From: Kalaharituber pfeilii
Taxonomy: Eukaryota; Ascomycota; Pezizomycetes; Pezizales; Pezizaceae
Direction of reading: 5' to 3'
Length of the DNA: 64,000 nucleotides
Assembly (NCBI GenBank): GCA_015179045.1
Contig: WHUZ01000088.1
Span: 124,001 to 188,000 of the forward strand
The notes under the pieces were generated by a model. It did not search any database, was not told the DNA's origin, and saw only the letters and a program-made list of their open reading frames with translations. Position 1 is the first letter of the stretch; each line of letters opens with the position of its first letter. Below are positions 1-64,000 of the stretch, one piece after another. A program made the position numbers and the translations under genes.

Positions 1-137
1 TGAAAGCTTCTGAATAAACCGCGAAGTTTAGAGTGAATATACCATGCATAGTGATTGCAACCCCGCACCTTTATGGAAAAGTCTTGACTCTGCCTGATCT
101 GTATTCCAAGTGGTACAGCTAAATTAGTGGCAGAGCA

Positions 138-1416
138 TCATGAAAGTGTTATTGGAGGAAACCTACAGCACGATTCCACTACACCAGCTGCTGTGTTCAC
201 TGCGGACTCTGGACCATCTAATGCCTTCAGTTTTTCTATAATGACGCCCGGATTGCTTGCACTCCTTAGAATATGTTCCACTAATGTATATAAATGATTG
301 TTGCATTGTACTTAGCAGACGTATAGCCATATAGTATAGGAGCATACCACGTACCTGTGTTACTCATAAAATTTTGCATGAGAATGCTCAACAGAGTCAG
401 GATCGCTGCATATAACTTTATAAGAGCTCTGTAAAGGGTGTTCGTTGCATCCCTCTCCTGGGTAGACGGTTCCTCAATTGTTAGATATAACTGCTCATAT
501 ATGGTACCTTGGCTAATGAGCATAGTAATGCGTTCCATTCCAATGAGTGCTGCTTCCATAGATTCCTGTCTGTCAACAATGATCTGGCGGACCAAATCCT
601 GTTAGTATTCTGGCAACAACCTGCCTCAATCCACCACATGATAGATAGATAGGTGGTCTCTACCCCAAAGACGCAAAAACGCGGCTGTATCGAAATTTAC
701 TTACCTGCAAGATAAATCTAACCCCCGCCCAAGGCAACGCAGCATGCACTGGATCATATTGTATGACTATATCCCCAATAGTCTTGAACTTATCAATCCA
801 GCAGATTATTGCTTGCATCTTTTGACCCAAATCTATTTCCATGCTCCCAAACTTAAATTTTCCACTTTTCGCTTCCGCTTTCTCTTTTGCCTCCTTTGCA
901 ACACGCAGAACTTCATCCAGAAATCCGGTTTGGCTTGATTTTGCATCGATGATTATTCCGCATTCCATCAGGATCCTTTTGTTTTCCTCCGGAAGGCTTT
1001 CATGCGCTTCTACCCATAAATTGATAGAAATATTGTCCTGCTTTCCGGCTGGCGCAGTCGGAAGGCTGGTTTGGCAAGGTTTGTGGTGAGGGTAATGCTT
1101 CTCCTCCTCCGCATCTGATGCTAACGAATTAGGTCTCCTCTCCCGGAACTCTATTTTTTGGGGCGACGAAGGGGGGGGTTGAACCTTTGGCATCCCGCTG
1201 TCCTGCGGGGTCAGCAGCATTCACCTGCTCTTCTTTACCCGCTTTTCCTTGTACATTCTGAGGAGATTGTTGAACATGCGCAGGCGAAATTTGATCCCCA
1301 TCACTACGACTTGGGGAGCGACTTCGGTTGTCTCGCCTGAATGGCTTCAGGAACCGATCCCTTTTTCTTTGCTTGGAGACCGATGCTTGTGTGCTGATTT
1401 CTTTCTCTCCGACCAT
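138..1416 (-). pseudogene. NLR-type STAND receptor, N-terminal NACHT_N-like region (broken, incomplete)
   Basis: Read on the minus strand, three exons can be joined: 1416-705, 583-355 and 280-138. Introns are 704-584 (donor gtaagt, branch-like ctaac, acceptor ccag) and 354-281 (donor gtacgt, acceptor ttag). The protein starts with a basic Ser/Arg-rich segment (RDRFLKPFRRDNRSRSPSRS), then a conserved run with IICWIDKFKTIGDIVIQYDP and HAALPWAGVRFILQ, then IYEQLYL and a helical stretch with VIIEKLKALD. This is the layout I know from the N-terminal domain of NWD-type NACHT NTPases in fungi (Pfam NACHT_N), which sense non-self or stress. The first exon changes frame at a run of eight C (plus-strand G, 1171-1178), and the last exon meets TGA at 140-138. 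The NACHT and repeat domains are not visible; they may lie left of the window or be lost. The family call is from memory of the motif. Confidence 0.72.
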
Positions 1417-1439
1417 CGTTATTAGCTGCTGCAAGGTTG

Positions 1440-2080
1440 TGGTGTATTCTGGATGGGAGATTTTTCGCTAAGTGTTACTTGTAAGTCAGTAGTGATTGTT
1501 TGTGGGATTGCAACTATGATCGTCTCTTCGTGTGATGGCGATTCAGAGCCTCAGCACTGCAACTTTCACGCTAGGCCAACCTAGGATGTCAATCTTTCCC
1601 AGTTCAATACCGTTCTACTACATGAGTACGTGACCCCGTCCTCTACTGGGTTTTTCTGAAACATACTGCAGGATACACCAGCTGTGCGGCTTGGCACACA
1701 GTTTGCAATTTAGCATAATATTTCAGCGCGAAATAGTTAACGATCACTTGTACGTAGAGTATCAGCGAAGTAATAGATCCATTTTAAATCCAAAATGTCC
1801 AGGTATGATTACACACGCAGGTGCCTAGGCTTCAATGCTCGGGGCTGCCTGTTGCGGGGTTGGTGCAGGCAAGGAGCTGAGAGCGGGGTTATGCACCTCC
1901 TCGGTCGGTTTAGTGCCACAAGCATCGATGCCGAGTGGAGACTTGAAAGCACGCATACACAATAATCTTGTTGCACGGCCTCAGTGCAAGGCAAATGCAC
2001 AATTCTCGGAAATCACGCAAAAGACACCTCTATTACTTGGGCAAGGGCGGGAATAGCGTGGTAGAGCCCAATCGAATACA
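1440..2080. other. unassigned spacer
   Basis: No coding region, repeat or RNA gene that I can support. It lies upstream of the NLR fragment and would hold its promoter. Confidence 0.4.
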
Positions 2081-2084
2081 GGAA

Positions 2085-2185
2085 TTTTTTTTTTTTTTTT
2101 TTTTTTTTAACATCACATAACCCCGCTTGCAGTGCCAAGCCATGGCAGGGTCCCTGGGCAAGCCCTCGAAGCCTGGAGACAGGCT
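2085..2185 (-). mobile_element. Family B short retroelement copy
   Basis: Poly(T) at 2085-2108 is followed by the complement of the family B tail (ATCACATAACCCCGCTTGC and GCCATGGCAGGGTCCCTGGG). Read on the minus strand this is an element ending GCGGGGTTATGTGAT plus poly(A). No clear target duplication was found. The left half (GGGCTTGCCCAGGGACCC) matches the longer B copies at 6231 and 8280. Confidence 0.7.
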
Positions 2186-2210
2186 TAACAAACAAAGAAA
2201 TTTCTATCTA

Positions 2211-2878
2211 CAGTCTACCCTTGCTATAACGAAACTCGCTATAGCGAAAACCTTGCTATACCGAAAATTGCACAGAGCTATTATTCCGTTCGCACTCAAA
2301 GACCTCTTGCTATAACGAAAATCCACCAAATAACGAAACGAAAATTAGATTGAGTGAAAGTTATTTCTGTGTACATACAAATTAACCTTGCTATAACGAA
2401 AAATGGCTAGTGGAATGCATGACTAATCAAGGACCACCCAATTGCACAACTAGAAACCTCTAAGCCCAATTCCACAAAAAAGGGTGTATTTGGATCGTAC
2501 CGGATTCATTGTGAAATGCTTTCGAACTGCGTCTCGGGATTCTTTCTGTTGCAGCTCCAGTCTTCTTTTTGCATAGTTGCTGCTTTTCTAACTTGAGGAG
2601 GTTCGGCTTTGTAGGTAATTTTGCTTCAACAACATGATTGATTTTTGCATCTGCATAGTACTTGATCAATACTTCTGTACTCTCAATTTTGTACTCTCAT
2701 TTTTTCTGGAGTTAAAATCTGTTGCCATAAAGTTGGGTGGCAGCTTAGGTACTCGGGCTTCTAAATTCAGCTGCCAAGGACATGACTAATCTTGCCACCC
2801 AATATTCTATAACGAAACCTTGCTATAACGAAAAAAAAGTGCCAGATTTTTGGTTTTCGTTATAGCAAGGGTAGACTG
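2211..2878. mobile_element. pogo/Fot1-like non-autonomous DNA element
   Basis: Both ends carry the inverted repeat CAGTCTACCCTTGCTATAAC followed by GAAAA, and TA precedes the left end (right flank is CA). CAGT...CTATAACGA termini with TA targets are typical of pogo/Fot/Tigger elements. Several extra copies of CTTGCTATAACGAAA lie inside both ends as subterminal repeats. The interior has no convincing transposase; a 69-residue open frame at 2460-2669 (minus) is not recognised. The right end touches the 3' end of LINE C. Confidence 0.7.
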
Positions 2879-3082
2879 CAGTCTGGTTGGCACAAGCCCT
2901 TCCGCTAGGTAGACTGTACTTCTAGAACCTGAGGCCCCACTATATATCCCCCCCCCTCTCCCCCCTCCCCTCTTCCCCACACCCGGCAAGCAAACTTCCC
3001 CGACGGCAAATTTCGCAGTTTCCTCCACACCTTCGCAACCTGCGAATTTTTCCCGACCCGGGTCGGTAAACCGCACGGCGCA

Positions 3083-3994
3083 CTAAAACTTGATCCCGGA
3101 AAAGAACCTTTCCAACTCATCCCACTCCTCCCCATTCTCTGCCGTCCTTTTCCAGTTCTTTTCCACATCCCCCCATCCTCTGAAGCCTTCTGGGCGAAAC
3201 CTCTGCTGACTGCACTGGAAGGCTAGGTGCGCCCCCGTCTGTGCCTCCCCGCAGCCGCACTTCTCCGATTCCGCCGCTCCCATCCTCTTCAACCACACCC
3301 TGCATCTTCCTCTCTCCAGTCGCAATGCTGTGAAATTGGACACCGCTGTCCTATTCCACTCCATTACTTTCCCCTTCCCGAAACCTTCCACCTCCCTCCT
3401 CTCCTTCCTCCACGCCTTAATCCTCTGGCGCACCCCGCTCCCGGTGGCCACCTCTTTCCCTTCCACCGCCGTCCCCTTCTTTGCCCACTCATCAGCCTTC
3501 TCATTCCCTGCAATTCCGATATGAGCCTTGACCCACATCAGTTTCGCATCCCCTCCCTTCTTCTTCCTCCTCGCCACGGCATCCACCACTCTCCTCACAT
3601 TCTCGGTTTTCTCCTTTCCCTCCCTGCCTGCCTTCTGGATTGCCATGACGGCAGCCTCAGAATCTAAACAGATCAGTATAGGGACCTCCTCCTCCACACT
3701 CTCCAGCGCCTTTCTCACACCCCTCACCTCCCCATCGAACACCGTCGCCGTTCTCCCCACCACCTCCGCCACGGCTGCCGACCTCCCCCACACCCCTGCT
3801 CCCACCTTGCTGTTCTCGATCTTGCTGCCGTCGGAGAAAAGGACTGCCCTTTTTCTTCCGGCTTCCCCGATCGCGGCTTCCCACTCCCCCCTCGTCTCCA
3901 CTTCTCCTTTCCGCCTCTCCACCACTTCCACCTCCACCTTCTTACACCCCCTCCCCACGAGATCTCCTCCCCCTCCTCCGAGAACCTCCCCCAC
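3083..3994 (-). pseudogene. LINE C RNase H domain and Cys-rich tail
   Basis: 303-residue frame. RNase H signature: LFSDGSKIENSKVGAGVW (first catalytic Asp), then GEVRGVRKALE (Glu), LICLDSEAAVMAI (Asp) and KAHIGIAGNEKADEWAK (last Asp). After the domain comes KCGCGEAQTGAHLAFQC, a C-x-C...H...C cluster like the C-terminal zinc finger of fungal LINEs. The frame ends FFSGIKF. RNase H would remove the RNA strand after first-strand copying. The plus-strand proline/serine-rich frames here are shadows. Confidence 0.88.
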
Positions 3995-3999
3995 TGACC

Positions 4000-5016
4000 T
4001 TACCAGCGGTCCAGCACTGCTTCATACCCCTCATTCTCGACCACCGCCCACTGCACCCTCCAGTCTCTCCAGTTTCTCGCCTCCTCCTCTCTCTCCTCGC
4101 TCCCTCCGAAGTCGCCCGTGCAAAGCTCCGCCAGCTCTGACGGCGCCTCCACCTCCCGGACGATCGCCCTCGCTTGCGCGCCATCCAGGACCGTCTCCAC
4201 GTCCTCCACTCCACAAATCGCACTCACCCCTCCTACCCCCGCTCCTCTCCCTCCTCCAGCCGCCTTCTTCAACACCTGCAGCTGGACTCTCTCCATCTCC
4301 TTCCTCCATTCCTTCTGTCCCCTCCACCCGATCTCGCTTCCCCACATTGCAACCGCCCTCACCATCCCCGTGTAGGCTTGCCTCCAGCTGCGTGGAGACA
4401 TCCCCCAGTTCCGGTTGCCCAGTCCCGAGAGAGCCCCCGCCAGCCTCCACGCTCGGCTCAGCCTGTTTCGCCAATGTGCGCCAAAGGTCAAGTTCTCATC
4501 GAAGATGACCCCTAACCACTTTAGCATCTCCCCCTCTTTCTTCCACCTCTTTCCCACCCCGAAGGTTATCATCTCCCACTTCGACTCCTCCAGCGGGATC
4601 TGGTCTTCCTCCGCCACCTCCGCCATCGCCACCTTCACTTTCTCCCTGAGCCGCCCCATATCCCAGTACCCGTGCCAGTCTAGGATCGTTGCTGCCAGGT
4701 CGTCAACATACGATGGCACTTCTACCTCCGCCCCCATCGCCACCCCCCTCAGCCTTCTCTCTATCTTCTCAATAGTGGGTGCCATGAAGATGAGGAAGAT
4801 GACCGGTGACAGTGGTGACCCTTGCGGAACCCCCACGTTCGACCTGCCCCTCCCTTTCTCCTCGCCGCCCCACCACACTCCGAACTCCCTGCCTCCCATA
4901 AACTCCTCCAGCCACCTCCGCTTCTTTCTCACCCCCTCGCTCCCCCTCTCCTCAATCCTTCTCAGGACCACCTCCTTCCTCACGATGTTAAAGCCTCCTT
5001 TAACATCCGCCGTCAC
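4000..5016 (-). pseudogene. LINE C reverse transcriptase, palm and thumb
   Basis: 338-residue frame continuing the reverse transcriptase. It begins at the A block (MTADVKGGFNIV, with the catalytic Asp), then GVPQGSPLSPVIFLIFMAP (B block) and SYVDDLAATI (catalytic YVDD box). The end has a thumb/connection helix pattern (WLGVIFDENLTFGAHWRNR). TAA after YEAVLDRW closes this frame, and the RNase H portion resumes in another frame at 3994. Family knowledge says this enzyme copies the element RNA at a nicked target; this copy is dead. Confidence 0.88.
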
Positions 5017-5500
5017 CTACGCTGCTCCCCCCCCCTGTGCAGGCACCTCTGCCCTTTGTTACCGCCCTCGCCATCGCCTGGATCGCATTCCTTCCCTTGC
5101 GTGCTCCCAGCTGGAGCCTGTGGAAGAGTCGGTCTTCTTTCTGTAGCCTGCTGGCCATGACTTTCTCCCCGATCTTCCCGATACAGTTAATCAGGTTGAT
5201 TGGCCTCCACGCTTTCGCCGTCTTGATGTCCTTGCCCGGCTTCGGTATCATGACGACCCTCATCTCTCTCCACTCCGCTGGGGACCTGTTCCGGATCCAG
5301 TTTTCGGCGATCTCCCTCACCAACTCATCCCCGATGGGAGTCTTCAGGGCAGCTTTGATCAATCGGTATCCGATTCCGTCGGGTCCCGGTGCCGAATTGT
5401 TTTTGGTGCCCTGCAACACAGCCCTCACTTCTCCTTCTACTCTCTCCCTCTCCCTCTCATCCCCTCCTCCTCCGCTTCCCCCTCCCCCACCCGACCACAT
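5000..5500 (-). pseudogene. LINE C reverse transcriptase, finger region
   Basis: 166-residue frame with SAPGPDGIGYRLIK, an early block conserved in LINE reverse transcriptases, then WREMRVVMIPKPGKD and AWRPINLINCIGKIGEKVMA. The order and motifs fit the finger/palm entry of a non-LTR reverse transcriptase. The frame ends just before the catalytic A block, where a run of nine C makes a frameshift; the protein continues in the frame starting at 5016. The beginning, including any endonuclease domain, is lost. Confidence 0.85.
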
Positions 5501-6049
5501 ATAGCCGAGGCAACCAAACGATTTCTACGGATCGCTAGAGTCATTTCGCACGAAACTAAACTGTGAGTTTCCGCCCGCAAAAATGATCCAACAGAGGGGA
5601 GTATAGCCTTCGCTTGCTATAGCAAACTGCATCACACTATTGCATCGCATCATGACATTGACATTGCATTGCACCACTATTATGGCAGAACTCAACCTCA
5701 CAATATTCCTCACTGTGGACCTATTATTGGAATAGTATTTAAATAACAGAGTAAATGGTGTTGTTTTACAACAAAACTCCTATGCGGACATCAGCATTGC
5801 AAGGAAATGTATACTTACAGGAGGTTTATTGTTCAGCAAACCCGCGGTGTCCTTTGGAAGGTCCACTTTGCTTGTAGGTCTGACATTTCGGGTAGGCTGA
5901 TTCAGTGCTATAGCAGAAGGCATAGACAGTAATAGTGACAGCTGTAGTAGCTTGAGACTCGGAATGCAATAGCTGTAATTGACAAGTTTGACATTGGTGG
6001 CCGCGGGGTCCAAATTTTGTTTTCTTCTTTCTTTTGCACAATGAGAACG

Positions 6050-6750
6050 CGACTCGCCGGAGTGCAGGTGGTGCGGCAAAGCCCTAGAGAACACCAACCA
6101 CATACTCAACGACTGCGAAGTGTGGAGGCGAAAGTGGCCCGGGGGCCAGACAGATCTGAGGGCCCCACCAAAACCCGAAAAGGAAGGGGAAGGAGCAGAA
6201 CTACAAAGGAGGACGGAAAGGGGAAGGAGAGGGATGTGGAGGAGATGGACATGACTGCTTGATTGTCTGGGGGATATTTGGGTATTCGTGCTTGATTGTT
6301 CTCATGGGGCATTGGGCTCTCGCTTTGTGTTTCCTCCGCATCACCGAAGTAGTGGTATCTTTGTGTCTTTTTACAAGGGGTCGAATGTGTAGGTAGTTGC
6401 ACAGGTGCCTGTCTCCGGGCCATAAGGACTTCGGTCCAGGGACCCTGCCATGGCGAACAGCTGCAAGCGGGGTTACGTGAAATAAAAAAAAAAAAAAAAA
6501 AAAAAAAAGGGGAAGGAGACAAAGTGGCGGAGCTACTGAAGTGGGCAGGGCGGGATTAGACAGGGGACTTCTACCTTGACACTTCTATTTCCGTCTCATT
6601 TTAATTTCCGTCTATTATCATGCAATATTTTCGATGGAGGAGAGACTTCGACATTTTTCATTCCACTTCCATTCATGTACTTAACCTCGCCATAGCCCCC
6701 AGGGCGGCACGCGAGTAATGATATTAAAAAAAAAAAAAATAAAATAAAAT
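6050..6750 (+). mobile_element. LINE A copy, 5'-truncated, split by a family B insertion
   Basis: The coding remnant has ECRWCGKALENTNHILNDC (C-x2-C...H...C zinc finger) and WRRKWPGG, then the hairpin tail and A-rich end at 6685-6750. Both ends are flanked by the direct repeat AATGAGAACG (6040-6049 and 6751-6760). A family B element sits at 6231-6505; after it the LINE frame resumes with DKVAELLKWAGRD and stop. The order of events is therefore LINE A first, B second. Confidence 0.92.
6231..6505 (+). mobile_element. Family B element, longest copy in the window
   Basis: About 275 bp inserted in LINE A, flanked by AAAGGGGAAGGAGA (6217-6230 and 6506-6519). The last 90 bp hold the family B tail: CCTGTCTCCGGGCC, GGACCCTGCCATGGCGAACA, GCTGCAAGCGGGGTTACGTG, then poly(A). 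No open frame of note and no obvious Pol III A and B boxes. It could be a SINE or the 3' untranslated end of an unseen LINE. Confidence 0.85.
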
Positions 6751-6883
6751 AATGAGAACGTAGCAAACGAACCTTCAAGTTGCCGATCTTTTCGCACTGC
6801 ATATCTGTAGGTACGTAGTCAAATTGTAGCAAACAAACACTTCCCCAGTTCCAACTGCACCTCTTACGTCGTATCCCGCCTTG

Positions 6884-7240
6884 TAGTGAGCGGCACGAGC
6901 CGAGCCAGCTCGAGCTCGACTGACCTTGAGCTCGAGCTCAAACGAGCCAAGATCATGCTTGTGTTTTTCTTGATAGCTCGCTAAAATGCTTAGCCAGTGC
7001 AAGGTTTCATAAACTGTAAATACCTAATATAGTACTAATTAGAGACTTGGAGCTCATTCTGACCTACCAACAACTTCGAAATGCACAATTTAACTGATAG
7101 TAGTGAGAAAGATGAAAATTTAGCTTAGTTTAGTTTAGTTTGTCAATATTATGGATATAATCAATCCAGGCTCGAGCTCATGCCACGCCAGCTCGAGCTC
7201 ACCCTCCAGCTCGGCTCGAGCTAGCTCGTGCCGCTCACTA
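6884..7240. mobile_element. hAT-type miniature element, copy 1 (357 bp)
   Basis: Ends are TAGTGAGCGGCACGAGC and its complement GCTCGTGCCGCTCACTA. An exact 8-bp duplication CCGCCTTG flanks it (6876-6883 and 7241-7248). An 8-bp duplication plus ends fitting YARNG is the hAT pattern. The ends are built of repeated GAGCTCGAGCT motifs that make strong inverted repeats; the middle is AT-rich with no transposase. Other copies: 35039-35331 and 61469-61542. Confidence 0.9.
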
Positions 7241-7544
7241 CCGCCTTGGCCATTCAAACTGATGCTGGGTCTAAACTATCTGATACGACCAACTGCAACC
7301 AAACAGGGCCTTATAATTTCCGAACTGGCCTACGCCTTGCCCCACTGTTAGTCTCGTAGCAAACGACACTAGGAGGGCTGACAACCCCAGTGGAAAGGAA
7401 TTGCACAATGTGCCTATGCGCTGAAAATAATAGTGTTCTTTGATACGAACAATGCAACAAGTGTGGCAGAAGTGGATGGCCTGAGGACTACTACAAAATC
7501 CTGTCACCAGACTCCTTTCAGAGTGCGTTCAACCTTACAGCTAC

Positions 7545-8255
7545 GACTGTGCTGAATTTAACAGGTATGGCAGGCCTCGCTCTACGGCGGGAGATGTGGT
7601 AGAGTGAGCTGAATTGAACGGGTACGGCAGGCCTTCCTCGATAGTGGATGATGAGTTGCATTTCACAGGTATGGAAGGTCTCTCTTGACAACGCAAGAGG
7701 TGGCAGAATGAGCCGAATTTGACCGGTATGACAGGTCCTACACGGTGTGAGATATGGCAGAATGAGCTCAATTTCATAGGTATGGAATATCTCCCTTGAG
7801 AGCCCGAGAGGTGGCAGAATGAGCTGAATTTGACCGATATGACAGGTCCGATATCAAGCCTGCCTCCGGGCTTTGAGGGTTTAGACCCAGGGGCCCTGCC
7901 ATGGCGAACAGCTGCACGCGGGGTCACGTGATAAAAATTAAAAATAAAAGACAGGTCCTATACGGTGGCACGGGATATGGCAGAATAAGCTCAATTTAAC
8001 AAGTATGACAGTCTTCTTGAGGGCAGGAGATGTAGCACAATGAGCCGAATTTGACAGCTATGTCAGGTCCCATACGACGGCCCGAGATATGGCAGAATGA
8101 GCTCAATTTAACACTTATATCAGGTCCTATACAACTATACAAGATGTGGCAACAAGAGCTGAATTTGACAGGTATGCACAGCGTTTGACAGGTATGCACA
8201 GCAGCCCTCGACGGCGCGCGATGAGGGAACATGAGCTCAATTCCGTCACTTCTTT
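7545..8255. repeat. minisatellite, about 57-bp unit, split by retroelements
   Basis: About a dozen diverged units with the core GAATTTGACAGGTATGRCAG and a second part GAGATATGGCAGAATGAGCT. Family B (7850-7949) and LINE A (8244-8422) interrupt the array, and its units supply their target duplications. No coding potential seen. Confidence 0.75.
7850..7949 (+). mobile_element. Family B copy in minisatellite
   Basis: Starts near GATATCAAGCCTGCCTCCGG and ends GCGGGGTCACGTGATAAAAA with an A-rich tail. Flanked by GACAGGTCC (7841-7849 and 7950-7958). Confidence 0.85.
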
Positions 8256-8422
8256 TCACAACCCATGTAACTATACCTCCTCCGGGCTTCGAGGGCTTGC
8301 CCAGGGACCCTGCCATGGCCACGTGCTACAAGCGGGGTTATGTGATTTAAAAAAAAAAAACTATACCTCGCCATAGCCCACAGGGCGGCAAGCGAGTAAT
8401 GATGTTAAAAAAAAAAAAAAAA
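8244..8422 (+). mobile_element. LINE A 3' end, itself split by family B
   Basis: Short 5'-truncated copy: about 35 bp of 3' untranslated DNA, then the hairpin and poly(A). Target duplication GAGCTCAATTC (8233-8243 and 8423-8433). A family B copy lies inside at 8280-8358. Confidence 0.88.
8280..8358 (+). mobile_element. Family B copy nested in LINE A
   Basis: Contains GGGCTTCGAGGGCTTGCCCA, GGACCCTGCCATGGCC and GCGGGGTTATGTGATTTAAA. Target duplication AACTATACCTC (8269-8279 and 8359-8369). Confidence 0.88.
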
Positions 8423-8529
8423 GAGCTCAATTCAACAGCTACAGGTTGCTCGAGGGTTGAATCTGCGGCGGGATAAGAACATGTGGAGGCAGTAGCATCA
8501 TAGATGATGACATGCAATGGTGGAATGAT

Positions 8530-8602
8530 TTTTTTTTTTTTTTTTTTTTATATATCAGTTCTCGCATGCCGCCCAATGGGCTATGGCGAGGTTTTATTTC
8601 AG
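8530..8602 (-). mobile_element. LINE A hairpin-only micro-insertion
   Basis: 73 bp made of poly(T), the complement of the 30-nt hairpin and about 10 more bases. Flanked by ATGGTGGAATGAT (8517-8529 and 8603-8615). Confidence 0.9.
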
Positions 8603-8775
8603 ATGGTGGAATGATAAGAGGGCATCTGTATATATATTATAGACCAGGATAGCTAGTTTTTAATGAATAAACAATTGATTTGTCAAACATGATATTATGG
8701 CATGGTAGAATGAAATCTGCGTAAGCACGAGACGCGCGAGTAGCCGACTACTACTAATTCAGGTCACACTTGAGG

Positions 8776-8930
8776 TTTTTTTTTTTGATCTTTTTTTATA
8801 TATCATTACTCGCTTGCCGCCCTGTGGGCTATGGCGAGGTCTAGTTACATGAAATGTAGAATAAGTCAAATAAGGAGAAAGGAAAATAAAATAAGATAAC
8901 GGAAGAAGTATTTGTCGAAACATGACATCC
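8776..8930 (-). mobile_element. LINE A 3' end fragment
   Basis: T-rich tract, hairpin complement (8806-8840) and about 90 bp of LINE A 3' untranslated sequence. The far boundary is not defined and no target duplication was found. Confidence 0.7.
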
Positions 8931-8970
8931 GCCACCCGTGTTCGAGCTATCTATCAACATCCGCTACCCG

Positions 8971-9090
8971 TATGTTGCTGTTACTAATAGATATGATTTT
9001 TCCTGTTACTGTTACTAATAGATACCTTCATTCTGTTACTGTTACTAATGGATACGTTTCTTCCTGTTACTGTTACTAATAGATAGTTCC
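8971..9090. repeat. minisatellite, about 33-bp unit, four copies
   Basis: Four copies of TGTTACTGTTACTAATAGAT with short variable spacers. Confidence 0.85.
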
Positions 9091-9099
9091 CTCTGACTG

Positions 9100-10010
9100 C
9101 TGTTTCGTCTGTTTATTGGTTACTGTTCTGTTCTTTCATCTAACATACACATGATCTACACTACGTTGCTATTATGTGTCTGACTCATGCAATAACGCTA
9201 CAGTACCAACTTCACGCCACAGCGCTTAGTTGCAAGCCATGCATTCCGTTACTTCTGCACCTGCCTAATATGTTACACCTGCCTGTCTAGTCATGGTTCT
9301 GCAGTCACGTCATGCAATGCTCATTATGTATATAATCCTGTTTGTTCTGCATCTCTTTAATTAATCAGACTTATTGGACCCAACGGTACGGACCCAACGG
9401 TACAGATCTTCTTTATTCCTTCAGAAGCTCTTTCTTGTTTTTCCTACGTGACGAAGCCCTCCTTATTCTAAGTGCGAATCCGGAATTCAGGGTCGACGTT
9501 CAGTCAGTATTGTCTGAAATCAAGCCCATCATGAAATGAAGTAACATGAATAAATCGATATACTGCCAAATGAAGATTATGAAGGAAATAGCTGTCAACG
9601 TTCTCATGTCTCGCCTTCGCTTAGCATGTCCATCAGTGTCTGTAGCGGGTCTCGGTCACCATCCGCTGTCTTGGGGGGCCTGCGTATGTACACTTGAGGA
9701 TGCGGTCCGTAATTGATTGTTGAGCTTTGGGTAGAAAGAGATGATTGTTATTCCTTCGTAGAGAGAGTAGCCAAAGTAATACACCTATATACATAGAGCA
9801 TGAGGTTGCTCTCGGGCCCTTACCACCCTTTATCACGGACCTCTCTGATATCCGACACCTCCGACACTCCGACATTACTGTAGATCTCTAACATTGATAA
9901 CGTAGAGCATATGAGTCTGTAGTTGATAACTCAGTGAATATTAGAATGTAGTTTATGACGTAGTAAATATAAGGCCATAGTTGAGAATACAGTGAATATC
10001 AGGCCATAAT
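9100..10010. other. unassigned DNA with LTR-like features
   Basis: No gene seen. Around 9630-9874 a segment starting TGTCGGAG on the minus strand with a TATA-like ATGTATATAGG resembles a copia-type LTR, but I found no matching end or 5-bp duplication. Diverged repeats with GTGAATATCAGGCCATA lie at 9900-10015. Confidence 0.3.
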
Positions 10011-10024
10011 TGAAGATACATGAT

Positions 10025-10079
10025 CTTTTTTTTTTTTTTTTTCACGTGACCCCCATGCAGCTGTTCGCCATGGCAGGGC
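10025..10079 (-). mobile_element. Family B tail-only micro-insertion
   Basis: 55 bp: poly(T), then TTCACGTGACCCCCATGCAG and CTGTTCGCCATGGCAGGGC. Flanked by GAAGATACATGAT (10012-10024 and 10080-10092). Confidence 0.92.
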
Positions 10080-10462
10080 GAAGATACATGATTGAAAAAG
10101 TACTAAACGCTGCGTGCCACCGTAAATACTTACCCATTGAAGAGGGGAACCGACTCGGAGTGGCATCCAGATGCTGTCCTCTGAAAGGTTCTGTCACCGT
10201 GACAGGCGGTTGACGTCCCATAGCGTCAATACGTCTGACGCCTTAGGACGCGGACAATCTTTTTTTGCCCATGTACTACAAAAATTCTCATATTCCAAAG
10301 CATGCAATATTCCAATAGAATATGGTATTCTTCCAATTTAGTATAGTTCTATTTGATATTTCTTTTTATTATGTAAAAGATTCTAGCGTTCATTTAGAAT
10401 ATAGGTTCGAGATAGTTCTGTTTTTCATGTACATAGTTATAGAAGCTTCACTCATTGTTCTG

Positions 10463-10780
10463 GACTGGCCTGCTTGCGGCCTAGGCCGGCCTGAAATAAT
10501 GGATGACTTTCACTAGCCCAGATTCCCAGATTCCTAGATTCCCAGACTCAGATTTTCGCCACATTTGCACGTCTAGGATAATTCTGGGCAAAACCCCGTT
10601 TTCACTAGATCTGGAAGGGGTTGTGAAAAATCTGCGACGTCCTTGGCAGTGGCTGGTGTATGATAGGAATCTGGGAATCTGGGCTAGTGAAAGTCATCCA
10701 ATGAAGGCCCAGATTTTGTAGTTCGGCCCGGCCCAGGCCGCACACCCCAGCCTAGGCTGGCCAGCCCGTTGGGAACACTG
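10463..10780. mobile_element. GGCC-rich hAT-type element, degraded copy
   Basis: The right end CCCGTTGGGAACACTG matches the right end of the element at 36847-38760 exactly, with the same GGCCGGCC-rich subterminal DNA. The left end (CATTGTTCTGGACTGG) is diverged and no target duplication remains. A second miniature element is nested inside. Confidence 0.6.
10501..10699. mobile_element. 199-bp miniature inverted-repeat element
   Basis: Perfect inverted ends of 33 bp start GGATGACTTTCACTAGCCCA. Flanked by AAT on both sides (10498-10500, 10700-10702), a possible 3-bp duplication. Inserted in the GGCC-rich element. No ORF. Confidence 0.75.
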
Positions 10781-10963
10781 TGCCGGAATCCAGCAATAAG
10801 TTTTCTCAGATTGCGAATTCCAAAATTACTCCCATATATGGCAGATCTCATCACATATAATAATAAAAGTGTAGCTAAGCTCTTAGCTTCTTCATAAGAT
10901 TGTTTAATAAATAAAGTTTCCAGGGACTGGAAACGATATAGCTCTTATAACAAATGTCGTCAG

Positions 10964-10968
<5 letters not shown>

Positions 10969-11002
<34 letters not shown>

Positions 11003-11004
11003 CA
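10969..11004 (-). mobile_element. ultra-short retro-insertion: seven bases plus poly(A)
   Basis: The insert is 29 T followed by AATTTCA, that is TGAAATT plus poly(A) on the minus strand. TGAAATT is what follows the LINE A hairpin in the copy at 44462. The target GTCGTCAGCAAAT is duplicated exactly (10956-10968 and 11005-11017). Confidence 0.85.
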
Positions 11005-11132
11005 GTCGTCAGCAAATAAAACCCTGTACCACTAAACGACTAAAAATCCAACAAGTCAAAACGAAACCAAAACAAAAATGAAAATAAAGTAAAATGAAAA
11101 AACGAACCGCAAGAGGAAAGATAAACATAGTA

Positions 11133-11158
11133 TTTTTTTTTTTTTTTTTTTTTTTTTT
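11133..11158. repeat. poly(T) tract
   Basis: 26 T followed by TCACGT, as at the end of family B, but no target duplication. It lies just past the 3' end of the coiled-coil gene. Confidence 0.5.
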
Positions 11159-11385
11159 CACGTAGATGACTTGAACGGAAACAATAGAAATACGAAATGT
11201 GGATGATCTGAAGATGAATATCGATACCGAGACATCCCAAATTGTCAGACCCCGGATAAAGGCGCTCATCATAACCAAAACTGGTAACGTCACTATCTAA
11301 CATATGCTGAAGAAAGAACCAGGAAATAATTTTCATGCTCTGATGCTGCAAAAGGTCCGACGAGCTAAACAGAAGACATGCACGG

Positions 11386-13496
11386 TCACTTCTGAAGTCC
11401 GGCCGACTGAATCCCTGGGAACGAGTTCAACGCTGGCATGATTTGCTGCCGCCAGAGCTGGAGCTCGGCCATTTCCTTCTTTTGGCCTTCGAATTTCTGC
11501 TCAAGCTCTCGCTTGCTATCGGCCAGGTCTGCGACTTTCTGCTCAAGCTCTCGCTTGCTATCGGCCAGGTCTGCGACTTTCTGCTCAAGCTCTCGCTTGC
11601 TATCGGCCAGGTCTGCGACTTTCTGCTCAAGCTCTCGCTTGCTATCGGCCAGGTCTGCGACTTTCTGCTCAAGCCCTCGCTTGCTATCGGCCAGGTCTGC
11701 GACTTTCTGCTCAAGCTCTCGCTTGCTATCGGCCAATTTTCTTTCAACGACTTTATTTTTCTCTTCCAACTCCCGATTAAACTCGTTGAATCTTCCATCC
11801 ATTTCCGCCTTGTCAGGCTTCTGATCCAACTCCTCAGGCCGGGGAACCCAGCGGTTGTCCAGCGCCTCTTGGAATGCCTGACGCCGCAAGTTCTTCATGT
11901 AATCCGCGCCCCAACTGGTAATTTCCAGAATCCAGGAAAATCCCTGCCAGCCTGCTTTGCCCCGTGATCTGCTCCCCAGTTGTGCGCGTTCTGCCCGCCT
12001 AGCAAATAGGGAGGCTTGTTTCTCGTTGAAATGTCTCCTGGTCTGAATCGCCGCCTTCAGGCTTCTGAAGTCGCTCAACATTTCCGCTGGCGGAGCTTCT
12101 GTCGCATTAAGGCCGAGCAAGAAACGGGTGACACTGACTAATGTCTGAACGCGAATCTTCCCGGTATTCCCTGGAGATGTCCACGAGAAGACTCTAGCAA
12201 TGTCCTCGGGTGGGTGAGATTCAAGCCATAAGAGGAGCTCGGCCGCGTCAGCGTAGCTGAGAGAGTGAACCGAAGCGTTGAGAAGGTCAAAAACGGCATC
12301 TTCCGGTGCCGATGCATCTGGAGTGGAGAGAATAACGAAGTTGCCCCGCTCTTCACTGGAGCTTGTGCCCGCAGTGCTATTTCTGGATGTCAACGCAGAA
12401 TTCTGCGAAGCGTGCAAAGTGGCACCTTCCGGGTTGGATGTTGACGTAGCAACGGCTGCAGGAGAGTAATGTGGAAGACGATACTTCAGGAAGGCTCTAA
12501 GGGATTTCTTGGCACTTTCGTTCTGTTGGATGTAGCGGAGAAAGGCTGACTTGGTAAGGCAGTAATTGTGCAGTTGCCGCGGGAGCCGAGACGCAGCCTC
12601 AGTTGAAGGGTTATCAGGCGCTTGTGGGACATTCTGCTCGCTTCCCACAGCGATTTGATCGTTGTCAGCGATTTCGGATTCCGGACCATCGTCATCTGGT
12701 ACGGGATTCTCGCCCTCGCGCAGTTCAGCATCGTCGGAGGGAGCCATGTGCTTCTTCACCCTGTCTTCGAGTGGAATTGGGCACTTATCGTACTCAAGAA
12801 AGCAGAAGAACTGTGCAATACAAGGAATCATGGTTAGTCATTATCTCAAGGAACTCTTCATGCAAAAACTCAAGGTCAACATACGAGTTCTAGTATCTCT
12901 CTTGTTTGAGTTTTTTTCTGCGCCAGCAGTCCTGCCTTTCCTGCGCGCAGAAACTGCTGAAACTCCTCCCCAGCGGCCTCTGTATCGTCACCGTGCCCAA
13001 CAAAAATGACGTGATTGTCTGCCTCCTGTGGGGCCTGCTTCAAAACTTTGCGTATGGCCTTTTCGTACGCGCGGCGGCAGGAGCGAGACATAGCCGTCAT
13101 TTCATTCTCACTCGATGCTGTGCTTGCCGGGTACAACGTTGATGCTTCGGCTCCATCGTCGGAAACTGACGATCTTGTGCCTCTGGTGGTTGGAGAGTGC
13201 GGTGGTATCATTTCCATTTCGGCTTTTTGCCAGCGGAGTGTGGAAATAGCATTAGGAACCGTGAGGCCACCGCTCCAATATATGCGTGTGGCTTTTACGG
13301 TTCTAGGAGCATTCTGTAGCTGCGAATGGCGTTTGCCGTACGGCCTCCTCGGTCGGCGCTGGTGACTGGAACTAGGAGCATTCTGTAGCTGCGAATGGCG
13401 TTTGCCGTACGGCCTCCTCGGTCGGCGCTGGTGACTGGAAAACTGCGGCTGAGTGGCCACCGAGCCAGTGCCGGGACAGGGGCGCGCGCCCAACAT
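11386..13496 (-). CDS. hypothetical two-exon coiled-coil protein
   Basis: Exon 1 is 13496-12885 and exon 2 is 12810-11386, giving 678 residues. The 74-nt intron (12884-12811) has donor GTATGT, a consensus branch TGACTAAC and acceptor CACAG, and keeps the frame. The N-terminus is basic and includes a 23-residue direct repeat (HQRRPRRPYGKRHSQ) from a 69-bp tandem duplication; translation might instead start further in, at MEMIPPHSP. The middle is acidic, then a helical globular part (AAELLLWLESHPPEDIARVF). The C-terminus is a coiled coil with six near-identical 14-residue units (ELEQKVADLADSKR). No family recognised. The long clean frame and good intron argue for a live gene; the downstream DNA carries two poly(T) tracts. 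The plus-strand Ser-rich frames here are shadows. Confidence 0.75.
11499..11740. repeat. in-gene tandem repeat, 42-bp unit
   Basis: Five to six nearly identical 42-bp units, each with GCTCTCGCTTGCTATCGGCC. They encode the coiled-coil repeat. Their near identity implies recent expansion or gene conversion. Confidence 0.92.
13303..13440. repeat. 69-bp tandem duplication in exon 1
   Basis: Two exact copies beginning CTAGGAGCATTCTGTAGCTG, in frame, doubling a 23-residue basic segment of the coiled-coil protein. Confidence 0.92.
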
Positions 13497-13499
13497 GGA

Positions 13500-14630
13500 G
13501 GTACGGTAATAAAGAGGGGGGGAAGGGGGAAGGAGTTAAAGTTTAGTTTGAACTGGCAGAAGGGAGGGGGGCTACGACTAGAGAACGGAATGGGGGGATC
13601 TAGAGAGGAGGATCTGGAGCAAAAGTGCGGCCTGAGTACGGAGCTGAAGGCAGAGGGAGCACACAGGGTTTTCTTGCTTAAAGTCTGCTTGCGCTCACCG
13701 AAGGCCGTAGAGAGGACTGCATTCCAGCTGGCGGACGGATCCGAGGACTGCGAGGCAAACGGTCAGCGTCTGGGGTACCAGCGGGACGAGCTCTGCGCCC
13801 AATTCGTCCATCATGGGGTTGCGCACAGCTGCATTGCAGTCTGTCGTGCTTGCAAGGACTCAGCCAGCCCCACCCATAGCTACCCGGGCACATGCGGCGA
13901 GCTGTGGTGATCCGCCGGTTGAGTGCTGGCCACCTCATTCTAGTCCCCCGTGCGGCAACGCACATCTACAAACAACCACACTGGCCAACGAGCTGCCCGT
14001 GCGGCAGTGTCCACATCTCAATCGTAAGAGTGGATGTTTGCATAGAGCACTGCTGTTCAGCATTGGTTTAAGGAATTCTAATCACTTGTTACATCTGCAG
14101 TAACCAGCGTGTATTAATCCATTCAAGAACGAGAATCTCGCTTTGATACCAGTGAATGCAAACATTCCAAATTGACTCTTTTTCGGTGTGACTGCTAGGA
14201 TCGAGCCTGTCACATTGGATTCTGTTGTATAGTGCCTTATTGGATTTCCGTTGAGGACTTGAGCAAAACATTTCAACAAGTTCAACGCCTTGAAACGCAA
14301 CTGAAAGAAATAGCAAATTAAAATGATGATCTGCCCTAAAAAACCTTCATAAAATGATACATTAGGGTACAAAGGATAATTCTATGAAGTGGTACTGAGT
14401 GTTTTGATTTTGAGTCTTCTCTAAAATTTGGTCGGGAAAGGGGCGTAATGGCTGCGCTTAGAAATTGCCAAAAATAGTATAGTATGGTTAAGCATTCCCC
14501 TCAAAGGAGGTGGCTAACTAAATATGTACCCTCCTTCACTCTCTCCTATTTCTCCTCGGACAGAACAAAAGGAGAGCTTACTGTAATTACTAGAATCAAA
14601 CCTAGCTTGTGGATATGCATACTCAGGTTT
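13500..14630. other. upstream region of the coiled-coil gene, otherwise unassigned
   Basis: A plus-strand frame at 13395-13910 is antisense to exon 1 at its start and has no recognisable domain. Nothing else supported. It would contain the promoter of the minus-strand gene. Confidence 0.35.
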
Positions 14631-14633
14631 CTT

Positions 14634-14668
14634 TGTTTTTTTATTTCACGTAACCACGCTTGCAGGAT
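14634..14668 (-). mobile_element. Family B tail fragment
   Basis: Interrupted T tract, then TTTCACGTAACCACGCTTGC. Too short to find boundaries. Confidence 0.5.
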
Positions 14669-14686
14669 ACGGAGGTGTCTCAAACC

Positions 14687-14812
14687 CCTTTGTCTTTATG
14701 GTTTTATATGCTATTTATTTTTCCGTTTATTATTCTGCATGTATCTACACCCTCGCCGTAGCCTACAAGGCGGTATGCGAGTAATGAAATAAAAAAAAAA
14801 AAAAAAAAAATT
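14687..14812 (+). mobile_element. LINE A 3' end, 5'-truncated
   Basis: About 65 bp of 3' untranslated DNA, hairpin 14752-14781 with the alternative inner stem GCCT/AGGC, then poly(A). Target duplication TGTCTCAAACC (14676-14686 and 14813-14823). Confidence 0.9.
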
Positions 14813-14907
14813 TGTCTCAAACCTACTGTACCCTTGCCGGCTGTGATTGGACAGGCTTGGCAAATCTGCCCAATCGGCAATGGACACTGATAAATACCAA
14901 CGACCTA

Positions 14908-15072
14908 CAGATGACTCTGGCTATAATGAACCTCTTTTGAGTGAGAGCCTGGCTATGGTACAGGGATGGCCGAGATTCTTTGTTTTCACAGGTGCCCTCG
15001 CTATAGTGAAAACAGGTCATAGTGAAGAAAATCGGTCGGATTCTTGGCCTTCATAATACCCAGGGTCACCTG
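14908..15072. mobile_element. pogo-like miniature element, copy 1
   Basis: Ends CAGATGACTCTGGCTATAATG and the complement of CAGGTGACCCTGGGTATTATG, each flanked by TA (14906-14907, 15073-15074). Its interior (GATTTTCTTCACTAT) matches the copy at 43278-43419 in inverse orientation. Confidence 0.75.
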
Positions 15073-15074
15073 TA

Positions 15075-15920
15075 TTCGGAGGGAATTTCGAGATGAACCT
15101 GGCTATGATGAAAATTGGTCCAGTTCTTGGTCTTCATGTACGTAGCCAGGATCACCTGTAATTTGTTAGGATGCAAATTTTTAGTTAGAACCAATGAGAT
15201 GTTCACAACACACTCCTACCCCTGTTGAAGGGTGTTGAAGCCTGCAGAGCTATCCCTGTTGAAGGATGTTGTAGCTGCCAAGCCATCATGGAGAAACTGC
15301 ACCATTTATCGCAAAAATCCTGCAGGCTTCCACCCGCTTCAACAAGGATTTGTGCAACTTCAAGTCAACTCAATGAATGTTATCGATTCTTCTAGATTAC
15401 CCCTCATCTCCAAGCGGTCCATATAACTCATCTAGTAATTTGTTTCTTTTGCACACAACCACCTGGACAGCTTTGTCTCTATTCGCTGCTTCAGGTTGCT
15501 CAATCAGACAGTATGCTTCGTACACATTTGTTTGTCTGAAAATATAAGGTTGGGAGAGTATATGCTAGTGTGGTAGTAACATTAGTCGTATGAGCCTTCT
15601 CATACCAATCTGTCTGCGTACGGTCCGTAGGGCTGTGTTACGGATTGCAACCGACCGTTTGCAAACCGTTGCACCAAAAGGTAGAACTACCGGTACCACC
15701 CGGTAGTGCGGTCGGTATATATAGGAGTATCCGTACGGGCCGGTCAGCGACTCGCTTACGTTTGCGCACGTGGTCAAGGATCTTGGCTCCCTTAGACGTC
15801 CACACGTACTAGTAATCAGCTTCCCTCTGCCGCCATGGCACGCCAGGCCGTGACAGGCTGCAATAATCAAACTGAGCGTGAATACCTTAATGGCTGGTGG
15901 GGCATGTGACAGAAACCAGT
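15075..15920. other. unassigned DNA
   Basis: A truncated relative of the pogo-like miniature element lies at 15090-15165. A short inverted-repeat-like segment rich in CGGTAC (15615-15760) has no boundaries. No gene seen. Confidence 0.35.
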
Positions 15921-15928
15921 GTTAGGAC

Positions 15929-16466
15929 TTTTTTTTTTTTTTTTTTTTTTTCATTACTCGCATGCCGCCCTGTGGGCTATGGCGAGGTTTAGTTACATTA
16001 AGTATGAAAAACAGGACTAACGAAAACGCTAAAGGAAGTGCCTATAGAAAAATAGCTCTCGATGTGATCAATTTGGATGTGATGCCGCTAGTGTCTTCCT
16101 GCCCATTCCATCAGTTCCACCAATTTGTCTCTTTCCCCTTCTGATTTAGGAGGTGTCTGTAGATCTGCGCAACCTCCCGGCCATTTTCGCTTCCATACTT
16201 CATACTCGTTGAGTATGTGAACTGTGTTTTCCATTGCCTTGCCGCACCATCTGCACTCCGGGCCGTCCGCCTTCCCGATCTGATGTCTCCATTGTCGTAG
16301 GCCTTTGTTTCCCAGTATGCCGGCGAGGGTGGCGATGGCCGCCCTTGACCCTAGGCGTTGTAGTGGGCGGTAGTTCAGCTTAAGTCTGTTGCGTTCGCTT
16401 GCTCTTCGCTCTCTCACGCGCTGGCGCATGTCCCCTTCCGTGATTACCTCGTCTTGGTATTGTAGA
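15929..16466 (-). mobile_element. LINE A copy, 5'-truncated
   Basis: Poly(T), hairpin complement, then an ORF end on the minus strand: LQYQDEVITEGDMRQRV, RLGSRAAIATLAGILGNKGL, ECRWCGKAMENTVHIL and LVELMEWAGRH before stop. It is the RNase H tail and zinc-finger part. Target duplication GTTAGGAC (15921-15928 and 16467-16474). Confidence 0.9.
16088..16466 (-). pseudogene. LINE A RNase H end and zinc finger
   Basis: Open frame of about 125 codons in the LINE copy. ECRWCGKAMENTVHILNEY gives C-x2-C and H, but the last Cys of the finger is Tyr here. KWPGG follows, the family hallmark. The start is set by the truncation, so there is no genuine start codon. Confidence 0.85.
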
Positions 16467-16499
16467 GTTAGGACAGTACTCACATCCCAAGAACGCCCG

Positions 16500-17380
16500 T
16501 TCTGTAGTCTCCCTTGCAACTATTTGCCATGGCAGTGCATACCCTGAGATGACACAGGAGTGCTATAAATGACACAGATTTTATTTGGTCATCTGGCTAC
16601 ATTGCACAGTATGGTGGAATTTCCTCTATGATAAGCATGCGAAAATATGCAGGGCCTTCCTTAACCATCGCATTACCGAGCGCTCGAGTTGAGTACATAG
16701 TCTAGCGGCAAATCCGTGCTGGAAGGCGATAAAATGACATTTAGGCAGAGAAAATATCGCAGTGTTATACGAATTCCTTTGTCTTCATATTCACACGTAA
16801 TTTGTGCTCGTGTGCTCTCGATCAAGGTGAGCGTAAGGCCAACTAATGAATGAACTAGCTATTTTTGTGACCTTGAATCACAATAGCTGAGGTACTGCTG
16901 CGTTTCATAACTTTCCAGGGCTGACCGAGTTACGACTGCTGACGACGGCCTTGCCGTGAGGACTCAGGCTATCTAATGTACTCTATGTGATCATACTCAC
17001 CGAATGACTGTGTCACCTTTATGATTATTGCTAATTTTGCATAAATGACCGTGCAGTTAACTTACCAATTATCTCATATTTCTGATCTTGTGCAATCTAC
17101 AGAGTACTGGTGAAGAGTGAGCGAAAGCATGATAAATACAAGATTTGCCAACTGTCGGGCATTCTTTCCCCTACTGAGCATCCAAGGGGCTGCATAGTGT
17201 ATTTAAATATTATGTCATCTCTGCAAGTTAGCCTTTCTTTTTTTGGGAAGGGTGGCAGGCAGGGCGGGAGTTAACTTTCCGGCGCTGCACACATACATTA
17301 CTAGATAAGAAGTACTCATACTTGAGAGGCTCTTTTTGTCCAACTTCTTCTAACTTTCCCGTTCATCATCCTATGCTTCT
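16500..17380. other. unassigned DNA
   Basis: A degraded family B tail (CTTGCAACTATTTGCCATGG) lies at 16511-16535. No gene or other repeat seen. Confidence 0.35.
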
Positions 17381-17600
17381 CTCTATATATTTCAATTTAG
17401 ATATATACATTCCCACTCTTACTTTTTCTTTACAATCTTCCTAGTATCTCCCACTTGAAAACTCTTGTAGATCTTCCTGCCATTCATTTGATTAAGCATA
17501 TTTCGGCCATTCCGTTTCAACAGTCAGTCATATTTGCGAAGTTTTTTTCTTTCTATTAAAACTCTTCCACCTCTCTCTCTCCACACTTTGCCTCATACAA

Positions 17601-18492
17601 AATCGAGGACGAGGGGTGGAACTCCGTCTACACTGACGGGAGCAGGATAGATTACAAGACAGGCCTAGGCACCTACGCAAAAGACACCTCTACTTCCACA
17701 TACCTAGGGGAACAGACTACTGTCAATGATGCAGAACTCATTGCCATGAGCGAAGCATTACGCAATCAAGCTGGGGAACTCCTGATCATAACCGACTCTA
17801 AGGTTTCGATATCCAAGCTCCTAAAGATCGCCCAGGGAGAGCCCACCCACAAAGGACCGGCAAAACTGGTTAGAGACGCCTGGAAAGCGAGAACAGACCG
17901 AGGTGACTGGGACGTTGCAGTGATTGTGGGTCAAGTCCCATATAGGAGTCAAAGGGAACACCGAGGCAGACACAGCTGCGAAAATAGGCACATGCCTCCC
18001 CTACCAAGATGAAACCATAACAGAAGATGGGATACGACAAACCTCGAGACATCAGCGCGCCACAGAGAGAAACCGGCTAGGGCTCAGCTACCGTCCCTTG
18101 ACAAGACTTGGAAGTCGACACATAGCCACACTAGCAGGAATACTGGGCGGCAAGTTACTACGAAAATGGCAGTACGAAATCGGGAAAGCAGACAGCCCAG
18201 AGTGTCGATGGTGTGGGGAGGAGGAGGAGACTACTGAACATGTGCTCACTAGGTGCAGGACATGGAAACGAAAGTGGCCAGGAGGCATGCAAGACTTGGT
18301 CACTCCTCCGAAGAGCAAGGACACAGACCCACTTAGAGACATCTTGGAGTGGGCAGGGGCATAGGAGACACACAGGATCTTTTCTTATTCCTTTTCTTCT
18401 ACCTTCATATGTATCTAATCTTATGTAACTAATCTCGCCATAGCCCCTAGGGCGGCACGCGAGTAATGATATAAAAAAAAAAAAAAAAAAAA
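17601..18492 (+). mobile_element. LINE A copy, 5'-truncated in RNase H
   Basis: Flanked by the exact 14-bp repeat TTTGCCTCATACAA (17587-17600 and 18493-18506). Holds RNase H, zinc finger, 3' untranslated region, hairpin (18428-18457) and poly(A). One frameshift splits the ORF near 17925. Confidence 0.95.
17620..18364 (+). pseudogene. LINE A RNase H and zinc finger (frameshifted)
   Basis: Begins inside RNase H at VYTDGSRIDYKTGLGTY (first Asp), then TVNDAELIAMSEAL (Glu), LLIITDSKVSISKL (Asp). A frameshift near 17925 moves to VKSHIGVKGNTEADTAAKIG (last Asp). The finger is ECRWCGEEEETTEHVLTRC and the end KWPGGMQDLVTPPKS...ILEWAGA. All four RNase H acids are present, so the copy is young apart from the frameshift. 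Confidence 0.88.
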
Positions 18493-19826
18493 TTTGCCTC
18501 ATACAACCACGGCTCGGCAATGAGATGTGAGGACTTGCTATGTCTACTAAAGGCCACCCCAGGAAGTCTGCAAATCTGCTTTCTTTGTTCTTTCTAAGGC
18601 TGCATGTTATTGGTCACTGTGACATAAGCGACTGCATGCAACCAGACTACTGTGGTTCACCACTTTCCCGGACACATTTACCACCAAAACTGCGCAACTT
18701 TCGCACTCAATATCTCAACAACCACAACAGCATTTGTGAATGCACTTTGTGTAGCTATTACACACAGTGTAATTCTTGCTATCTAGCACTTTTTCTTCAT
18801 CAAAAATTGTGGTTGCAAAGGGATTATGGCTTGTCGCATTTTTGTTGGAAGGCTTGGCATTTATTTGTATGGGATCTCCATACAAATGTCACCACCCCGA
18901 ATTCTGCATGCTACACCTGCAATCAATTCATGAAAAAAGCTCAGACACTCACATTCAATAGCATCACTCAGTCGGAAACTATGAACAACGTAGTTAGGTA
19001 ATAGCTGTAGTGGTTGTGAAATAATTCACAATATTCATATTTCCCATAGAAACCATTTGTATGAGAACAACGCCCAAAAGTAGATAGTTGTAACTTCGCA
19101 AATATGACTGACTGTTGAAACGGAATGGCCGAAATATGCTAAATCAAATGAATGGCAGGAAGATCTACAAGAGTTTTCAAGTGGGAGATACTAGGAAGAT
19201 TGTAAAGAAAAAGTAAGAGTGGGAATGTATATATCTAAAGATTGAATTATAAAGGAAAGTATTATATTAATTTACTACCTTTAAATTACTGTATTAATAT
19301 CAGACTGGTAGCTCAGAGACTTTCAGAAGTAATTTCTTATTTATAAAATACTACTATATGATTAGATGCCTTTAAATTAACTCTTTGCTAAAGATAGTTA
19401 TAGAAAAAAGTAGCTTGATCTGTTAAACAAGTACTTAAATTAAAATATATATATGTGCCGGGCCATTCGTAACAACGTTCCAGTGGCCACTGGCCCGGAC
19501 TACTCAACGGAGCGCTGGTTCGTGATCACACACTAGTACAACGCATTGACCTTTTTGTTCTGCGCACAGAACTACAACAGAATGTTGGTATGTTGGTGGC
19601 TGTTAAAATACTAGAAGGTTCGAAATTGTAATTGTCTAAATCATTTGTTTATTTTTTTGTTTTATTTACTCAAGTATTTAAACTTGATATTTTTCCATGC
19701 TGTCGGTATTTTGAATGTATTCTACATATATCGCATCCTGTTCCATACACTTCTCTAGTATACAACGCCAAGCCTATCTTATTTACCTAAACTGGTAATT
19801 ACTTTTCAGCTTAACAATCTTTACCT

Positions 19827-20200
19827 ATGGAGCCTTTTACACCCGAAATTCGCTATCAACTCGAGCTATATATTCAATCTCGGGATCATACAAATAGATA
19901 TCAAATGGAACCTCAGAAGTTATGTGAAATCCGAATTTTCTGTCGTGATCCAGAACGGCCCGTGTCTTCAGCAGCTGAGAATAATGTTAAAACTCTTGCT
20001 AAGGTAAGTATAACCTATAATGAGATATTTTAATAAGATATTGACAAATTAGAAATTTTTTATTAATGAGGATGGCGTTCTAATGCGCAAAGCGAATCCT
20101 CCCTAAAACGAATACCATCGTGAGGTTATTATAGAAGATCGAGCATTTGACATTATTCAAGATGTTCATTGCAATCTTGAAGCTGTTTTTCCCTGCCATG
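19827..20200 (+). pseudogene. integrase-like (H2C2 zinc-binding region?) transposase fragment
   Basis: Exon 19827-20003 encodes MEPFTPEIRYQLELYIQSRD and more, ends ...KTLAK at donor GTAAGT. A 50-nt AT-rich intron is likely, and the frame resumes with FFINEDGVLMRKANPP, then EVIIEDRAFDIIQDVHCNLE. The second part is like the segment before the H2C2 knuckle of integrase-type proteins (hydrophobic VI..E.AFDII..VH). One AAA to TAA change makes a stop, and a family B insertion plus minisatellite removes the rest. The family call is weak. Confidence 0.45.
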
Positions 20201-20249
20201 GCGAACAGCTACAAGCGGGGTCACGTGAAAGGAAAAAAAAAAAAAAAAA
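20191..20249 (+). mobile_element. Family B tail-only micro-insertion
   Basis: 59 bp from CCCTGCCATGGCGAACAGCT to poly(A). Target duplication AGCTGTTTTT (20181-20190 and 20250-20259). Confidence 0.92.
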
Positions 20250-20535
20250 AGCTGTTTTTCCTGTCGCCGGAGGGGGTCATTCATCACGCTGTATTTTTTT
20301 TTTTGCCCTGTCGCCGGAGGGGTCCTTGATGAAGCTGATTTTTCCTGTCACTGGAGGGGTCCTTGATAAAGCTGTGTTTTCCTGTCGCCGGAGGGGTCCT
20401 TGCTGCTGCTGTTTTTTTTTTTTTCGCCAGAGACGGTCCTTGATGAAGCTAATTTTTCCTGTCGCTGGAGGGGTCCTTGGTAGAGCTGTGTTTTCCTGTG
20501 GCAGGGAGAGGTCTTTACTGACGCTGTTTTATCAA
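20250..20535. repeat. minisatellite, about 38-bp unit, seven copies
   Basis: Units CCTGTCGCCGGAGGGGTCCT plus TGATGAAGCTGATTTTT with variable T runs. Confidence 0.85.
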
Positions 20536-20666
20536 ATAGTGGATGTGTGGATACGCGAGTGTGTGTGTGTGAGTTTGAGAGGGTGAATTGTAGGTAGAAT
20601 GAGAAAATTCAAATTCTGAGTGGCCCGGGCCAGTCACGAACCAGCGTTCCATTGAGTAGTCCGGGC

Positions 20667-20725
20667 TCTGCCTTGGCGAACAGCTGCACGCGGGGTCATG
20701 TGATATAAAAAAAAAAAAAAAAAAA
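20667..20725 (+). mobile_element. Family B tail-only micro-insertion
   Basis: 59 bp: TCTGCCTTGGCGAACAGCTG, CACGCGGGGTCATGTGATAT, poly(A). Target duplication GAGTAGTCCGGGC (20654-20666 and 20726-20738), inside the right end of the inverted-repeat transposon. Confidence 0.93.
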
Positions 20726-20809
20726 GAGTAGTCCGGGCTAGTGGCCACTGGTCCGGGCCAGTGGCCACTTGAACGTTTGTTACGAATGGCCCGGCACATA
20801 TATGTTACG

Positions 20810-21570
20810 GCTAAGGTGAGACTTACCCGACAAGGGGAAACACTACCCTGAACTGTTTATAAGGCCAATGCTGCTAGAGCGGACTGATCACCCGTTAGGC
20901 TTGGCAGAAGGTTCTTTGTCTTCCGAATAGAGTAGTACTAAGGAGGTGTATGTCATTGTTGATTGTAAGGTCTTTATACCTGGCACTCGGTTTATGAAGC
21001 TAATATGCACACATGCATTTTTTTTCTTTTTTATATATGCATTAGTACATGTTATTATCTTGCGTCTGTAGTACTTCTTGCATGTTTCCGTTACGTTTAC
21101 CTATTAATACAGGCATTGGCATTGATAAGGAATTGCCACGTTGTCAGTCCTTTGTTCATTTATTGACTAGTCATGTATGAAGGACTTAATCTATATAAAT
21201 CCTGGCTGATGGCATAGTTGGCACTACTCTATAGCTAGTACCCCAACCTCTCTAGTAGTCCCATTCCATTCTTATGCCGATACTTACCTTCACATAGTCT
21301 AATCCTTCTCTTAGCCTTCTATTCCTGCTTTCTTGCTGATTACTTTATTAAAAAGATTTTGCTAGTACCAGGAATTTATTACAAATAAAGCTCTTAACAT
21401 ATAGTGCAACTCTGGAAATAGCAAAAAGTGTAATTTAATTTTTGCTATATCAAAGATACTCTAGATTTCTTCTCTTTATAGCACTGAGCCTTTTGATCTA
21501 ATTTTTATTCCTAAATATTACAACCTACAAGTTTTCCTCTCAGAGTGAAATTTCGAGAGAATTCTTATCT
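20810..21570. other. AT-rich unassigned DNA
   Basis: No gene, tail or inverted repeat seen. Confidence 0.35.
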
Positions 21571-21577
21571 CATTACT

Positions 21578-22139
21578 TGTAACGAACCAACATCCACCAC
21601 GGCCGAAATACTCCTCCCGCACGTGACACGCGAGACCCGAGGCCCCGAGACCCTGCCACAGCCCGAACTCCTGCCGAGCCGCCGCGTAGCGGCAGTGCCT
21701 GAAAGCTCCGACCCTCGCCACCAGCCCCGAGTCCTTATGCACAGCAGCCGCTTGCATCCCGGTCGCTGCCCGTATGTTCCTGCATATTCTCTTGCATTCC
21801 TGATTCGTCCAGAATGTTCTCCTGCATTAGCTCGAAGTTTCTCCCGCGCTAGTTTGATTCTCCTGTATGTAGAATGTTCTTCTGCCAAGTTTCTGTGCTC
21901 GTACCATTCTCTAGAATGTTCTTCTGCCAAGTTCCTGGGCTCTCCATAAAGGAGGCTCATCCCCACCTCCCTCTCTGCTCCTCACGTAACAACTTGTATC
22001 CACCCTCAGGCTGTACGTAATTCTGCATACATCTACATCATATAGCGCCGACTGTCTCTACCCGCCGTGAACTCCGCTGCCTCCCGGGCATCCGCTGCCT
22101 ACCCTGTATCTCGACCCCGGCCCTGACCCATTCTTTACA
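21578..22139. mobile_element. solo LTR of an LTR retrotransposon
   Basis: 562 bp beginning TGTAACGAACC and ending TTCTTTACA, so the ends are TGTAA...TTACA. An exact 5-bp duplication TTACT flanks it (21573-21577 and 22140-22144). No internal retrotransposon sequence adjoins, so it is a solo LTR left by recombination. It is GC-richer than its flanks and has a short repeat AGAATGTTCTTCTGCCAAGT twice. Superfamily unknown; Ty3/gypsy is possible. Confidence 0.85.
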
Positions 22140-22149
22140 TTACTAATAT

Positions 22150-22437
22150 ATCAACTATATCTATCCCAAGCACCAATTGAATGTCTAACAGAGGGCACAA
22201 CTAAGGAAATTCCCCTCTTCTCCCTCTTCTATAATAAGAAATCTCTACATCTCTTCCACTCCTAATAAAAGTCTGAATTGAGATCCTAATAGATCTAGAC
22301 AAATAAGGCAACTCATGGGAATTGGTGCTAAAAGTACTATAAAGATACAAGAATGATAATTATGATCTAACTAAGAGAGGTATTCTAATGCAGAGCTAGT
22401 GATGATACCACCAGCACTACCACCAACACCGCCAGCT
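22150..22437. other. AT-rich unassigned DNA
   Basis: No gene seen. Ends in a CAC/TAC trinucleotide-rich stretch where an A2 fragment inserted. Confidence 0.35.
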
Positions 22438-22452
22438 GCACTACTACTACTA

Positions 22453-22568
22453 TATTTTTTTTTTTTTTTATATCAATACTCGCGTGCCGCCCTACGGGCT
22501 ATAGCGAGGGTTTATTAAAGGAAACGAAAAGAAACTAACTAAGTTTAAGTACATGATGCCCGCGGTTC
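22453..22568 (-). mobile_element. A2 3' end insertion
   Basis: Poly(T), hairpin complement (about 22483-22512) and the A2 3' untranslated motif GATGCCCGCGG. Target duplication GCACTACTACTACTA (22438-22452 and 22569-22583). Confidence 0.88.
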
Positions 22569-22635
22569 GCACTACTACTACTACAGCTATTAGTAATCAG
22601 CCCTATTACTAGAATATATAGGGAACTACTGGAGC

Positions 22636-22671
22636 TAGTCTCTAGCGGAAGGGCTTGTGCCAACCAGACTA
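22636..22671 (+). mobile_element. LINE C 3'-end micro-insertion
   Basis: A 29-nt exact match (22642-22670, CTAGCGGAAGGGCTTGTGCC and on) to the complement of 2880-2908, the 3' end of LINE C. Flanked by ACTGGAGC (22628-22635 and 22672-22679). Confidence 0.6.
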
Positions 22672-23279
22672 ACTGGAGCCTACATCTGAAGCCCTAAGCT
22701 TCAGCCCTATCTATACCATACTCTCAGAGGGGCTAGAGAGTATGACATTAATGATACCATCCTCCTCTTGTATGATGATCCCTACTCTAATATTAATTGA
22801 GAACAATATATGAAACAAGAAACACAAAGGCAAGATACTCTCCAGCTAGGACACATATGCTTTTAAGTGCTAGCTAAGTAATGAGAAGGCAAAGAAGATT
22901 ACCTCAACACTCTTGCTCAATATTCTACACAATACAGGCAGTGTGTCTGCTACTACCGAAACACCAAAACTACCAACTCCCATATCTACTCTCTTCCTCT
23001 ACTCCAAGAACTCATCTCCATACCCCAAAGGCAGCCCACATACTCTAACCAGTCTCGACAACACTACCATAAAAACATGGTATTGTTGTCCATGGCATAG
23101 CCTTGAAGAAAGACTTAGAGAATATTAGAAGATGGTTGGAGGTCTCCAACAAAAATGTAGGAAAGTTCCTAGGGATCAGATAGTTGTGGAGGAAAGCAAT
23201 CTTAGTAGAGGAAGGCAAGACTAGTTCTGCAGTGGTATGCCTAGAGATACAGAGGGAAATTGAGAAAATGAAACCCGGA

Positions 23280-23338
23280 TTTTTTTTTTTTTTTTTTTTT
23301 TTTTTATATATCAATACTCGCAGGCCGCCCGGTGGGCT
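23280..23338 (-). mobile_element. LINE A insertion truncated inside the hairpin
   Basis: 26 T plus 33 bases; on the minus strand it starts AGCCCACCGGGCGGCC, so the outer 5' strand of the stem is missing. Target duplication AATGAAACCCGGA/AATGAAACTCGGA (23267-23279 and 23339-23351). Confidence 0.88.
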
Positions 23339-23569
23339 AATGAAACTCGGAGGAAGGTAGTTGCAGATGAGTGTGTACGAGTCAGGAAATAGGCAGGTCC
23401 CAGTACATGGCTCTTGGTTTTGACATTTTACTCACATCATGTATGAGCACCGCGGGCACCACCTGTATCTATCTATTATTTTTTCCTTTCTTTCTAATAA
23501 ACCCTCGCCATAGCCCATAGGGCGGCATGCGAGTACTAATAGAAAAAAAAAAAAAAAAAAAAAAACAAA

Positions 23570-24028
23570 CCTCTTCATGCCCAGCTGCCAACCTACTCAT
23601 CTCACTGACTTCGAGATGGCAACTCAATCCAAAGCTTACTAAGTCATAAGTGCAGATGTCTATGACTACTATTGCCAATTTGGACTGGTAACTTATATAA
23701 CTGTAGGCAGTACAGGTGACATTTGCTCCCATGAAAATGGAGCACCCTTGAACTACGTGTGTTACATTTCAACATCCTAAGACACTCCCTAATTTTTGGT
23801 TTACCGTGTGAATCAGTTCACTAAATCGATCTCAGCTTTCAGAATGAAAATTAAATAAAAACTGGTGGAGATAGATGGGGCTCAGAAAGTGGTGGCTTCC
23901 AGGGATCCAGCCCTGGAAATCCAGTCCCAGAGATGAAATTCCTCCTCTAGAGTGTGGCGCAGCCTTCCCTGATAATCCCTACTGTAGACACCATCCCTGG
24001 TGCCAGCAAAATCCCTCTATTATAGCAA
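23570..24028. other. unassigned DNA, target of the A2 insertion
   Basis: No gene seen. The DNA resumes after the A2 element at 26168; its right side (GCAGCGCCCTAGGACACC) is related to 41725-41790. Confidence 0.4.
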
Positions 24029-24935
24029 GGGGATACTCGATGCACAACTACTACAGGACGAGTGCTTGGAAGCGACTCCATAACCACGATGTCCCCCCCA
24101 GCGAAACCTACCTAGATCGAAAGCTCTCAGCGCGCTGAGTCTTTTGGTCTAATTTTTATTCCTAAATACTACAATCTATAAGTTTTCCCCTCGGGGTGAA
24201 ATCTCGGGGAAATCTTCAGCTCACCACCAACACATCAACCGGTGCCCAGAACCAATAGGAGATCTCGAATCACCACCTACTGACTAATCAGGTGCCGAAA
24301 GGCATAACAAAAATGCCAAAGGGAAAGAAGACAAGGACTGACTCCCTTACGCCGCTCCCCACCCGCTTCCGTATCACAATAGGTCGAGTCGTAAGGGCAG
24401 CCGCTCCCCAAGCCGAAGACATACCCGACTGGGACACCATGCGCGATGCAATATATGAAAAACTGGACGTCGTTTACATCATGGTCCTAGCCTCGCTATG
24501 GAAATATTATACAAAGAAACCTCACATGGTTGAGGGAGCAGCCCTAAGACTCGAATGGAGGGGGAGCGCTCGCCTGCATGCACGTCGACAGTTATGGAGG
24601 CGGACCGAAAGAGGCCCCCCTTCCCCCTGGCTCTCCGACTGGCGCTCCGGCGCTCCTCCCGCACCACCACCCGCCAACACACTTGGGCTCAGCCCAATCA
24701 CCAGCATAGAGACAACACCGGAGCCCGAAGCCCTGGGCTTCAGCGGGATCTCCACGGCATATTCGGTGCAACCCACACCCACTCCCACCCCCAACCCCAC
24801 CCCCACCAGGAAGCGCAAAGGCAAAGCGGCGTGGCCGCAAGACCCGTGCGCCTTCAAGAAGAGACTCGACGACAAGGAGGAAACAAAAATTGCCTCCACG
24901 CCTGCGGTCAGGACTCCACTACCACCCGCTGCTAG

Positions 24936-25531
24936 CTGGTTAGGAAGAGTTGGGAGAACCGAGTAGCGAGAGGGGACCTAGACCTGGCAGTGATATGGGT
25001 TAAAAGCCACAAGGGGGTGAAAGGGAACACGGAGGCAGACTGGGCGGCCAAAATCGGCACATCGCTACAATACGAAGACGAGACCGTAACAGAAGCAGGA
25101 TTAAGACAAGGCTATAAGGCACTGCGAGCCACGGAGAGAAACCAGGCAGGCTTAAATTACCGGCCCTTGCAAATCGCCGACCGGAGGAAGTATCTCTCGA
25201 CGCTGGCGGGGATCCTGGGAAACAAAGGACTGAAAGAATGGAGATACCACATAGGGAAGGCCGAATCACCGGAATGCCGATGGTGCGGGGAGGCCCCGGA
25301 AAACTGGGAACATGTACGGAAAGACTGCAAGGCGTGGGCTAGGAAATGCGGGGGGGCGGAAGGTATAAGACAGATTGATAAGGGAGTAAACATACGGGAG
25401 ATCTTGGAATGGGCACGGGGAGAATAGATGAGAGTGACGCATATATTTCACTTATTTTATGTATTAAAATATCGCCATAGCCCATAGGGCGGCATGCGAT
25501 TAATGAAAGAAAAAAAAAAAAAAAAAAAAAA
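24936..25531 (+). mobile_element. LINE A copy nested in A2 ORF1
   Basis: Target duplication ACCCGCTGCTAG/ACCCGCTGATAG (24924-24935 and 25532-25543). It holds the end of RNase H, the zinc finger, hairpin 25471-25500 with ATCGC/GCGAT, and poly(A). Confidence 0.93.
24937..25427 (+). pseudogene. LINE A RNase H end and zinc finger
   Basis: Clean frame from LVRKSWENRVARGDLDLAVI through KSHKGVKGNTEADWAAKIG (last RNase H Asp) to ECRWCGEAPENWEHVRKDC and ILEWARGE stop. No frameshift in about 160 codons, so a young copy. The start is set by 5' truncation. Confidence 0.88.
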
Positions 25532-26167
25532 ACCCGCTGATAGCACCCCTGCTAGCACATACATGACAAGCCAACCAACCCTTGCGCTGACTCCCGCTCC
25601 CACGCCCACGCCCACACCGATGACCAATCCCCCTCACGCCCCCAAAGCCAAATCCCCATCCCATCCAAACAACCCTGGTGCTACCACCCCACAGTTCGGC
25701 ATCATAGTACACGGGATAGCCCTGAGATAGGAACTCGGGAATGTCCAAAGATGGATGGAGGCAAAAAACAAAGACCTAGGAAGAATTTTGGGGATACGAT
25801 GGCTAAGAAAAAAGACGACACTAGTCGAGGAGGGAAAACAGACGAGCTCGGTAGTCATGTACCTGGAGAGACCTACTGAAGTAGACAAGGTGAGGCTAGG
25901 AGGAAGATGGCTCAGAGCATGCCAGTACAAGTGGGACAGAGGACGAAGATAGGATAAGGAAGCCTCCTCATGTACCGACATGACCTGGAAAACTGTTATT
26001 GTTGTTGTCACTTCCCCTTCACATAGGATGTTCTTGGGATTTCTACTCCCATATCTAACTTTTCTTTTATTTCATATGTAACTAGATATCGCTATAGCCC
26101 TTAGGGCGGCAGGCGACTGCTGATATATATCTAAAAAAAAAAAAAAAAAAAAAAAAAGGGGGATACT

Positions 26168-29100
26168 GCAGCGCCCTAGGACACCCGGCGTACAGTGTAT
26201 GTTTTCCATAGTTACTGATGTATCACATGCCTGTATATGTATTACATGTACCAGTACATCTAGTCTCCTCCTCATGTAGCGTCACCTTCAACCGCGCCCC
26301 AACCATACCTATTGATTGAGGGTGTTGAATCATACAGAACCAGAGAGTGATAAACCATCACATTCCACTCCCTTGATATCTTTTCCTGTCACAGGGCCAT
26401 AATAGTTACCTGATGGATGTACTACCCATTGCACTAAAAAGTCATCTCGCTTGGTGTCGGGTGATCAGGGTACTTGAACGTGTTCCAACTAGGCAGGTCG
26501 AATCCGTTCGCCCCAAATGTTCACCCCTACAGCTCTGATTTAGTGGATTTTGCTCGCACTCTCACGATGCCATTTGTTTGACATACATTTCCTATACAAG
26601 ACCAAGCCACATACTGTAAACAGACCGTACTGCGGTGTTACAATTAGCGGAAAGTACCGCGACGTTACAATTAGCGGAAAGTACCGCGGCGTTACAATCA
26701 GCGACTATCTCAATTAGGATTTCTCTTCTGACTATTTTTGGGTCTAAGTCTTTTTGTCGCATTCGAATACGAAATTAAGATTTCAATCTCACCACACGCC
26801 CGCGAGAAATGATTAAAAAAAAAAAAAGAAGAAGAAGAAGAGATGCTGCATGAAAAACCAGGCGGGCAAAAAAAAAAATAAACAAAGCCGATTAGACTCA
26901 CTTAGATATGCAAAGTCCGACCTCTTCTTCTCACCTGAATTCGCACTGCCACCAGTGCCTGCCCCACCACCCCCACCACCCCCGTTCCCTGCGTCGATAA
27001 TTCGTACAGAGCCTATAGAGTTGAATTCTGTAGCACTGAACTGGTAGGAGTGATGAGACTGCATTCAATATTGCGTATGTCCGTGTCTCGTTGGATGCCA
27101 GATTAATGCAAATGACTAGTCTGCACACTAAATACCTAAGCTTGTTTTAAAATTGACGTTCTGTACGAGGGTACTGTAGTCCGGTTAATCAGAAGCATGT
27201 AATGCATACTCGTTATGGTAAGCACCAGCATTTAGCGCGAGTTCGGTTACGGTTGACCTCAGGCCCGCGATCGGAGAAAAACGCTGCTACAAAACTGTCC
27301 TTGCAAAAGACTAATCCCGCACACGGCCGATGATCAGACGCCATTTGCATCAGTAACTGCTGGTAACGTGTACGATTTCAAGTGTCACAATGAGACCTAT
27401 TTCTCCGACATCTCAAGGCATCAACAGTAATTACAACCAAACCCATATCTGCCTTGAAATTGATAGAAGGTAAAAGTTCGCGAACAGGCCGGCACAGTCA
27501 CTACGTATAAGGCCGGCCGCTTGGGTATTCAGAAAATGTACATGAGTCATTCGAATTGCCACCGGTGGCAGGATGATGCGTACTCGGTATCAAGCGTAAG
27601 TCTTCAGAAGCGCGAAAAGTTGCATACATTGTGACAGGGATCGTTGCTAGGGCAGTTCAGCTGTTTGTTATGTAATACAGCACTTGTTATCTACAGGATT
27701 CCATGGTTACACGCTTCAATGTTTGTTTTCAATCAGCCAGCACAACTCATTTTTCCCAATCACAGTGTCGAATCACCCACTGAAGCCTCATACAGTAGCG
27801 AAATGGAAACCCGAGCTCGGCACGCAAATCTCGGTATAAAATTCACAATCGAGAAACCACTCTAGTTGAGCACATCTGAATTATTAATGTACACAACAAA
27901 TGCGCAAATGAAGTGGAAAAGCCTCAAGAGTCAAGAAGAGTGGGATAAAGAATAAAAGAATGCCTCATACCATTAGTTAGAAGTGTGCAAGATTGGCTTC
28001 GCGTTTGGGCAGCCAGGTTGTAGTTATGCAAATTATGCAATGCTTTGTTGACTTGAATGCAATTATAAAAATACGTGTGTCGTACTTTTGTGTGTAAATC
28101 CCATACAAAAGTTCTGAAGACTTTTCGACAAAAAGTCATACCTACTTCACTTTTGACCCCCTGTCCGGTGGCGCACATTAATTCATGCATAGCGCTTCTG
28201 AGTATTTTCCCCTACCACCGAGTACAATGTTTGTTGCATTTACAGTATTGTATTGGTAAAGATAAATAGTATTGTCATGAAGTCTGTATGTGTGCCTCTC
28301 CAGAATTTCACAACAGACTTTTCGGGGCAAGCTCTGGGTCAATTTGGCACCTGCAAACGTGTGAGATGTGGTACAGTTCTTACTCTGGAGCTCGCACGAC
28401 ATCGCTGCATCTCTTGCAAACACTGAACACGCACCCAGTTTCCTGCTCTAAAATTTCAGCATCAATTATCACCCCCACCGACCGCTTGCACAAGACCTGA
28501 ATTATACCAATTAAAAGCGATGCGACTGCTGATTGAATACCTACCGCCAATTCCAGATAGACCTCAAAGATCACGCACTGGAAGTGGTAAATAATGGGGT
28601 GCTGAATGGGTCATATGCATACGTAGCTACAGTACTGTACCTTAATCTCTCAATTATCCGGACCTGACCACCGGACGATCATTTCGACCTGATCCCTACC
28701 GCTCTTCCTTGCCACCCCTCCCATTCCATCTGTTTCTCCTCTCATCGAACCTGAGATTTGAAGGCATTTAAGCAAGAACGCACGGTGTTCTTGAGTAGGT
28801 CAACTAGTTCGCGAGCAGATCGGCTTATTCTGGAAATGCTCGGGTCGCCGGCCAGAATAAAAAGAACGGTCACAAATCAATCTGGATGCCAGAGTGAGGA
28901 CAAAATGCGGGCCTTTAAGCGTGCTAAACAGAAATTTTGTAGATAGATTTAGTGTCTTCTCAATATATACGCTACTCTGTCGTACAGTTTCACCAGGCGG
29001 CGACCGTCTGCGGGCCAACTGTTTTGTTCCTCCCACTACAATCGCAATCATGCTGCTATGGTTCCATAACGAGACTAGCCACTGCTGCTTGTGGTACCCT

Positions 29101-29330
29101 GCGGCCGCAAGTGCCCCTGCATGAGAATACCAGCGCGCATCAAGCCTATTCGCTAATCCGCTTTGTGAAATGCTCCGATCTGCGGCCATATATATCATGC
29201 CACAGGATGACGAGCCACCACTTTGATGACCTGGTAATACATGGAACAAAGCTTCATATTATGTTTTGGCCTTCACTTCCTTCGAGTATTAGTCCCAACC
29301 ATCCCTTTGTCGTATCTGAATTACACTTCC
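26168..29330. other. unassigned intergenic DNA
   Basis: No convincing gene. Contains a three-copy tandem repeat at 26625-26705, A-rich tracts at 26814-26880, and a segment at 28075-28130 whose complement shares TTTGTATGGGAT with 18865. DNA at 29195-29330 (GAGCCACCACTTTG, ATCCCTTTGTCG, ATCTGAATT) is related to 46880-47020. Confidence 0.35.
26625..26705. repeat. tandem repeat, 26-bp unit, three copies
   Basis: Units GTACCGCGRCGTTACAATTA plus GCGGAAA, the first and last diverged. Confidence 0.85.
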
Positions 29331-29333
29331 ACC

Positions 29334-29625
29334 CAGAGTGCCGGTGGTGTGGGGAGGAGGAGGAGACCACCGCACACGTGCTCACCAGATGCAAGACATG
29401 GAAACGAAAGTGGCCCGGGGGGATGGCGGACCTACTTAGCCCACCGAAGGACAAGGACAAGGATCCCTTAATGGAGTTACTGGATTGGATTCAAGAATAA
29501 GGTCGCATTCTCATTGATTTCACTACCGTTTTTCTTTTATTTTCATGTAATTAAACCTCGTCATAGCCCGAAGGGCGGTATACGAGTAATGATATTAAAA
29601 TAAAAAAAAAAAAAATAAAAAAAAT
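29334..29625 (+). mobile_element. LINE A 3' end, 5'-truncated at the zinc finger
   Basis: PECRWCGEEEETTAHVLTRC, KWPGGMADLLSPPKDKDKDP and a stop at 29500, then hairpin 29557-29586 with the compensated outer stem CTCGT/ACGAG and an A-rich tail. No target duplication found. Confidence 0.88.
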
Positions 29626-29697
29626 GACGCACATACCAATGAAGTTCGTGAATTGGACGGAATTGCAGAGCAATTGGCGCTACGGTTGTAGTTCCTT

Positions 29698-30852
29698 TTT
29701 TTTTTTTTTTTTTATATCAATACTCGCATGCCGCCCGATGGGCTATGGCGAGGGTCTTTATTAAAAGAAAAAAGAAAAACAACTCTCGCTAACCACTCCT
29801 CCTAACTAACTACATGTGTTGCCCGCAGAGCTCTCTCATGGTGCGGGTGAAAGGCCCGGTATGTCCTACTTCCGTCCCCTCTCCGAATCATACCGTTCCG
29901 TCCTCAACCAACGACCCCCAAGCCTCACCCTCCCAACCTCAATCTCCCTCTCCAGGTAAGCTACCACCGAACTGGTCTTTTTCCCTTCCTCAACCAGCGT
30001 GGTCTTCCTCCTCAGCCAGCGAATTCCGGCGACCCTTCCCAAATCCTTATTCGCTGCCTCCAACCAATATTTGACCTTCCCTAGGTACTTCCGTAGTGCG
30101 ATCCCGTGTATTACTATGCCGGCTTTACCTCTGGTGGTGGCATCGGGATTGGTTGGCGGGGGGGGCGGAGGTGCTCTTGTGGCGGGGAGTCTTCTGTGTC
30201 TCTGCCCTATGTCTCTTGAAGGCTGCGTCTTGACTCGGCAGCGGTTTTCTGGTTGGGGGGTTTTGCTCGAAGGCGGAGTGGGGGGGGGGGGGGGGGGTTA
30301 CTGGCACCCCCTTTGTTGGGTGGGGCTCCCAGTACTGTGTGGCGGTGGTGTCGGTAGTGGCGGTCCACCCGCTTCGTACCGGGTGACGTCGCCGTGGTCG
30401 TCGAACCAAATTGTCAAGTTCGACCCGTGCTTTGGGGAGCCTCCCAATCCGTGGTCCGCTTCCATCACGTACTTCCATAGATTGCCGAACACCCCGTCCT
30501 CGCTATAGCCCGCGCGCTCCAGGGCTTTCACGGTCGTCTCCCAGACGTCCGCCCTGGTTATGCGTCGAGTTTTTAGCGTGTCTTGGCACGACATGGGTGT
30601 GGTTGATGTGTTGGCAACGGAGGTGGTGAGCTGAAGATTCCTCGTATTTTCGCCCCTCGGGGGAAAATTGCGGTGTTCAGTATCTGAGGATAAAAATCAG
30701 ATGAAAAGACTCAGCTCGCTGAGAGCTTTCGATCTATGTAGGTTTCAGCGGGGGGGACGTTGTGGTTGTGGAGTCGCTTCCAAACGCTCTGGTCTGTACG
30801 TCAGTTGTAGTCTCGTCTAAACCTAATTGCAGCGAAATGTAGGTGTAACTTG
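29698..30852 (-). mobile_element. A2: full-length ORF1-only retroelement, 1155 bp
   Basis: Bounded by the exact 14-bp repeat GGTTGTAGTTCCTT (29684-29697 and 30853-30866). On the minus strand: about 260 bp 5' untranslated region, ORF1, a 3' region with TTGCCCGCGG-type motif (complement CTGCGGGCAACAC), hairpin and poly(A). There is no room for a reverse transcriptase, and the ends are intact, so this is a complete unit that moved as such. Confidence 0.93.
29866..30594 (-). pseudogene. A2 ORF1 (two frameshifts)
   Basis: Starts MSCQDTLKTRRITRADVWET, then GYSEDGVFGNLWKYVMEADH and GSNLTIWFDDHGDVTRYE. A long G run (30281-30297) breaks the frame in the proline-rich part, which continues PPPPPHSAFEQNPPTRKPLP. 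A second shift near 30130 leads to GIVIHGIALRKYLGKVKYWL, GIRWLRRKTTLVEEGKKTSS and RVRLGGRWLRTERYDSERGR before stop. The C-terminal domain is ORF1/gag-like; zinc knuckles are missing, as in the other A2 copies. Homopolymer runs explain both breaks. Confidence 0.8.
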
Positions 30853-30885
30853 GGTTGTAGTTCCTTGGTTATTTCCTTTATATGC

Positions 30886-30932
30886 TCTCGCTATAATCAA
30901 ACTGAGCGGCATACAAGTAATGATATATAACA
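30886..30932 (+). mobile_element. old LINE A tail
   Basis: CTCGCTATAATCAAACTGAG then CGGCATACAAGTAATGATAT: a decayed hairpin with its trailing TAATGATAT. No poly(A) or target repeat remains. Confidence 0.55.
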
Positions 30933-31049
30933 GTTGCAAATGTAAGGAAAATAAAAATGTATACAAAACAAAAGCAAAAAAAAAACGGACATATTTCATG
31001 AAATGACCAAACCAAGGGGCAGTAAACGTCAACAAAACCAATCAGACCC

Positions 31050-33545
31050 GCTCAAGAATATACGCGAAGTCCCTTACCCCCTCTTCCACAGCCTATTTCC
31101 TACTGCCACCATGGCCAGTCCCCATGCCAACCCACTCCATTCCCACCCCGGGTACCCCATATCACGTAGCATCGCTTCCCCCCTTCTCGGTGAATTCCGC
31201 CTTCAATTTAGTCATCATATCGCCCATAAAAGAAAACCCCGAGAGCTGGGGCCAGCTACCCACCCATGCAAAGTGAATTTCCGCCCAATATGATACTACT
31301 TTCCCTGCACGTCAGTAACCGGCCGACACGATGTGCTCAATGTAGAAAGGCCATGCAATCCATATATCCAGCGGAGCATATATGAGGGTGGGAAAAACAA
31401 TCCAATGGCTCGCGGGTTGTACTTTAGACCCGCATATTTAGAGGATGGGTTTAGTCCCACGAGATTCATTTAACCTTCATGGTAGTCTTTGCCCCCTGCC
31501 CCAGAAAAATACCTCTACGTTGAAATTTTATCCTCAATGGAATATCATCTGATGCTGGAGGTGGAGTGGGCATGGCTCTTTCCACATACTATCGCAAACC
31601 GAACATTCATGAGCCCTTCTGTCGTTGCACTTGGCCGAAGCATGCAAGGAACAAGCGTGTTCATGATAGTTACTCAATCAGGAATCCAGCTTCTGGAGAC
31701 TGTTTTAAGGTGATACGATATCTCAGTTAAAAGACCTATGTTAACAACATATAGGGGACCATATCTTCATGCGGGCCGGACAATCAAGAAGGGTTCGAAA
31801 GAGTACGCTCATATGCGCCAACTATGCTTACTGGGAACGAAATTCACAACTCAGATTTGAACAACACCAACTATCCACAAATGATCAACCACCTGGCTGT
31901 GGTTTCGCGTAATGAGAACCAGGAACACGCTGGGAGATGTTCAATATCATGGGCCAAGAAGATCTGGGTACACATGTGGACTGGCAAGGCGCCCAGCTCC
32001 TCCCCAATGCTTCCACCGCAGCTTCTCAGCAACCTCAAGCAATATCCTGGGATCCCCCAACGTTCCAAATGACTTTGTTCCTGCCCCTGTGTGGCCAAGT
32101 TACAACATTACGTTCAACGAACCTGTGATCTTCACGGCTCCACCCCCTGATGGTAGGCAGAAGGTACGCTCAACCTATCATGTTTTCTGTACGTATGCTG
32201 AATTAAGCCGACTGATAGATGGAGCAGACTCGTTCCAGCACATAGAAATCCTGCGTCACAACTTTACGAGAATGGCTCAAGTATATGTATTCAGTGAATC
32301 CAAACGCTTTTTTCCACAGCGATATCTCATCTCCCTGAATACATGCTCAGGGACACTCATGGAAACCTTGGGACGATTTAACAGTATGAATTTCACTTGT
32401 GCTGAAACTATGAGTGGGCCGAAAATGATGTCGTAAAGGACGAGAATTGGGCCGAAAGAAATCGTTCACGTCTAGCAATATATTATACCATTATAATGTG
32501 GTACTTTTTGGTGTGGTCTGGTGGGGATAGGGACTATATTTGCTGCAATTCTTCTGTTTCTTTCTTTTTCTATTTTCTTTGTAGGTACCGACTTCATCGC
32601 TCTTGCCATAGCCCTAAGGCAGCATTCCAGTAATGATACAAGAACTTCATTGGGCCACCTCTCGTCTAAGCTGTCGCTGCCATAGATTGCCAGGTTGTTT
32701 GCATGATTATGTGACCAAAAAGCAAGGAGTAAAAAAAAAAAAAAAAAAAAAAAAGTCGTCTATTACCCGGACCACGCCAGTTCTTAGGAACACAATATGT
32801 TCTTCCGTCGACAAACCAGTTCACAAGCCGACCCACCTGTAATACCTATATGACTACTAGCATCAAAATAGATACATATAGTTATGAGCGGCAGTAAAAA
32901 TCTGAATAAAAGGAGCTAACAGATGTCAAAGTAGGTGTGCGAATAGACGCGGACTGCGCGTCAAACCAGCAGCAGTGAGCTGCCCACAAAATAGGGGCAG
33001 CAAGATGATGGCGTAGAGCTTCTTGTGCTTGGCATGCAGAAAGTAATTTATGAAATCACTGCTTGAGATGTTGATGAATTCGAAAGCAAGTGGTAGTTTG
33101 AAGCGCGTCCTCTCCGTTTATGTAATCTGGTGGCGACTTGCAGCGCAGGGCCGCTGGTGACTGCTGATAGCCCGCGTATCGTCATCCAATTGCTGGTGAG
33201 CGATTACAACTCTTCGAACCATATCCGGCGCTCGTGTTGTGCAATTGTTCAGGGCCTCGTCCAGAATTCAGTGTGCAGGGGCCCCTTAAATACTGTTGGC
33301 GGGGAATCAGTGATCGGAATTACGGACCATTGTGAGCCGAACCAGTCACGAGCCGAGGCAACTTGCCCACAACTTTCGCTTTGATTGGATTTTTGTCGAA
33401 CGTCATGCGGGATGGCTTTGCGGGATGCAGCCGTACTAGTAACGTAAAGTAAACTAACATTTTACAGCCAACTGTTGTGAGACCTTTTTCATTTGTTAGA
33501 GTAAGCACTTGTTGTTGCCTAGCGTGCATGTGTGCCAATAACCCC
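31050..33545. repeat. duplicated block, copy 1
   Basis: Shares order and sequence with 47200-50290, same orientation: CATGAGCCCTTC, CATGCAAGGAACAAG, GGAATCCAGCTTCTGGAGA, TCTTCACGGCTCCACC, CAGTTCACAAG, TTTGAAGCGCGTCCTCTC, GAGACCTTTTTCATTTG. Estimated identity by eye is moderate, so the event is old. Both copies share a decayed LINE A tail (here 32597-32640). A family B-like tail with poly(A) is at 32690-32755. I cannot say what the block was: gene pair or unknown element. Confidence 0.75.
31540..32436 (+). pseudogene. unrecognised protein gene remnant in duplicated block, copy 1
   Basis: The frame conserved with copy 2 reads HEPF...HARNK...NPASGDCFK, ending at a splice-donor-like AAG/GTGATA (31710), with acceptor ACATATAG near 31753. 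After it come MGQEDLGTHVDWQGAQLLPN, ISWDPP, and after a shift NVPNDFVPAP, YNITFNEPVIFTAPPPDG. The last open frame runs 31912-32436. Frame changes relative to copy 2 suggest decay. No family recognised; conservation in two copies argues that it once coded. Confidence 0.45.
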
Positions 33546-33762
33546 TGAGCTGTCCTGGTCTAAATACAATGCTATGGAGTCTCTCATCTTGGATCCCCCC
33601 AATATGACTAAATCCGCCCTATAGAGGTCGCCTAATGACGGAGAAGGAAATTTGGGGGCGCGGGACTCCGTCCAGTAATACTGGAAATCCAGTCATAGAA
33701 GATCCGATATTATAACAGGTTTGACTATAGCGAGTTTAGTATGGGAAATGGTCGCAAAGGCG

Positions 33763-33975
33763 ATTTTTTTTTTTTTTTTTTTTTTTATCAGTACTCACAT
33801 GCCGCCCTATGAGCTATGGCGAGGTTAAGTACATGAGGATATAGATAGAAATAAAGAGGAAGGAAAAAAGAAAGATAAATCGTCGTCCCGCCTACACTTA
33901 GGGAAAAGCCTGAAACTATCGTCCCGCCCACTCTAGAATGTCCGTCAGCGCGTCCTTATGACGAGATAACACAAA
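33763..33975 (-). mobile_element. LINE A 3' end fragment
   Basis: Poly(T), hairpin complement (33793-33822, with one weakened pair), 3' untranslated DNA and the ORF end DKDALTDILEWAGR. No target duplication found. Confidence 0.75.
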
Positions 33976-34079
33976 AACGAGTGACCGAGTACATATACAG
34001 GGGTGAGTAGAAAAGTGGAAACAAGTAATAAGAATAAGAAATGAATGACAGCATGTTCTAGAATATTCGAGTCATGTCC

Positions 34080-35009
34080 TCAAAGCGTGGTATCAGTTAT
34101 CATCTGGCCGAAAGCGTAGCCAATACGTCGAAGCTGAGTGTGCGAGTCGAAGCATGTTGTTCGAATCGGCGTAGCAGGAAGGGGAGCTGTTTCAGGATGA
34201 GATAAGGTGGGCACTGAGAACGAATGGATTGAGAGAAGGTGGAGGAGCTGCACCAAAGAAACCACAGGAGGAGTGGCTGTGGAATGAAGAGGCGTCCGGA
34301 TGACTAAGTGTGTCATCCCCTTAAACAAATTGAGGTAGACATCGAAGCAGACTCTCAATACTAAGCGAAAGATCGGCTCTGATCTATAGCCAGAAGGCAT
34401 ACAATATGGGCTCCTGCAGAGGATTAGACAGAACGCGGGAAAACAACAACCGTGGAGGGGTTTATACCGAGAATTTGCGGAGGACATATGGTATATGAGG
34501 GACAAGGCGAAGCGAACGAAGGTAGTACTGATTCCGAGCATATAGATTTTTTTTTTTTCCCTTCACGTGACCCCGCGTGCAGCTGTTCGCCATGGCAAGG
34601 CGAGCATATAGATAGGGATGTAGCGCTAGGGACAATCATGCTGCTCAATTCTATCGGTAACTTGGGATAGCAGAAACTAGAAGATAGCGAGCGGGCATTC
34701 GTAAATACTGCCGTTAGTTTAATCGTAAGAGTTCGAAGAGAGGAGGAGAAATGCTACGGATCTTTTGGAGACACTCACGACAGTGACGTAGGAACGAGGT
34801 GTGTATACTGTATCGGGCTCGCGGTACATTGAGTCGGCTTCAGCATTTCGTCGAGAGAGCTGTTGATCAACGGTTGAGAATGAGAAGCCTCCAGTAGGAG
34901 GTACAAGGGGTTTCGACAAATCTGAGGCGATCTGAGACGCAGATGTGGTGGGATAGAGCGGTGAGAGGCAGAGACCTGATGGTACGGGATGGATTGTTTC
35001 GGGTATCAC
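34080..35009 (-). other. weak coding candidate split by family B and next to a hAT-type element
   Basis: Two minus-strand frames (35009-34719 and 34541-34080) with no recognised domain. The first ends at a donor-like GTGAGT after SYVTV. Family B sits between them at 34548-34600 and a hAT-type element just upstream at 35039. I cannot build a convincing gene model. Confidence 0.2.
34548..34600 (-). mobile_element. Family B tail-only micro-insertion
   Basis: 53 bp: T tract, CCTTCACGTGACCCCGCGTG and CAGCTGTTCGCCATGGCAAG. Target duplication CGAGCATATAGAT (34535-34547 and 34601-34613). Confidence 0.93.
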
Positions 35010-35038
35010 ATACTCCCATTATCGCTATTCGCTAGGCG

Positions 35039-35331
35039 TAGTTAGCGGGCACAAGCCGAGCCAGCTCGAGCTCAAACGAGCCAAGATCATGCTAGTGTTT
35101 TTTCTTGCCAGCTCGCTAAAATGCTTAGCCAGTGCAAGGTTTCATAAACTGTAAATACCTAATATAGTAATAATTAGAGACTTGGAGCTCATTCTAACCT
35201 ACCAACAACTTCGAAATGCTCAATTTAGCTGATAGTAGTGAGAAAGATGAAAATTTAGCTTAGTTTAGTTTAGTTTGTCAATATTATATATATAATCAAT
35301 CTAGGCTCGAGCTAGCTCGTGCCGCTCACTG
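35039..35331. mobile_element. hAT-type miniature element, copy 2 (293 bp)
   Basis: Same ends and interior as copy 1 (GATCATGCTAGTGTTTTTTC, TTAGCTTAGTTTAGTTTAG). Exact 8-bp duplication GCTAGGCG (35031-35038 and 35332-35339). The extreme bases are slightly mutated. Confidence 0.9.
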
Positions 35332-35339
35332 GCTAGGCG

Positions 35340-35685
35340 CTGTCGCAAACCTGGGGAGGACCTTGGCATTGCACGTGACCTGGTAAAGGAAGGCCAGAGG
35401 AGAGGGTACTAGAAGGTTCGGCGGGTTGACGAACTGGGAGACTAGCAAAAGAGGAAGTGGGCACTTGAGAATTGCGGGTATATCAAGAGGGAGGAGGAGG
35501 CTTTCTCTGTAGCAACACACAATAGCAATACAATCATCGTTACAAGGTGACAAGGTTGAAGAAAGTCCGATCCACAGACCTCGTTCAATTCCAGTGATTT
35601 ACTCCTTCCCTCTAGTCCACTTTCCTCCTCGACAGCGCTTTAATCGAAGTCCTTATCGCTCGCGCCGGGGACAGGCATCTGGGCA
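35340..35685. other. unassigned DNA
   Basis: A 75-codon minus-strand frame (35553-35326) runs into the hAT-type element and is not recognised. Confidence 0.3.
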
Positions 35686-35689
35686 ACTA

Positions 35690-36560
35690 CCTACAAATAC
35701 GTCCCCAGATAAGGCAACAACCAAAGCAAACTTCTCTTTTCCAGCAAGGTAGGCGCTCCAGGGATGGTGCAGCCAATGTAATCAAGCCAACACTTCCTAC
35801 ACTTGCACTTCAGGACCTGCTCAGCCAACCGACTGACCTTATCGACGTCCATGTCATCGTCCGGCACTTTTCCCTTCTCCCTTCTTCCCACTTAATTTCT
35901 GTCCACATATTTCTCATAGTCTCATTGTAGTGCCATCTCGCGGATAATCTTACTTTCGCCGGTGATTGCTTGGCCGATTCAACTAGAAGCAACTGGCAGG
36001 TTTGTTGATGGCGACACAATGCCCACAAGCTCTGAGGCATGAGTTTATTTGAGTTACACAGAGCCTCCGTGGCTGCTTGGATGACATCGCCGCGTTGCAT
36101 CGTCACCTTTCGAGCTTCAACAGGTCATGCTGTCGTTGTGGTTTTGTTCACCATTTCTCCAGATCTCCTTGCTGACCTAGTAGATTCTGAGACAGGCGGC
36201 TGAGAACCGTTCGCGTTGTAATCGTTGTTGCTTCAATTCTGCAGCCTGGCAGTTTATAGCTTGAGGTTCACCTTCCAGGCGCTAGAACTCCGCTTCTAAA
36301 TCCCTCGACTTGTGTGTGTAGTTCAGTCAACTCGGCCTTCCTTTCTGCGCATGTCATTTCTAGTTGCTGGCAAAGAGACCTTCCGATCTCTGTAGGTTTC
36401 GCTAGGGTGTAGCGTTGGTTACGCAGTAGTCGCTTTTTTTTATCTTTTTATATCTTCACTCGCATGCCGCCCTATGGGCTTTGGTGGAAGTAGTCGCTTG
36501 CAAACGCTCGTCCTGTCGAAATTGCCCCCAATGGTGGGATGCCAGTGCCACAGGGATTTC
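35690..36560 (-). mobile_element. 5' region of a diverged A2/LINE-like element
   Basis: The minus-strand start (GACAGGACGAGCGTTTGCAA, then CGAAACCTACAGAGATCG) matches the A2 5' untranslated region at 24050-24130 and 30720-30800. Downstream are two unassigned frames, 36106-35810 (QAATEALCNSNKLMPQSLWA) and 35891-35691 (CKCRKCWLDYIGC), possibly a different ORF1. A LINE A hairpin insertion is at 36436-36488. Confidence 0.55.
36436..36488 (-). mobile_element. LINE A hairpin-only micro-insertion
   Basis: 53 bp: interrupted T tract and hairpin complement. Target duplication AGTAGTCGCTT (36425-36435 and 36489-36499). Confidence 0.88.
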
Positions 36561-37105
36561 CCGCCAGTCCGGAGCTACTGCTGACATGGACGGCTGGCAC
36601 ATATCCAACGAAGGATGCCGGCAGAGAGAGTGGAGGGCCCGTACATAGATGACCTTGTACACCTAACCACCGGCAAGATAGTACGATAATGTAGGAGCAA
36701 CATGAGGACAGTTGAGCGATCGCAACCGAAGAGCTGGAGAAAGACGGCTTCGAAGTAGAGGGGGAAAAGAAGCAGTGACTCATGTCAGACCGGACGCAGA
36801 AGCGGGCATCGAGGCCATGGGAGCTGTACATGATAGCATGCTCAGCCAGTGTTCCCAACCGGCCAGGCCTGAAACAGCCCAGGCCGGCCAGGCCAAGGTT
36901 ACAGATGGCCCAGGCCGGTCCAGGCCGGTCCAGGCCGCCCAGGCTGGTCCAGGCCGCCCAGGCCGTCCAGGCCATTCAGGCCGTTCAAGCAATTTCAGGG
37001 GCAGGAGGGCTGGTTACGAGGCTATTTCAGGGGCCACCTTCAGGTTACTTGGACACAGATTTGATATGAACCTTTCAATATTTTCGGATAGCAATCTAGA
37101 CTTTT

Positions 37106-38198
37106 GGGAAGCGACAAGAGTGGAGGCTAGGGCGCTGAGGTTCGAAGAAGAGACGCTAAGGGGGGTGGATGAAGAGAAGGAGTACCTTAGGGGGTCCTTG
37201 ACACACGGGTCGGAGCTGCCGCTCTCGGAAATCCGGTCCACGCAGTCAGCGGCGGAGAAAGAGGAATGGGAGAGAAACATCAGACAGAATACAGACGAAG
37301 GGTGGATCGCGGTATATACGGACGGGAGTCTGAGGGATGGCAAGGCGGGAGCAGGGGCATGGTGGGGAGAGAGGTCAAAGTCATGGTATTTGGGCGAGGA
37401 GGCCACAGTGAACGACGCGGAGCTGGTGGCGATAAGTGAGGCGCTGGGAAGAGTGGAGGGAGAGTTGGATGATCCTGACAGACTCGAAGTATGCAATCCG
37501 GAGGATGAAGGCGGTGGCAAGAGGAGATATGACTCAGGACGGTGCGACGCACAAGCTGAGGAGAGCGTGGGAGGAGAGGGTGGAAAGAGGGGACCTAGAC
37601 GTGGCGGTAATGTGGGTGAAGGCTCACGCCGGGATAGAGGGGAACGAGAGGGCAGACAGGGCGGCGGGGTGGGGCACGGCGCTGCGGTACAAGGCGGAGG
37701 TGGTAACGGAGGCTGGTCAGAGACAGAGGGCCAGGAGGGATAGAGGGGAGGAGAGGAACAGACTAGACTTGTCATACAGACCGCTGGAAAGAGTGGGCAG
37801 GGAGATAGGGAAGTTGGCGGGTCTCCTGGGTGGGAAGGGTCTGAGAGCGTGGAGGTGGAAGATCGGGGAAGGGGATGGACCTGAGTGCAGGTGGTGCGGA
37901 GAAAGGGAGGAGACGACGGCCCACCTGCTCAGAGAGTGCAGGGTGTGGAAGAGGAGGTGGCCAGGGGGTGAGGAGCAGGTGAGGCGACCATCGAAGAGGG
38001 GGGAGGGGGAGAGAGACCAGATAGAGGTGCTATTGACAATGCTGGGGGAATAAGAGGGGAGGGAGGGGGGAAAGGGGGTGGCGGGGGGTGGGGGGGGGGG
38101 GAATTAGTTAGTTAACTATTTCAGTTCATAGCTATAACATCGCCATAGCCCATAGGGCGGCATGCGATCAATGATATAAAAAAAAAAAAAAAAAAAAT
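37106..38198 (+). mobile_element. LINE A copy nested in hAT-type element
   Basis: Target duplication ATCTAGACTTTT (37094-37105 and 38199-38210). Includes most of RNase H, zinc finger, a G-rich 3' region, hairpin 38139-38168 (ATCGC/GCGAT) and poly(A). Confidence 0.95.
37230..38053 (+). pseudogene. LINE A RNase H and zinc finger (frameshifted)
   Basis: AVYTDGSLRDGKAGAGAWWG (first Asp), ATVNDAELVAISEALGR (Glu); a shift near 37470 leads to MILTDSKYAIRRMKA (Asp) and MWVKAHAGIEGNERADRAAG (last Asp). The finger is PECRWCGEREETTAHLLREC, then RRWPGGEEQ. The copy is G-rich compared with others, so it belongs to a distinct subfamily or has escaped C-to-T decay. Confidence 0.88.
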
Positions 38199-38399
38199 AT
38201 CTAGACTTTTTTTTATTGAGCAGCGCTTTTCGCAGGTATTCAGGTAAGTATTTTTTTTTTGTATCGCTTGACTATATACTAATTTCTTATTAGTATTGCA
38301 GGGAGAAAGACATTCCAACCCCCGTTACTGGCGATGATGATTCCTTTAGTATTCTCCTATTTTTCACTCTCCATAGTGCAGTTCAAGTTTTGACCTTGC

Positions 38400-38568
38400 A
38401 TCGACGATTCCCTGCAGTTCAATCTGATGCCGATATTGAGTCTTCTGGAATTTGGGTTACAAAAATCTGGTGCGACAAAGTTGGATTTGACACAATGGTG
38501 AAGATGTGCATGGCTAATGGAAAGCGATACTGGCGGTGTCAAATCAGCAAGCAAAATCCTAAACATTA
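38400..38568 (+). pseudogene. possible hAT transposase zinc-finger remnant
   Basis: Open frame reading VQSDADIESSGIWVTKIWCD, then MVKMCMANGKRYWRCQISKQ and stop. A W...C...YWRC pattern in a hAT-type element suggests a BED-type finger, but one Cys is missing and the rest of the transposase is absent. Confidence 0.35.
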
Positions 38569-38779
38569 GAGAATGAGGTATACGTAGAATTTAGAGTACG
38601 TTCTGTATATAGCTAGCTACTGTATAACTTAACTCACACTGCAGCCTGAATGGCCTGGGCCGGCCTGAAACATTCAGGCCGCCTGGACCGGCGCGGGCGG
38701 ACCTCACGGCCGGCCAGGCCATACCCTTGGCCTGGCCTGGCCGGCCCGTTGGGAACACTGTGCTCAGCTTCCGAGTGAA

Positions 38780-38811
<32 letters not shown>

Positions 38812-38950
38812 CATTACTCGCATGCCGCCTGATAGGCTATGGCGAGGTTTGGTTCAATACATGTATGATAAATAAAAGAACGAAAGGGAAATAAAATTAG
38901 CAGAAATTGTCTCCCGTCACTATTCTCGTCCTGCCCAATCCAATAATTCC

Positions 38951-39008
38951 CTCGCCATAGCCCATAGGGCGGCATGCGAGTAATGATATTAAAACAAAAA
39001 AAAAAAAA
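38951..39008 (+). mobile_element. LINE A hairpin-only micro-insertion inside LINE A
   Basis: 58 bp: exactly the hairpin plus TAATGATATT and an A-rich tail, nothing more. Target duplication TCCAATAATTCC (38939-38950 and 39009-39020). Confidence 0.95.
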
Positions 39009-39504
39009 TCCAATAATTCCGCCAGTTTGTCTCAGTCCCCGTCTGTTTTGGGGGGTTTCTTTAAGTCTGCCTCCCCCCCGGCCATTTCCGTTTCCACACT
39101 TCGCATTCGTTGAGCACGTGGGCGGTGTTCTCCAGACTTTTGCCGCACCATCTGCACTCCGGGCTGTCAGTTTTCCCAATTTGGTGTCTCCAGTGTCGTA
39201 GTCCTTTCTTTGTTGCCCAGGATGCCGGCTAGGGTGGCGACCCTGGTCCCTAAACGTTGTAGTGGGCGGTATTCTAGGCGTAATCTGTTTCGTTCGCTCG
39301 CTCGTCATGATCTCGCGAGCTGGCGCATGCCTGCTTCTGTGATTGTCTCGTCTTGATATTGCAGGGCGGTCCTGATTTTGGCTGCCTTGTCCGCCTCGGT
39401 GTTGCCCTTTATGCCTATATGTGATTTCAGCCACATTATCGCCATGTCCAGGTCGCCTCGTGCTGCTCTTTCCTCCCATCGGTCCCTCACTAATTGTGCG
39501 GGTC

Positions 39505-39563
39505 GCCCTGCCATGGCGAACAGGTGCACGCGGGGTCACGTGACAAGAAAATAATAATTTTTT
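39505..39563 (+). mobile_element. Family B tail-only micro-insertion in LINE A
   Basis: 59 bp: GCCCTGCCATGGCGAACAGG, GCGGGGTCACGTGACAAG and an AT-rich end. Target duplication TTGTGCGGGTC (39494-39504 and 39564-39574). Confidence 0.9.
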
Positions 39564-39914
39564 TTGTGCGGGTCCCTCGTGGGTGGGGTCTCCGTCGGCG
39601 ATTTTCCTCATTTTGGCTATGGCTACTTCGGAGTCCGTGATTATCAGCAGCTCGCCTTCACCGAGTGAAATTGCTGTGGGCAGTATAGGCGAAGCTGGGG
39701 CTGGGATGGGGCTGGGATGGAGGGCCAGATGGGGGCCACGAAGCTCAGGCAACTGTACATCTCGATGGTGACCATGAGCTCAACCAAACTGTACGCGGTA
39801 GAACAATGGGTGAGAGTTGAGAAGGGGATGTGAGAACCTTCAATAGTGCGCGGCCCGCAACACCACAGGAGCCCATCGTTGGAGTCGGAGGAAGGTGGAT
39901 TCGACTGTCGGGTT

Positions 39915-39973
39915 TTTTTTTTTTTTTTTTATATCACATGACCCCGCTTGTAGCTGTTTGCCATGGCAGGGCA
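39915..39973 (-). mobile_element. Family B tail-only micro-insertion
   Basis: 59 bp: poly(T), TATCACATGACCCCGCTTG, TAGCTGTTTGCCATGGCAGG. Target duplication GACTGTCGGGTT (39903-39914 and 39974-39985). Lies in the open frame 39840-40709, same sense. Confidence 0.95.
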
Positions 39974-40142
39974 GACTGTCGGGTTACAGGATGCGCAGGC
40001 GTATATGCACTCTATGCAGACATCAGAGGTCAGCTTGCGCGCGACAGAATGGTTTGCCAGAAAGGATTGCAGAATTGTGTGCTGCGATGGGATTAGGAGG
40101 GAATAAGGGGTGCCTGGGTGTATAACCGGAGAACCAGAGGTT

Positions 40143-40210
40143 TTTTTTTTTTTTTTTTTTTTAAATCACATAACCCCGCTTGTAGCACGTGGCCATGGCA
40201 GGGTCCGTGG
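40143..40210 (-). mobile_element. Family B tail-only micro-insertion
   Basis: 68 bp: poly(T), AAATCACATAACCCCGCTTG, TAGCACGTGGCCATGGCAGG. Target duplication CAGAGGTT (40135-40142 and 40211-40218). In the same host frame. Confidence 0.9.
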
Positions 40211-40561
40211 CAGAGGTTGATGGATGACAGGGAAAGTCCATATGCTTGAGAAAGGTTGTAATAGTAAACGATGGCGCCTGAATGTGGTAACTGTGTTGCG
40301 GCAGCAACCGAGGATCTAGGCAACAAGGAGGCGCCCCGATATCGACAGTCAGGTACTGTGAGAATGTCTTCCGCGGAATTCCAGCAAGCCAGGTTTGGGT
40401 AGCCTCCAGGGTAGCGAAGGAAATGAAGGTGGAGCTGGATGTGTCGGTGAAGGGATATGGGTATTGACGGAATTGAGATGGCAGGGCGACCAAAATTTTC
40501 AGCCTCCCCTGCCAGGAGAAGTTCGTAGCATCACAGGGGATTCCGCGTTGCACAAGGCAGA

Positions 40562-40631
40562 GGTTTTTTTTTTTTTGTTTTTTTTTTTATATTTCATTAC
40601 TCGCATGCCGCCCTGTGGGCTATGGCGAGGT
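40562..40631 (-). mobile_element. LINE A hairpin-only micro-insertion
   Basis: 70 bp: T-rich tract and hairpin complement ending at GGCGAGGT. Target duplication ACAAGGCAGA (40552-40561 and 40632-40641). In the same host frame; its 5' end lies right at the hairpin. Confidence 0.92.
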
Positions 40632-40752
40632 ACAAGGCAGACAGAAGAGAAAGTAGGCATCGATTTATGACGGTGGAGAGCTGCGCGACAGCCAGTGAAG
40701 TACTCACATCTGTCGACAGAAAGGGGTCAGCCATTGTGTGTCAAGGGCGTGC

Positions 40753-41333
40753 TTTTTTTTCTTTTTTTTTTTAATTTCATTACTCGCATGCCGCCTAACA
40801 GGCTATGGCGAGAAATTAGATACATGATGGGTAAATAAAAGAGAAAGAGAATGAGGATATGTAGAGGGGTAAAGAATAACAAAATTGACGAATAAAGGAA
40901 ATTACTCTGCCGCCCAGTCTAAAACCTCCGCCAGCATGTCTCCTTCCCCTTCTGCCTTCGTTGGCTGCTTCAACCCCATCTCCCCTCTCGGTAGTCTCTT
41001 ATTCCATGCCTCACACTCATTCATAATGTGCGCAAAGTTCTCGAGGGCTTTGCCACACCACCTACACTCCGGTGATTCGTCCTTCCCTATCTGATGTCTC
41101 CTCTGCCGCAGACCTTTGTTCCTGCGAGCGTGGCTACCCTCCTCCTCTTCCCCAGGTATTCCAGTGGCCGGTACGACAGCTGTAGCCTTTTCCTCTCACC
41201 GGCCCTGCATGCTTTGGCGTATTGCCGCATGCCTGCCTCGGTAACCGCCTCATCCTGGTATTGCAGTACCGTGCCGATCTTCGCCGCCATATCTGCCCTG
41301 GTGTTGCCTTCCACGCCTTTGTGTGCCTTGACC
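40753..41333 (-). mobile_element. LINE A copy, 5'-truncated
   Basis: Target duplication CAAGGGCGTGC (40742-40752 and 41334-41344). Minus strand: VKAHKGVEGNTRADMAAKIG, AVTEAGMRQYAKACRAGERK, YRPLEYLGKRRRVATLA, then a frame break, zinc-finger remains and hairpin 40783-40812 (inner stem GCCT/AGGC). The T-rich tract is interrupted. Confidence 0.92.
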
Positions 41334-41344
41334 CAAGGGCGTGC

Positions 41345-42060
41345 GTTCAATGCGTGAAGGGATGGGGGCGAAGGAAGGCTGTGGAGGTGAACCCATGAGG
41401 CTTTCTGCACGAACGGACAAAATAGTCCTCGTGTTTGACACCCCGCTCTCGTCACCACACACAAAAAAAATTCTGGCAAGGGTAGCCAAGCACCGGTGAG
41501 CTCGAACCTGAAACGGTGGCTGCGCCACATTAGTGACCTTTAGCTGGAGTGGTTATGACAATAAAACTTAGATTATTTCCGGCCTCTAACCAAGTTATCT
41601 GTGTACAAAATACTAGTTCGCGCACTATGGATGCCTGTAGAGTTAGACGTCAGAGGGCTTGAGATACCTCCTGTAGAGGGATTCAGGCTCGAGTCGAACA
41701 ACCCTGATCATTATGGCGAGGAACACTGCAGCGCCCTGGGCCCCAGCACACAGTGCATGATGTCCATGGTTGCTGATGTACAGTCTAACCTTGCTATACC
41801 GGATGGCCTCTGATTCGGACAACCGATTCTCATACAAATTGCCCTTGCTATACCGGACACATTAATGCTAATACATCTTAGACTACCCCAGTTTACCACT
41901 TAGTCTGGTTGTTTACCACTCTGTTGCCGTCACTGCTACCGCTACTGCTGCCATTACTGCTGCCATTGCTGCCATCGATGAAACTGCTGTTACTGCTGCT
42001 ATCACTTGCTATTGCTGCTGCCACCTCTGCTGCCACCTCTGCTACCACCATCGCTGTCCT
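41345..42060. other. unassigned DNA with pogo-like end and GCT-rich microsatellite
   Basis: DNA at 41710-41790 (ATTATGGCGAGGAACACTGC, AGCGCCC) is related to the site hit by A2 at 24037/26168 and shows it without the insertion. A pogo-like end TACAGTCTAACCTTGCTATA starts at 41784. A (GCTGCY)n microsatellite covers 41925-42055. Confidence 0.5.
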
Positions 42061-42983
42061 GCCAAGCCAAAACGCAGCCACCTAAGCGACCAAGAGGCCG
42101 AAAAAATTGCCTCAACCACCACAACCGGTACACCAGCAGGCAGCGCGCCCACCTAAATCCCCCCACCAAAACCGTCGAACCCCCGACGCGCCTTCCTTTT
42201 TGTTTTTCCTAACTTAGGGCATTCGCTGGCTGAGAAAGAAGACAACACTGGTCGAGGAAGGAAAGAAGACCAGTTCGGTGGTATTATATCTGGAGAAGCC
42301 GACAGAGGTGGAGAAAGTGAGACTTGGAGGACGTTGGATGAGAGTGGACCAGTACGAATGGGACAGGGGACGGAAGTAGGACGGACGGACTGGCCCTCTG
42401 AGTTTTAGATATTTCCCTTTCCCGCATCACGTAGGACTACCGCGGGCAACACATGTAGCTAGTGGGTGCGATCGTTTTGACTTCTTTTACTTTCATTAAT
42501 AAAGACCCTCGCCATAGCCCGTAGGGCGGCATGCGAGTAATGAAATAAAAAAAAAAAAAAAAAGAACCCCCGACGCACGCCCCAAGCAACCACAACAAAA
42601 CCAAGAAGGTCTCAACCCCCCCGACGAAACCCGATGTCCACACCAAAACCGGCATCGTTGTACACGGCGTAGCCCTGAGGAAGGATTTGGGCAACGTACG
42701 ACGATGGCTGTCCTCGGACAACAAAGACCTGAAGAAGATCGTCGGGATCCGTTGGCTTAGAAAGAAGGACGCGCTAATCGGAGAAGGGAAAAAGACCAGC
42801 TCCATAGCGGTATACTTGGAGGACCAACAGAACATTGACAAGGTGCGACTCGGAGGAAGATGGGCCAGTACGAGGCTGAAAGAGGACGGAGATGAGTTAG
42901 ACGGCTGGCCGCTCCCCTCGCAATACAATGTGAACCGCGGGCATCATGTGCTCAAATTTAGTTAGTTTTTCTTTTCCTTTTTT
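42061..42983 (+). mobile_element. A2 element, 5'-truncated, with nested A2
   Basis: ORF1 C-terminal part: proline-rich segment, then (after the nested copy) GIVVHGVALRKDLGNVRRWL, KIVGIRWLRKKDALIGEGKK and KVRLGGRWASTRLKEDG. The 3' motif GTGAACCGCGGGCATCATG follows. Its own hairpin is missing; another tail in opposite orientation abuts at 42983. Confidence 0.75.
42190..42563 (+). mobile_element. A2 copy nested in A2 ORF1
   Basis: Target duplication GAACCCCCGACGC (42177-42189 and 42564-42576). Holds GIRWLRKKTTLVEEGKKTSS, KVRLGGRWMRVDQYEWDRGR and stop, then ACTACCGCGGGCAACACATG, TTAATAAAGACC, hairpin and poly(A). Confidence 0.93.
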
Positions 42984-43140
42984 TTTTTTTTTATATCAAT
43001 ACTCGCATGCCGCCCTGAGGGCTATAACGAGAATCCAAGATAACAAATACAAAGAAAGTAGTAACAGAACTAGTAAACGAATCTCACAGAATGCACTGCC
43101 CTCATTATTGTAGATGAAAACAAACGGACAAAAACGAAGG
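42984..43140 (-). mobile_element. LINE A-type tail fragment
   Basis: Poly(T), hairpin complement (43003-43032; one G-U pair in the outer stem) and some 3' untranslated DNA. Boundaries uncertain. Confidence 0.6.
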
Positions 43141-43159
43141 CATACCACACGACCTTCTC

Positions 43160-43230
43160 CCGTTTTTTTTGTTTTGTTTTTAGTCACGTAACCCTGCATA
43201 CAGGCTACCATCCTATGGCAGGGAAACCTT
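43160..43230 (-). mobile_element. Family B tail, diverged
   Basis: T-rich tract, AGTCACGTAACCCTGCATAC and CCTATGGCAGGGAAACC. No certain target duplication. Confidence 0.6.
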
Positions 43231-43277
43231 CTAGAGTATTATGGGCATGATAATTCCACTCGTACAAACACGAATTA

Positions 43278-43419
43278 CAGGTAAACCTGGCTATTATGAA
43301 GGCCAAGAATCTGACCGATTTTCTTCACTATAACCAGTTTTCACCATAGCGAGGGCACATTCTTTACCTGTGTAGACAAAGAAGCTCGCCCATCCCTTCA
43401 CTACAGCCAGGGTCACCCG
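43278..43419. mobile_element. pogo-like miniature element, copy 2 (142 bp)
   Basis: Ends CAGGTAAACCTGGCTATTAT and the complement of CGGGTGACCCTGGCTGTAGT, flanked by TA at 43276-43277 and 43420-43421. Interior matches copy 1 (14908-15072) inverted. Confidence 0.8.
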
Positions 43420-43636
43420 TATGCCACTTCCTCGTAATTCGAATCTCGCAAACTTCCCCATCCCCTGATTTACGGGCTCAACATAGTCATTTCCCCGACA
43501 TTCCCTAACCTTTGTCCTAGAGTTACTTTATGTATCACAATCGCCCGATCGGTACCGCTAATCTATGACCCTCGGATCGAGAGGGGCTGGTAATGGCGGA
43601 GGTGGTGGTGGCGGAGTTGATGGTGGCGGAGCTGAT

Positions 43637-44098
43637 TTTTTTTTTTTTTTTTTTTTTTTTTTATTTCATTACTCGCATGCCGCCCTATGGGCTATGGCGA
43701 GGGTTTAATTTAAGCTAAGAACAACAAAGGAAATAAGTCTTAAGTACATAATGCCCGCGGTTTACATGGTATTGCGGGGGGAGCGGTCAGTAGGTCCGAA
43801 TCATCTCCCTCCTCTTTCAGTCTCGTACTGGCTCGCCTTGAGCCATCTCCCTCCGTGTCGCACCTTGTCCATGTCTTGTTTCTCTTCCAAGTAAACTACT
43901 ATGGAACTTGTCTTTTTACCCTCTCCGACGAGTATGTCTTTTTTCCTTAACCATCGGATTCCGATGATTTTCTTCATGTCTTTGTTGTCTTCGGACAGCC
44001 ATCTCCTGACATTGCCGAGATCCCTTCTCAAGGCTATGCCATGTATGACGAGTCCGACTTTGTTTTCATGAGCAGGCTTTGTCGGAGGTTTGTCTAAG
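43637..44098 (-). mobile_element. A2 copy, 5'-truncated
   Basis: Target duplication GGTGGCGGAGCTGAT (43622-43636 and 44099-44113). Minus strand: VIHGIALRRDLGNVRRWLSE, KIIGIRWLRKKDILVGEGKK, KVRHGGRWLKASQYETERGG and stop; then AACCGCGGGCATTATG, hairpin and poly(A). Confidence 0.93.
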
Positions 44099-44263
44099 GG
44101 TGGCGGAGCTGATGGCGCAGTGGTGGCGGAGGTTACATGGATATATTGTGCGCTAGCTTGGTCGCTCCCGGCTTTCTCGGAAGTTTATAATGCTTTTCTG
44201 GAGTCTATAATGTGTTCAATGACTGAGGGCAGCTCGTATGTCCGGAAGGTTTATCTGCTCGTT

Positions 44264-44576
44264 TTGAAGGGGAAGGAGACAAGCTAAGGGAGATATTAGA
44301 GTGGGCAGGGCGAGACTAGTGGTCGTTCACTTTCCTTCACGTCGGAGATGTCTACTATTGTTGTTATTTTTGTTGTTATTCGCATTCCCACTTCCCCTTC
44401 ACACATGAATTTCCGGGGATCTTTACCTACACTTAGCTTTCTCTATATTCTGTAACTAAACATCGCCATAGCCCTTAGGGCGGCATGCGATTAATGAAAT
44501 TAAAAAAAAAAAAATGTAACTAAACATCGCCATAGCCCTTAGGGCGGCAAGCGATTAATGATATAAAAAAAAAAAA
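44264..44576 (+). mobile_element. LINE A 3' end with tandemly doubled tail
   Basis: Target duplication TTATCTGCTCGTT (44251-44263 and 44577-44589). Contains the ORF end (LREILEWAGRD), 3' untranslated DNA, then two tails in a row, 44451-44514 and 44515-44576. Each has TGTAACTAAACATCGCC, a hairpin (44462-44491, 44526-44555) and poly(A). Confidence 0.93.
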
Positions 44577-44818
44577 TTATCTGCTCGTTGGTGTTGGTGT
44601 GGAGCAGGCTCCGGACCCGGTACTGGTTCGACAAATTGTAGCACTGCATGCAAAAAAGGTCGTTGGTTCTGGCATTGCAATCCCTGGGTCGGTTCCTTTA
44701 AGTGTATTTTTTATATATATCATTATCGCATGCCGCCTTAAAGGCTATGGCGATTTAAGTACATAAGGAATGAAAGAAAAAAATGACAGGTAGTTACATG
44801 TGGGGCCCGCGGTGCTCA

Positions 44819-45410
44819 GTTTTTTTTTTTTTTTTTTTTTATATCATTAATCGCATGCCCCCCTATGGGCTATGGTGATGTCTAGATACAGTTGCTAATA
44901 AAAGAAAAGCAGATGAAACTGAAATGAATAAAATGAAAGGGTGAAAGGTAGATGAAATAGCTAGAGTTGATGCCCGTTCCTGAACTCCGTCACTGTCCTG
45001 CCCATTCCAGTATGTCTAGCAATCTATCCCTGTCTTCGTCTGACCCGTTTCGTTCGTCGCTTCTCAGGCGGCATAGGTCCTCGACGCCTCTCGGGCATCT
45101 CTGTTTCTATGCCCTGCACTGAGTCAGTCAAGAAGTCACGCTTTCGAGGGGAAAGAATTAATTGATTGCAGAAGTAATCTCTAGTATGTACAGGACCCGT
45201 GCCCTATATGTCCCTCGCAGCAACGTTCACAATTGCCACAGTAAAAACTTTTCAAAACGCCACAGTCAACCATCAGTCAAACCGCCGGCCTATAATCCCT
45301 CCATGTTGGTGCTAGGATTACGCCGTCGGTTCAACAGTCAGGACGTGCTGGGTGGTCTCGATGTCTTCACCGCAACAGCGACATTCCGGGCTGTGCGGTG
45401 CTCAATGGTG
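44819..45410 (-). mobile_element. LINE A copy nested in A2, itself interrupted
   Basis: Flanked by a 21-bp direct repeat (44798-44818 and 45411-45431, core GGGGCCCGCGGTGCTCA). Zinc finger SPECRCCGEDIETTQHVLT at about 45400-45345 is separated from CRAWKQRCPRG and LLDILEWAGQ by about 225 bp of foreign DNA (45118-45343). Hairpin and poly(T) at 44821-44881. Confidence 0.85.
45118..45343. mobile_element. unclassified insertion in LINE A zinc finger
   Basis: About 225 bp that splits the LINE frame between HVLT and CRAW. Edges CTGACTG and TTGACTGACTCAG suggest a short duplication. No inverted ends or ORF recognised. Confidence 0.5.
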
Positions 45411-45999
45411 ATGTGGGGCCCGCGGTGCTCATTTGTGATGCGGGTGGAGCAGTCAGTTGGTCCTATCTGCGGCGCCTGTCGGACTCGTACTGAGTGACCC
45501 TCAACCATATCCCTCCCAGCCGTACCCTTTCTATCTCGATGTTTTCCTCCAAGTACACCACCGCTGAGCTCGTCTTCTTTCCTTCTTCTATCAGCATTGC
45601 CCTCCGTCTCCACCACATGATCCCAACTGTTTTGCCCAGTCCTTTATTGTCTTCCTCCACCCATCTTCGACTTTCCCCAGATCCTTTCTCAAAGCTATTC
45701 CGTGTACTACGATGCCGGATTTTGAAGTTGTGGCATCGGGAGCGGCTTTAAGTGTATGACTGTAATTGAGGTTGTGAGCCCCTCACCATTTAGGGTTTTC
45801 CCCTGGCTCTCCTGTAGTACCTGATGGCCCCTATTTTGAGCGCTCCGAATTTAATGCAAATCCATAGCATAGACCCTGCCTCTTCCAAAATGGTCTTAAA
45901 ATCATTCCCAACTCACATCTACCCTATCCAGCTCCTCTAAAACGATATCCCAAGATAGTGTCCCATCCTGAACTAAAAGCCACTACAGAGATTAGGACA

Positions 46000-46576
46000 C
46001 CACGTGAAGTCGATGGCTGGACTGTTGGGTGGCAAAGGCTTGAGAGCATGGCGTTACAAAATAGACAAAGCCGACGGACCAGAGTGCCGATGGTGCGGGG
46101 AAAGTGAAGAGATGACGGCTCACCTACTGGAAGAATACAGGGTATGGCGAAGATTCTGGCCGGGGGGCGGGGAGGACATCATGACTCCCTCTAAAGGAAC
46201 CGACAAAGATAAGGATCCATAAATGACGCTGATGAGACGGTTTGACGAATAAAAGAGGGGGGGGGGACTTCCTTACGTTACTTCACTATCTCACTTTCAA
46301 AGATGAAGGGGAGGGTCTCCGGGGAGTGATGGGAATCTTGGAATGGGCGAGGGGTTAGTCCCGGGGATAGATGTGCGATGGATTTACTTCTATTTTTTCG
46401 TACTTGTACTTTGTTTTGATGTAACTAGGCCTCGCCATAGCCCACAGGGCGGCACGCGAGTAATGATATATATATATATATATAAAAAATCTCACTTTCA
46501 CACTATCTCACTTCTTTAATTTCCTTACAATGTACGTATAATTCGCCATAGCCCATAGGGCGGCACGCGAACAATG

Positions 46577-46608
<32 letters not shown>
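46000..46608 (+). mobile_element. LINE A copy with a nested LINE A
   Basis: SMAGLLGGKGLRAWRYKIDK, ECRWCGESEEMTAHLLEEY, FWPGGGEDIMTPSKG and DKDP, then a G-rich 3' region. After the nested copy (46300-46488) its own hairpin follows at 46542-46571 with the compensated outer stem TTCGC/GCGAA, then poly(A). No target duplication found. Confidence 0.85.
46300..46488 (+). mobile_element. LINE A 3' end nested in LINE A
   Basis: Target duplication ATCTCACTTTCA (46288-46299 and 46489-46500). ORF end GEGLRGVMGILEWARG, 3' untranslated DNA nearly the same as the copy at 58760, hairpin, then (AT)n instead of poly(A). Confidence 0.92.
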
Positions 46609-46614
46609 TTACTA

Positions 46615-47085
46615 TTCTATGGGTTTATCTCTGCTGCCCCGAACGCTTAGAATTTGATCACCACCAATCAGGAATATACAGTGTTCTTGAGTGGCAACCT
46701 GATTCGCGGAAGATACCGACCTGTTCACAAACAAAGGCAAATAACCGTTAAGGATAGTGAGAATCAGTCCTTCAGGTTAGCGTGCTTCGATAGTTTCTTC
46801 TCGCAATATATGCAGCACGCTATACCCTTGATGTAGTGCCGCTACGTTAGGCAAGCTACGAGCATCAAGCCAACGCGTCATATGAGCACGAGCCACCACT
46901 TTGACAATCGGGTAACACATATAGCAAAAGTTCCAATTATGCTTGTTCCTCTTTCTCACTTCCTTTCGGTCGAAGTCTGCATCATCCCTTTGTCGCATCT
47001 GAATTGACATTTCCACATCACATCATCTAGCAGAAATACCTGCCACTGGAGTGCTGGAATTGGACGTTGGCAACTACGGTAGTGC
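46615..47085. other. unassigned DNA
   Basis: 46880-47020 is related to 29195-29330. No gene seen. Confidence 0.35.
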
Positions 47086-47087
47086 GA

Positions 47088-47203
47088 CTCTCGCCATAAC
47101 CCAACTGGGCGGCATACAATCACAAGAAATGATGTATAAAGCAGTAACAATTTCGCCCACAGGCGGCATATGAGCAAAGATATAAAAAAAAAAAGAAAAA
47201 AAG
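47088..47203 (+). mobile_element. two old LINE A tails
   Basis: CTCGCCATAACCCAACTGGG at 47092 and CGCCCACAGGCGGCATATGA at 47155 with an A-rich tail. Both hairpins are decayed. Confidence 0.5.
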
Positions 47204-47639
47204 TAAGGGTTGTAAACACCTTAATTCCCATTGCCGCCATGCTCAGTTCCTCTACCATACAGGTCTCCGCCGCGGCGACCCGGCCAAGATCCGGCAGCAT
47301 CGCCCACGTTTCGGTAAAATCCGTCTTCCCCCATTGAAAAGATATCGATCTTCCCGACCTAACCTGCATGCAATATAATTTCCCCTCTTAATAAGATACT
47401 GATCTCCCTGTATGACAGTTACCAGCTGAAACAAAGGTTCTGAATGTAGAAATCCCATCCCCCCAGATGACCAGCAAAGCATATCTGAGGCTGGGAAAGA
47501 CAATCCAACAACTTGCTGCTTGCACGTTAGTTCTAGGTATTTAGAGGCCTGGTTTACTCGCCACTAGATTCATGATCACCCTTCACGACAGTCCTTGCCT
47601 CCTGCCCTGGAAGGATTCATCTGCTCTGAACATTCGTCC

Positions 47640-48366
47640 TGAATGGAATACCATTTAACGCCGGAGGTCCAGTGGACAGCACTCTTACCCAACACTGTGG
47701 CATATCCAACTTCCATGAGCCCTTCGGTGGTAGCTCTAGGTCCCACCATGCAAGGAACAAGTCTGTTTCTGATAGCTTCTTCATCTGGAATCCAGCTTCT
47801 GGAGATTGTTTTAAGGTAATTATATATATCATTTTAAAAACTTATGCTAAGAAAGAACATGTAGGGGGACCGTACCAGGATGCCCTGAGACCCTTTTGAA
47901 CATCCCTTTAAACAGTCTGAACAACCAAGTGGGATTCCCAAGTATACCGTGTTATGCGCCAGACATGTGTGCTGCGAATGCAATCTACGGTTCCGTTTTG
48001 CACTCCAGCAACTATCTACAAAGGGTCAACCACCCGGCTGGGCTTTCGCTTGATGAGAGCCAAGCGCACGCTGATACATTTGGCATCATGGATCATGGAG
48101 ATATGGGTATGCACTGGCATGAGGGTTGCCAAGGGGCCCAGCCCTTATCCAATGCTCCCCCGGAATCTCCTCAGCAACTTCAGCCAATATCCTGGGACAC
48201 CCCCAATGTTCCAAAGCACTTTGTTCCTGCACCAACGCAACCCGGATACAACATTACATTCGAACAACCTGTCATCTTCACGGCTCCACCCATTGTTGAC
48301 AGGTGGAAGGTGCGCTCAACCCTATCATCTTCAGTTTTAATTGTTCTTTCTCTCTTATGTATTTAA
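47640..48366 (+). pseudogene. unrecognised protein gene remnant in duplicated block, copy 2
   Basis: First exon frame: HCGISNFHEPFGGSSRSHHA, RNKSVSDSFFIWNPASGDCF, ending at donor AAG/GTAATTAT (47818). The second exon is open at 47896-48366: SNYLQRVNHPAGLSLDESQA, GIMDHGDMGMHWHEGCQGAQ, PKHFVPAPTQPGYNITFEQP and VIFTAPP. The exon is cut by a LINE A tail at 48331. Downstream, the part matching copy 1 has stops. No family recognised. Confidence 0.5.
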
Positions 48367-48424
48367 TCTCGCCGTAGTCCTTAGGGCTGTATGCGAGTAA
48401 TATATTAAAAAAAAAAAAAAAAAG
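48331..48424 (+). mobile_element. LINE A 3' end in the duplicated gene remnant
   Basis: About 40 bp of 3' untranslated DNA, slightly decayed hairpin (48368-48397) and poly(A). Imperfect target duplication CCCTATCATC/CCCCATCATC (48320-48329 and 48425-48434). Copy 1 lacks it. Confidence 0.82.
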
Positions 48425-48958
48425 CCCCATCATCATTTCTCCATGTATCCTGAATCAAGTCGACTGACAGTTGAACCAGACTCATCCCTGCACTTAGGGG
48501 CCCTGCGTCACAGTTTCATCAAATCATACCCGTACTAGAGCTTGGATGGCTCTAGTGTGTCTGTACGGTAGAGGTATTCAAAGTTGACGGACGCTTTTTC
48601 AGCTATATGGAGCAATCGTGGCTATCTAACAGAATGAATTTCATTTGTGCTCAGACTATGAGTGGACCGAAAATAGTCTTGTCAAGGACGAAAATTGGGT
48701 TGAAGGAAATCATTCATTTTAGGAGTATATTGTGTCACCTTACGTGGTACTTTGTTTGGTGCGGTATGAGTGGAAATTAAGATTTTGCTAGGCTACAATT
48801 TTTCCGCTTTTTTCGCTCTTATTTTCTTTGTAGGTAGCAACTTCATAGCTTTCGCCAGAGCCTAGCGCAGGGTGCCAGTGACGATATAAAGAAAAGGCGT
48901 GTACATAGTCACTTCTATTATCCCTGCCACCCAGTTCTCCTCAGAAACACCATATGGT

Positions 48959-48960
<2 letters not shown>

Positions 48961-48992
<32 letters not shown>

Positions 48993-49078
48993 CATTAATC
49001 GCATGCCGCCCTGTGGGCTATGGCGATGTTTGAAGTACAGAAAGGTAAGACATAGAGTGAAATAAGCGATATGAGAAA
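48961..49078 (-). mobile_element. LINE A 3' end
   Basis: Poly(T), hairpin 48998-49027 (ATCGC/GCGAT) and about 50 bp of 3' untranslated DNA. Target duplication ACCATATGGT/ACCGTATGGT (48949-48958, 49079-49088). Confidence 0.85.
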
Positions 49079-49131
49079 ACCGTATGGTTTTGCATAGACA
49101 GGTCAGTTCACAAGTCGCCTCTAATACGTAT

Positions 49132-49310
49132 TTTTTTTTTTTTTTTTTTTTTTTTATATCAGTACTCGCATACCGCCCTAAGGGCTACGGCGAGGGTTTT
49201 TGCGGTATGCGAGTGCTGATATAAAAAAAAAAAAAAAAAAAAAAAAAAATACGTATTAGAGGCGACTTGTGAACTGACCTGTCTATGCAAAACCATACGG
49301 TTTTCTCATA
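49132..49310 (-). mobile_element. fold-back LINE A tail insertion (palindrome)
   Basis: Starts like a hairpin-only insertion (poly(T), ATATCAGTACTCGCATACCG, to GGCGAGGG). After TTTTT the same tail follows inverted (GCGGTATGCGAGTGCTGATA, poly(A)), and then an inverted copy of the 62 bp left of the site (49249-49310 complements 49070-49131). Then the target CCTCTAATACGTAT repeats (49118-49131 and 49311-49324). The arms differ at one base. Confidence 0.93.
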
Positions 49311-49386
49311 CCTCTAATACGTATGACTGCTAGCATCACATATCATACCGAACGGTAGTAATACCTGAATCCAAGTAACACATGTT

Positions 49387-49657
49387 TTTTTTGTTTGTTT
49401 TTTTATATCAGTACTCGCATGCCGCCCTAAGGGGATTGGCAAGGTATTTAGTTACACAGGAAATAAAAGGAAATAAAATAACTAATTAACATGTAGATGC
49501 CCACAGATCTCTCTGGTGATGTAGGTGATGAAGAATGTAAGTTACAGGTGGGGCGCGCGGCGTGTGATGATGAGCGGGTGACAAGGTCAACAAGTCAACA
49601 AGTCCTATCTCCTCCGCCTGTCCGACTCGTACTTGCATACCCTCAACCATTTCCCTC
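49387..49657 (-). mobile_element. A2 3' part
   Basis: Interrupted T tract, decayed hairpin, TGCCCACAG-type motif and ORF1 end (RVCKYESDRRRR). Target duplication AGTAACACATGTT (49374-49386 and 49658-49670). Confidence 0.9.
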
Positions 49658-49668
49658 AGTAACACATG

Positions 49669-49869
49669 TTAGAGTAGGTGTGGGAGGAGCGTGCATCGCC
49701 CGTTAAAATAGGGGCAACAAGAATGGGGGCGTAGGGCTTCTTGTGCTTGACATGCAGAGACAAATTCATTAAATCGCCGCTCGAAAAATTCCACAAATTC
49801 GAAATTAGTGGTAATTTGAAGCGCGTCCTCTCTGTTTACGTAGCCTGAGGAGGGGTGGCGTTGGGCCAT
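49669..49869 (-). other. short frame partly conserved in both block copies
   Basis: EDALQITTNFEFVEFFERRF and ACQAQEALRPHSCCPYFNG; copy 1 has EDALQTTT and ACQAQEALRHH near 33110-33010 but with a stop. It could be an exon of a minus-strand gene in the block. Not recognised. Confidence 0.25.
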
Positions 49870-50290
49870 TGGTGGCTGCTGATGCCTACGTTTGGCCAGC
49901 GTATTCGTGTTGGCGTGCGATTAAAACTCTTGGGACCTTATCTGTTGTTCAAAGCCTCGTCGAAAAGTTAGTGTGCAGGGGGATCACTTAAATACCGCTG
50001 GCCAAAAATTAGCAATCGGAATTACGGGCCATTGTGAGCCGAGCCATGGCATGACCTGATGAGACACCAAACAACCAGTATGATACATAACTTTCGCACT
50101 AATTGGATTTCTGTCCAATGATATGCGGGATGATTTTGCACGATGCAGCCGAATACTACAATAATAATATTATCTGAAGTAGTACTCTGCAACCAAGTGT
50201 TTGAGACCTTTTTCATTTGCTAGAGTAAGCATTTATTCTTGCGCAGCGTTCATTTCTGCCACTGGCCCCTGGGCTGGCCTCTGGCAGTTG

Positions 50291-51540
50291 CGCGTTCCAG
50301 TTGTGTACATCGTTACAGTACAGGCCCGGTACAAGCCTGGGTTGAAAAAAATGATTCCATATCCTATGCATAAAAGATTCTATTGCATGACCTATGAGAC
50401 CTGGAGACTTTTAAATTAATACTATCGGTTCCAGACTCATCTGGGCATTTTTCAACACGCTAGCATTATCCTAAGCTCCTCGGCATAAATACTCACTGGG
50501 GTAGCATAGAACACTCAGAAGCTTCCGCCAAGCCATGCACTTTCAGATTTCGCACTTCTGGATTGCCGATTGAATCAGTTAAGTGAATCACTAAAATCTA
50601 CTTAGAATTTCGATGGAAGTCATGGTTCTGAAATGCGAGTAGGTTGCAAACGGGGTGAGTAATTCAAATAATTCCAAGTGTCTACCCTGCACTTGTATTT
50701 TCATGCCAGGGTGTCGCTTTTGCGCCACAGTCACAGTAACTACAGCAACGCAACGCAACGGCACTGCTTCCAAAATGAGTTCGCAAAATGCCCCTTGTAC
50801 TAGCCAATAAAATATGTTTTCGGACAGGGGTACTAATGCACCTTATGCGCTATGTCCGAATACATATTTTACTAGCAAGTATCACACAACCCGGTAATAC
50901 CCTTGCTATATTTTATCTACAAACGAGAGGCTGCAATTCAGGCCCGCTCTACAAAGCTAACCAGACTACTACAAAGCGTGCTAGTTAGCTTGCCTAGTTG
51001 GTTATAGTTGAATGCATAAGTTATCGTCAGCTGACAAGATCCTTACCTAATGCAATTTGTCTTTGTGACTCAGCCGCTCAACCAAAAATGCTTCCATCCG
51101 AATTCTGAGAAAGGGTAGGAATCTCTGAATTTATTTATGCACTCTCTCATTTGCTACTTAATTGATTTTCTGGGGATTTTATTGAACTGTACTCGCGTAC
51201 TAAAAGCTGGTTGGGGGGGGGTTCGCTCAGCTCCATGTCTCACATACAATACGAAGGGATACATGACTAAACCTTGTCTTTTTTATCACATAACTCCACT
51301 CATGGCTATTCTCTACCGCAGGATGCTGGACTGGAGTCCTTAAAACTCAGAGACAGGAAACAAATACATGAAAAAAGGTAACCATATGTCCCTTTCGTCC
51401 CTCTCTCCCGTGTACCCTCTTAGAGTGGCGAAGAAGATTCCTCACTCATCTACTGGATCCCCTGACCTCTGTCTCCCTGACCCTTTCTTCATGTCCCCAT
51501 CCTGACGTTCCTCTACCCTTCTAGGCATAAGAATATTAGA
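50291..51540. other. unassigned DNA
   Basis: No gene, tail or inverted repeat that I can support. Confidence 0.35.
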
Positions 51541-51559
51541 GACCAATTTCAAAGGTGCG

Positions 51560-51835
51560 GGTCTTGATAATACAATGTAGCGTTCGCACTCGGTGTGAGT
51601 TCTGAGTCGGTTTTTCTGAGTGAGTGTGGTTTCGGGTCGGTTTGTCACGCCGTAAAACGTACCCGACTCGGCTGCCGAGTGAGCCGGTATGAGTTGTATG
51701 TATGACGTGACTGAGTCGGTGTGATAATGTACAACTACTACTCGGCTGCCGAGTGAGCCGGGTCGGGTTGTATGTACGGCGTGACTGAGTTGGTGTGATC
51801 ATGTACAACTACTACTCAGTTCCAGAGTGAGTTTA
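51560..51835. repeat. GAGTCGGTGTGA-type minisatellite
   Basis: Repeated blocks such as CTCGGCTGCCGAGTGAGCCG and GTGTGATAATGTACAACTAC with period near 70 bp. Confidence 0.7.
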
Positions 51836-51899
51836 TAGTAGGGTCGGAGGAATTTTGTTAAAGGCTTACACCGACTCAGCTCACATCGATGCGAACACT

Positions 51900-52685
51900 A
51901 GGCGGATTTTGCAAAGTCCGGTTAACTCATATTCGGTTATTTTCCGGTTATTAATAATCAATGTTGCTGTAGCAACGTGTTGTTTGTGGCTGAGTTAACC
52001 GAATTTCTGGCAATTTTCCGGTTATATAACAGAATAAATTCGGTTAAACACAAAGTGCGGTTAAGGACTTTACATCAACACCAAAGTATCTTGATATTTT
52101 TACTTGCTCGAATGTCTTCTCAAACCCCTTCTCTATCACCTGCGCCTACAATTTTAGCATACCGTGGGCGTGGTCGTGCAACATCGTCCTTACCGCAAAC
52201 TCAATTTCCGGCACCTCAAACCCAATCACCAGCACCTGCAGACAACTTACGTACTCGACTCAATGATGAAGAAAAGCTTCATCTAGTCCGCTTTTGCATT
52301 GAATACCAAGTGGAGCATGTCAAAGGCAAGAAAGGAGCTTTTTGGCAAAAAATCAGAATGTTACTGAAAGAACAAATTGGGAAGGACCTCCGAGATCCTC
52401 ATAGTACAATCAGAATCTTGCTTCAACAGTTTGAAGTACAAAGGCTGCCGCAGATGCGACAGCTAAAGTGGTCTTGCGGCGCGAGGTTATCGCCATAGGT
52501 CGAATATGCGTGCGGTATGCGTGGAATATGCGTGCAGTTATGCGTGGAAAATAACCGAAAAAATAACCGCAGAAATAACCTAGGTACGTTGCAAAATCTG
52601 GGCCGTTTTTTGGTTCGGTTATGATGACTAATGGTTACCCGGAAAATAACCGAATTTCAATAACCGGACTTTGCAAAATCCGCCT
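51900..52685 (+). mobile_element. PIF/Harbinger-like element, 786 bp, with Myb-like frame
   Basis: Inverted ends AGGCGGATTTTGCAAAGTCC; 3-bp duplication ACT (51897-51899 and 52686-52688). Inside is a 173-codon frame (51977-52498) with a SANT/Myb-like segment. PIF/Harbinger elements have 3-bp targets and carry a Myb-like protein next to the transposase; the transposase is missing. Confidence 0.65.
52111..52498 (+). pseudogene. Myb/SANT-like protein of a DNA transposon, truncated
   Basis: From MSSQTPSLSPAPTILAYRGR: a low-complexity Pro/Gln/Thr linker (PQTQFPAPQTQSPAPADNLR), then LNDEEKLHLVRFCIEYQVEH, GKKGAFWQKIRMLLKEQIGK and HSTIRILLQQFE, a helix-rich W-containing block like SANT-type DNA-binding domains in transposon-linked fungal proteins. 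The frame ends soon after, near tandem ATGCGTGG repeats. The upstream part of the open frame (from 51977) is the inverted end. Recognition is by pattern only. Confidence 0.45.
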
Positions 52686-52699
52686 ACTACCTGAGTGCT

Positions 52700-53050
52700 A
52701 TGTATCCTTCGGTGTCAAGTGTACACCTCTATCCTCTTGATGTCACCCCCGACCCCAGGGCGCATCACCCCCCTAGGCGCGTCACCCCCTAGGCGCGTCA
52801 CTTCCCTAGGTGTGCCATGCCCCTAGCAGTTGTATAGACCCCCGAGCGAAGCGAGTGGGGTCTCTCAGAGAGCATGTGTGCAAGCGGATGTTCAAAACTC
52901 ACTCTGAAAGATCCTCGCGGTCGTGAGGGTACTCCGTGACAGCACCAGAGCCCCTAACCCTGGTCGCAAGCTCTGCCTCAGCTCCCGCCGCACGCTCTGC
53001 CCCCATTGCGAGCGTAGCGAGCGGGCATTCTCTAGTACTGTAGTTACTAG
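52700..53050. other. unassigned DNA with short repeats
   Basis: GGCGCGTCACCCCCCTAGGC-like repeats at 52755-52825 and GAGCGAAGCGAGTGGG at 52843. No gene. Confidence 0.35.
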
Positions 53051-53051
53051 T

Positions 53052-54246
53052 AGGGGTTGTCGACGAACAACTGGGAATGGCTACCAGAAGGTACCAGCGA
53101 AAATACGCCAGCCAAACTAGGCAGGTGTCGTGAGGCACCCCTTTTACCCTTGTGAAATTTATTATGAATTACCACAAATATGCCTCTACACAACAAGACT
53201 CACGCGTATCAACTAGTGGTTGTCACTGAATAATTGAGAATGGTTACCAGAGAAAACACGCCAACCAAACTAGGCAGGAACCCGTGAGGTACACCTTTTA
53301 ACCCTGCGAAATTTATTAGCTAGTAAAATGAATTACCACGACTAAACGCCATACACATCCACGCATGTAAAAAGCTATCGTGATGCTCATGGTTCTTGAT
53401 TCAGATGCAGACTCCAACTCAGATTTGGAGGAAATGGCCAAAGATACACTTCTTATGTCAATACAATGTTCTAGGGTGAATTGACACATAAAGAAGACAT
53501 AAATATGAATAGGATATGTTTGCATTGTTTGTGGTTGTAGATGCATGCTGAAGGTTGATGCGAATCGAGATGTGTACGCGGATGCTGCATATGGTGCGAA
53601 ATGTTGTGGGTGTATGCAGCAAAGTAGGTTACTAACTGAGCTCTACTTACCAGAACAGCCATTTACCAGTCGATTTTGACTGGTAAATGAACTTATGCTG
53701 CGCCACGGGCCATCCAATGGGCCAATGAACGAAGGGCCAAGGCACTAAAAACGCCTCAGTCAAGTATAGTAAAGTATAGTAAAGTGTGGTAACCATTCTC
53801 AATTATTCAGTGACAACCACTACTTTACCATGCCCCGTCTAAGTCGAAGAGCTGTAATACAACAAGAGCTCAGAAGTGAAGCAATGTAAAAACTATCATG
53901 ATGCTTATGATTTTTTATTGATGCATGATGAACCTATAAAGAGGGTATGTATGCATTATTTGTGTTTGTAGATGCATCTCAATGTTGACGTGATCGGGAT
54001 GTGAATACGCGGGTGATGCATATGGTACGAAATAATGTGGGTGTATGCAGCAAAGTAGGCTACTAACTGAGCACTACTTACCAGAAGAGCCCACTACCAG
54101 TCAAATTTGACTGGTAACAGGCGTTACGTTGGTACCGGAGACTACCAGCCAACAGACCAATGAACGAAGGGCCAAGGCACTAAAAGCGCCTCAGTTAGTA
54201 GTGGTACTTTCTGGTAGCCATTCCCAGTTGTTCGTCGACAACCCCT
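53052..54246. mobile_element. outer miniature inverted-repeat element
   Basis: Ends AGGGGTTGTCGACGAACAAC (about 45 bp inverted); 3-bp duplication AGT (53049-53051 and 54247-54249). A related element lies inside at 53215-53821. Its own length is about 585 bp. Confidence 0.85.
53215..53821. mobile_element. inner miniature inverted-repeat element (607 bp)
   Basis: Ends AGTGGTTGTCACTGAATAAT (about 37 bp inverted); duplication ACT (53212-53214 and 53822-53824). It shares with its host AAACTAGGCAGG, GAAATTTATTA, GTGTATGCAGCAAAGTAGG and CGAAGGGCCAAGGCACTAAA, so it is the same family at greater age difference. No transposase. Confidence 0.88.
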
Positions 54247-54417
54247 AGTACTAAGCTGCCAGCACCATACTCCAGCGGACAGGTTTATGGCATTTAAGCT
54301 GACTAACCAAAAAGATGTACCCGACGCTGCTCGAGGGTTGCATTTACCATCTACTTGTATGTCTGTGCTAGTAATTGGTGCCAATCCTGTGGTACCACGT
54401 CATGGTGAAAATCACTA

Positions 54418-56253
54418 CTGTCGCTTACCTATTAGTGACCGAGCACCTATTAGTGACCGATCTCTTGGCACCCTCCTCGTACAACTTCCACATGCAATAT
54501 CTTCAGCGTCAGGCATGCTAGCAACATGAGGTAAATTGCAAAATATACAGCAGGCATGCCTGAACATTTGGAGGATATTTGATGGCCATACTATATATAC
54601 ACCTTTTGTAATTCAATGATATGCAGAGAAAGTATAGCATTCTACCCCCCTTGCATAGCAAAGAATAGCATATACTAAATACTATATGACTATCCTCAAC
54701 TATAGCTCTTCATACTCTCAAGTGACTATAGAAGAAGGGTAGCTCACCTAAATGATGGTAGGATAAGTCGCTGTAGATTTCTGTAGCCTCAAAAGCAGTT
54801 ACCAAAATATCCGAAAGTGCAGGAAGTGCTAAAGCTGTCAGTATGTCCTACTGCACACATAATATACTCCACTGCAATCAATATACCACTCTAAAAGCAG
54901 CATTGCTATGCTCTTGATATAATCAATAGTGTTTTATATAACTAAAGTAGTAGATATATGATAAACCAATTCTTTAATTACTATATTCTATCAGCAAGCA
55001 CAAATTTATACCAATTGCTGCTACTTCAATATCAGAGTACCATTACTCTCTATAGACCTTGTTCTGAGTGCTCTACATATGCTAGTCCTCTGCGTAGCTC
55101 ATATAGCACTCATTTATATGACTGCGATGCCAGCGCCGGCACTGTTACCAGCACTATCGCTAGTACTGTCAGCTCATATATCATCTGCATATGTGCATCT
55201 ACTGACTGCCCACCGTATAGTTGTGGTGAACCTATAATAAGACACTAACCACCCTGACAGAAGTTCTTGCAGCTAATTATACCTATGAGGTCATTATAGG
55301 ATAGTATATATCTAGACACAATTCTGCTTATTATATTACTATAAAAAATACTAAATTTTTGTTAGTATTACTCCCTATATCATTTTATATAGATGTACAT
55401 GGCAGTAATACTATTATTCTTACCTCCTCTATCAACTATGGTATATGCTATTAATGTTGATATAGTAAGAAGTTTATTTTATCAACTAATTCTATCAGTT
55501 AGGTATATGCTATTATAGCCATCAGGATACTTCTATACCAACTAATTCTGCAGCTATATACTATCGTTGGTATAGATACCTATCAGGTCTACCAATTCTA
55601 TTATTCTACTAGAGGCTGTCGCACTCATAAGAGTATTTTTCCTAGCAATTAATACTATTAGTCCTAAAATATACTATACTATTCTTGAGGATGTTTTCCT
55701 AGTAGCCAACACTCCTAATTATATTACATACTATTGTAAATATAAGAGCAGTCTTATAACTATTAATTCTGTTATTTTTAGTATATGTAGTTGCTTGTTG
55801 CAAGTAATAGAAGAGCATATTGGAAGTTTTGGCACTTCCGGCATTTTTGGCCATTTCAGTGACTGCTTTGAGGCTACCGAAATTCAGCGCAGCCTTATCC
55901 TATCACCATTTAAGTTAGCTATCTTCTTCTATAGCCACTTGAGAGTGTGAAGAGCTATAGTTGAGGTTGAGGAGAGTCATATAATATTTAGTATATGCTA
56001 TCCTTTGCTATGCAAGGGGGGGGTAGAATGCTATACACTTTCCCTGCATATCATTGAATTACAAAAGGTGTATATATAGTATGGCCATCAAATAACCTCC
56101 AAATATTCAGGTGCACCTGCTGTATGTTCTGCAATTTACCTCATGTTGCTAGCATGCCTCAAGCCGAAGATATTGCATGTAGAAGTTGTACGAGGAGGAG
56201 TGCCAAGAGATCGGTCACTAATAGGTGCTCGGTCACTAATAGGTAAGCGACAG
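54418..56253. mobile_element. 1.84-kb element with long inverted repeats and AT-rich core
   Basis: Ends CTGTCGCTTACCTATTAGTG; TA on both sides (54416-54417 and 56254-56255). The inverted repeats are over 300 bp and include two copies of CTATTAGTGACCGA, then CATGCTAGCAACATGAGGTA and TTGTAATTCAATGATATGCA. The core (54800-55900) is very AT-rich with no recognisable transposase, as after RIP. TA target suggests Tc1/mariner-like, not proven. Confidence 0.8.
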
Positions 56254-56259
56254 TAAACA

Positions 56260-57325
56260 ATATTGCGTAACCCCATTGGGCCAGTAGGTCGTACCGGGCA
56301 GTCTCGTATCCCTTGGGGGGGGCCAGACATGTATCGGATAAGGACCCCTTTGCGACAACACACCCAGAATGCCCCTTTTATACTACTCTAGTATTCGGAA
56401 AAATTTCCGTTCTCTGACTTTCATTCGTGCCGTCTATTATTTTTCGAGAAAATTTTCAATGCCAGCAAAAACGCACAGACTCATGTTTCAATGCCTTCAA
56501 TGTTTTTTAATTTGGCAAGTAAGTGTCTTAAGTGTGATGATAAACCTACTTGGCGATACCAGATTGAAATGTTGTGAGTGAATCTTATTCCAGATTAGAC
56601 AATAATACAATATATAAATTCTCTCAGTTGAAGAATCAAACACATGTAATGGAGAAAGAAGTGTCTATATTAGAAGGTAACAGTGAGATATATATATATT
56701 TTATACATTTGAAATGGTAGTTAAGAAGGGATAGAATTAGTTGCAATTGATAGTACTGAAAAGGTGTTTTTCTGTGATTTTTTCTTCTTTTATTGATTTT
56801 CGGGTAAAACTCTTTGAAGGGTGCTCAACGTGGGTCCCCTCAGATGCAGGTCTCGTAGCACCAAGTGATAAACCAGGTGCTGTACCTAAGAGCCCCTGAC
56901 GATCACGCTCCTTCAGGCTAGACGTCAGAAAATCTTGGTTTTATTTGTGTTCGGTGCTCGTATCCCGGCATGCTGGCCTGTGTACGGCTATGAATTGGCA
57001 GGACTAACATGCATGAAGCGGAACCACATGCACGAGTAATCTTTGCCACCTGATCCTCGGAGTGCTGATCTATAGCTTTTAACAACACTAACAACTCCAT
57101 AAACGAATTAGAGTAGTCAACAGCAGATACGAAGGTCTGTACCCCTGAAGCTACGTACATATGATTGTGAGTTTTCCATTGGCTAGTAGCGTGTATATGT
57201 GAATGATAAATAAGAACTGGTCCCCTCGTCATCCTCAACTCCTCATCGTTCGAACGTTCTCACAGCCTTTACTTACCAAGACACACCGCCTTTCGCATAA
57301 TAAAACTTCAAGGCGACCGTTCTAG
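56260..57325. other. unassigned DNA upstream of the secreted-protein gene
   Basis: A 106-codon minus-strand frame (57238-56918) is unrecognised. The last 100 bp before 57333 would be promoter: CT-rich CCTTTACTTACC and CATAATAAAAC at about 30 bp before the start. Confidence 0.35.
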
Positions 57326-57332
57326 TGTTATC

Positions 57333-57816
57333 ATGCACTTCTTCACAGTTTTCTCTACTACTCTCTTGCTCTGCGCAGGCATGGTTGCCTCTGCTCCGGT
57401 CCCTGTTGCTAAAGCGTCCGTAGAACTGGTATGCTCTTTATCATACACAAATCCTCGTGATGAAATACTAGTTGTCTACATATGCATCTACTGACCTTTG
57501 GTTGTCGTTTATAGCCTGAAAGTAACACTAACGTTAACGCTAAGGCTGGCAACATCTACTCTGATCTTGCCACTCACACTAATGACATCGCTACCACTGA
57601 TCTTGATGCTGTATGTTCCCTATTTAATTTATATTCTCACTCGTTTTGCACTGCCGCCGAGACAATACTGATTAAGCTGCTCTTGTAGGGACTTATCCTC
57701 TAGTCGTTTCTGTTCAATGTGTCATGCATTCCAAGTAGATTCAGAAGCTGTTCAGTGAAGACAGCCTCTTAAGGACGATGTTCAGTGACAACAAGCGTGC
57801 GCTTGTCGAGGGTTGA
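57333..57816 (+). CDS. candidate small secreted protein, three exons
   Basis: Exon 1 57333-57428 starts MHFFTVFSTTLLLCAGMVAS, a classic signal peptide (cleavage likely after ASA, before PVPVAKAS). Intron 1 57429-57514 has GTATGC, branch CTACTGACC and TTATAG. Exon 2 57515-57610 encodes PESNTNVNAKAGNIYSDLAT to TTDLDA. The second donor is GTATGTTCC. With acceptor CAAGTAG at 57738, exon 3 is 57739-57816 (IQKLFSEDSLLRTMFSDNKR, ALVEG, stop), giving 89 residues, about 69 mature and free of Cys. With the better acceptor TTGTAG at 57688 only GLIL and stop follow. Both exons 1 and 2 are 96 nt. Role unknown; such proteins act outside the cell, some as effectors. Confidence 0.6.
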
Positions 57817-57819
57817 GAT

Positions 57820-58195
57820 TAATATTTCATATGTAGCCTGTACTATCCTAATGATGGGAGGACCTTTTAGCTTTTGGTATAATGTTGGGCATTTCTAAGC
57901 TGGGGAAAGATAAAGATATTGTATTATAATAATAATCACTAATTCCTGTATCAAACATTATCCTACTATCTCATGAGCAGTGTCCTGATTGCAACCTCTT
58001 TGGTTCGGAACCTACATTTCAATGCCACATCAACGTAGAAAATGGTATGACAGTAGAGCAGCAGTAGAGAGATTGATTGTTGACACTGAATGTAACAAAA
58101 TAACAAGATGGTATATATCCAGAGGTATATTAAAAATTGTAAGTCAGAATACCTGTTGTCAATTGTCAAATCGCAATCATAAGTTTGATCTAGTA
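57820..58195. other. 3' flank of the secreted-protein gene
   Basis: AT-rich; no gene or repeat recognised. Confidence 0.35.
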
Positions 58196-58205
58196 GTTGA
58201 GCTAA

Positions 58206-58885
58206 TCGTTGAGGCTGCAGCGCCAAAACAAGAAAAGGAACCAACACACAAAGGGGCAACACAGCGAGTAAGGGAGGCTTGGGACCGGAGAAACGAACGG
58301 GGCGACCTTGACATAGCGGTAATGTGGGTCAAAGGTCATAAAGGAATCCCAGGCAACACCGAAGCAGATCGAGCAGCCAAGGTTGGTACACAGCTGCCAT
58401 ATCAAAACGAGATTGTCACGATGAAACAAGAGGCCAAAGCAAGGAGAGCGGCCGAAAGAAACAGACTGCATATGTCATATAGGCCACTACGCAGACTAGG
58501 CAATAGGGTTGCAACGCTAGTTGGCATCCTTGGAGGCAAGGGCCTCCGGCGCTGGAAATTCAAGGTCGGCACAGCTGACAGCCCGGAATGCCGGTGGTGC
58601 GGCGAGGCTGAAGAAACGACCCTTCACATATTGTCTCAATGTAGAGTCTGGAAGCAGAGATGCCCAAGGGGTGAGGATGGATTGTGCAGACCCTTGGGTG
58701 ACCAAGATGAAGGGGAGGGCCTTCGGGGAGTGATAGGAATTTTGGAATGGGCGAGGGGTTAGCCCCGGGGGATTTACTTCTATTTTTCCGTACTTGTACT
58801 TTGTTTGGATATAACTAGACCTCGCCATAGCCCATAGGGCGGCACGCGAGTATTGATATAAAAAAAAAAAAAAAGAAAAAAAGAA
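58206..58885 (+). mobile_element. LINE A copy, 5'-truncated
   Basis: RNase H end, zinc finger, 3' untranslated region, hairpin (58820-58849) and A-rich tail. The left edge is near 58206; no certain target duplication. Confidence 0.85.
58215..58762 (+). pseudogene. LINE A RNase H end and zinc finger
   Basis: Clean frame: EAWDRRNERGDLDIAVMWVK, HKGIPGNTEADRAAKVG (last RNase H Asp), MSYRPLRRLGNRVATLVGIL, ECRWCGEAEETTLHILSQC, KQRCPRGEDGLCRP, ILEWARG and stop. No frame break in about 180 codons. Confidence 0.88.
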
Positions 58886-58889
58886 AATG

Positions 58890-59420
58890 GCGACAGCTGA
58901 ACATGATGACAACATGTGGCGACAGCTGAATATATGGCCACTATTCAAGATTCAGGCTATCTCCTGCAGCTTATGTGTTTCAACACACAAGAAACAAGTA
59001 CGTGGTAGTTGGGGCAGCGCGACTGAAGGTGCAGCGCAGCATATGGGACCATATGCAGTTCGTGAGCACATATGTGGTGGACTGTGCAGAACAGTGCGCA
59101 TATAAGGATTACATCGGACACTGTTGAATCAATTCCCCCATCTACCACACCCGGTCAACGAGTTCTTTCAACAACGGAATCGGAACCTGTGCATCCATTT
59201 GTGCCACTTCTGTTCAGCAATTTCTCGCTCGTCATGCCCCCTTCCAATCGTGTTGAAAAACCATATCTAGGTAAGTCAACAGACTGACCCCTGGCATGTT
59301 GTTGGTTCGAGAGATCTGCAGAGATATCTGGTCAAACATGACGGGTCGGTCTTATCGGAGTTGACTTCCACAGTCGGATCTCTGTTGGGGGCCATCATTG
59401 AGTCCGAGCATAACGAGGCG
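58890..59420. other. unassigned DNA
   Basis: TGGCGACAGCTGAA occurs twice at 58889 and 58917. No gene seen. Confidence 0.35.
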
Positions 59421-59434
59421 GGCCGTGTACTGTT

Positions 59435-59495
59435 TTTTTTTTTTTTTTTTATATCAGTACTCGCGTGCCGCCCTAGGGGCTATGGCGAGATTAGT
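59435..59495 (-). mobile_element. LINE A hairpin-only micro-insertion
   Basis: 61 bp: poly(T), ATATCAGTA, hairpin complement (CTCGCGTGCCGCC...GGCGAG) and six more bases. Exact 14-bp target duplication GGCCGTGTACTGTT (59421-59434 and 59496-59509). Confidence 0.95.
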
Positions 59496-59509
59496 GGCCG
59501 TGTACTGTT

Positions 59510-59782
59510 GGCGGACTAAGCTATCGCCGTTCACTATCGCTTTTTGTAGGCAACTTCCTGTTTTGTATTATATGTAGATGCATTGCTCTGGAAGCCTCGT
59601 ACATCAGATAGAATATTTTCAAGAAGCAATTCAGTATTGTTGTATCCTGTGATACAGTATCTCCTCTGTTTTTACAGACAAGCCGCTATTTACCCACACG
59701 AAACAAGTATCCCACTGCCTGACGCCCACTATCGATATTACGCCCACTCCCCCGTCTTCTGTCCTCCCGCGACCTCCCAGCT
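59510..59782. other. unassigned DNA
   Basis: No gene or repeat seen. Confidence 0.35.
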
Positions 59783-59795
59783 GAGGGACCTTACA

Positions 59796-59873
59796 CCCTC
59801 GCCATAACCCACAGGGCGGCGCGCGAGTAATGATATTAAAATAAAAAAAAATAAAAAAGAAAAAAAAGAAAAA
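59796..59873 (+). mobile_element. LINE A hairpin-only micro-insertion
   Basis: 78 bp: CC, then the hairpin and TAATGATATT, then a long interrupted A tail. Exact 13-bp target duplication GAGGGACCTTACA (59783-59795 and 59874-59886). Confidence 0.95.
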
Positions 59874-59889
59874 GAGGGACCTTACAGCA

Positions 59890-60655
59890 CAAGATCGCAG
59901 CTGGCCACGCTCAGACGATGTACTGTAGTTATGTTCCATGGACAGCCATTCCAATTGAACAAATAGACTTGCACTTTCCTCCATGGCGGTCGAGTCAGAC
60001 TCCGCTTTATAATCTACGTCCCTACTAGTAGTTGAATAGCTGTATCTACTGTATTTACTGCACCTGATCTATATGATTAACCAAGCTCGCGGACCGACCA
60101 AGGAACGAAAGAATCGTAAAAAAACATCGGTATGGAAATGTGGAACAAAGAGTGCTATAACTGGTTCATAAATCTTATCTATGTCGATACGTTGATCCTG
60201 ATCCTCTTATCCCTATATGTCTATGTGCCTCGCACGCCAAGCTTGCCCTTGCTTGTACTTACTCATTCCGTCACCTGCCACACGACACCTGTTCTCGTGC
60301 CTAGACTCTAGTCTACCCCTCACTCTTTTTGACAAGAAACATCACCTCCTCTCCTGAAACGATTATCTTTGCATGAAATGGAGGACGACTGGGTTGCTTC
60401 CCTGGGCCGTTGTACTGGTTCAAGTAGTTTGTGATGAACGGGTCCGGGTCAGGTCAAGGTACAAGATCTGGGTACGGGGTGGGCGGCGGGCGCCGAGGCG
60501 ATTTCACAGTGGAGGCGGAGGCAGAGGCGGTCGGAGCTATATGATATCGAGAGGTAGATGTATTAAAAGCTAAATACACAACTTGGGTAGGATACAAGTT
60601 GTTGCGTGGAGAAGCAAGAGGGAGGAGGGAGGAGGGCCTCTTTATAGAAAACCCT
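59890..60655. other. unassigned DNA
   Basis: GC-rich short repeats (GGGTCCGGGTCAGGTCAAGG, GGAGGCGGAGGCAGAGGCGG) at 60430-60540. No gene supported. Confidence 0.35.
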
Positions 60656-60659
60656 CGGT

Positions 60660-60990
60660 GGGAAATCTAGGCAAACAAGCAAACAAGCAAACAAGCAAAC
60701 AAACGAAGTACATGGAAAACCGAGGAAACGACTGGAAGTACATGGAAAACAAAGGAAACGACAGGAAGTACATGGATGGCCAGGGAAATGACTGGAAGCG
60801 GCTAGAAACGTCAGGAATATCCGGAAATAAGCTCGGCGATACCTGTTTCCAGCAGATTCTATGGCTTTCCGGCAGGTTCTATAGCTTCCAGCAGGTTCTA
60901 CGGTTTTCCGGCGGGTTCTGCGGCTTTCCGGCGGGTTCTGGGGATCCGGGTTCTTCTAGCAGGTTCTGGCAGGTTCTTCGGTTCGGGTTG
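60660..60990. repeat. compound tandem repeats
   Basis: (AAACAAGC)n at 60672-60705; three 30-bp units GAAGTACATGGAAAACMRAG at 60704-60800; then repeats of GGTTCTRYGGCTTTCCGGC at 60845-60985. Confidence 0.8.
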
Positions 60991-60999
60991 TTAAGCAAT

Positions 61000-61460
61000 G
61001 ACCGGGATGCTGGCGGCCATGTCGCTTAAGCGTGCTCACAGGTGCAGGGATATATATCGGAGTGCTAGAAGGAGTGCGACGAATCGCAAGGGTGTCAGGG
61101 TCAGCTGCACGTGTACGAGTACTGTACTGGCGAGTAGTATGTTGGTTGCCAGTATAGGACCGGAGCTGGAGGGTCTTGGGCGAGGGGTCCCGGGTTGGAT
61201 TATTACATAGTTGAGCGGCGATGTCGACATCTTCATAGTCGGCCGCGGCTAAGGAGTAAGAAATGTAGTATTGGCTATACACTCTACATCACTAGATAAG
61301 TTCAGCACGTTCTCCTTCGCCTTTGCTAAGACTGCAGCCCTACCGGCGAATAATAACGATAACCTCCTGAATCCGTCCATCGAGAGCTCTCCCGGCGTCA
61401 CGCCGCCCCCAGTATGGGAACTTCTACTGCAGTAATCCCAAAGTTCTGATCGAGGAGTGC
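61000..61460. other. unassigned DNA
   Basis: Several short frames on both strands, none recognised. Confidence 0.35.
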
Positions 61461-61468
61461 ATGCTTCT

Positions 61469-61542
61469 TAGTGAGCGGCACGAGCTAGCTCGAGCCGAGC
61501 TGGAGGGGGAGCTCGAGCTGGCTCGGCTCGTGCCGCTCACTA
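61469..61542. mobile_element. hAT-type miniature element, copy 3 (74 bp)
   Basis: Same ends as copies 1 and 2; exact 8-bp duplication ATGCTTCT (61461-61468 and 61543-61550). The left 54 bp equal the right end of copy 1 inverted, so it is little more than two ends joined. Confidence 0.93.
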
Positions 61543-61554
61543 ATGCTTCTTCTA

Positions 61555-61860
61555 ACGGAGCCATCCCAGAAGTATTTGCTGGGGTCGCTAAGAGCAAATA
61601 GGACGATGTGACCGCCGTACTAGATGACCAATCCTGGGAACAAAGTTTGTATGTGCAGACCTATGTTGGTAGGTTGTGCTTAGATATTCCGCTGGTCTGG
61701 TTCAAGGCTTGGTAGCAACTCTGGGTTCTTGAGTACTGCCACAGATGAAAATTGAGGTACGAGCGTGAACGGGCGTTGAATAAGTTGGATATGAAGAAAT
61801 ACAGTTTCATTTTTCTATGGCCGTCATGAGGAAATTTGAGGGCCCGCAGAAGGGGAGCAC
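61555..61860. other. unassigned DNA
   Basis: No gene or repeat seen. Confidence 0.35.
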
Positions 61861-61869
61861 CGGAGGGCC

Positions 61870-61873
<4 letters not shown>

Positions 61874-61908
<35 letters not shown>

Positions 61909-62343
61909 TTCAATACTCGCATACCGCCTATCAGGCTACGGCGAGGTGTTAAGTACAGAATGTGTGAATCGCAGATGATAGATAAGAAAAGAGCGTAAAG
62001 GAAAAATAATGGTCGAATAAAAAACAGCTAACTCGCTGCCCAGTCCAGCACCTCGGCCAGTGTCATCCCCTTCTTCTCCCCCTCTTCCTTCCCCTTCCCC
62101 TTCCCTTTCTCCACTCCTATTGGCATCTTCAGCCCCGTCTCTCCTCCCGGTAGTCTCTTCTTCCATGCCTCGCACTCTCTCGATATATGTCTGTAATTCT
62201 CGAGGGCCTTTCAACACCACCTGCACTCCGGTGAATCCTCCTTCCCTATCTGGTGTCTCCATTGTCTCAATCCTTTGTCCCCATGATGCCTGCGAGTGTG
62301 GCTACCCTCCTTCTGGTCCCAGGTATTCGAGTGGCCTGTACGT
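61874..62343 (-). mobile_element. LINE A copy, 5'-truncated
   Basis: Target duplication GGAGGGCCAAGA/GGAGGCCCAAGA (61862-61873 and 62344-62355). Minus strand: zinc finger SPECRWC, LENYRHISRECEAWKKRLPG, GMTLAEVLDWAAS and stop; hairpin 61916-61945 with GCCT/AGGC; poly(A) of more than 30. Confidence 0.92.
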
Positions 62344-62385
62344 GGAGGCCCAAGAGCGTCGGAGCTGCTAATGACAGCTTGTGGC

Positions 62386-62718
62386 TTAAGACAACGGCGA
62401 AGTCCTGTCCTCGAAGAGCAAGAGGTTGGAAAGGGAGGCTCGAGCAAAATCGGGATGTTTCTTGACTGTCTGAAGCCCGGCGCTGCATGAAGTGCTGTAA
62501 TGCTGATTAACGAGAATCGCCCGGTCTTGTAGCCGCGAACTGTCCACGAAAATTTCACCGTCATAATAAAACCTCACACTCTCTGATGACCTCGTACTTG
62601 CCGACGCAGGAGGCGTGAACGACCCTATTACTTGTCTTTCACTGACAAAAAAAGGACAGGTTAGGTGACTCCGGGTGACTGTAACCACGTAAGTCTGTTG
62701 GACCGGGGACTCTGGCAC
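62386..62718 (-). other. unrecognised open frame next to LINE A
   Basis: 110-codon frame with SFTPPASASTRSSESVRFYY, DGEIFVDSSRLQDRAILVNQ and ASLSNLLLFED. It could be an exon, but I see no splice sites or family to back it. Confidence 0.2.
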
Positions 62719-62719
62719 A

Positions 62720-64000
62720 GCATATCAAACTATTCATTACAGTAGCATCTAGCATCAGAGACCTGGCAGTATATCAATAAACAAGCCGTGAAGGGTAGTC
62801 GGGCAGGAGAGCTGCGTGAGGATGTGTTGAAATAGTGGCATTAACGTCACTATCCGTAATCCAGCGCATGACCGCGACCCGACGGACTTCCGGACTCATA
62901 GAGGACATTCAAACCGCAGATGCAGTTTGGAAAAGCATGAGGTAAAGTAACTTCCGGACCACTTCAGCCACCGGCTGATACTGTATGGTCTCTGAGTTCC
63001 AATTTGGACCCCATTTACCCATGAAGCACCCTGGTCTGTGAAATGAAAATGCGAGAGCTGCCGGCAATGAGAGAGGAGAGTTTATTTGCACTGCTCGGTA
63101 AATCAGAGAGCTCAGGAGTATCTGTCTACATTTTCACAGAATTACAGTCCTTTTCTTATATCTTTTTGGTCCTCCGTACACATGCGGCGCTTCGTCTTGA
63201 CTGTCCACTATGTTTCCGTTCGGGATTCGTTCCACTATGTTTTCCGTTTTGGGGTACTACCGTAAATTTTCCGTTTAAAAAGGTCCAGGACAGTTTTTAC
63301 GGGCGCGGATCCTTACAGGTGCAAGTGTCCCACGCCGTCGCCGCCTCACCCCGTTCCCAGCCCGCCTGGTCACGATCTCGAGGCTGCAGGGCCTCCCAGC
63401 CAGGTTGTGCGAGGGCAGCTGCAGCGAGATGTGCAATGCCGACATCCCGTGAACAGCGCATCCACTACCACCTTCGGAAGTGAAAAGGTCTGAGGCGCCT
63501 CCACCTACGCCATCGATGGGGCAACTTTGGTCCCCTCAGCCTGAGGCCGTCCTGTCGCCTGGTGCTCTACCGTTCCGCACGCTCGCCGCATTCATCTGCA
63601 AGCAAGCCACGCCCGCGTGACTGGCGAAATAAACTCACGAGCTCCTATCACCTTGCGCAACGTGGACGGGACGGGGCCTGACACCGCCGTGCTCCGTGCC
63701 AGTCAACACCTGGCGCTTCCAGGATTACGAATGCACGCTCCTCATGGCGCCTACACAACTCCATGAAGCCGGGTCCAAATGTGCATTAGTCCTTTTGCCC
63801 AACCTCCTGTGGAACCATCTTGTCCCCGGGGAAGCTACCACGGCTTTTTGAGGCAACATTACCACCAAACTCGTGCCGGTGTGGTGGTAACCACGGTACC
63901 GATGGAAGAATAAGGCCATACGCGGGCCGGAGCGGTACTCAGCGGTAGGGCCACATGATGACACATGCATGGGATGAGGAAGAAAATTATGATTAAGAAG
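62720..64000. other. unassigned DNA to window end
   Basis: A plus-strand frame at 63043-63483 and a minus-strand frame at 63970-63725 are unrecognised. The region 63300-63700 is GC-rich. No tail, inverted repeat or RNA gene seen. Confidence 0.35.

What the first reader, a model, noticed from the sequence alone, without database searches (positions are those of the whole stretch)
6685..61945. A 30-nt 3' hairpin shared by all LINE A-type insertions, with compensatory changes in both stems
Over 30 insertions end in a 30-nt element: outer stem of 5 bp, inner stem of 4 bp, short loop, then TAATGA and poly(A). Stem changes are matched. Outer stem: CTCGC/GCGAG (most), ATCGC/GCGAT (25471, 38139, 44462, 44526, 44725, 48998), TTCGC/GCGAA (46542), CTCGT/ACGAG (29557). 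Inner stem: GCCC/GGGC or GCCT/AGGC (14752, 38817, 40783, 44725, 61916). The copy at 44725 has both changed. This is strong evidence for a selected RNA structure, probably the site where the reverse transcriptase grips its template, as known for the 3' stem-loop of eel UnaL2. I do not know this fungal hairpin from the literature.
Basis: partly seen in the sequence, partly recalled or inferred. Interest (0 to 1): 0.9.

Follow-up and report, generated by a model that had tools for sequence, protein, structure and literature searches.

The report
Truffle jumping-gene tail hairpin
Self-copying genes of a desert truffle end in a small RNA hairpin that selection appears to keep folded, very likely the handle by which their copying enzyme holds its template, and many copies consist of little more than that hairpin.

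Summary
In detail: 38 copies in the window, 6,676 genome-wide within three mismatches, control 0. Twenty of 20 LINE 3' ends fetched by their ORF alone have the element 34-108 nt after the stop (19 intact). Four of nine pairs (1-30, 4-27, 5-26, 13-17) co-vary, three of them repeatedly on an ORF tree. The other five do not, and versions mismatched at 2-29 and 11-19 have spread.

Beyond the finding: (i) 26 of 102 insertions with target-site duplications (two of the 26 not clean) start 0-2 nt before the hairpin: hairpin plus poly(A) only. (ii) A second LINE group (RT 27-29% identical) has its own 3' hairpin sharing GC-CAU/GCAN-GC and the same spike, 22 of 34. (iii) Of 90 A-tailed, TSD-flanked insertions, 87 carry one of the two hairpins.

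Best reading: a stringent-type LINE tail gripped by its own reverse transcriptase, which often lets go once the hairpin is copied. Binding and retrotransposition were not tested.

The parts
6686..6721 (+). hairpin A (30 nt) + TAATGA
8367..8402 (+). hairpin A
   Evidence: TSD 11 bp
8555..8590 (-). hairpin A; insert starts 12 nt upstream by TSD
8803..8838 (-). hairpin A
14752..14787 (+). hairpin A, T13-A17 and G7.T23
15951..15986 (-). hairpin A after a LINE ORF match
18434..18469 (+). hairpin A, 78 nt after a LINE ORF match
   Evidence: TSD 14 bp
22473..22508 (-). hairpin A
   Evidence: TSD 15 bp
23311..23346 (-). hairpin A, apparently cut inside the 5' arm
23504..23539 (+). hairpin A
25471..25506 (+). 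hairpin A, A1-T30, after a LINE ORF match
26088..26123 (+). hairpin A, decayed (A1.C30)
29557..29592 (+). hairpin A, T5-A26 and A7-T23
29717..29752 (-). hairpin A
   Evidence: TSD 14 bp
33788..33823 (-). hairpin A, T12.G18 and G4.T27
36453..36488 (-). hairpin A, apparently cut inside the 5' arm
   Evidence: TSD 11 bp
38139..38174 (+). hairpin A, A1-T30; 3' end of the LINE with ORF 37436-38053
   Evidence: TSD 12 bp
38811..38846 (-). hairpin A, T13-A17
38951..38986 (+). hairpin-only insertion (gap 0, TSD 14 bp)
40594..40629 (-). hairpin A; TSD 10 bp, gap 2
40777..40812 (-). hairpin A, T13-A17
   Evidence: TSD 11 bp
42508..42543 (+). hairpin A
   Evidence: TSD 13 bp
42996..43031 (-). hairpin A, T5.G26
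43666..43701 (-). hairpin A
   Evidence: TSD 15 bp
44462..44497 (+). hairpin A, A1-T30
44526..44561 (+). hairpin A, A1-T30, starting 64 nt after the start of the previous copy
   Evidence: TSD 13 bp
44719..44754 (-). hairpin A, A1-T30 and T13-A17 both changed
44844..44879 (-). hairpin A, decayed
   Evidence: TSD 21 bp
46431..46466 (+). hairpin A
46542..46577 (+). hairpin A, T1-A30
48368..48403 (+). hairpin A, decayed, G7.T23
48992..49027 (-). hairpin A, A1-T30
49159..49194 (-). hairpin A, G7.T23
   Evidence: TSD 14 bp
49408..49443 (-). hairpin A, decayed
   Evidence: TSD 13 bp
58821..58856 (+). hairpin A after LINE ORF 57989-58762
59454..59489 (-). near hairpin-only insertion (gap 6, TSD 14 bp)
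59798..59833 (+). hairpin-only insertion (gap 2, TSD 13 bp)
61910..61945 (-). hairpin A, T13-A17 and G7.T23
28952..29500 (+). LINE A ORF end (zf-RVT match below the Pfam cut-off)
37436..38053 (+). LINE A ORF end: RNase H, then a Cys/His region (zf-RVT below the cut-off)
57989..58762 (+). LINE A ORF end: RNase H; Cys/His motif by eye
3083..3994 (-). LINE B ORF end: RNase H
4000..5016 (-). LINE B reverse transcriptase
2113..2150 (-). hairpin B, 935 nt past the LINE B ORF match
6443..6480 (+). hairpin B
   Evidence: TSD 14 bp
7894..7931 (+). hairpin B
   Evidence: TSD 11 bp
8308..8345 (+). hairpin B
10041..10078 (-). hairpin B only (gap 1, TSD 13 bp)
16500..16537 (-). weak match to hairpin B (12 differences)
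20191..20228 (+). hairpin B only (gap 0, TSD 11 bp)
20666..20703 (+). hairpin B only (gap 0, TSD 12 bp)
34563..34600 (-). hairpin B only (gap 0, TSD 13 bp)
39506..39543 (+). hairpin B
39934..39971 (-). hairpin B only (gap 2, TSD 12 bp)
40166..40203 (-). hairpin B

Best explanation
The element is the 3' terminal recognition hairpin of a large, diverse group of non-LTR retrotransposons (LINE A: endonuclease, reverse transcriptase, RNase H, Cys/His region) in the desert truffle Kalaharituber pfeilii. As RNA it forms a 5-bp outer stem, an asymmetric internal loop (5' CAUA, 3' GGCAN) and a 4-bp inner stem with a 3-nt loop, then UAAUGA and poly(A). The LINE's own reverse transcriptase holds the transcript by this hairpin and starts target-primed reverse transcription in the A tail beside it (stringent-type recognition). 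SHOWN: position at LINE 3' ends, conservation, covariation of four pairs, target-site duplications, rarity of A-tailed TSD-flanked insertions without a hairpin, the spike of hairpin-only insertions, a second LINE group with a matching hairpin. INFERRED: that the structure acts as RNA, that the LINE protein binds it, that the spike is drop-off during copying.
For: 20 of 20 LINE 3' ends fetched by their ORF have it (19 intact), 34-108 nt after the stop (20 of 151 matches, long ones, 71-95% identical to the query). Among 43 LINE ORF ends the hairpin is 82% identical on average, while the 50 nt before it are 63% against 59% for shuffled sequence; ORF identity is 41% at the median of the 38 better-covered rows. 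Covariation in 177 copies that were not anchors of a variant query: both sides changed at 1-30 in 41 (11.9 expected; 37 of the 41 are Watson-Crick), 13-17 in 26 (4.4), 5-26 in 8 (0.7) (no correction for kinship); without the 21 copies of L002-L008, which came in by similarity to 44400-44800, 30 (7.8), 23 (3.8) and 5 (0.35) of 156. Genome-wide, 4-27 is re-paired in 47 of 84 changed copies and 5-26 in 48 of 76, T5-A26 on 29 haplotypes. Tree of 63 rows: 1-30 is A-T in 32 and C-G in 31, none mismatched, six changes; four independent contrasts on supported branches, all matched. TSD of 11 bp or more in 102 of 233 copies (control 3); 26 of 102 start 0-2 nt before the hairpin. Of A-runs with TSD, 60 follow hairpin A, 27 hairpin B, 3 neither (controls 1, 2, 0). 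Hairpin B: same internal loop, same spike, on LINEs whose RT is 27-29% identical.
Against: Five of nine pairs show hardly any or no compensatory change; C2.A29 is carried by a supported LINE clade and A11.G19 by several separate insertions. At 4-27 the sample has A.C in 9 and A-T in 2 of 177, the tree has only two A-T rows, and the visible end of that output shows one or two of three contrasts matched (cut). Of 100 listed copies with G or T at position 1 only six are T-A and none G-C. Many tree branches are weak, the bootstrap had not settled, and no single pair reaches significance by the sign test on supported branches. Exchange of whole tails between LINEs could move matched states without new mutations. 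The changes at 4-27, 5-26 and 13-17 are all of C-to-T type. One species only; no RNA or protein data.
Confidence: 0.8

Rival explanations
1. Hairpin-only insertions are not aborted LINE copies but copies of a short RNA that begins at the hairpin: a trimmed or processed stub of LINE RNA that the protein protects, or an independent ultrashort retroposon.
For: 5' ends fall within about 3 nt; A1-T30 hairpins seem rarer in hairpin-only inserts than in long ones (1 of 18 against 19 of 60, p 0.03; but 1 of 17 against 14 of 52, p 0.09, without the loci fetched by similarity), as if only some LINEs made them; in B they are the majority (22 of 34).
Against: The inserted bases before the hairpin (mostly C or AC) are what the copies generally have there; several hairpin haplotypes take part. 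No promoter or separate gene was looked for.
Confidence: 0.4
2. The hairpin serves 3' end formation, stability or export of LINE RNA rather than template recognition.
For: It lies beside the poly(A) tail, and a TGTA motif, possibly part of a polyadenylation signal (recalled), is common just upstream: 121 of 237 copies in the last 20 nt against 22 of 237 in the 20 before.
Against: Ordinary polyadenylated RNAs would then also be copied, yet 87 of 90 A-tailed TSD-flanked insertions carry a LINE hairpin; the spike ties the hairpin to the copying step.
Confidence: 0.15
3. No structural selection: a conserved sequence inherited or exchanged as a block; matched states are a few old haplotypes.
For: Five pairs do not co-vary; mismatched versions multiplied; exchange of tails is not excluded.
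Against: 1-30 switches state inside a supported eight-row clade (100/96) and on both sides each time; T5-A26 occurs on 29 haplotypes and A4-T27 with 15 loops; at 13-17 the single-step T.G is absent in 177 copies while T-A is in 26.
Confidence: 0.07

Closest known systems
UnaL2, ZfL2-1, ZfL2-2 (L2-clade LINEs, eel and zebrafish) 3' stem-loops
   Same: Short hairpin at the 3' end of a LINE, followed by a simple tail; the stem-loop is needed for retrotransposition, and ZfL2 ORF2 binds it through the region between endonuclease and RT (PMC4176376, abstract and passages).
   Different: There the terminal loop carries the specificity (GGAUA in UnaL2) and the UnaL2 tail is TGTAA repeats (PMC5135761, passages). 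Here the terminal loop varies, the internal loop is among the most conserved parts, the tail is poly(A), and no Rfam family matches.
Fungal LINE/SINE pairs: MgL/Mg-SINE (Magnaporthe), Tad1-24_BG/SINE2-1_BG (Blumeria)
   Same: Fungal LINEs whose 3' end is shared with short elements; a 3' stem-loop is asserted for Tad1 in fungi (PMC5135761; PMC3747384; passages).
   Different: Those partners are listed as tRNA-derived SINEs; here the short insertions have no body. Their hairpin sequences were not compared.
Monocot L1/SINE 3' hairpin
   Same: LINE and SINE 3' hairpin with compensatory changes in the stem (PMC3747384, passages).
   Different: Different clade and sequence; there the stem bases vary, here five of nine pairs are nearly fixed in sequence.

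Membership tests
Stringent-type LINE 3' tail | Hairpin at the 3' end of elements encoding endonuclease and RT | tested here: met
   20 of 20 ORF-anchored ends; L109 ORF2 has Exo_endo_phos_2, RVT_1, RNase_H
Stringent-type LINE 3' tail | Structure kept by compensatory change | tested here: inconclusive
   Seen for 4 of 9 pairs, hardly or not for 5
Stringent-type LINE 3' tail | Insertions without this tail are rare | tested here: met
   87 of 90 A-tailed insertions with TSD carry hairpin A or B (264 kb, regions mostly chosen around hairpin A)
Stringent-type LINE 3' tail | RT needs and binds the hairpin | not testable with these tools
   needs an assay
UnaL2 / L2-clade 3' stem-loop | GGAUA-type recognised terminal loop and short-repeat tail | tested here: not met
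   3-nt variable loop, poly(A) tail, no Rfam match
Tad1 clade | RT groups with Tad1-clade RTs | not tested
   No named Tad1 sequence was used; outside hits are unnamed or Chaetomium and Colletotrichum proteins
SINE | tRNA, 5S or 7SL-like body upstream of the LINE tail | tested here: not met
   Hairpin-only inserts start 0-2 nt before the hairpin by TSD

The most novel reading that the evidence does not exclude
Two LINE lineages of one fungus, with RTs only 27-29% identical, keep one recognition element: an internal loop, GC-CAU opposite GCAN-GC (a run of C.A, A.C and U.G opposites with a bulged free base), inside hairpins whose terminal loops and some stem pairs are free to change. Copying has an escape step like promoter escape: the enzyme is anchored by the hairpin, and leaving it is the main failure point, so the genome fills with insertions of about 40 nt that are hairpin and tail only.
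Probability: 0.45. Interest if true: 0.78.

Novelty: new variant of a known kind. Interest (0 to 1): 0.62.

Why it matters
How LINE enzymes choose their RNA is an open question (recalled). Here one genome supplies thousands of natural variants of a 30-nt candidate ligand, some tolerated and some re-paired, in many LINE lineages, plus a natural record of where copying stops. It makes two ideas directly testable: recognition through an internal loop rather than the terminal loop, and a fixed drop-off point at the edge of the anchor. A short, portable recognition tag would also interest those building RNA-templated gene insertion.

Tried and rejected
Rfam: nothing at gathering threshold in the window; permissive scans around two copies gave only weak matches far below the curated scores. 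The hairpin pattern gave 0 matches in the held viral and prokaryotic contigs. The genome has no relatives among those held, so no cross-species test was possible. DNA-level against RNA-level structure through G.U against A.C singles: left undecided, because CpG context and more change on the 5' arm confound it. C-to-T decay (RIP-like) as the sole cause of matched changes: rejected, since the main 1-30 change (C-G to A-T) needs two transversions and single-step states are rare at 13-17. The 4-nt pattern was my mis-sized query; it found 67 copies one base shorter. Position 1 = G or T: 114 copies, 100 listed; six of the listed are T-A, none G-C, the rest mostly have G or T at 30 (my reading of the list). 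Sign tests on single pairs stay above p 0.05 on supported branches; part of that output, for 2-29 and 4-27, was cut. Rows dropped: L001 (overlaps the window); from the trees L105 (hairpin partly deleted), element 189 (the ORF is flanking sequence) and rows with under 60 aligned residues or more than 170 nt from ORF match to hairpin; 4 of 237 copies too near a locus end for the TSD scan. In one search's short class two of 27 are not clean (L026 at 1322: a 24-nt TSD that looks like a duplicated stretch; window 36453: cut inside the hairpin). Of nine negative values, L019, L005 (two) and L016 look like real truncations inside the hairpin; the other five look like neighbouring hairpins matching each other. 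The A1-T30 contrast between short and long inserts weakened from p 0.03 to 0.09 when loci fetched by similarity were left out.

Full report
WHERE IT IS. The window is G000:C348:124001-188000 in a 78.0-Mb, 360-contig genome. Proteins of Kalaharituber pfeilii returned by a search with the LINE RT lie on contigs of 1,541,133, 210,946 and 450,430 bases. These equal contigs C2 and C3 and C308, so the genome is that desert truffle (inference from lengths).

THE OBSERVATION. A gapless scan finds 38 copies in the window, 18 on plus and 20 on minus, 32 with nine standard pairs; a gapped scan finds 40. In 289 kb no reversed sequence comes within 12 of 33 differences, while 172 real matches do. Genome-wide, 6,676 places match the 27 fixed bases with up to three mismatches; the reversed pattern gives 0.

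WHAT CARRIES IT. In the window the element lies 59-94 nt past the end of a LINE ORF match at 18434, 25471, 29557, 38139 and 58821. Of three of these ORFs scanned against Pfam, two have RNase H and one only a sub-threshold zf-RVT match. To avoid circularity I searched the genome with the ORF end alone and fetched 20 of its 151 matches, choosing long ones. All 20 have the element 34-108 nt after the stop codon, 19 intact and L105 with part of its 3' arm lost. L109 holds a longer element: a first ORF without Pfam match and an 1101-residue ORF2 with endonuclease, RT and RNase H domains, whose RT part matches L1 ORF2 and R2 proteins in the PDB. So this is a LINE tail. Among 43 ORF ends the hairpin is on average 82% identical while the 50 nt before it are 63% (shuffled 59%); ORF identity is 41% at the median among 38 rows.

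COVARIATION, AND ITS LIMITS. In 177 sampled copies that were not anchors of a variant query, corrected mutual information ranks 1-30, 13-17 and 5-26 first and 7-23 fifth. Both sides changed: 41 at 1-30 (11.9 expected), 26 at 13-17 (4.4), 8 at 5-26 (0.7), 3 at 4-27 (0.5), 7 at 7-23 (1.2) (no correction for kinship). Loci L002-L008 came in by similarity to a stretch with A1-T30 copies; without their 21 copies the numbers are 30 (7.8), 23 (3.8), 5 (0.35), 3 (0.6) and 7 (1.3) of 156. Whole-genome pattern searches list the copies with a changed 5' base at one pair, the other stem bases mostly held to consensus, and show the partner: re-paired in 1 of 55 at 2-29, 1 of 34 at 3-28 (31 are T.G), 47 of 84 at 4-27, 48 of 76 at 5-26 (19 T.G), 1 of 20 at 10-20, 0 of 29 at 12-18 (17 T.G) and 0 of 37 at 11-19 (18 T.G). 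The tallies for searches are my reading of the lists. So four pairs co-vary and five are nearly fixed in sequence. Mismatched versions are not dead: C2.A29 marks a supported clade (97/87) of LINEs with at least two upstream families, and A11.G19 sits in several separate insertions. Pairing at 2-29 and 11-19 is thus not strictly required.

REPEATED ORIGIN. On a tree of 63 ORF ends, 1-30 is A-T in 32 and C-G in 31 with no mismatch and at least six changes; 5-26 changes ten times and 13-17 five. Supported branches allow four independent contrasts at 1-30 (all matched), three at 5-26 (2.9 matched on average) and two at 13-17 (1.8); no pair reaches significance alone. For 4-27 the support from the tree is thin: four changes with two A-T rows in the 43-row tree, and the part that was not cut shows one or two of three contrasts matched. 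Inside one supported eight-row clade (100/96), four rows are A-T, one is C-G with T5-A26, one is A-T and two are C-G. T5-A26 occurs on 29 haplotypes and A4-T27 with 15 loop sequences. Rows with 4-27, 5-26, 2-29 and 11-19 variants were partly chosen for them; 1-30 and 13-17 were not criteria, though L002-L008 lean to A-T and the 20 ORF-fetched rows are kin of one A-T LINE. Many branches are weak, and tail exchange between LINEs would mimic some of this.

A FURTHER PAIR. Positions 7 and 23 are A and C in 155 of 177, A-T in 6, G.T in 6 and never G-C. A.C and G.U have similar geometry (recalled), so the internal loop may hold a wobble-type pair.

HAIRPIN-ONLY INSERTIONS. Target-site duplications of 11 bp or more flank 102 of 233 copies (reversed-flank control 3). 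With flanks swapped between copies the scan finds 5.8 per round, none in the short class. The insert's 5' end lies 0-2 nt before the hairpin in 26 of 102, two of them not clean, against 17 in the next 98 nt (Poisson p 6e-35); 17 of 82 in loci not chosen by variant and 16 of 73 in the window and L009-L028 alone. A detector using only the 3' part gives 25 of 103 at 0-3 nt (control 6) and about four real ends inside the hairpin. The inserted bases before the hairpin are mostly C or AC, as copies generally have there.

A SECOND HAIRPIN. Scanning A-runs of 12 or more in 264 kb showed a second tail, CCCTGCCATGGCGAACAGCTGCANGCGGGGTCACGTGA. It has 49 matches within 12 differences (control 0 up to 14), folds as six pairs, internal loop CAU/GCAN and three pairs, and 22 of 34 copies with TSD start 0-2 nt before it. 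It follows ORFs related to the LINE of window 3083-5016 by 114-213 nt in L015, L023 (twice) and, with only 31% identity, L014; in the window itself the distance is 935 nt. That LINE's RT is 27-29% and its RNase H end about 34% identical to LINE A. A and B share GC-CAU, GCAN-GC, and TGA followed mostly by TAT, TATT or AAT and poly(A). In B, 9-21 is T.G in 27 and T-A in 13 of 41. Of A-runs with TSD, 60 follow A, 27 follow B and 3 neither (controls 1, 2 and 0): little else seems to be copied. The sampled regions were mostly chosen around A, so A's share is inflated, but B against neither is not.

MECHANISM. Most likely the LINE protein holds the hairpin and starts copying in the adjacent A tail, as shown for zebrafish L2 LINEs (hairpin binding and need; PMC4176376, abstract and passages). 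The nearly fixed 3' bases and internal loop suggest sequence reading there; parts of the outer stem need mainly pairing. A stop just past the hairpin fits loss of the anchor once it becomes RNA:DNA hybrid; a protected short RNA is the main alternative. None of these steps was tested.

LITERATURE. Nine full-text searches were run. Stem-loops and compensatory changes at LINE 3' ends are known (PMC4176376, PMC5135761, PMC3747384; passages only), and fungal cases are listed. I met neither this hairpin nor a spike of hairpin-only insertions in the listings and passages that I saw. The Kalaharituber papers were seen as a listing alone.

Noticed in passing
sampled copies, last 20 nt before hairpin A: TGTA in 121 of 237 copies, against 22 of 237 in the 20 nt before. 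May be a polyadenylation signal or part of the tail.
   Followed up: partly
genome-wide: 67 copies with hairpin A one base shorter between the inner-stem arms.
   Followed up: no
44462-44561; L003, L004, L006: Hairpins in close tandem, as if one LINE tail had inserted beside another's A tail.
   Followed up: partly
L024:4644; window 10968 (-): TSD-flanked A-runs with only 3 and 7 other inserted bases: possible poly(A)-only insertions.
   Followed up: no
30887-30923 and 47090-47126 (+): Two decayed copies with one extra base, found only by the gapped search.
   Followed up: no
660-1220 (-) and 11386-12831 (-): Two other ORFs: the first without Pfam match, the second with a repeated ADSKRELEQKV coiled-coil-like stretch and a sub-threshold PF16454 match.
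   Followed up: no
one search hits P0005, P0006: Unnamed proteins from ENA contigs, 34-35% identical to the LINE A RT; the 3' ends of their contigs would be a first outside test of the hairpin.
   Followed up: no
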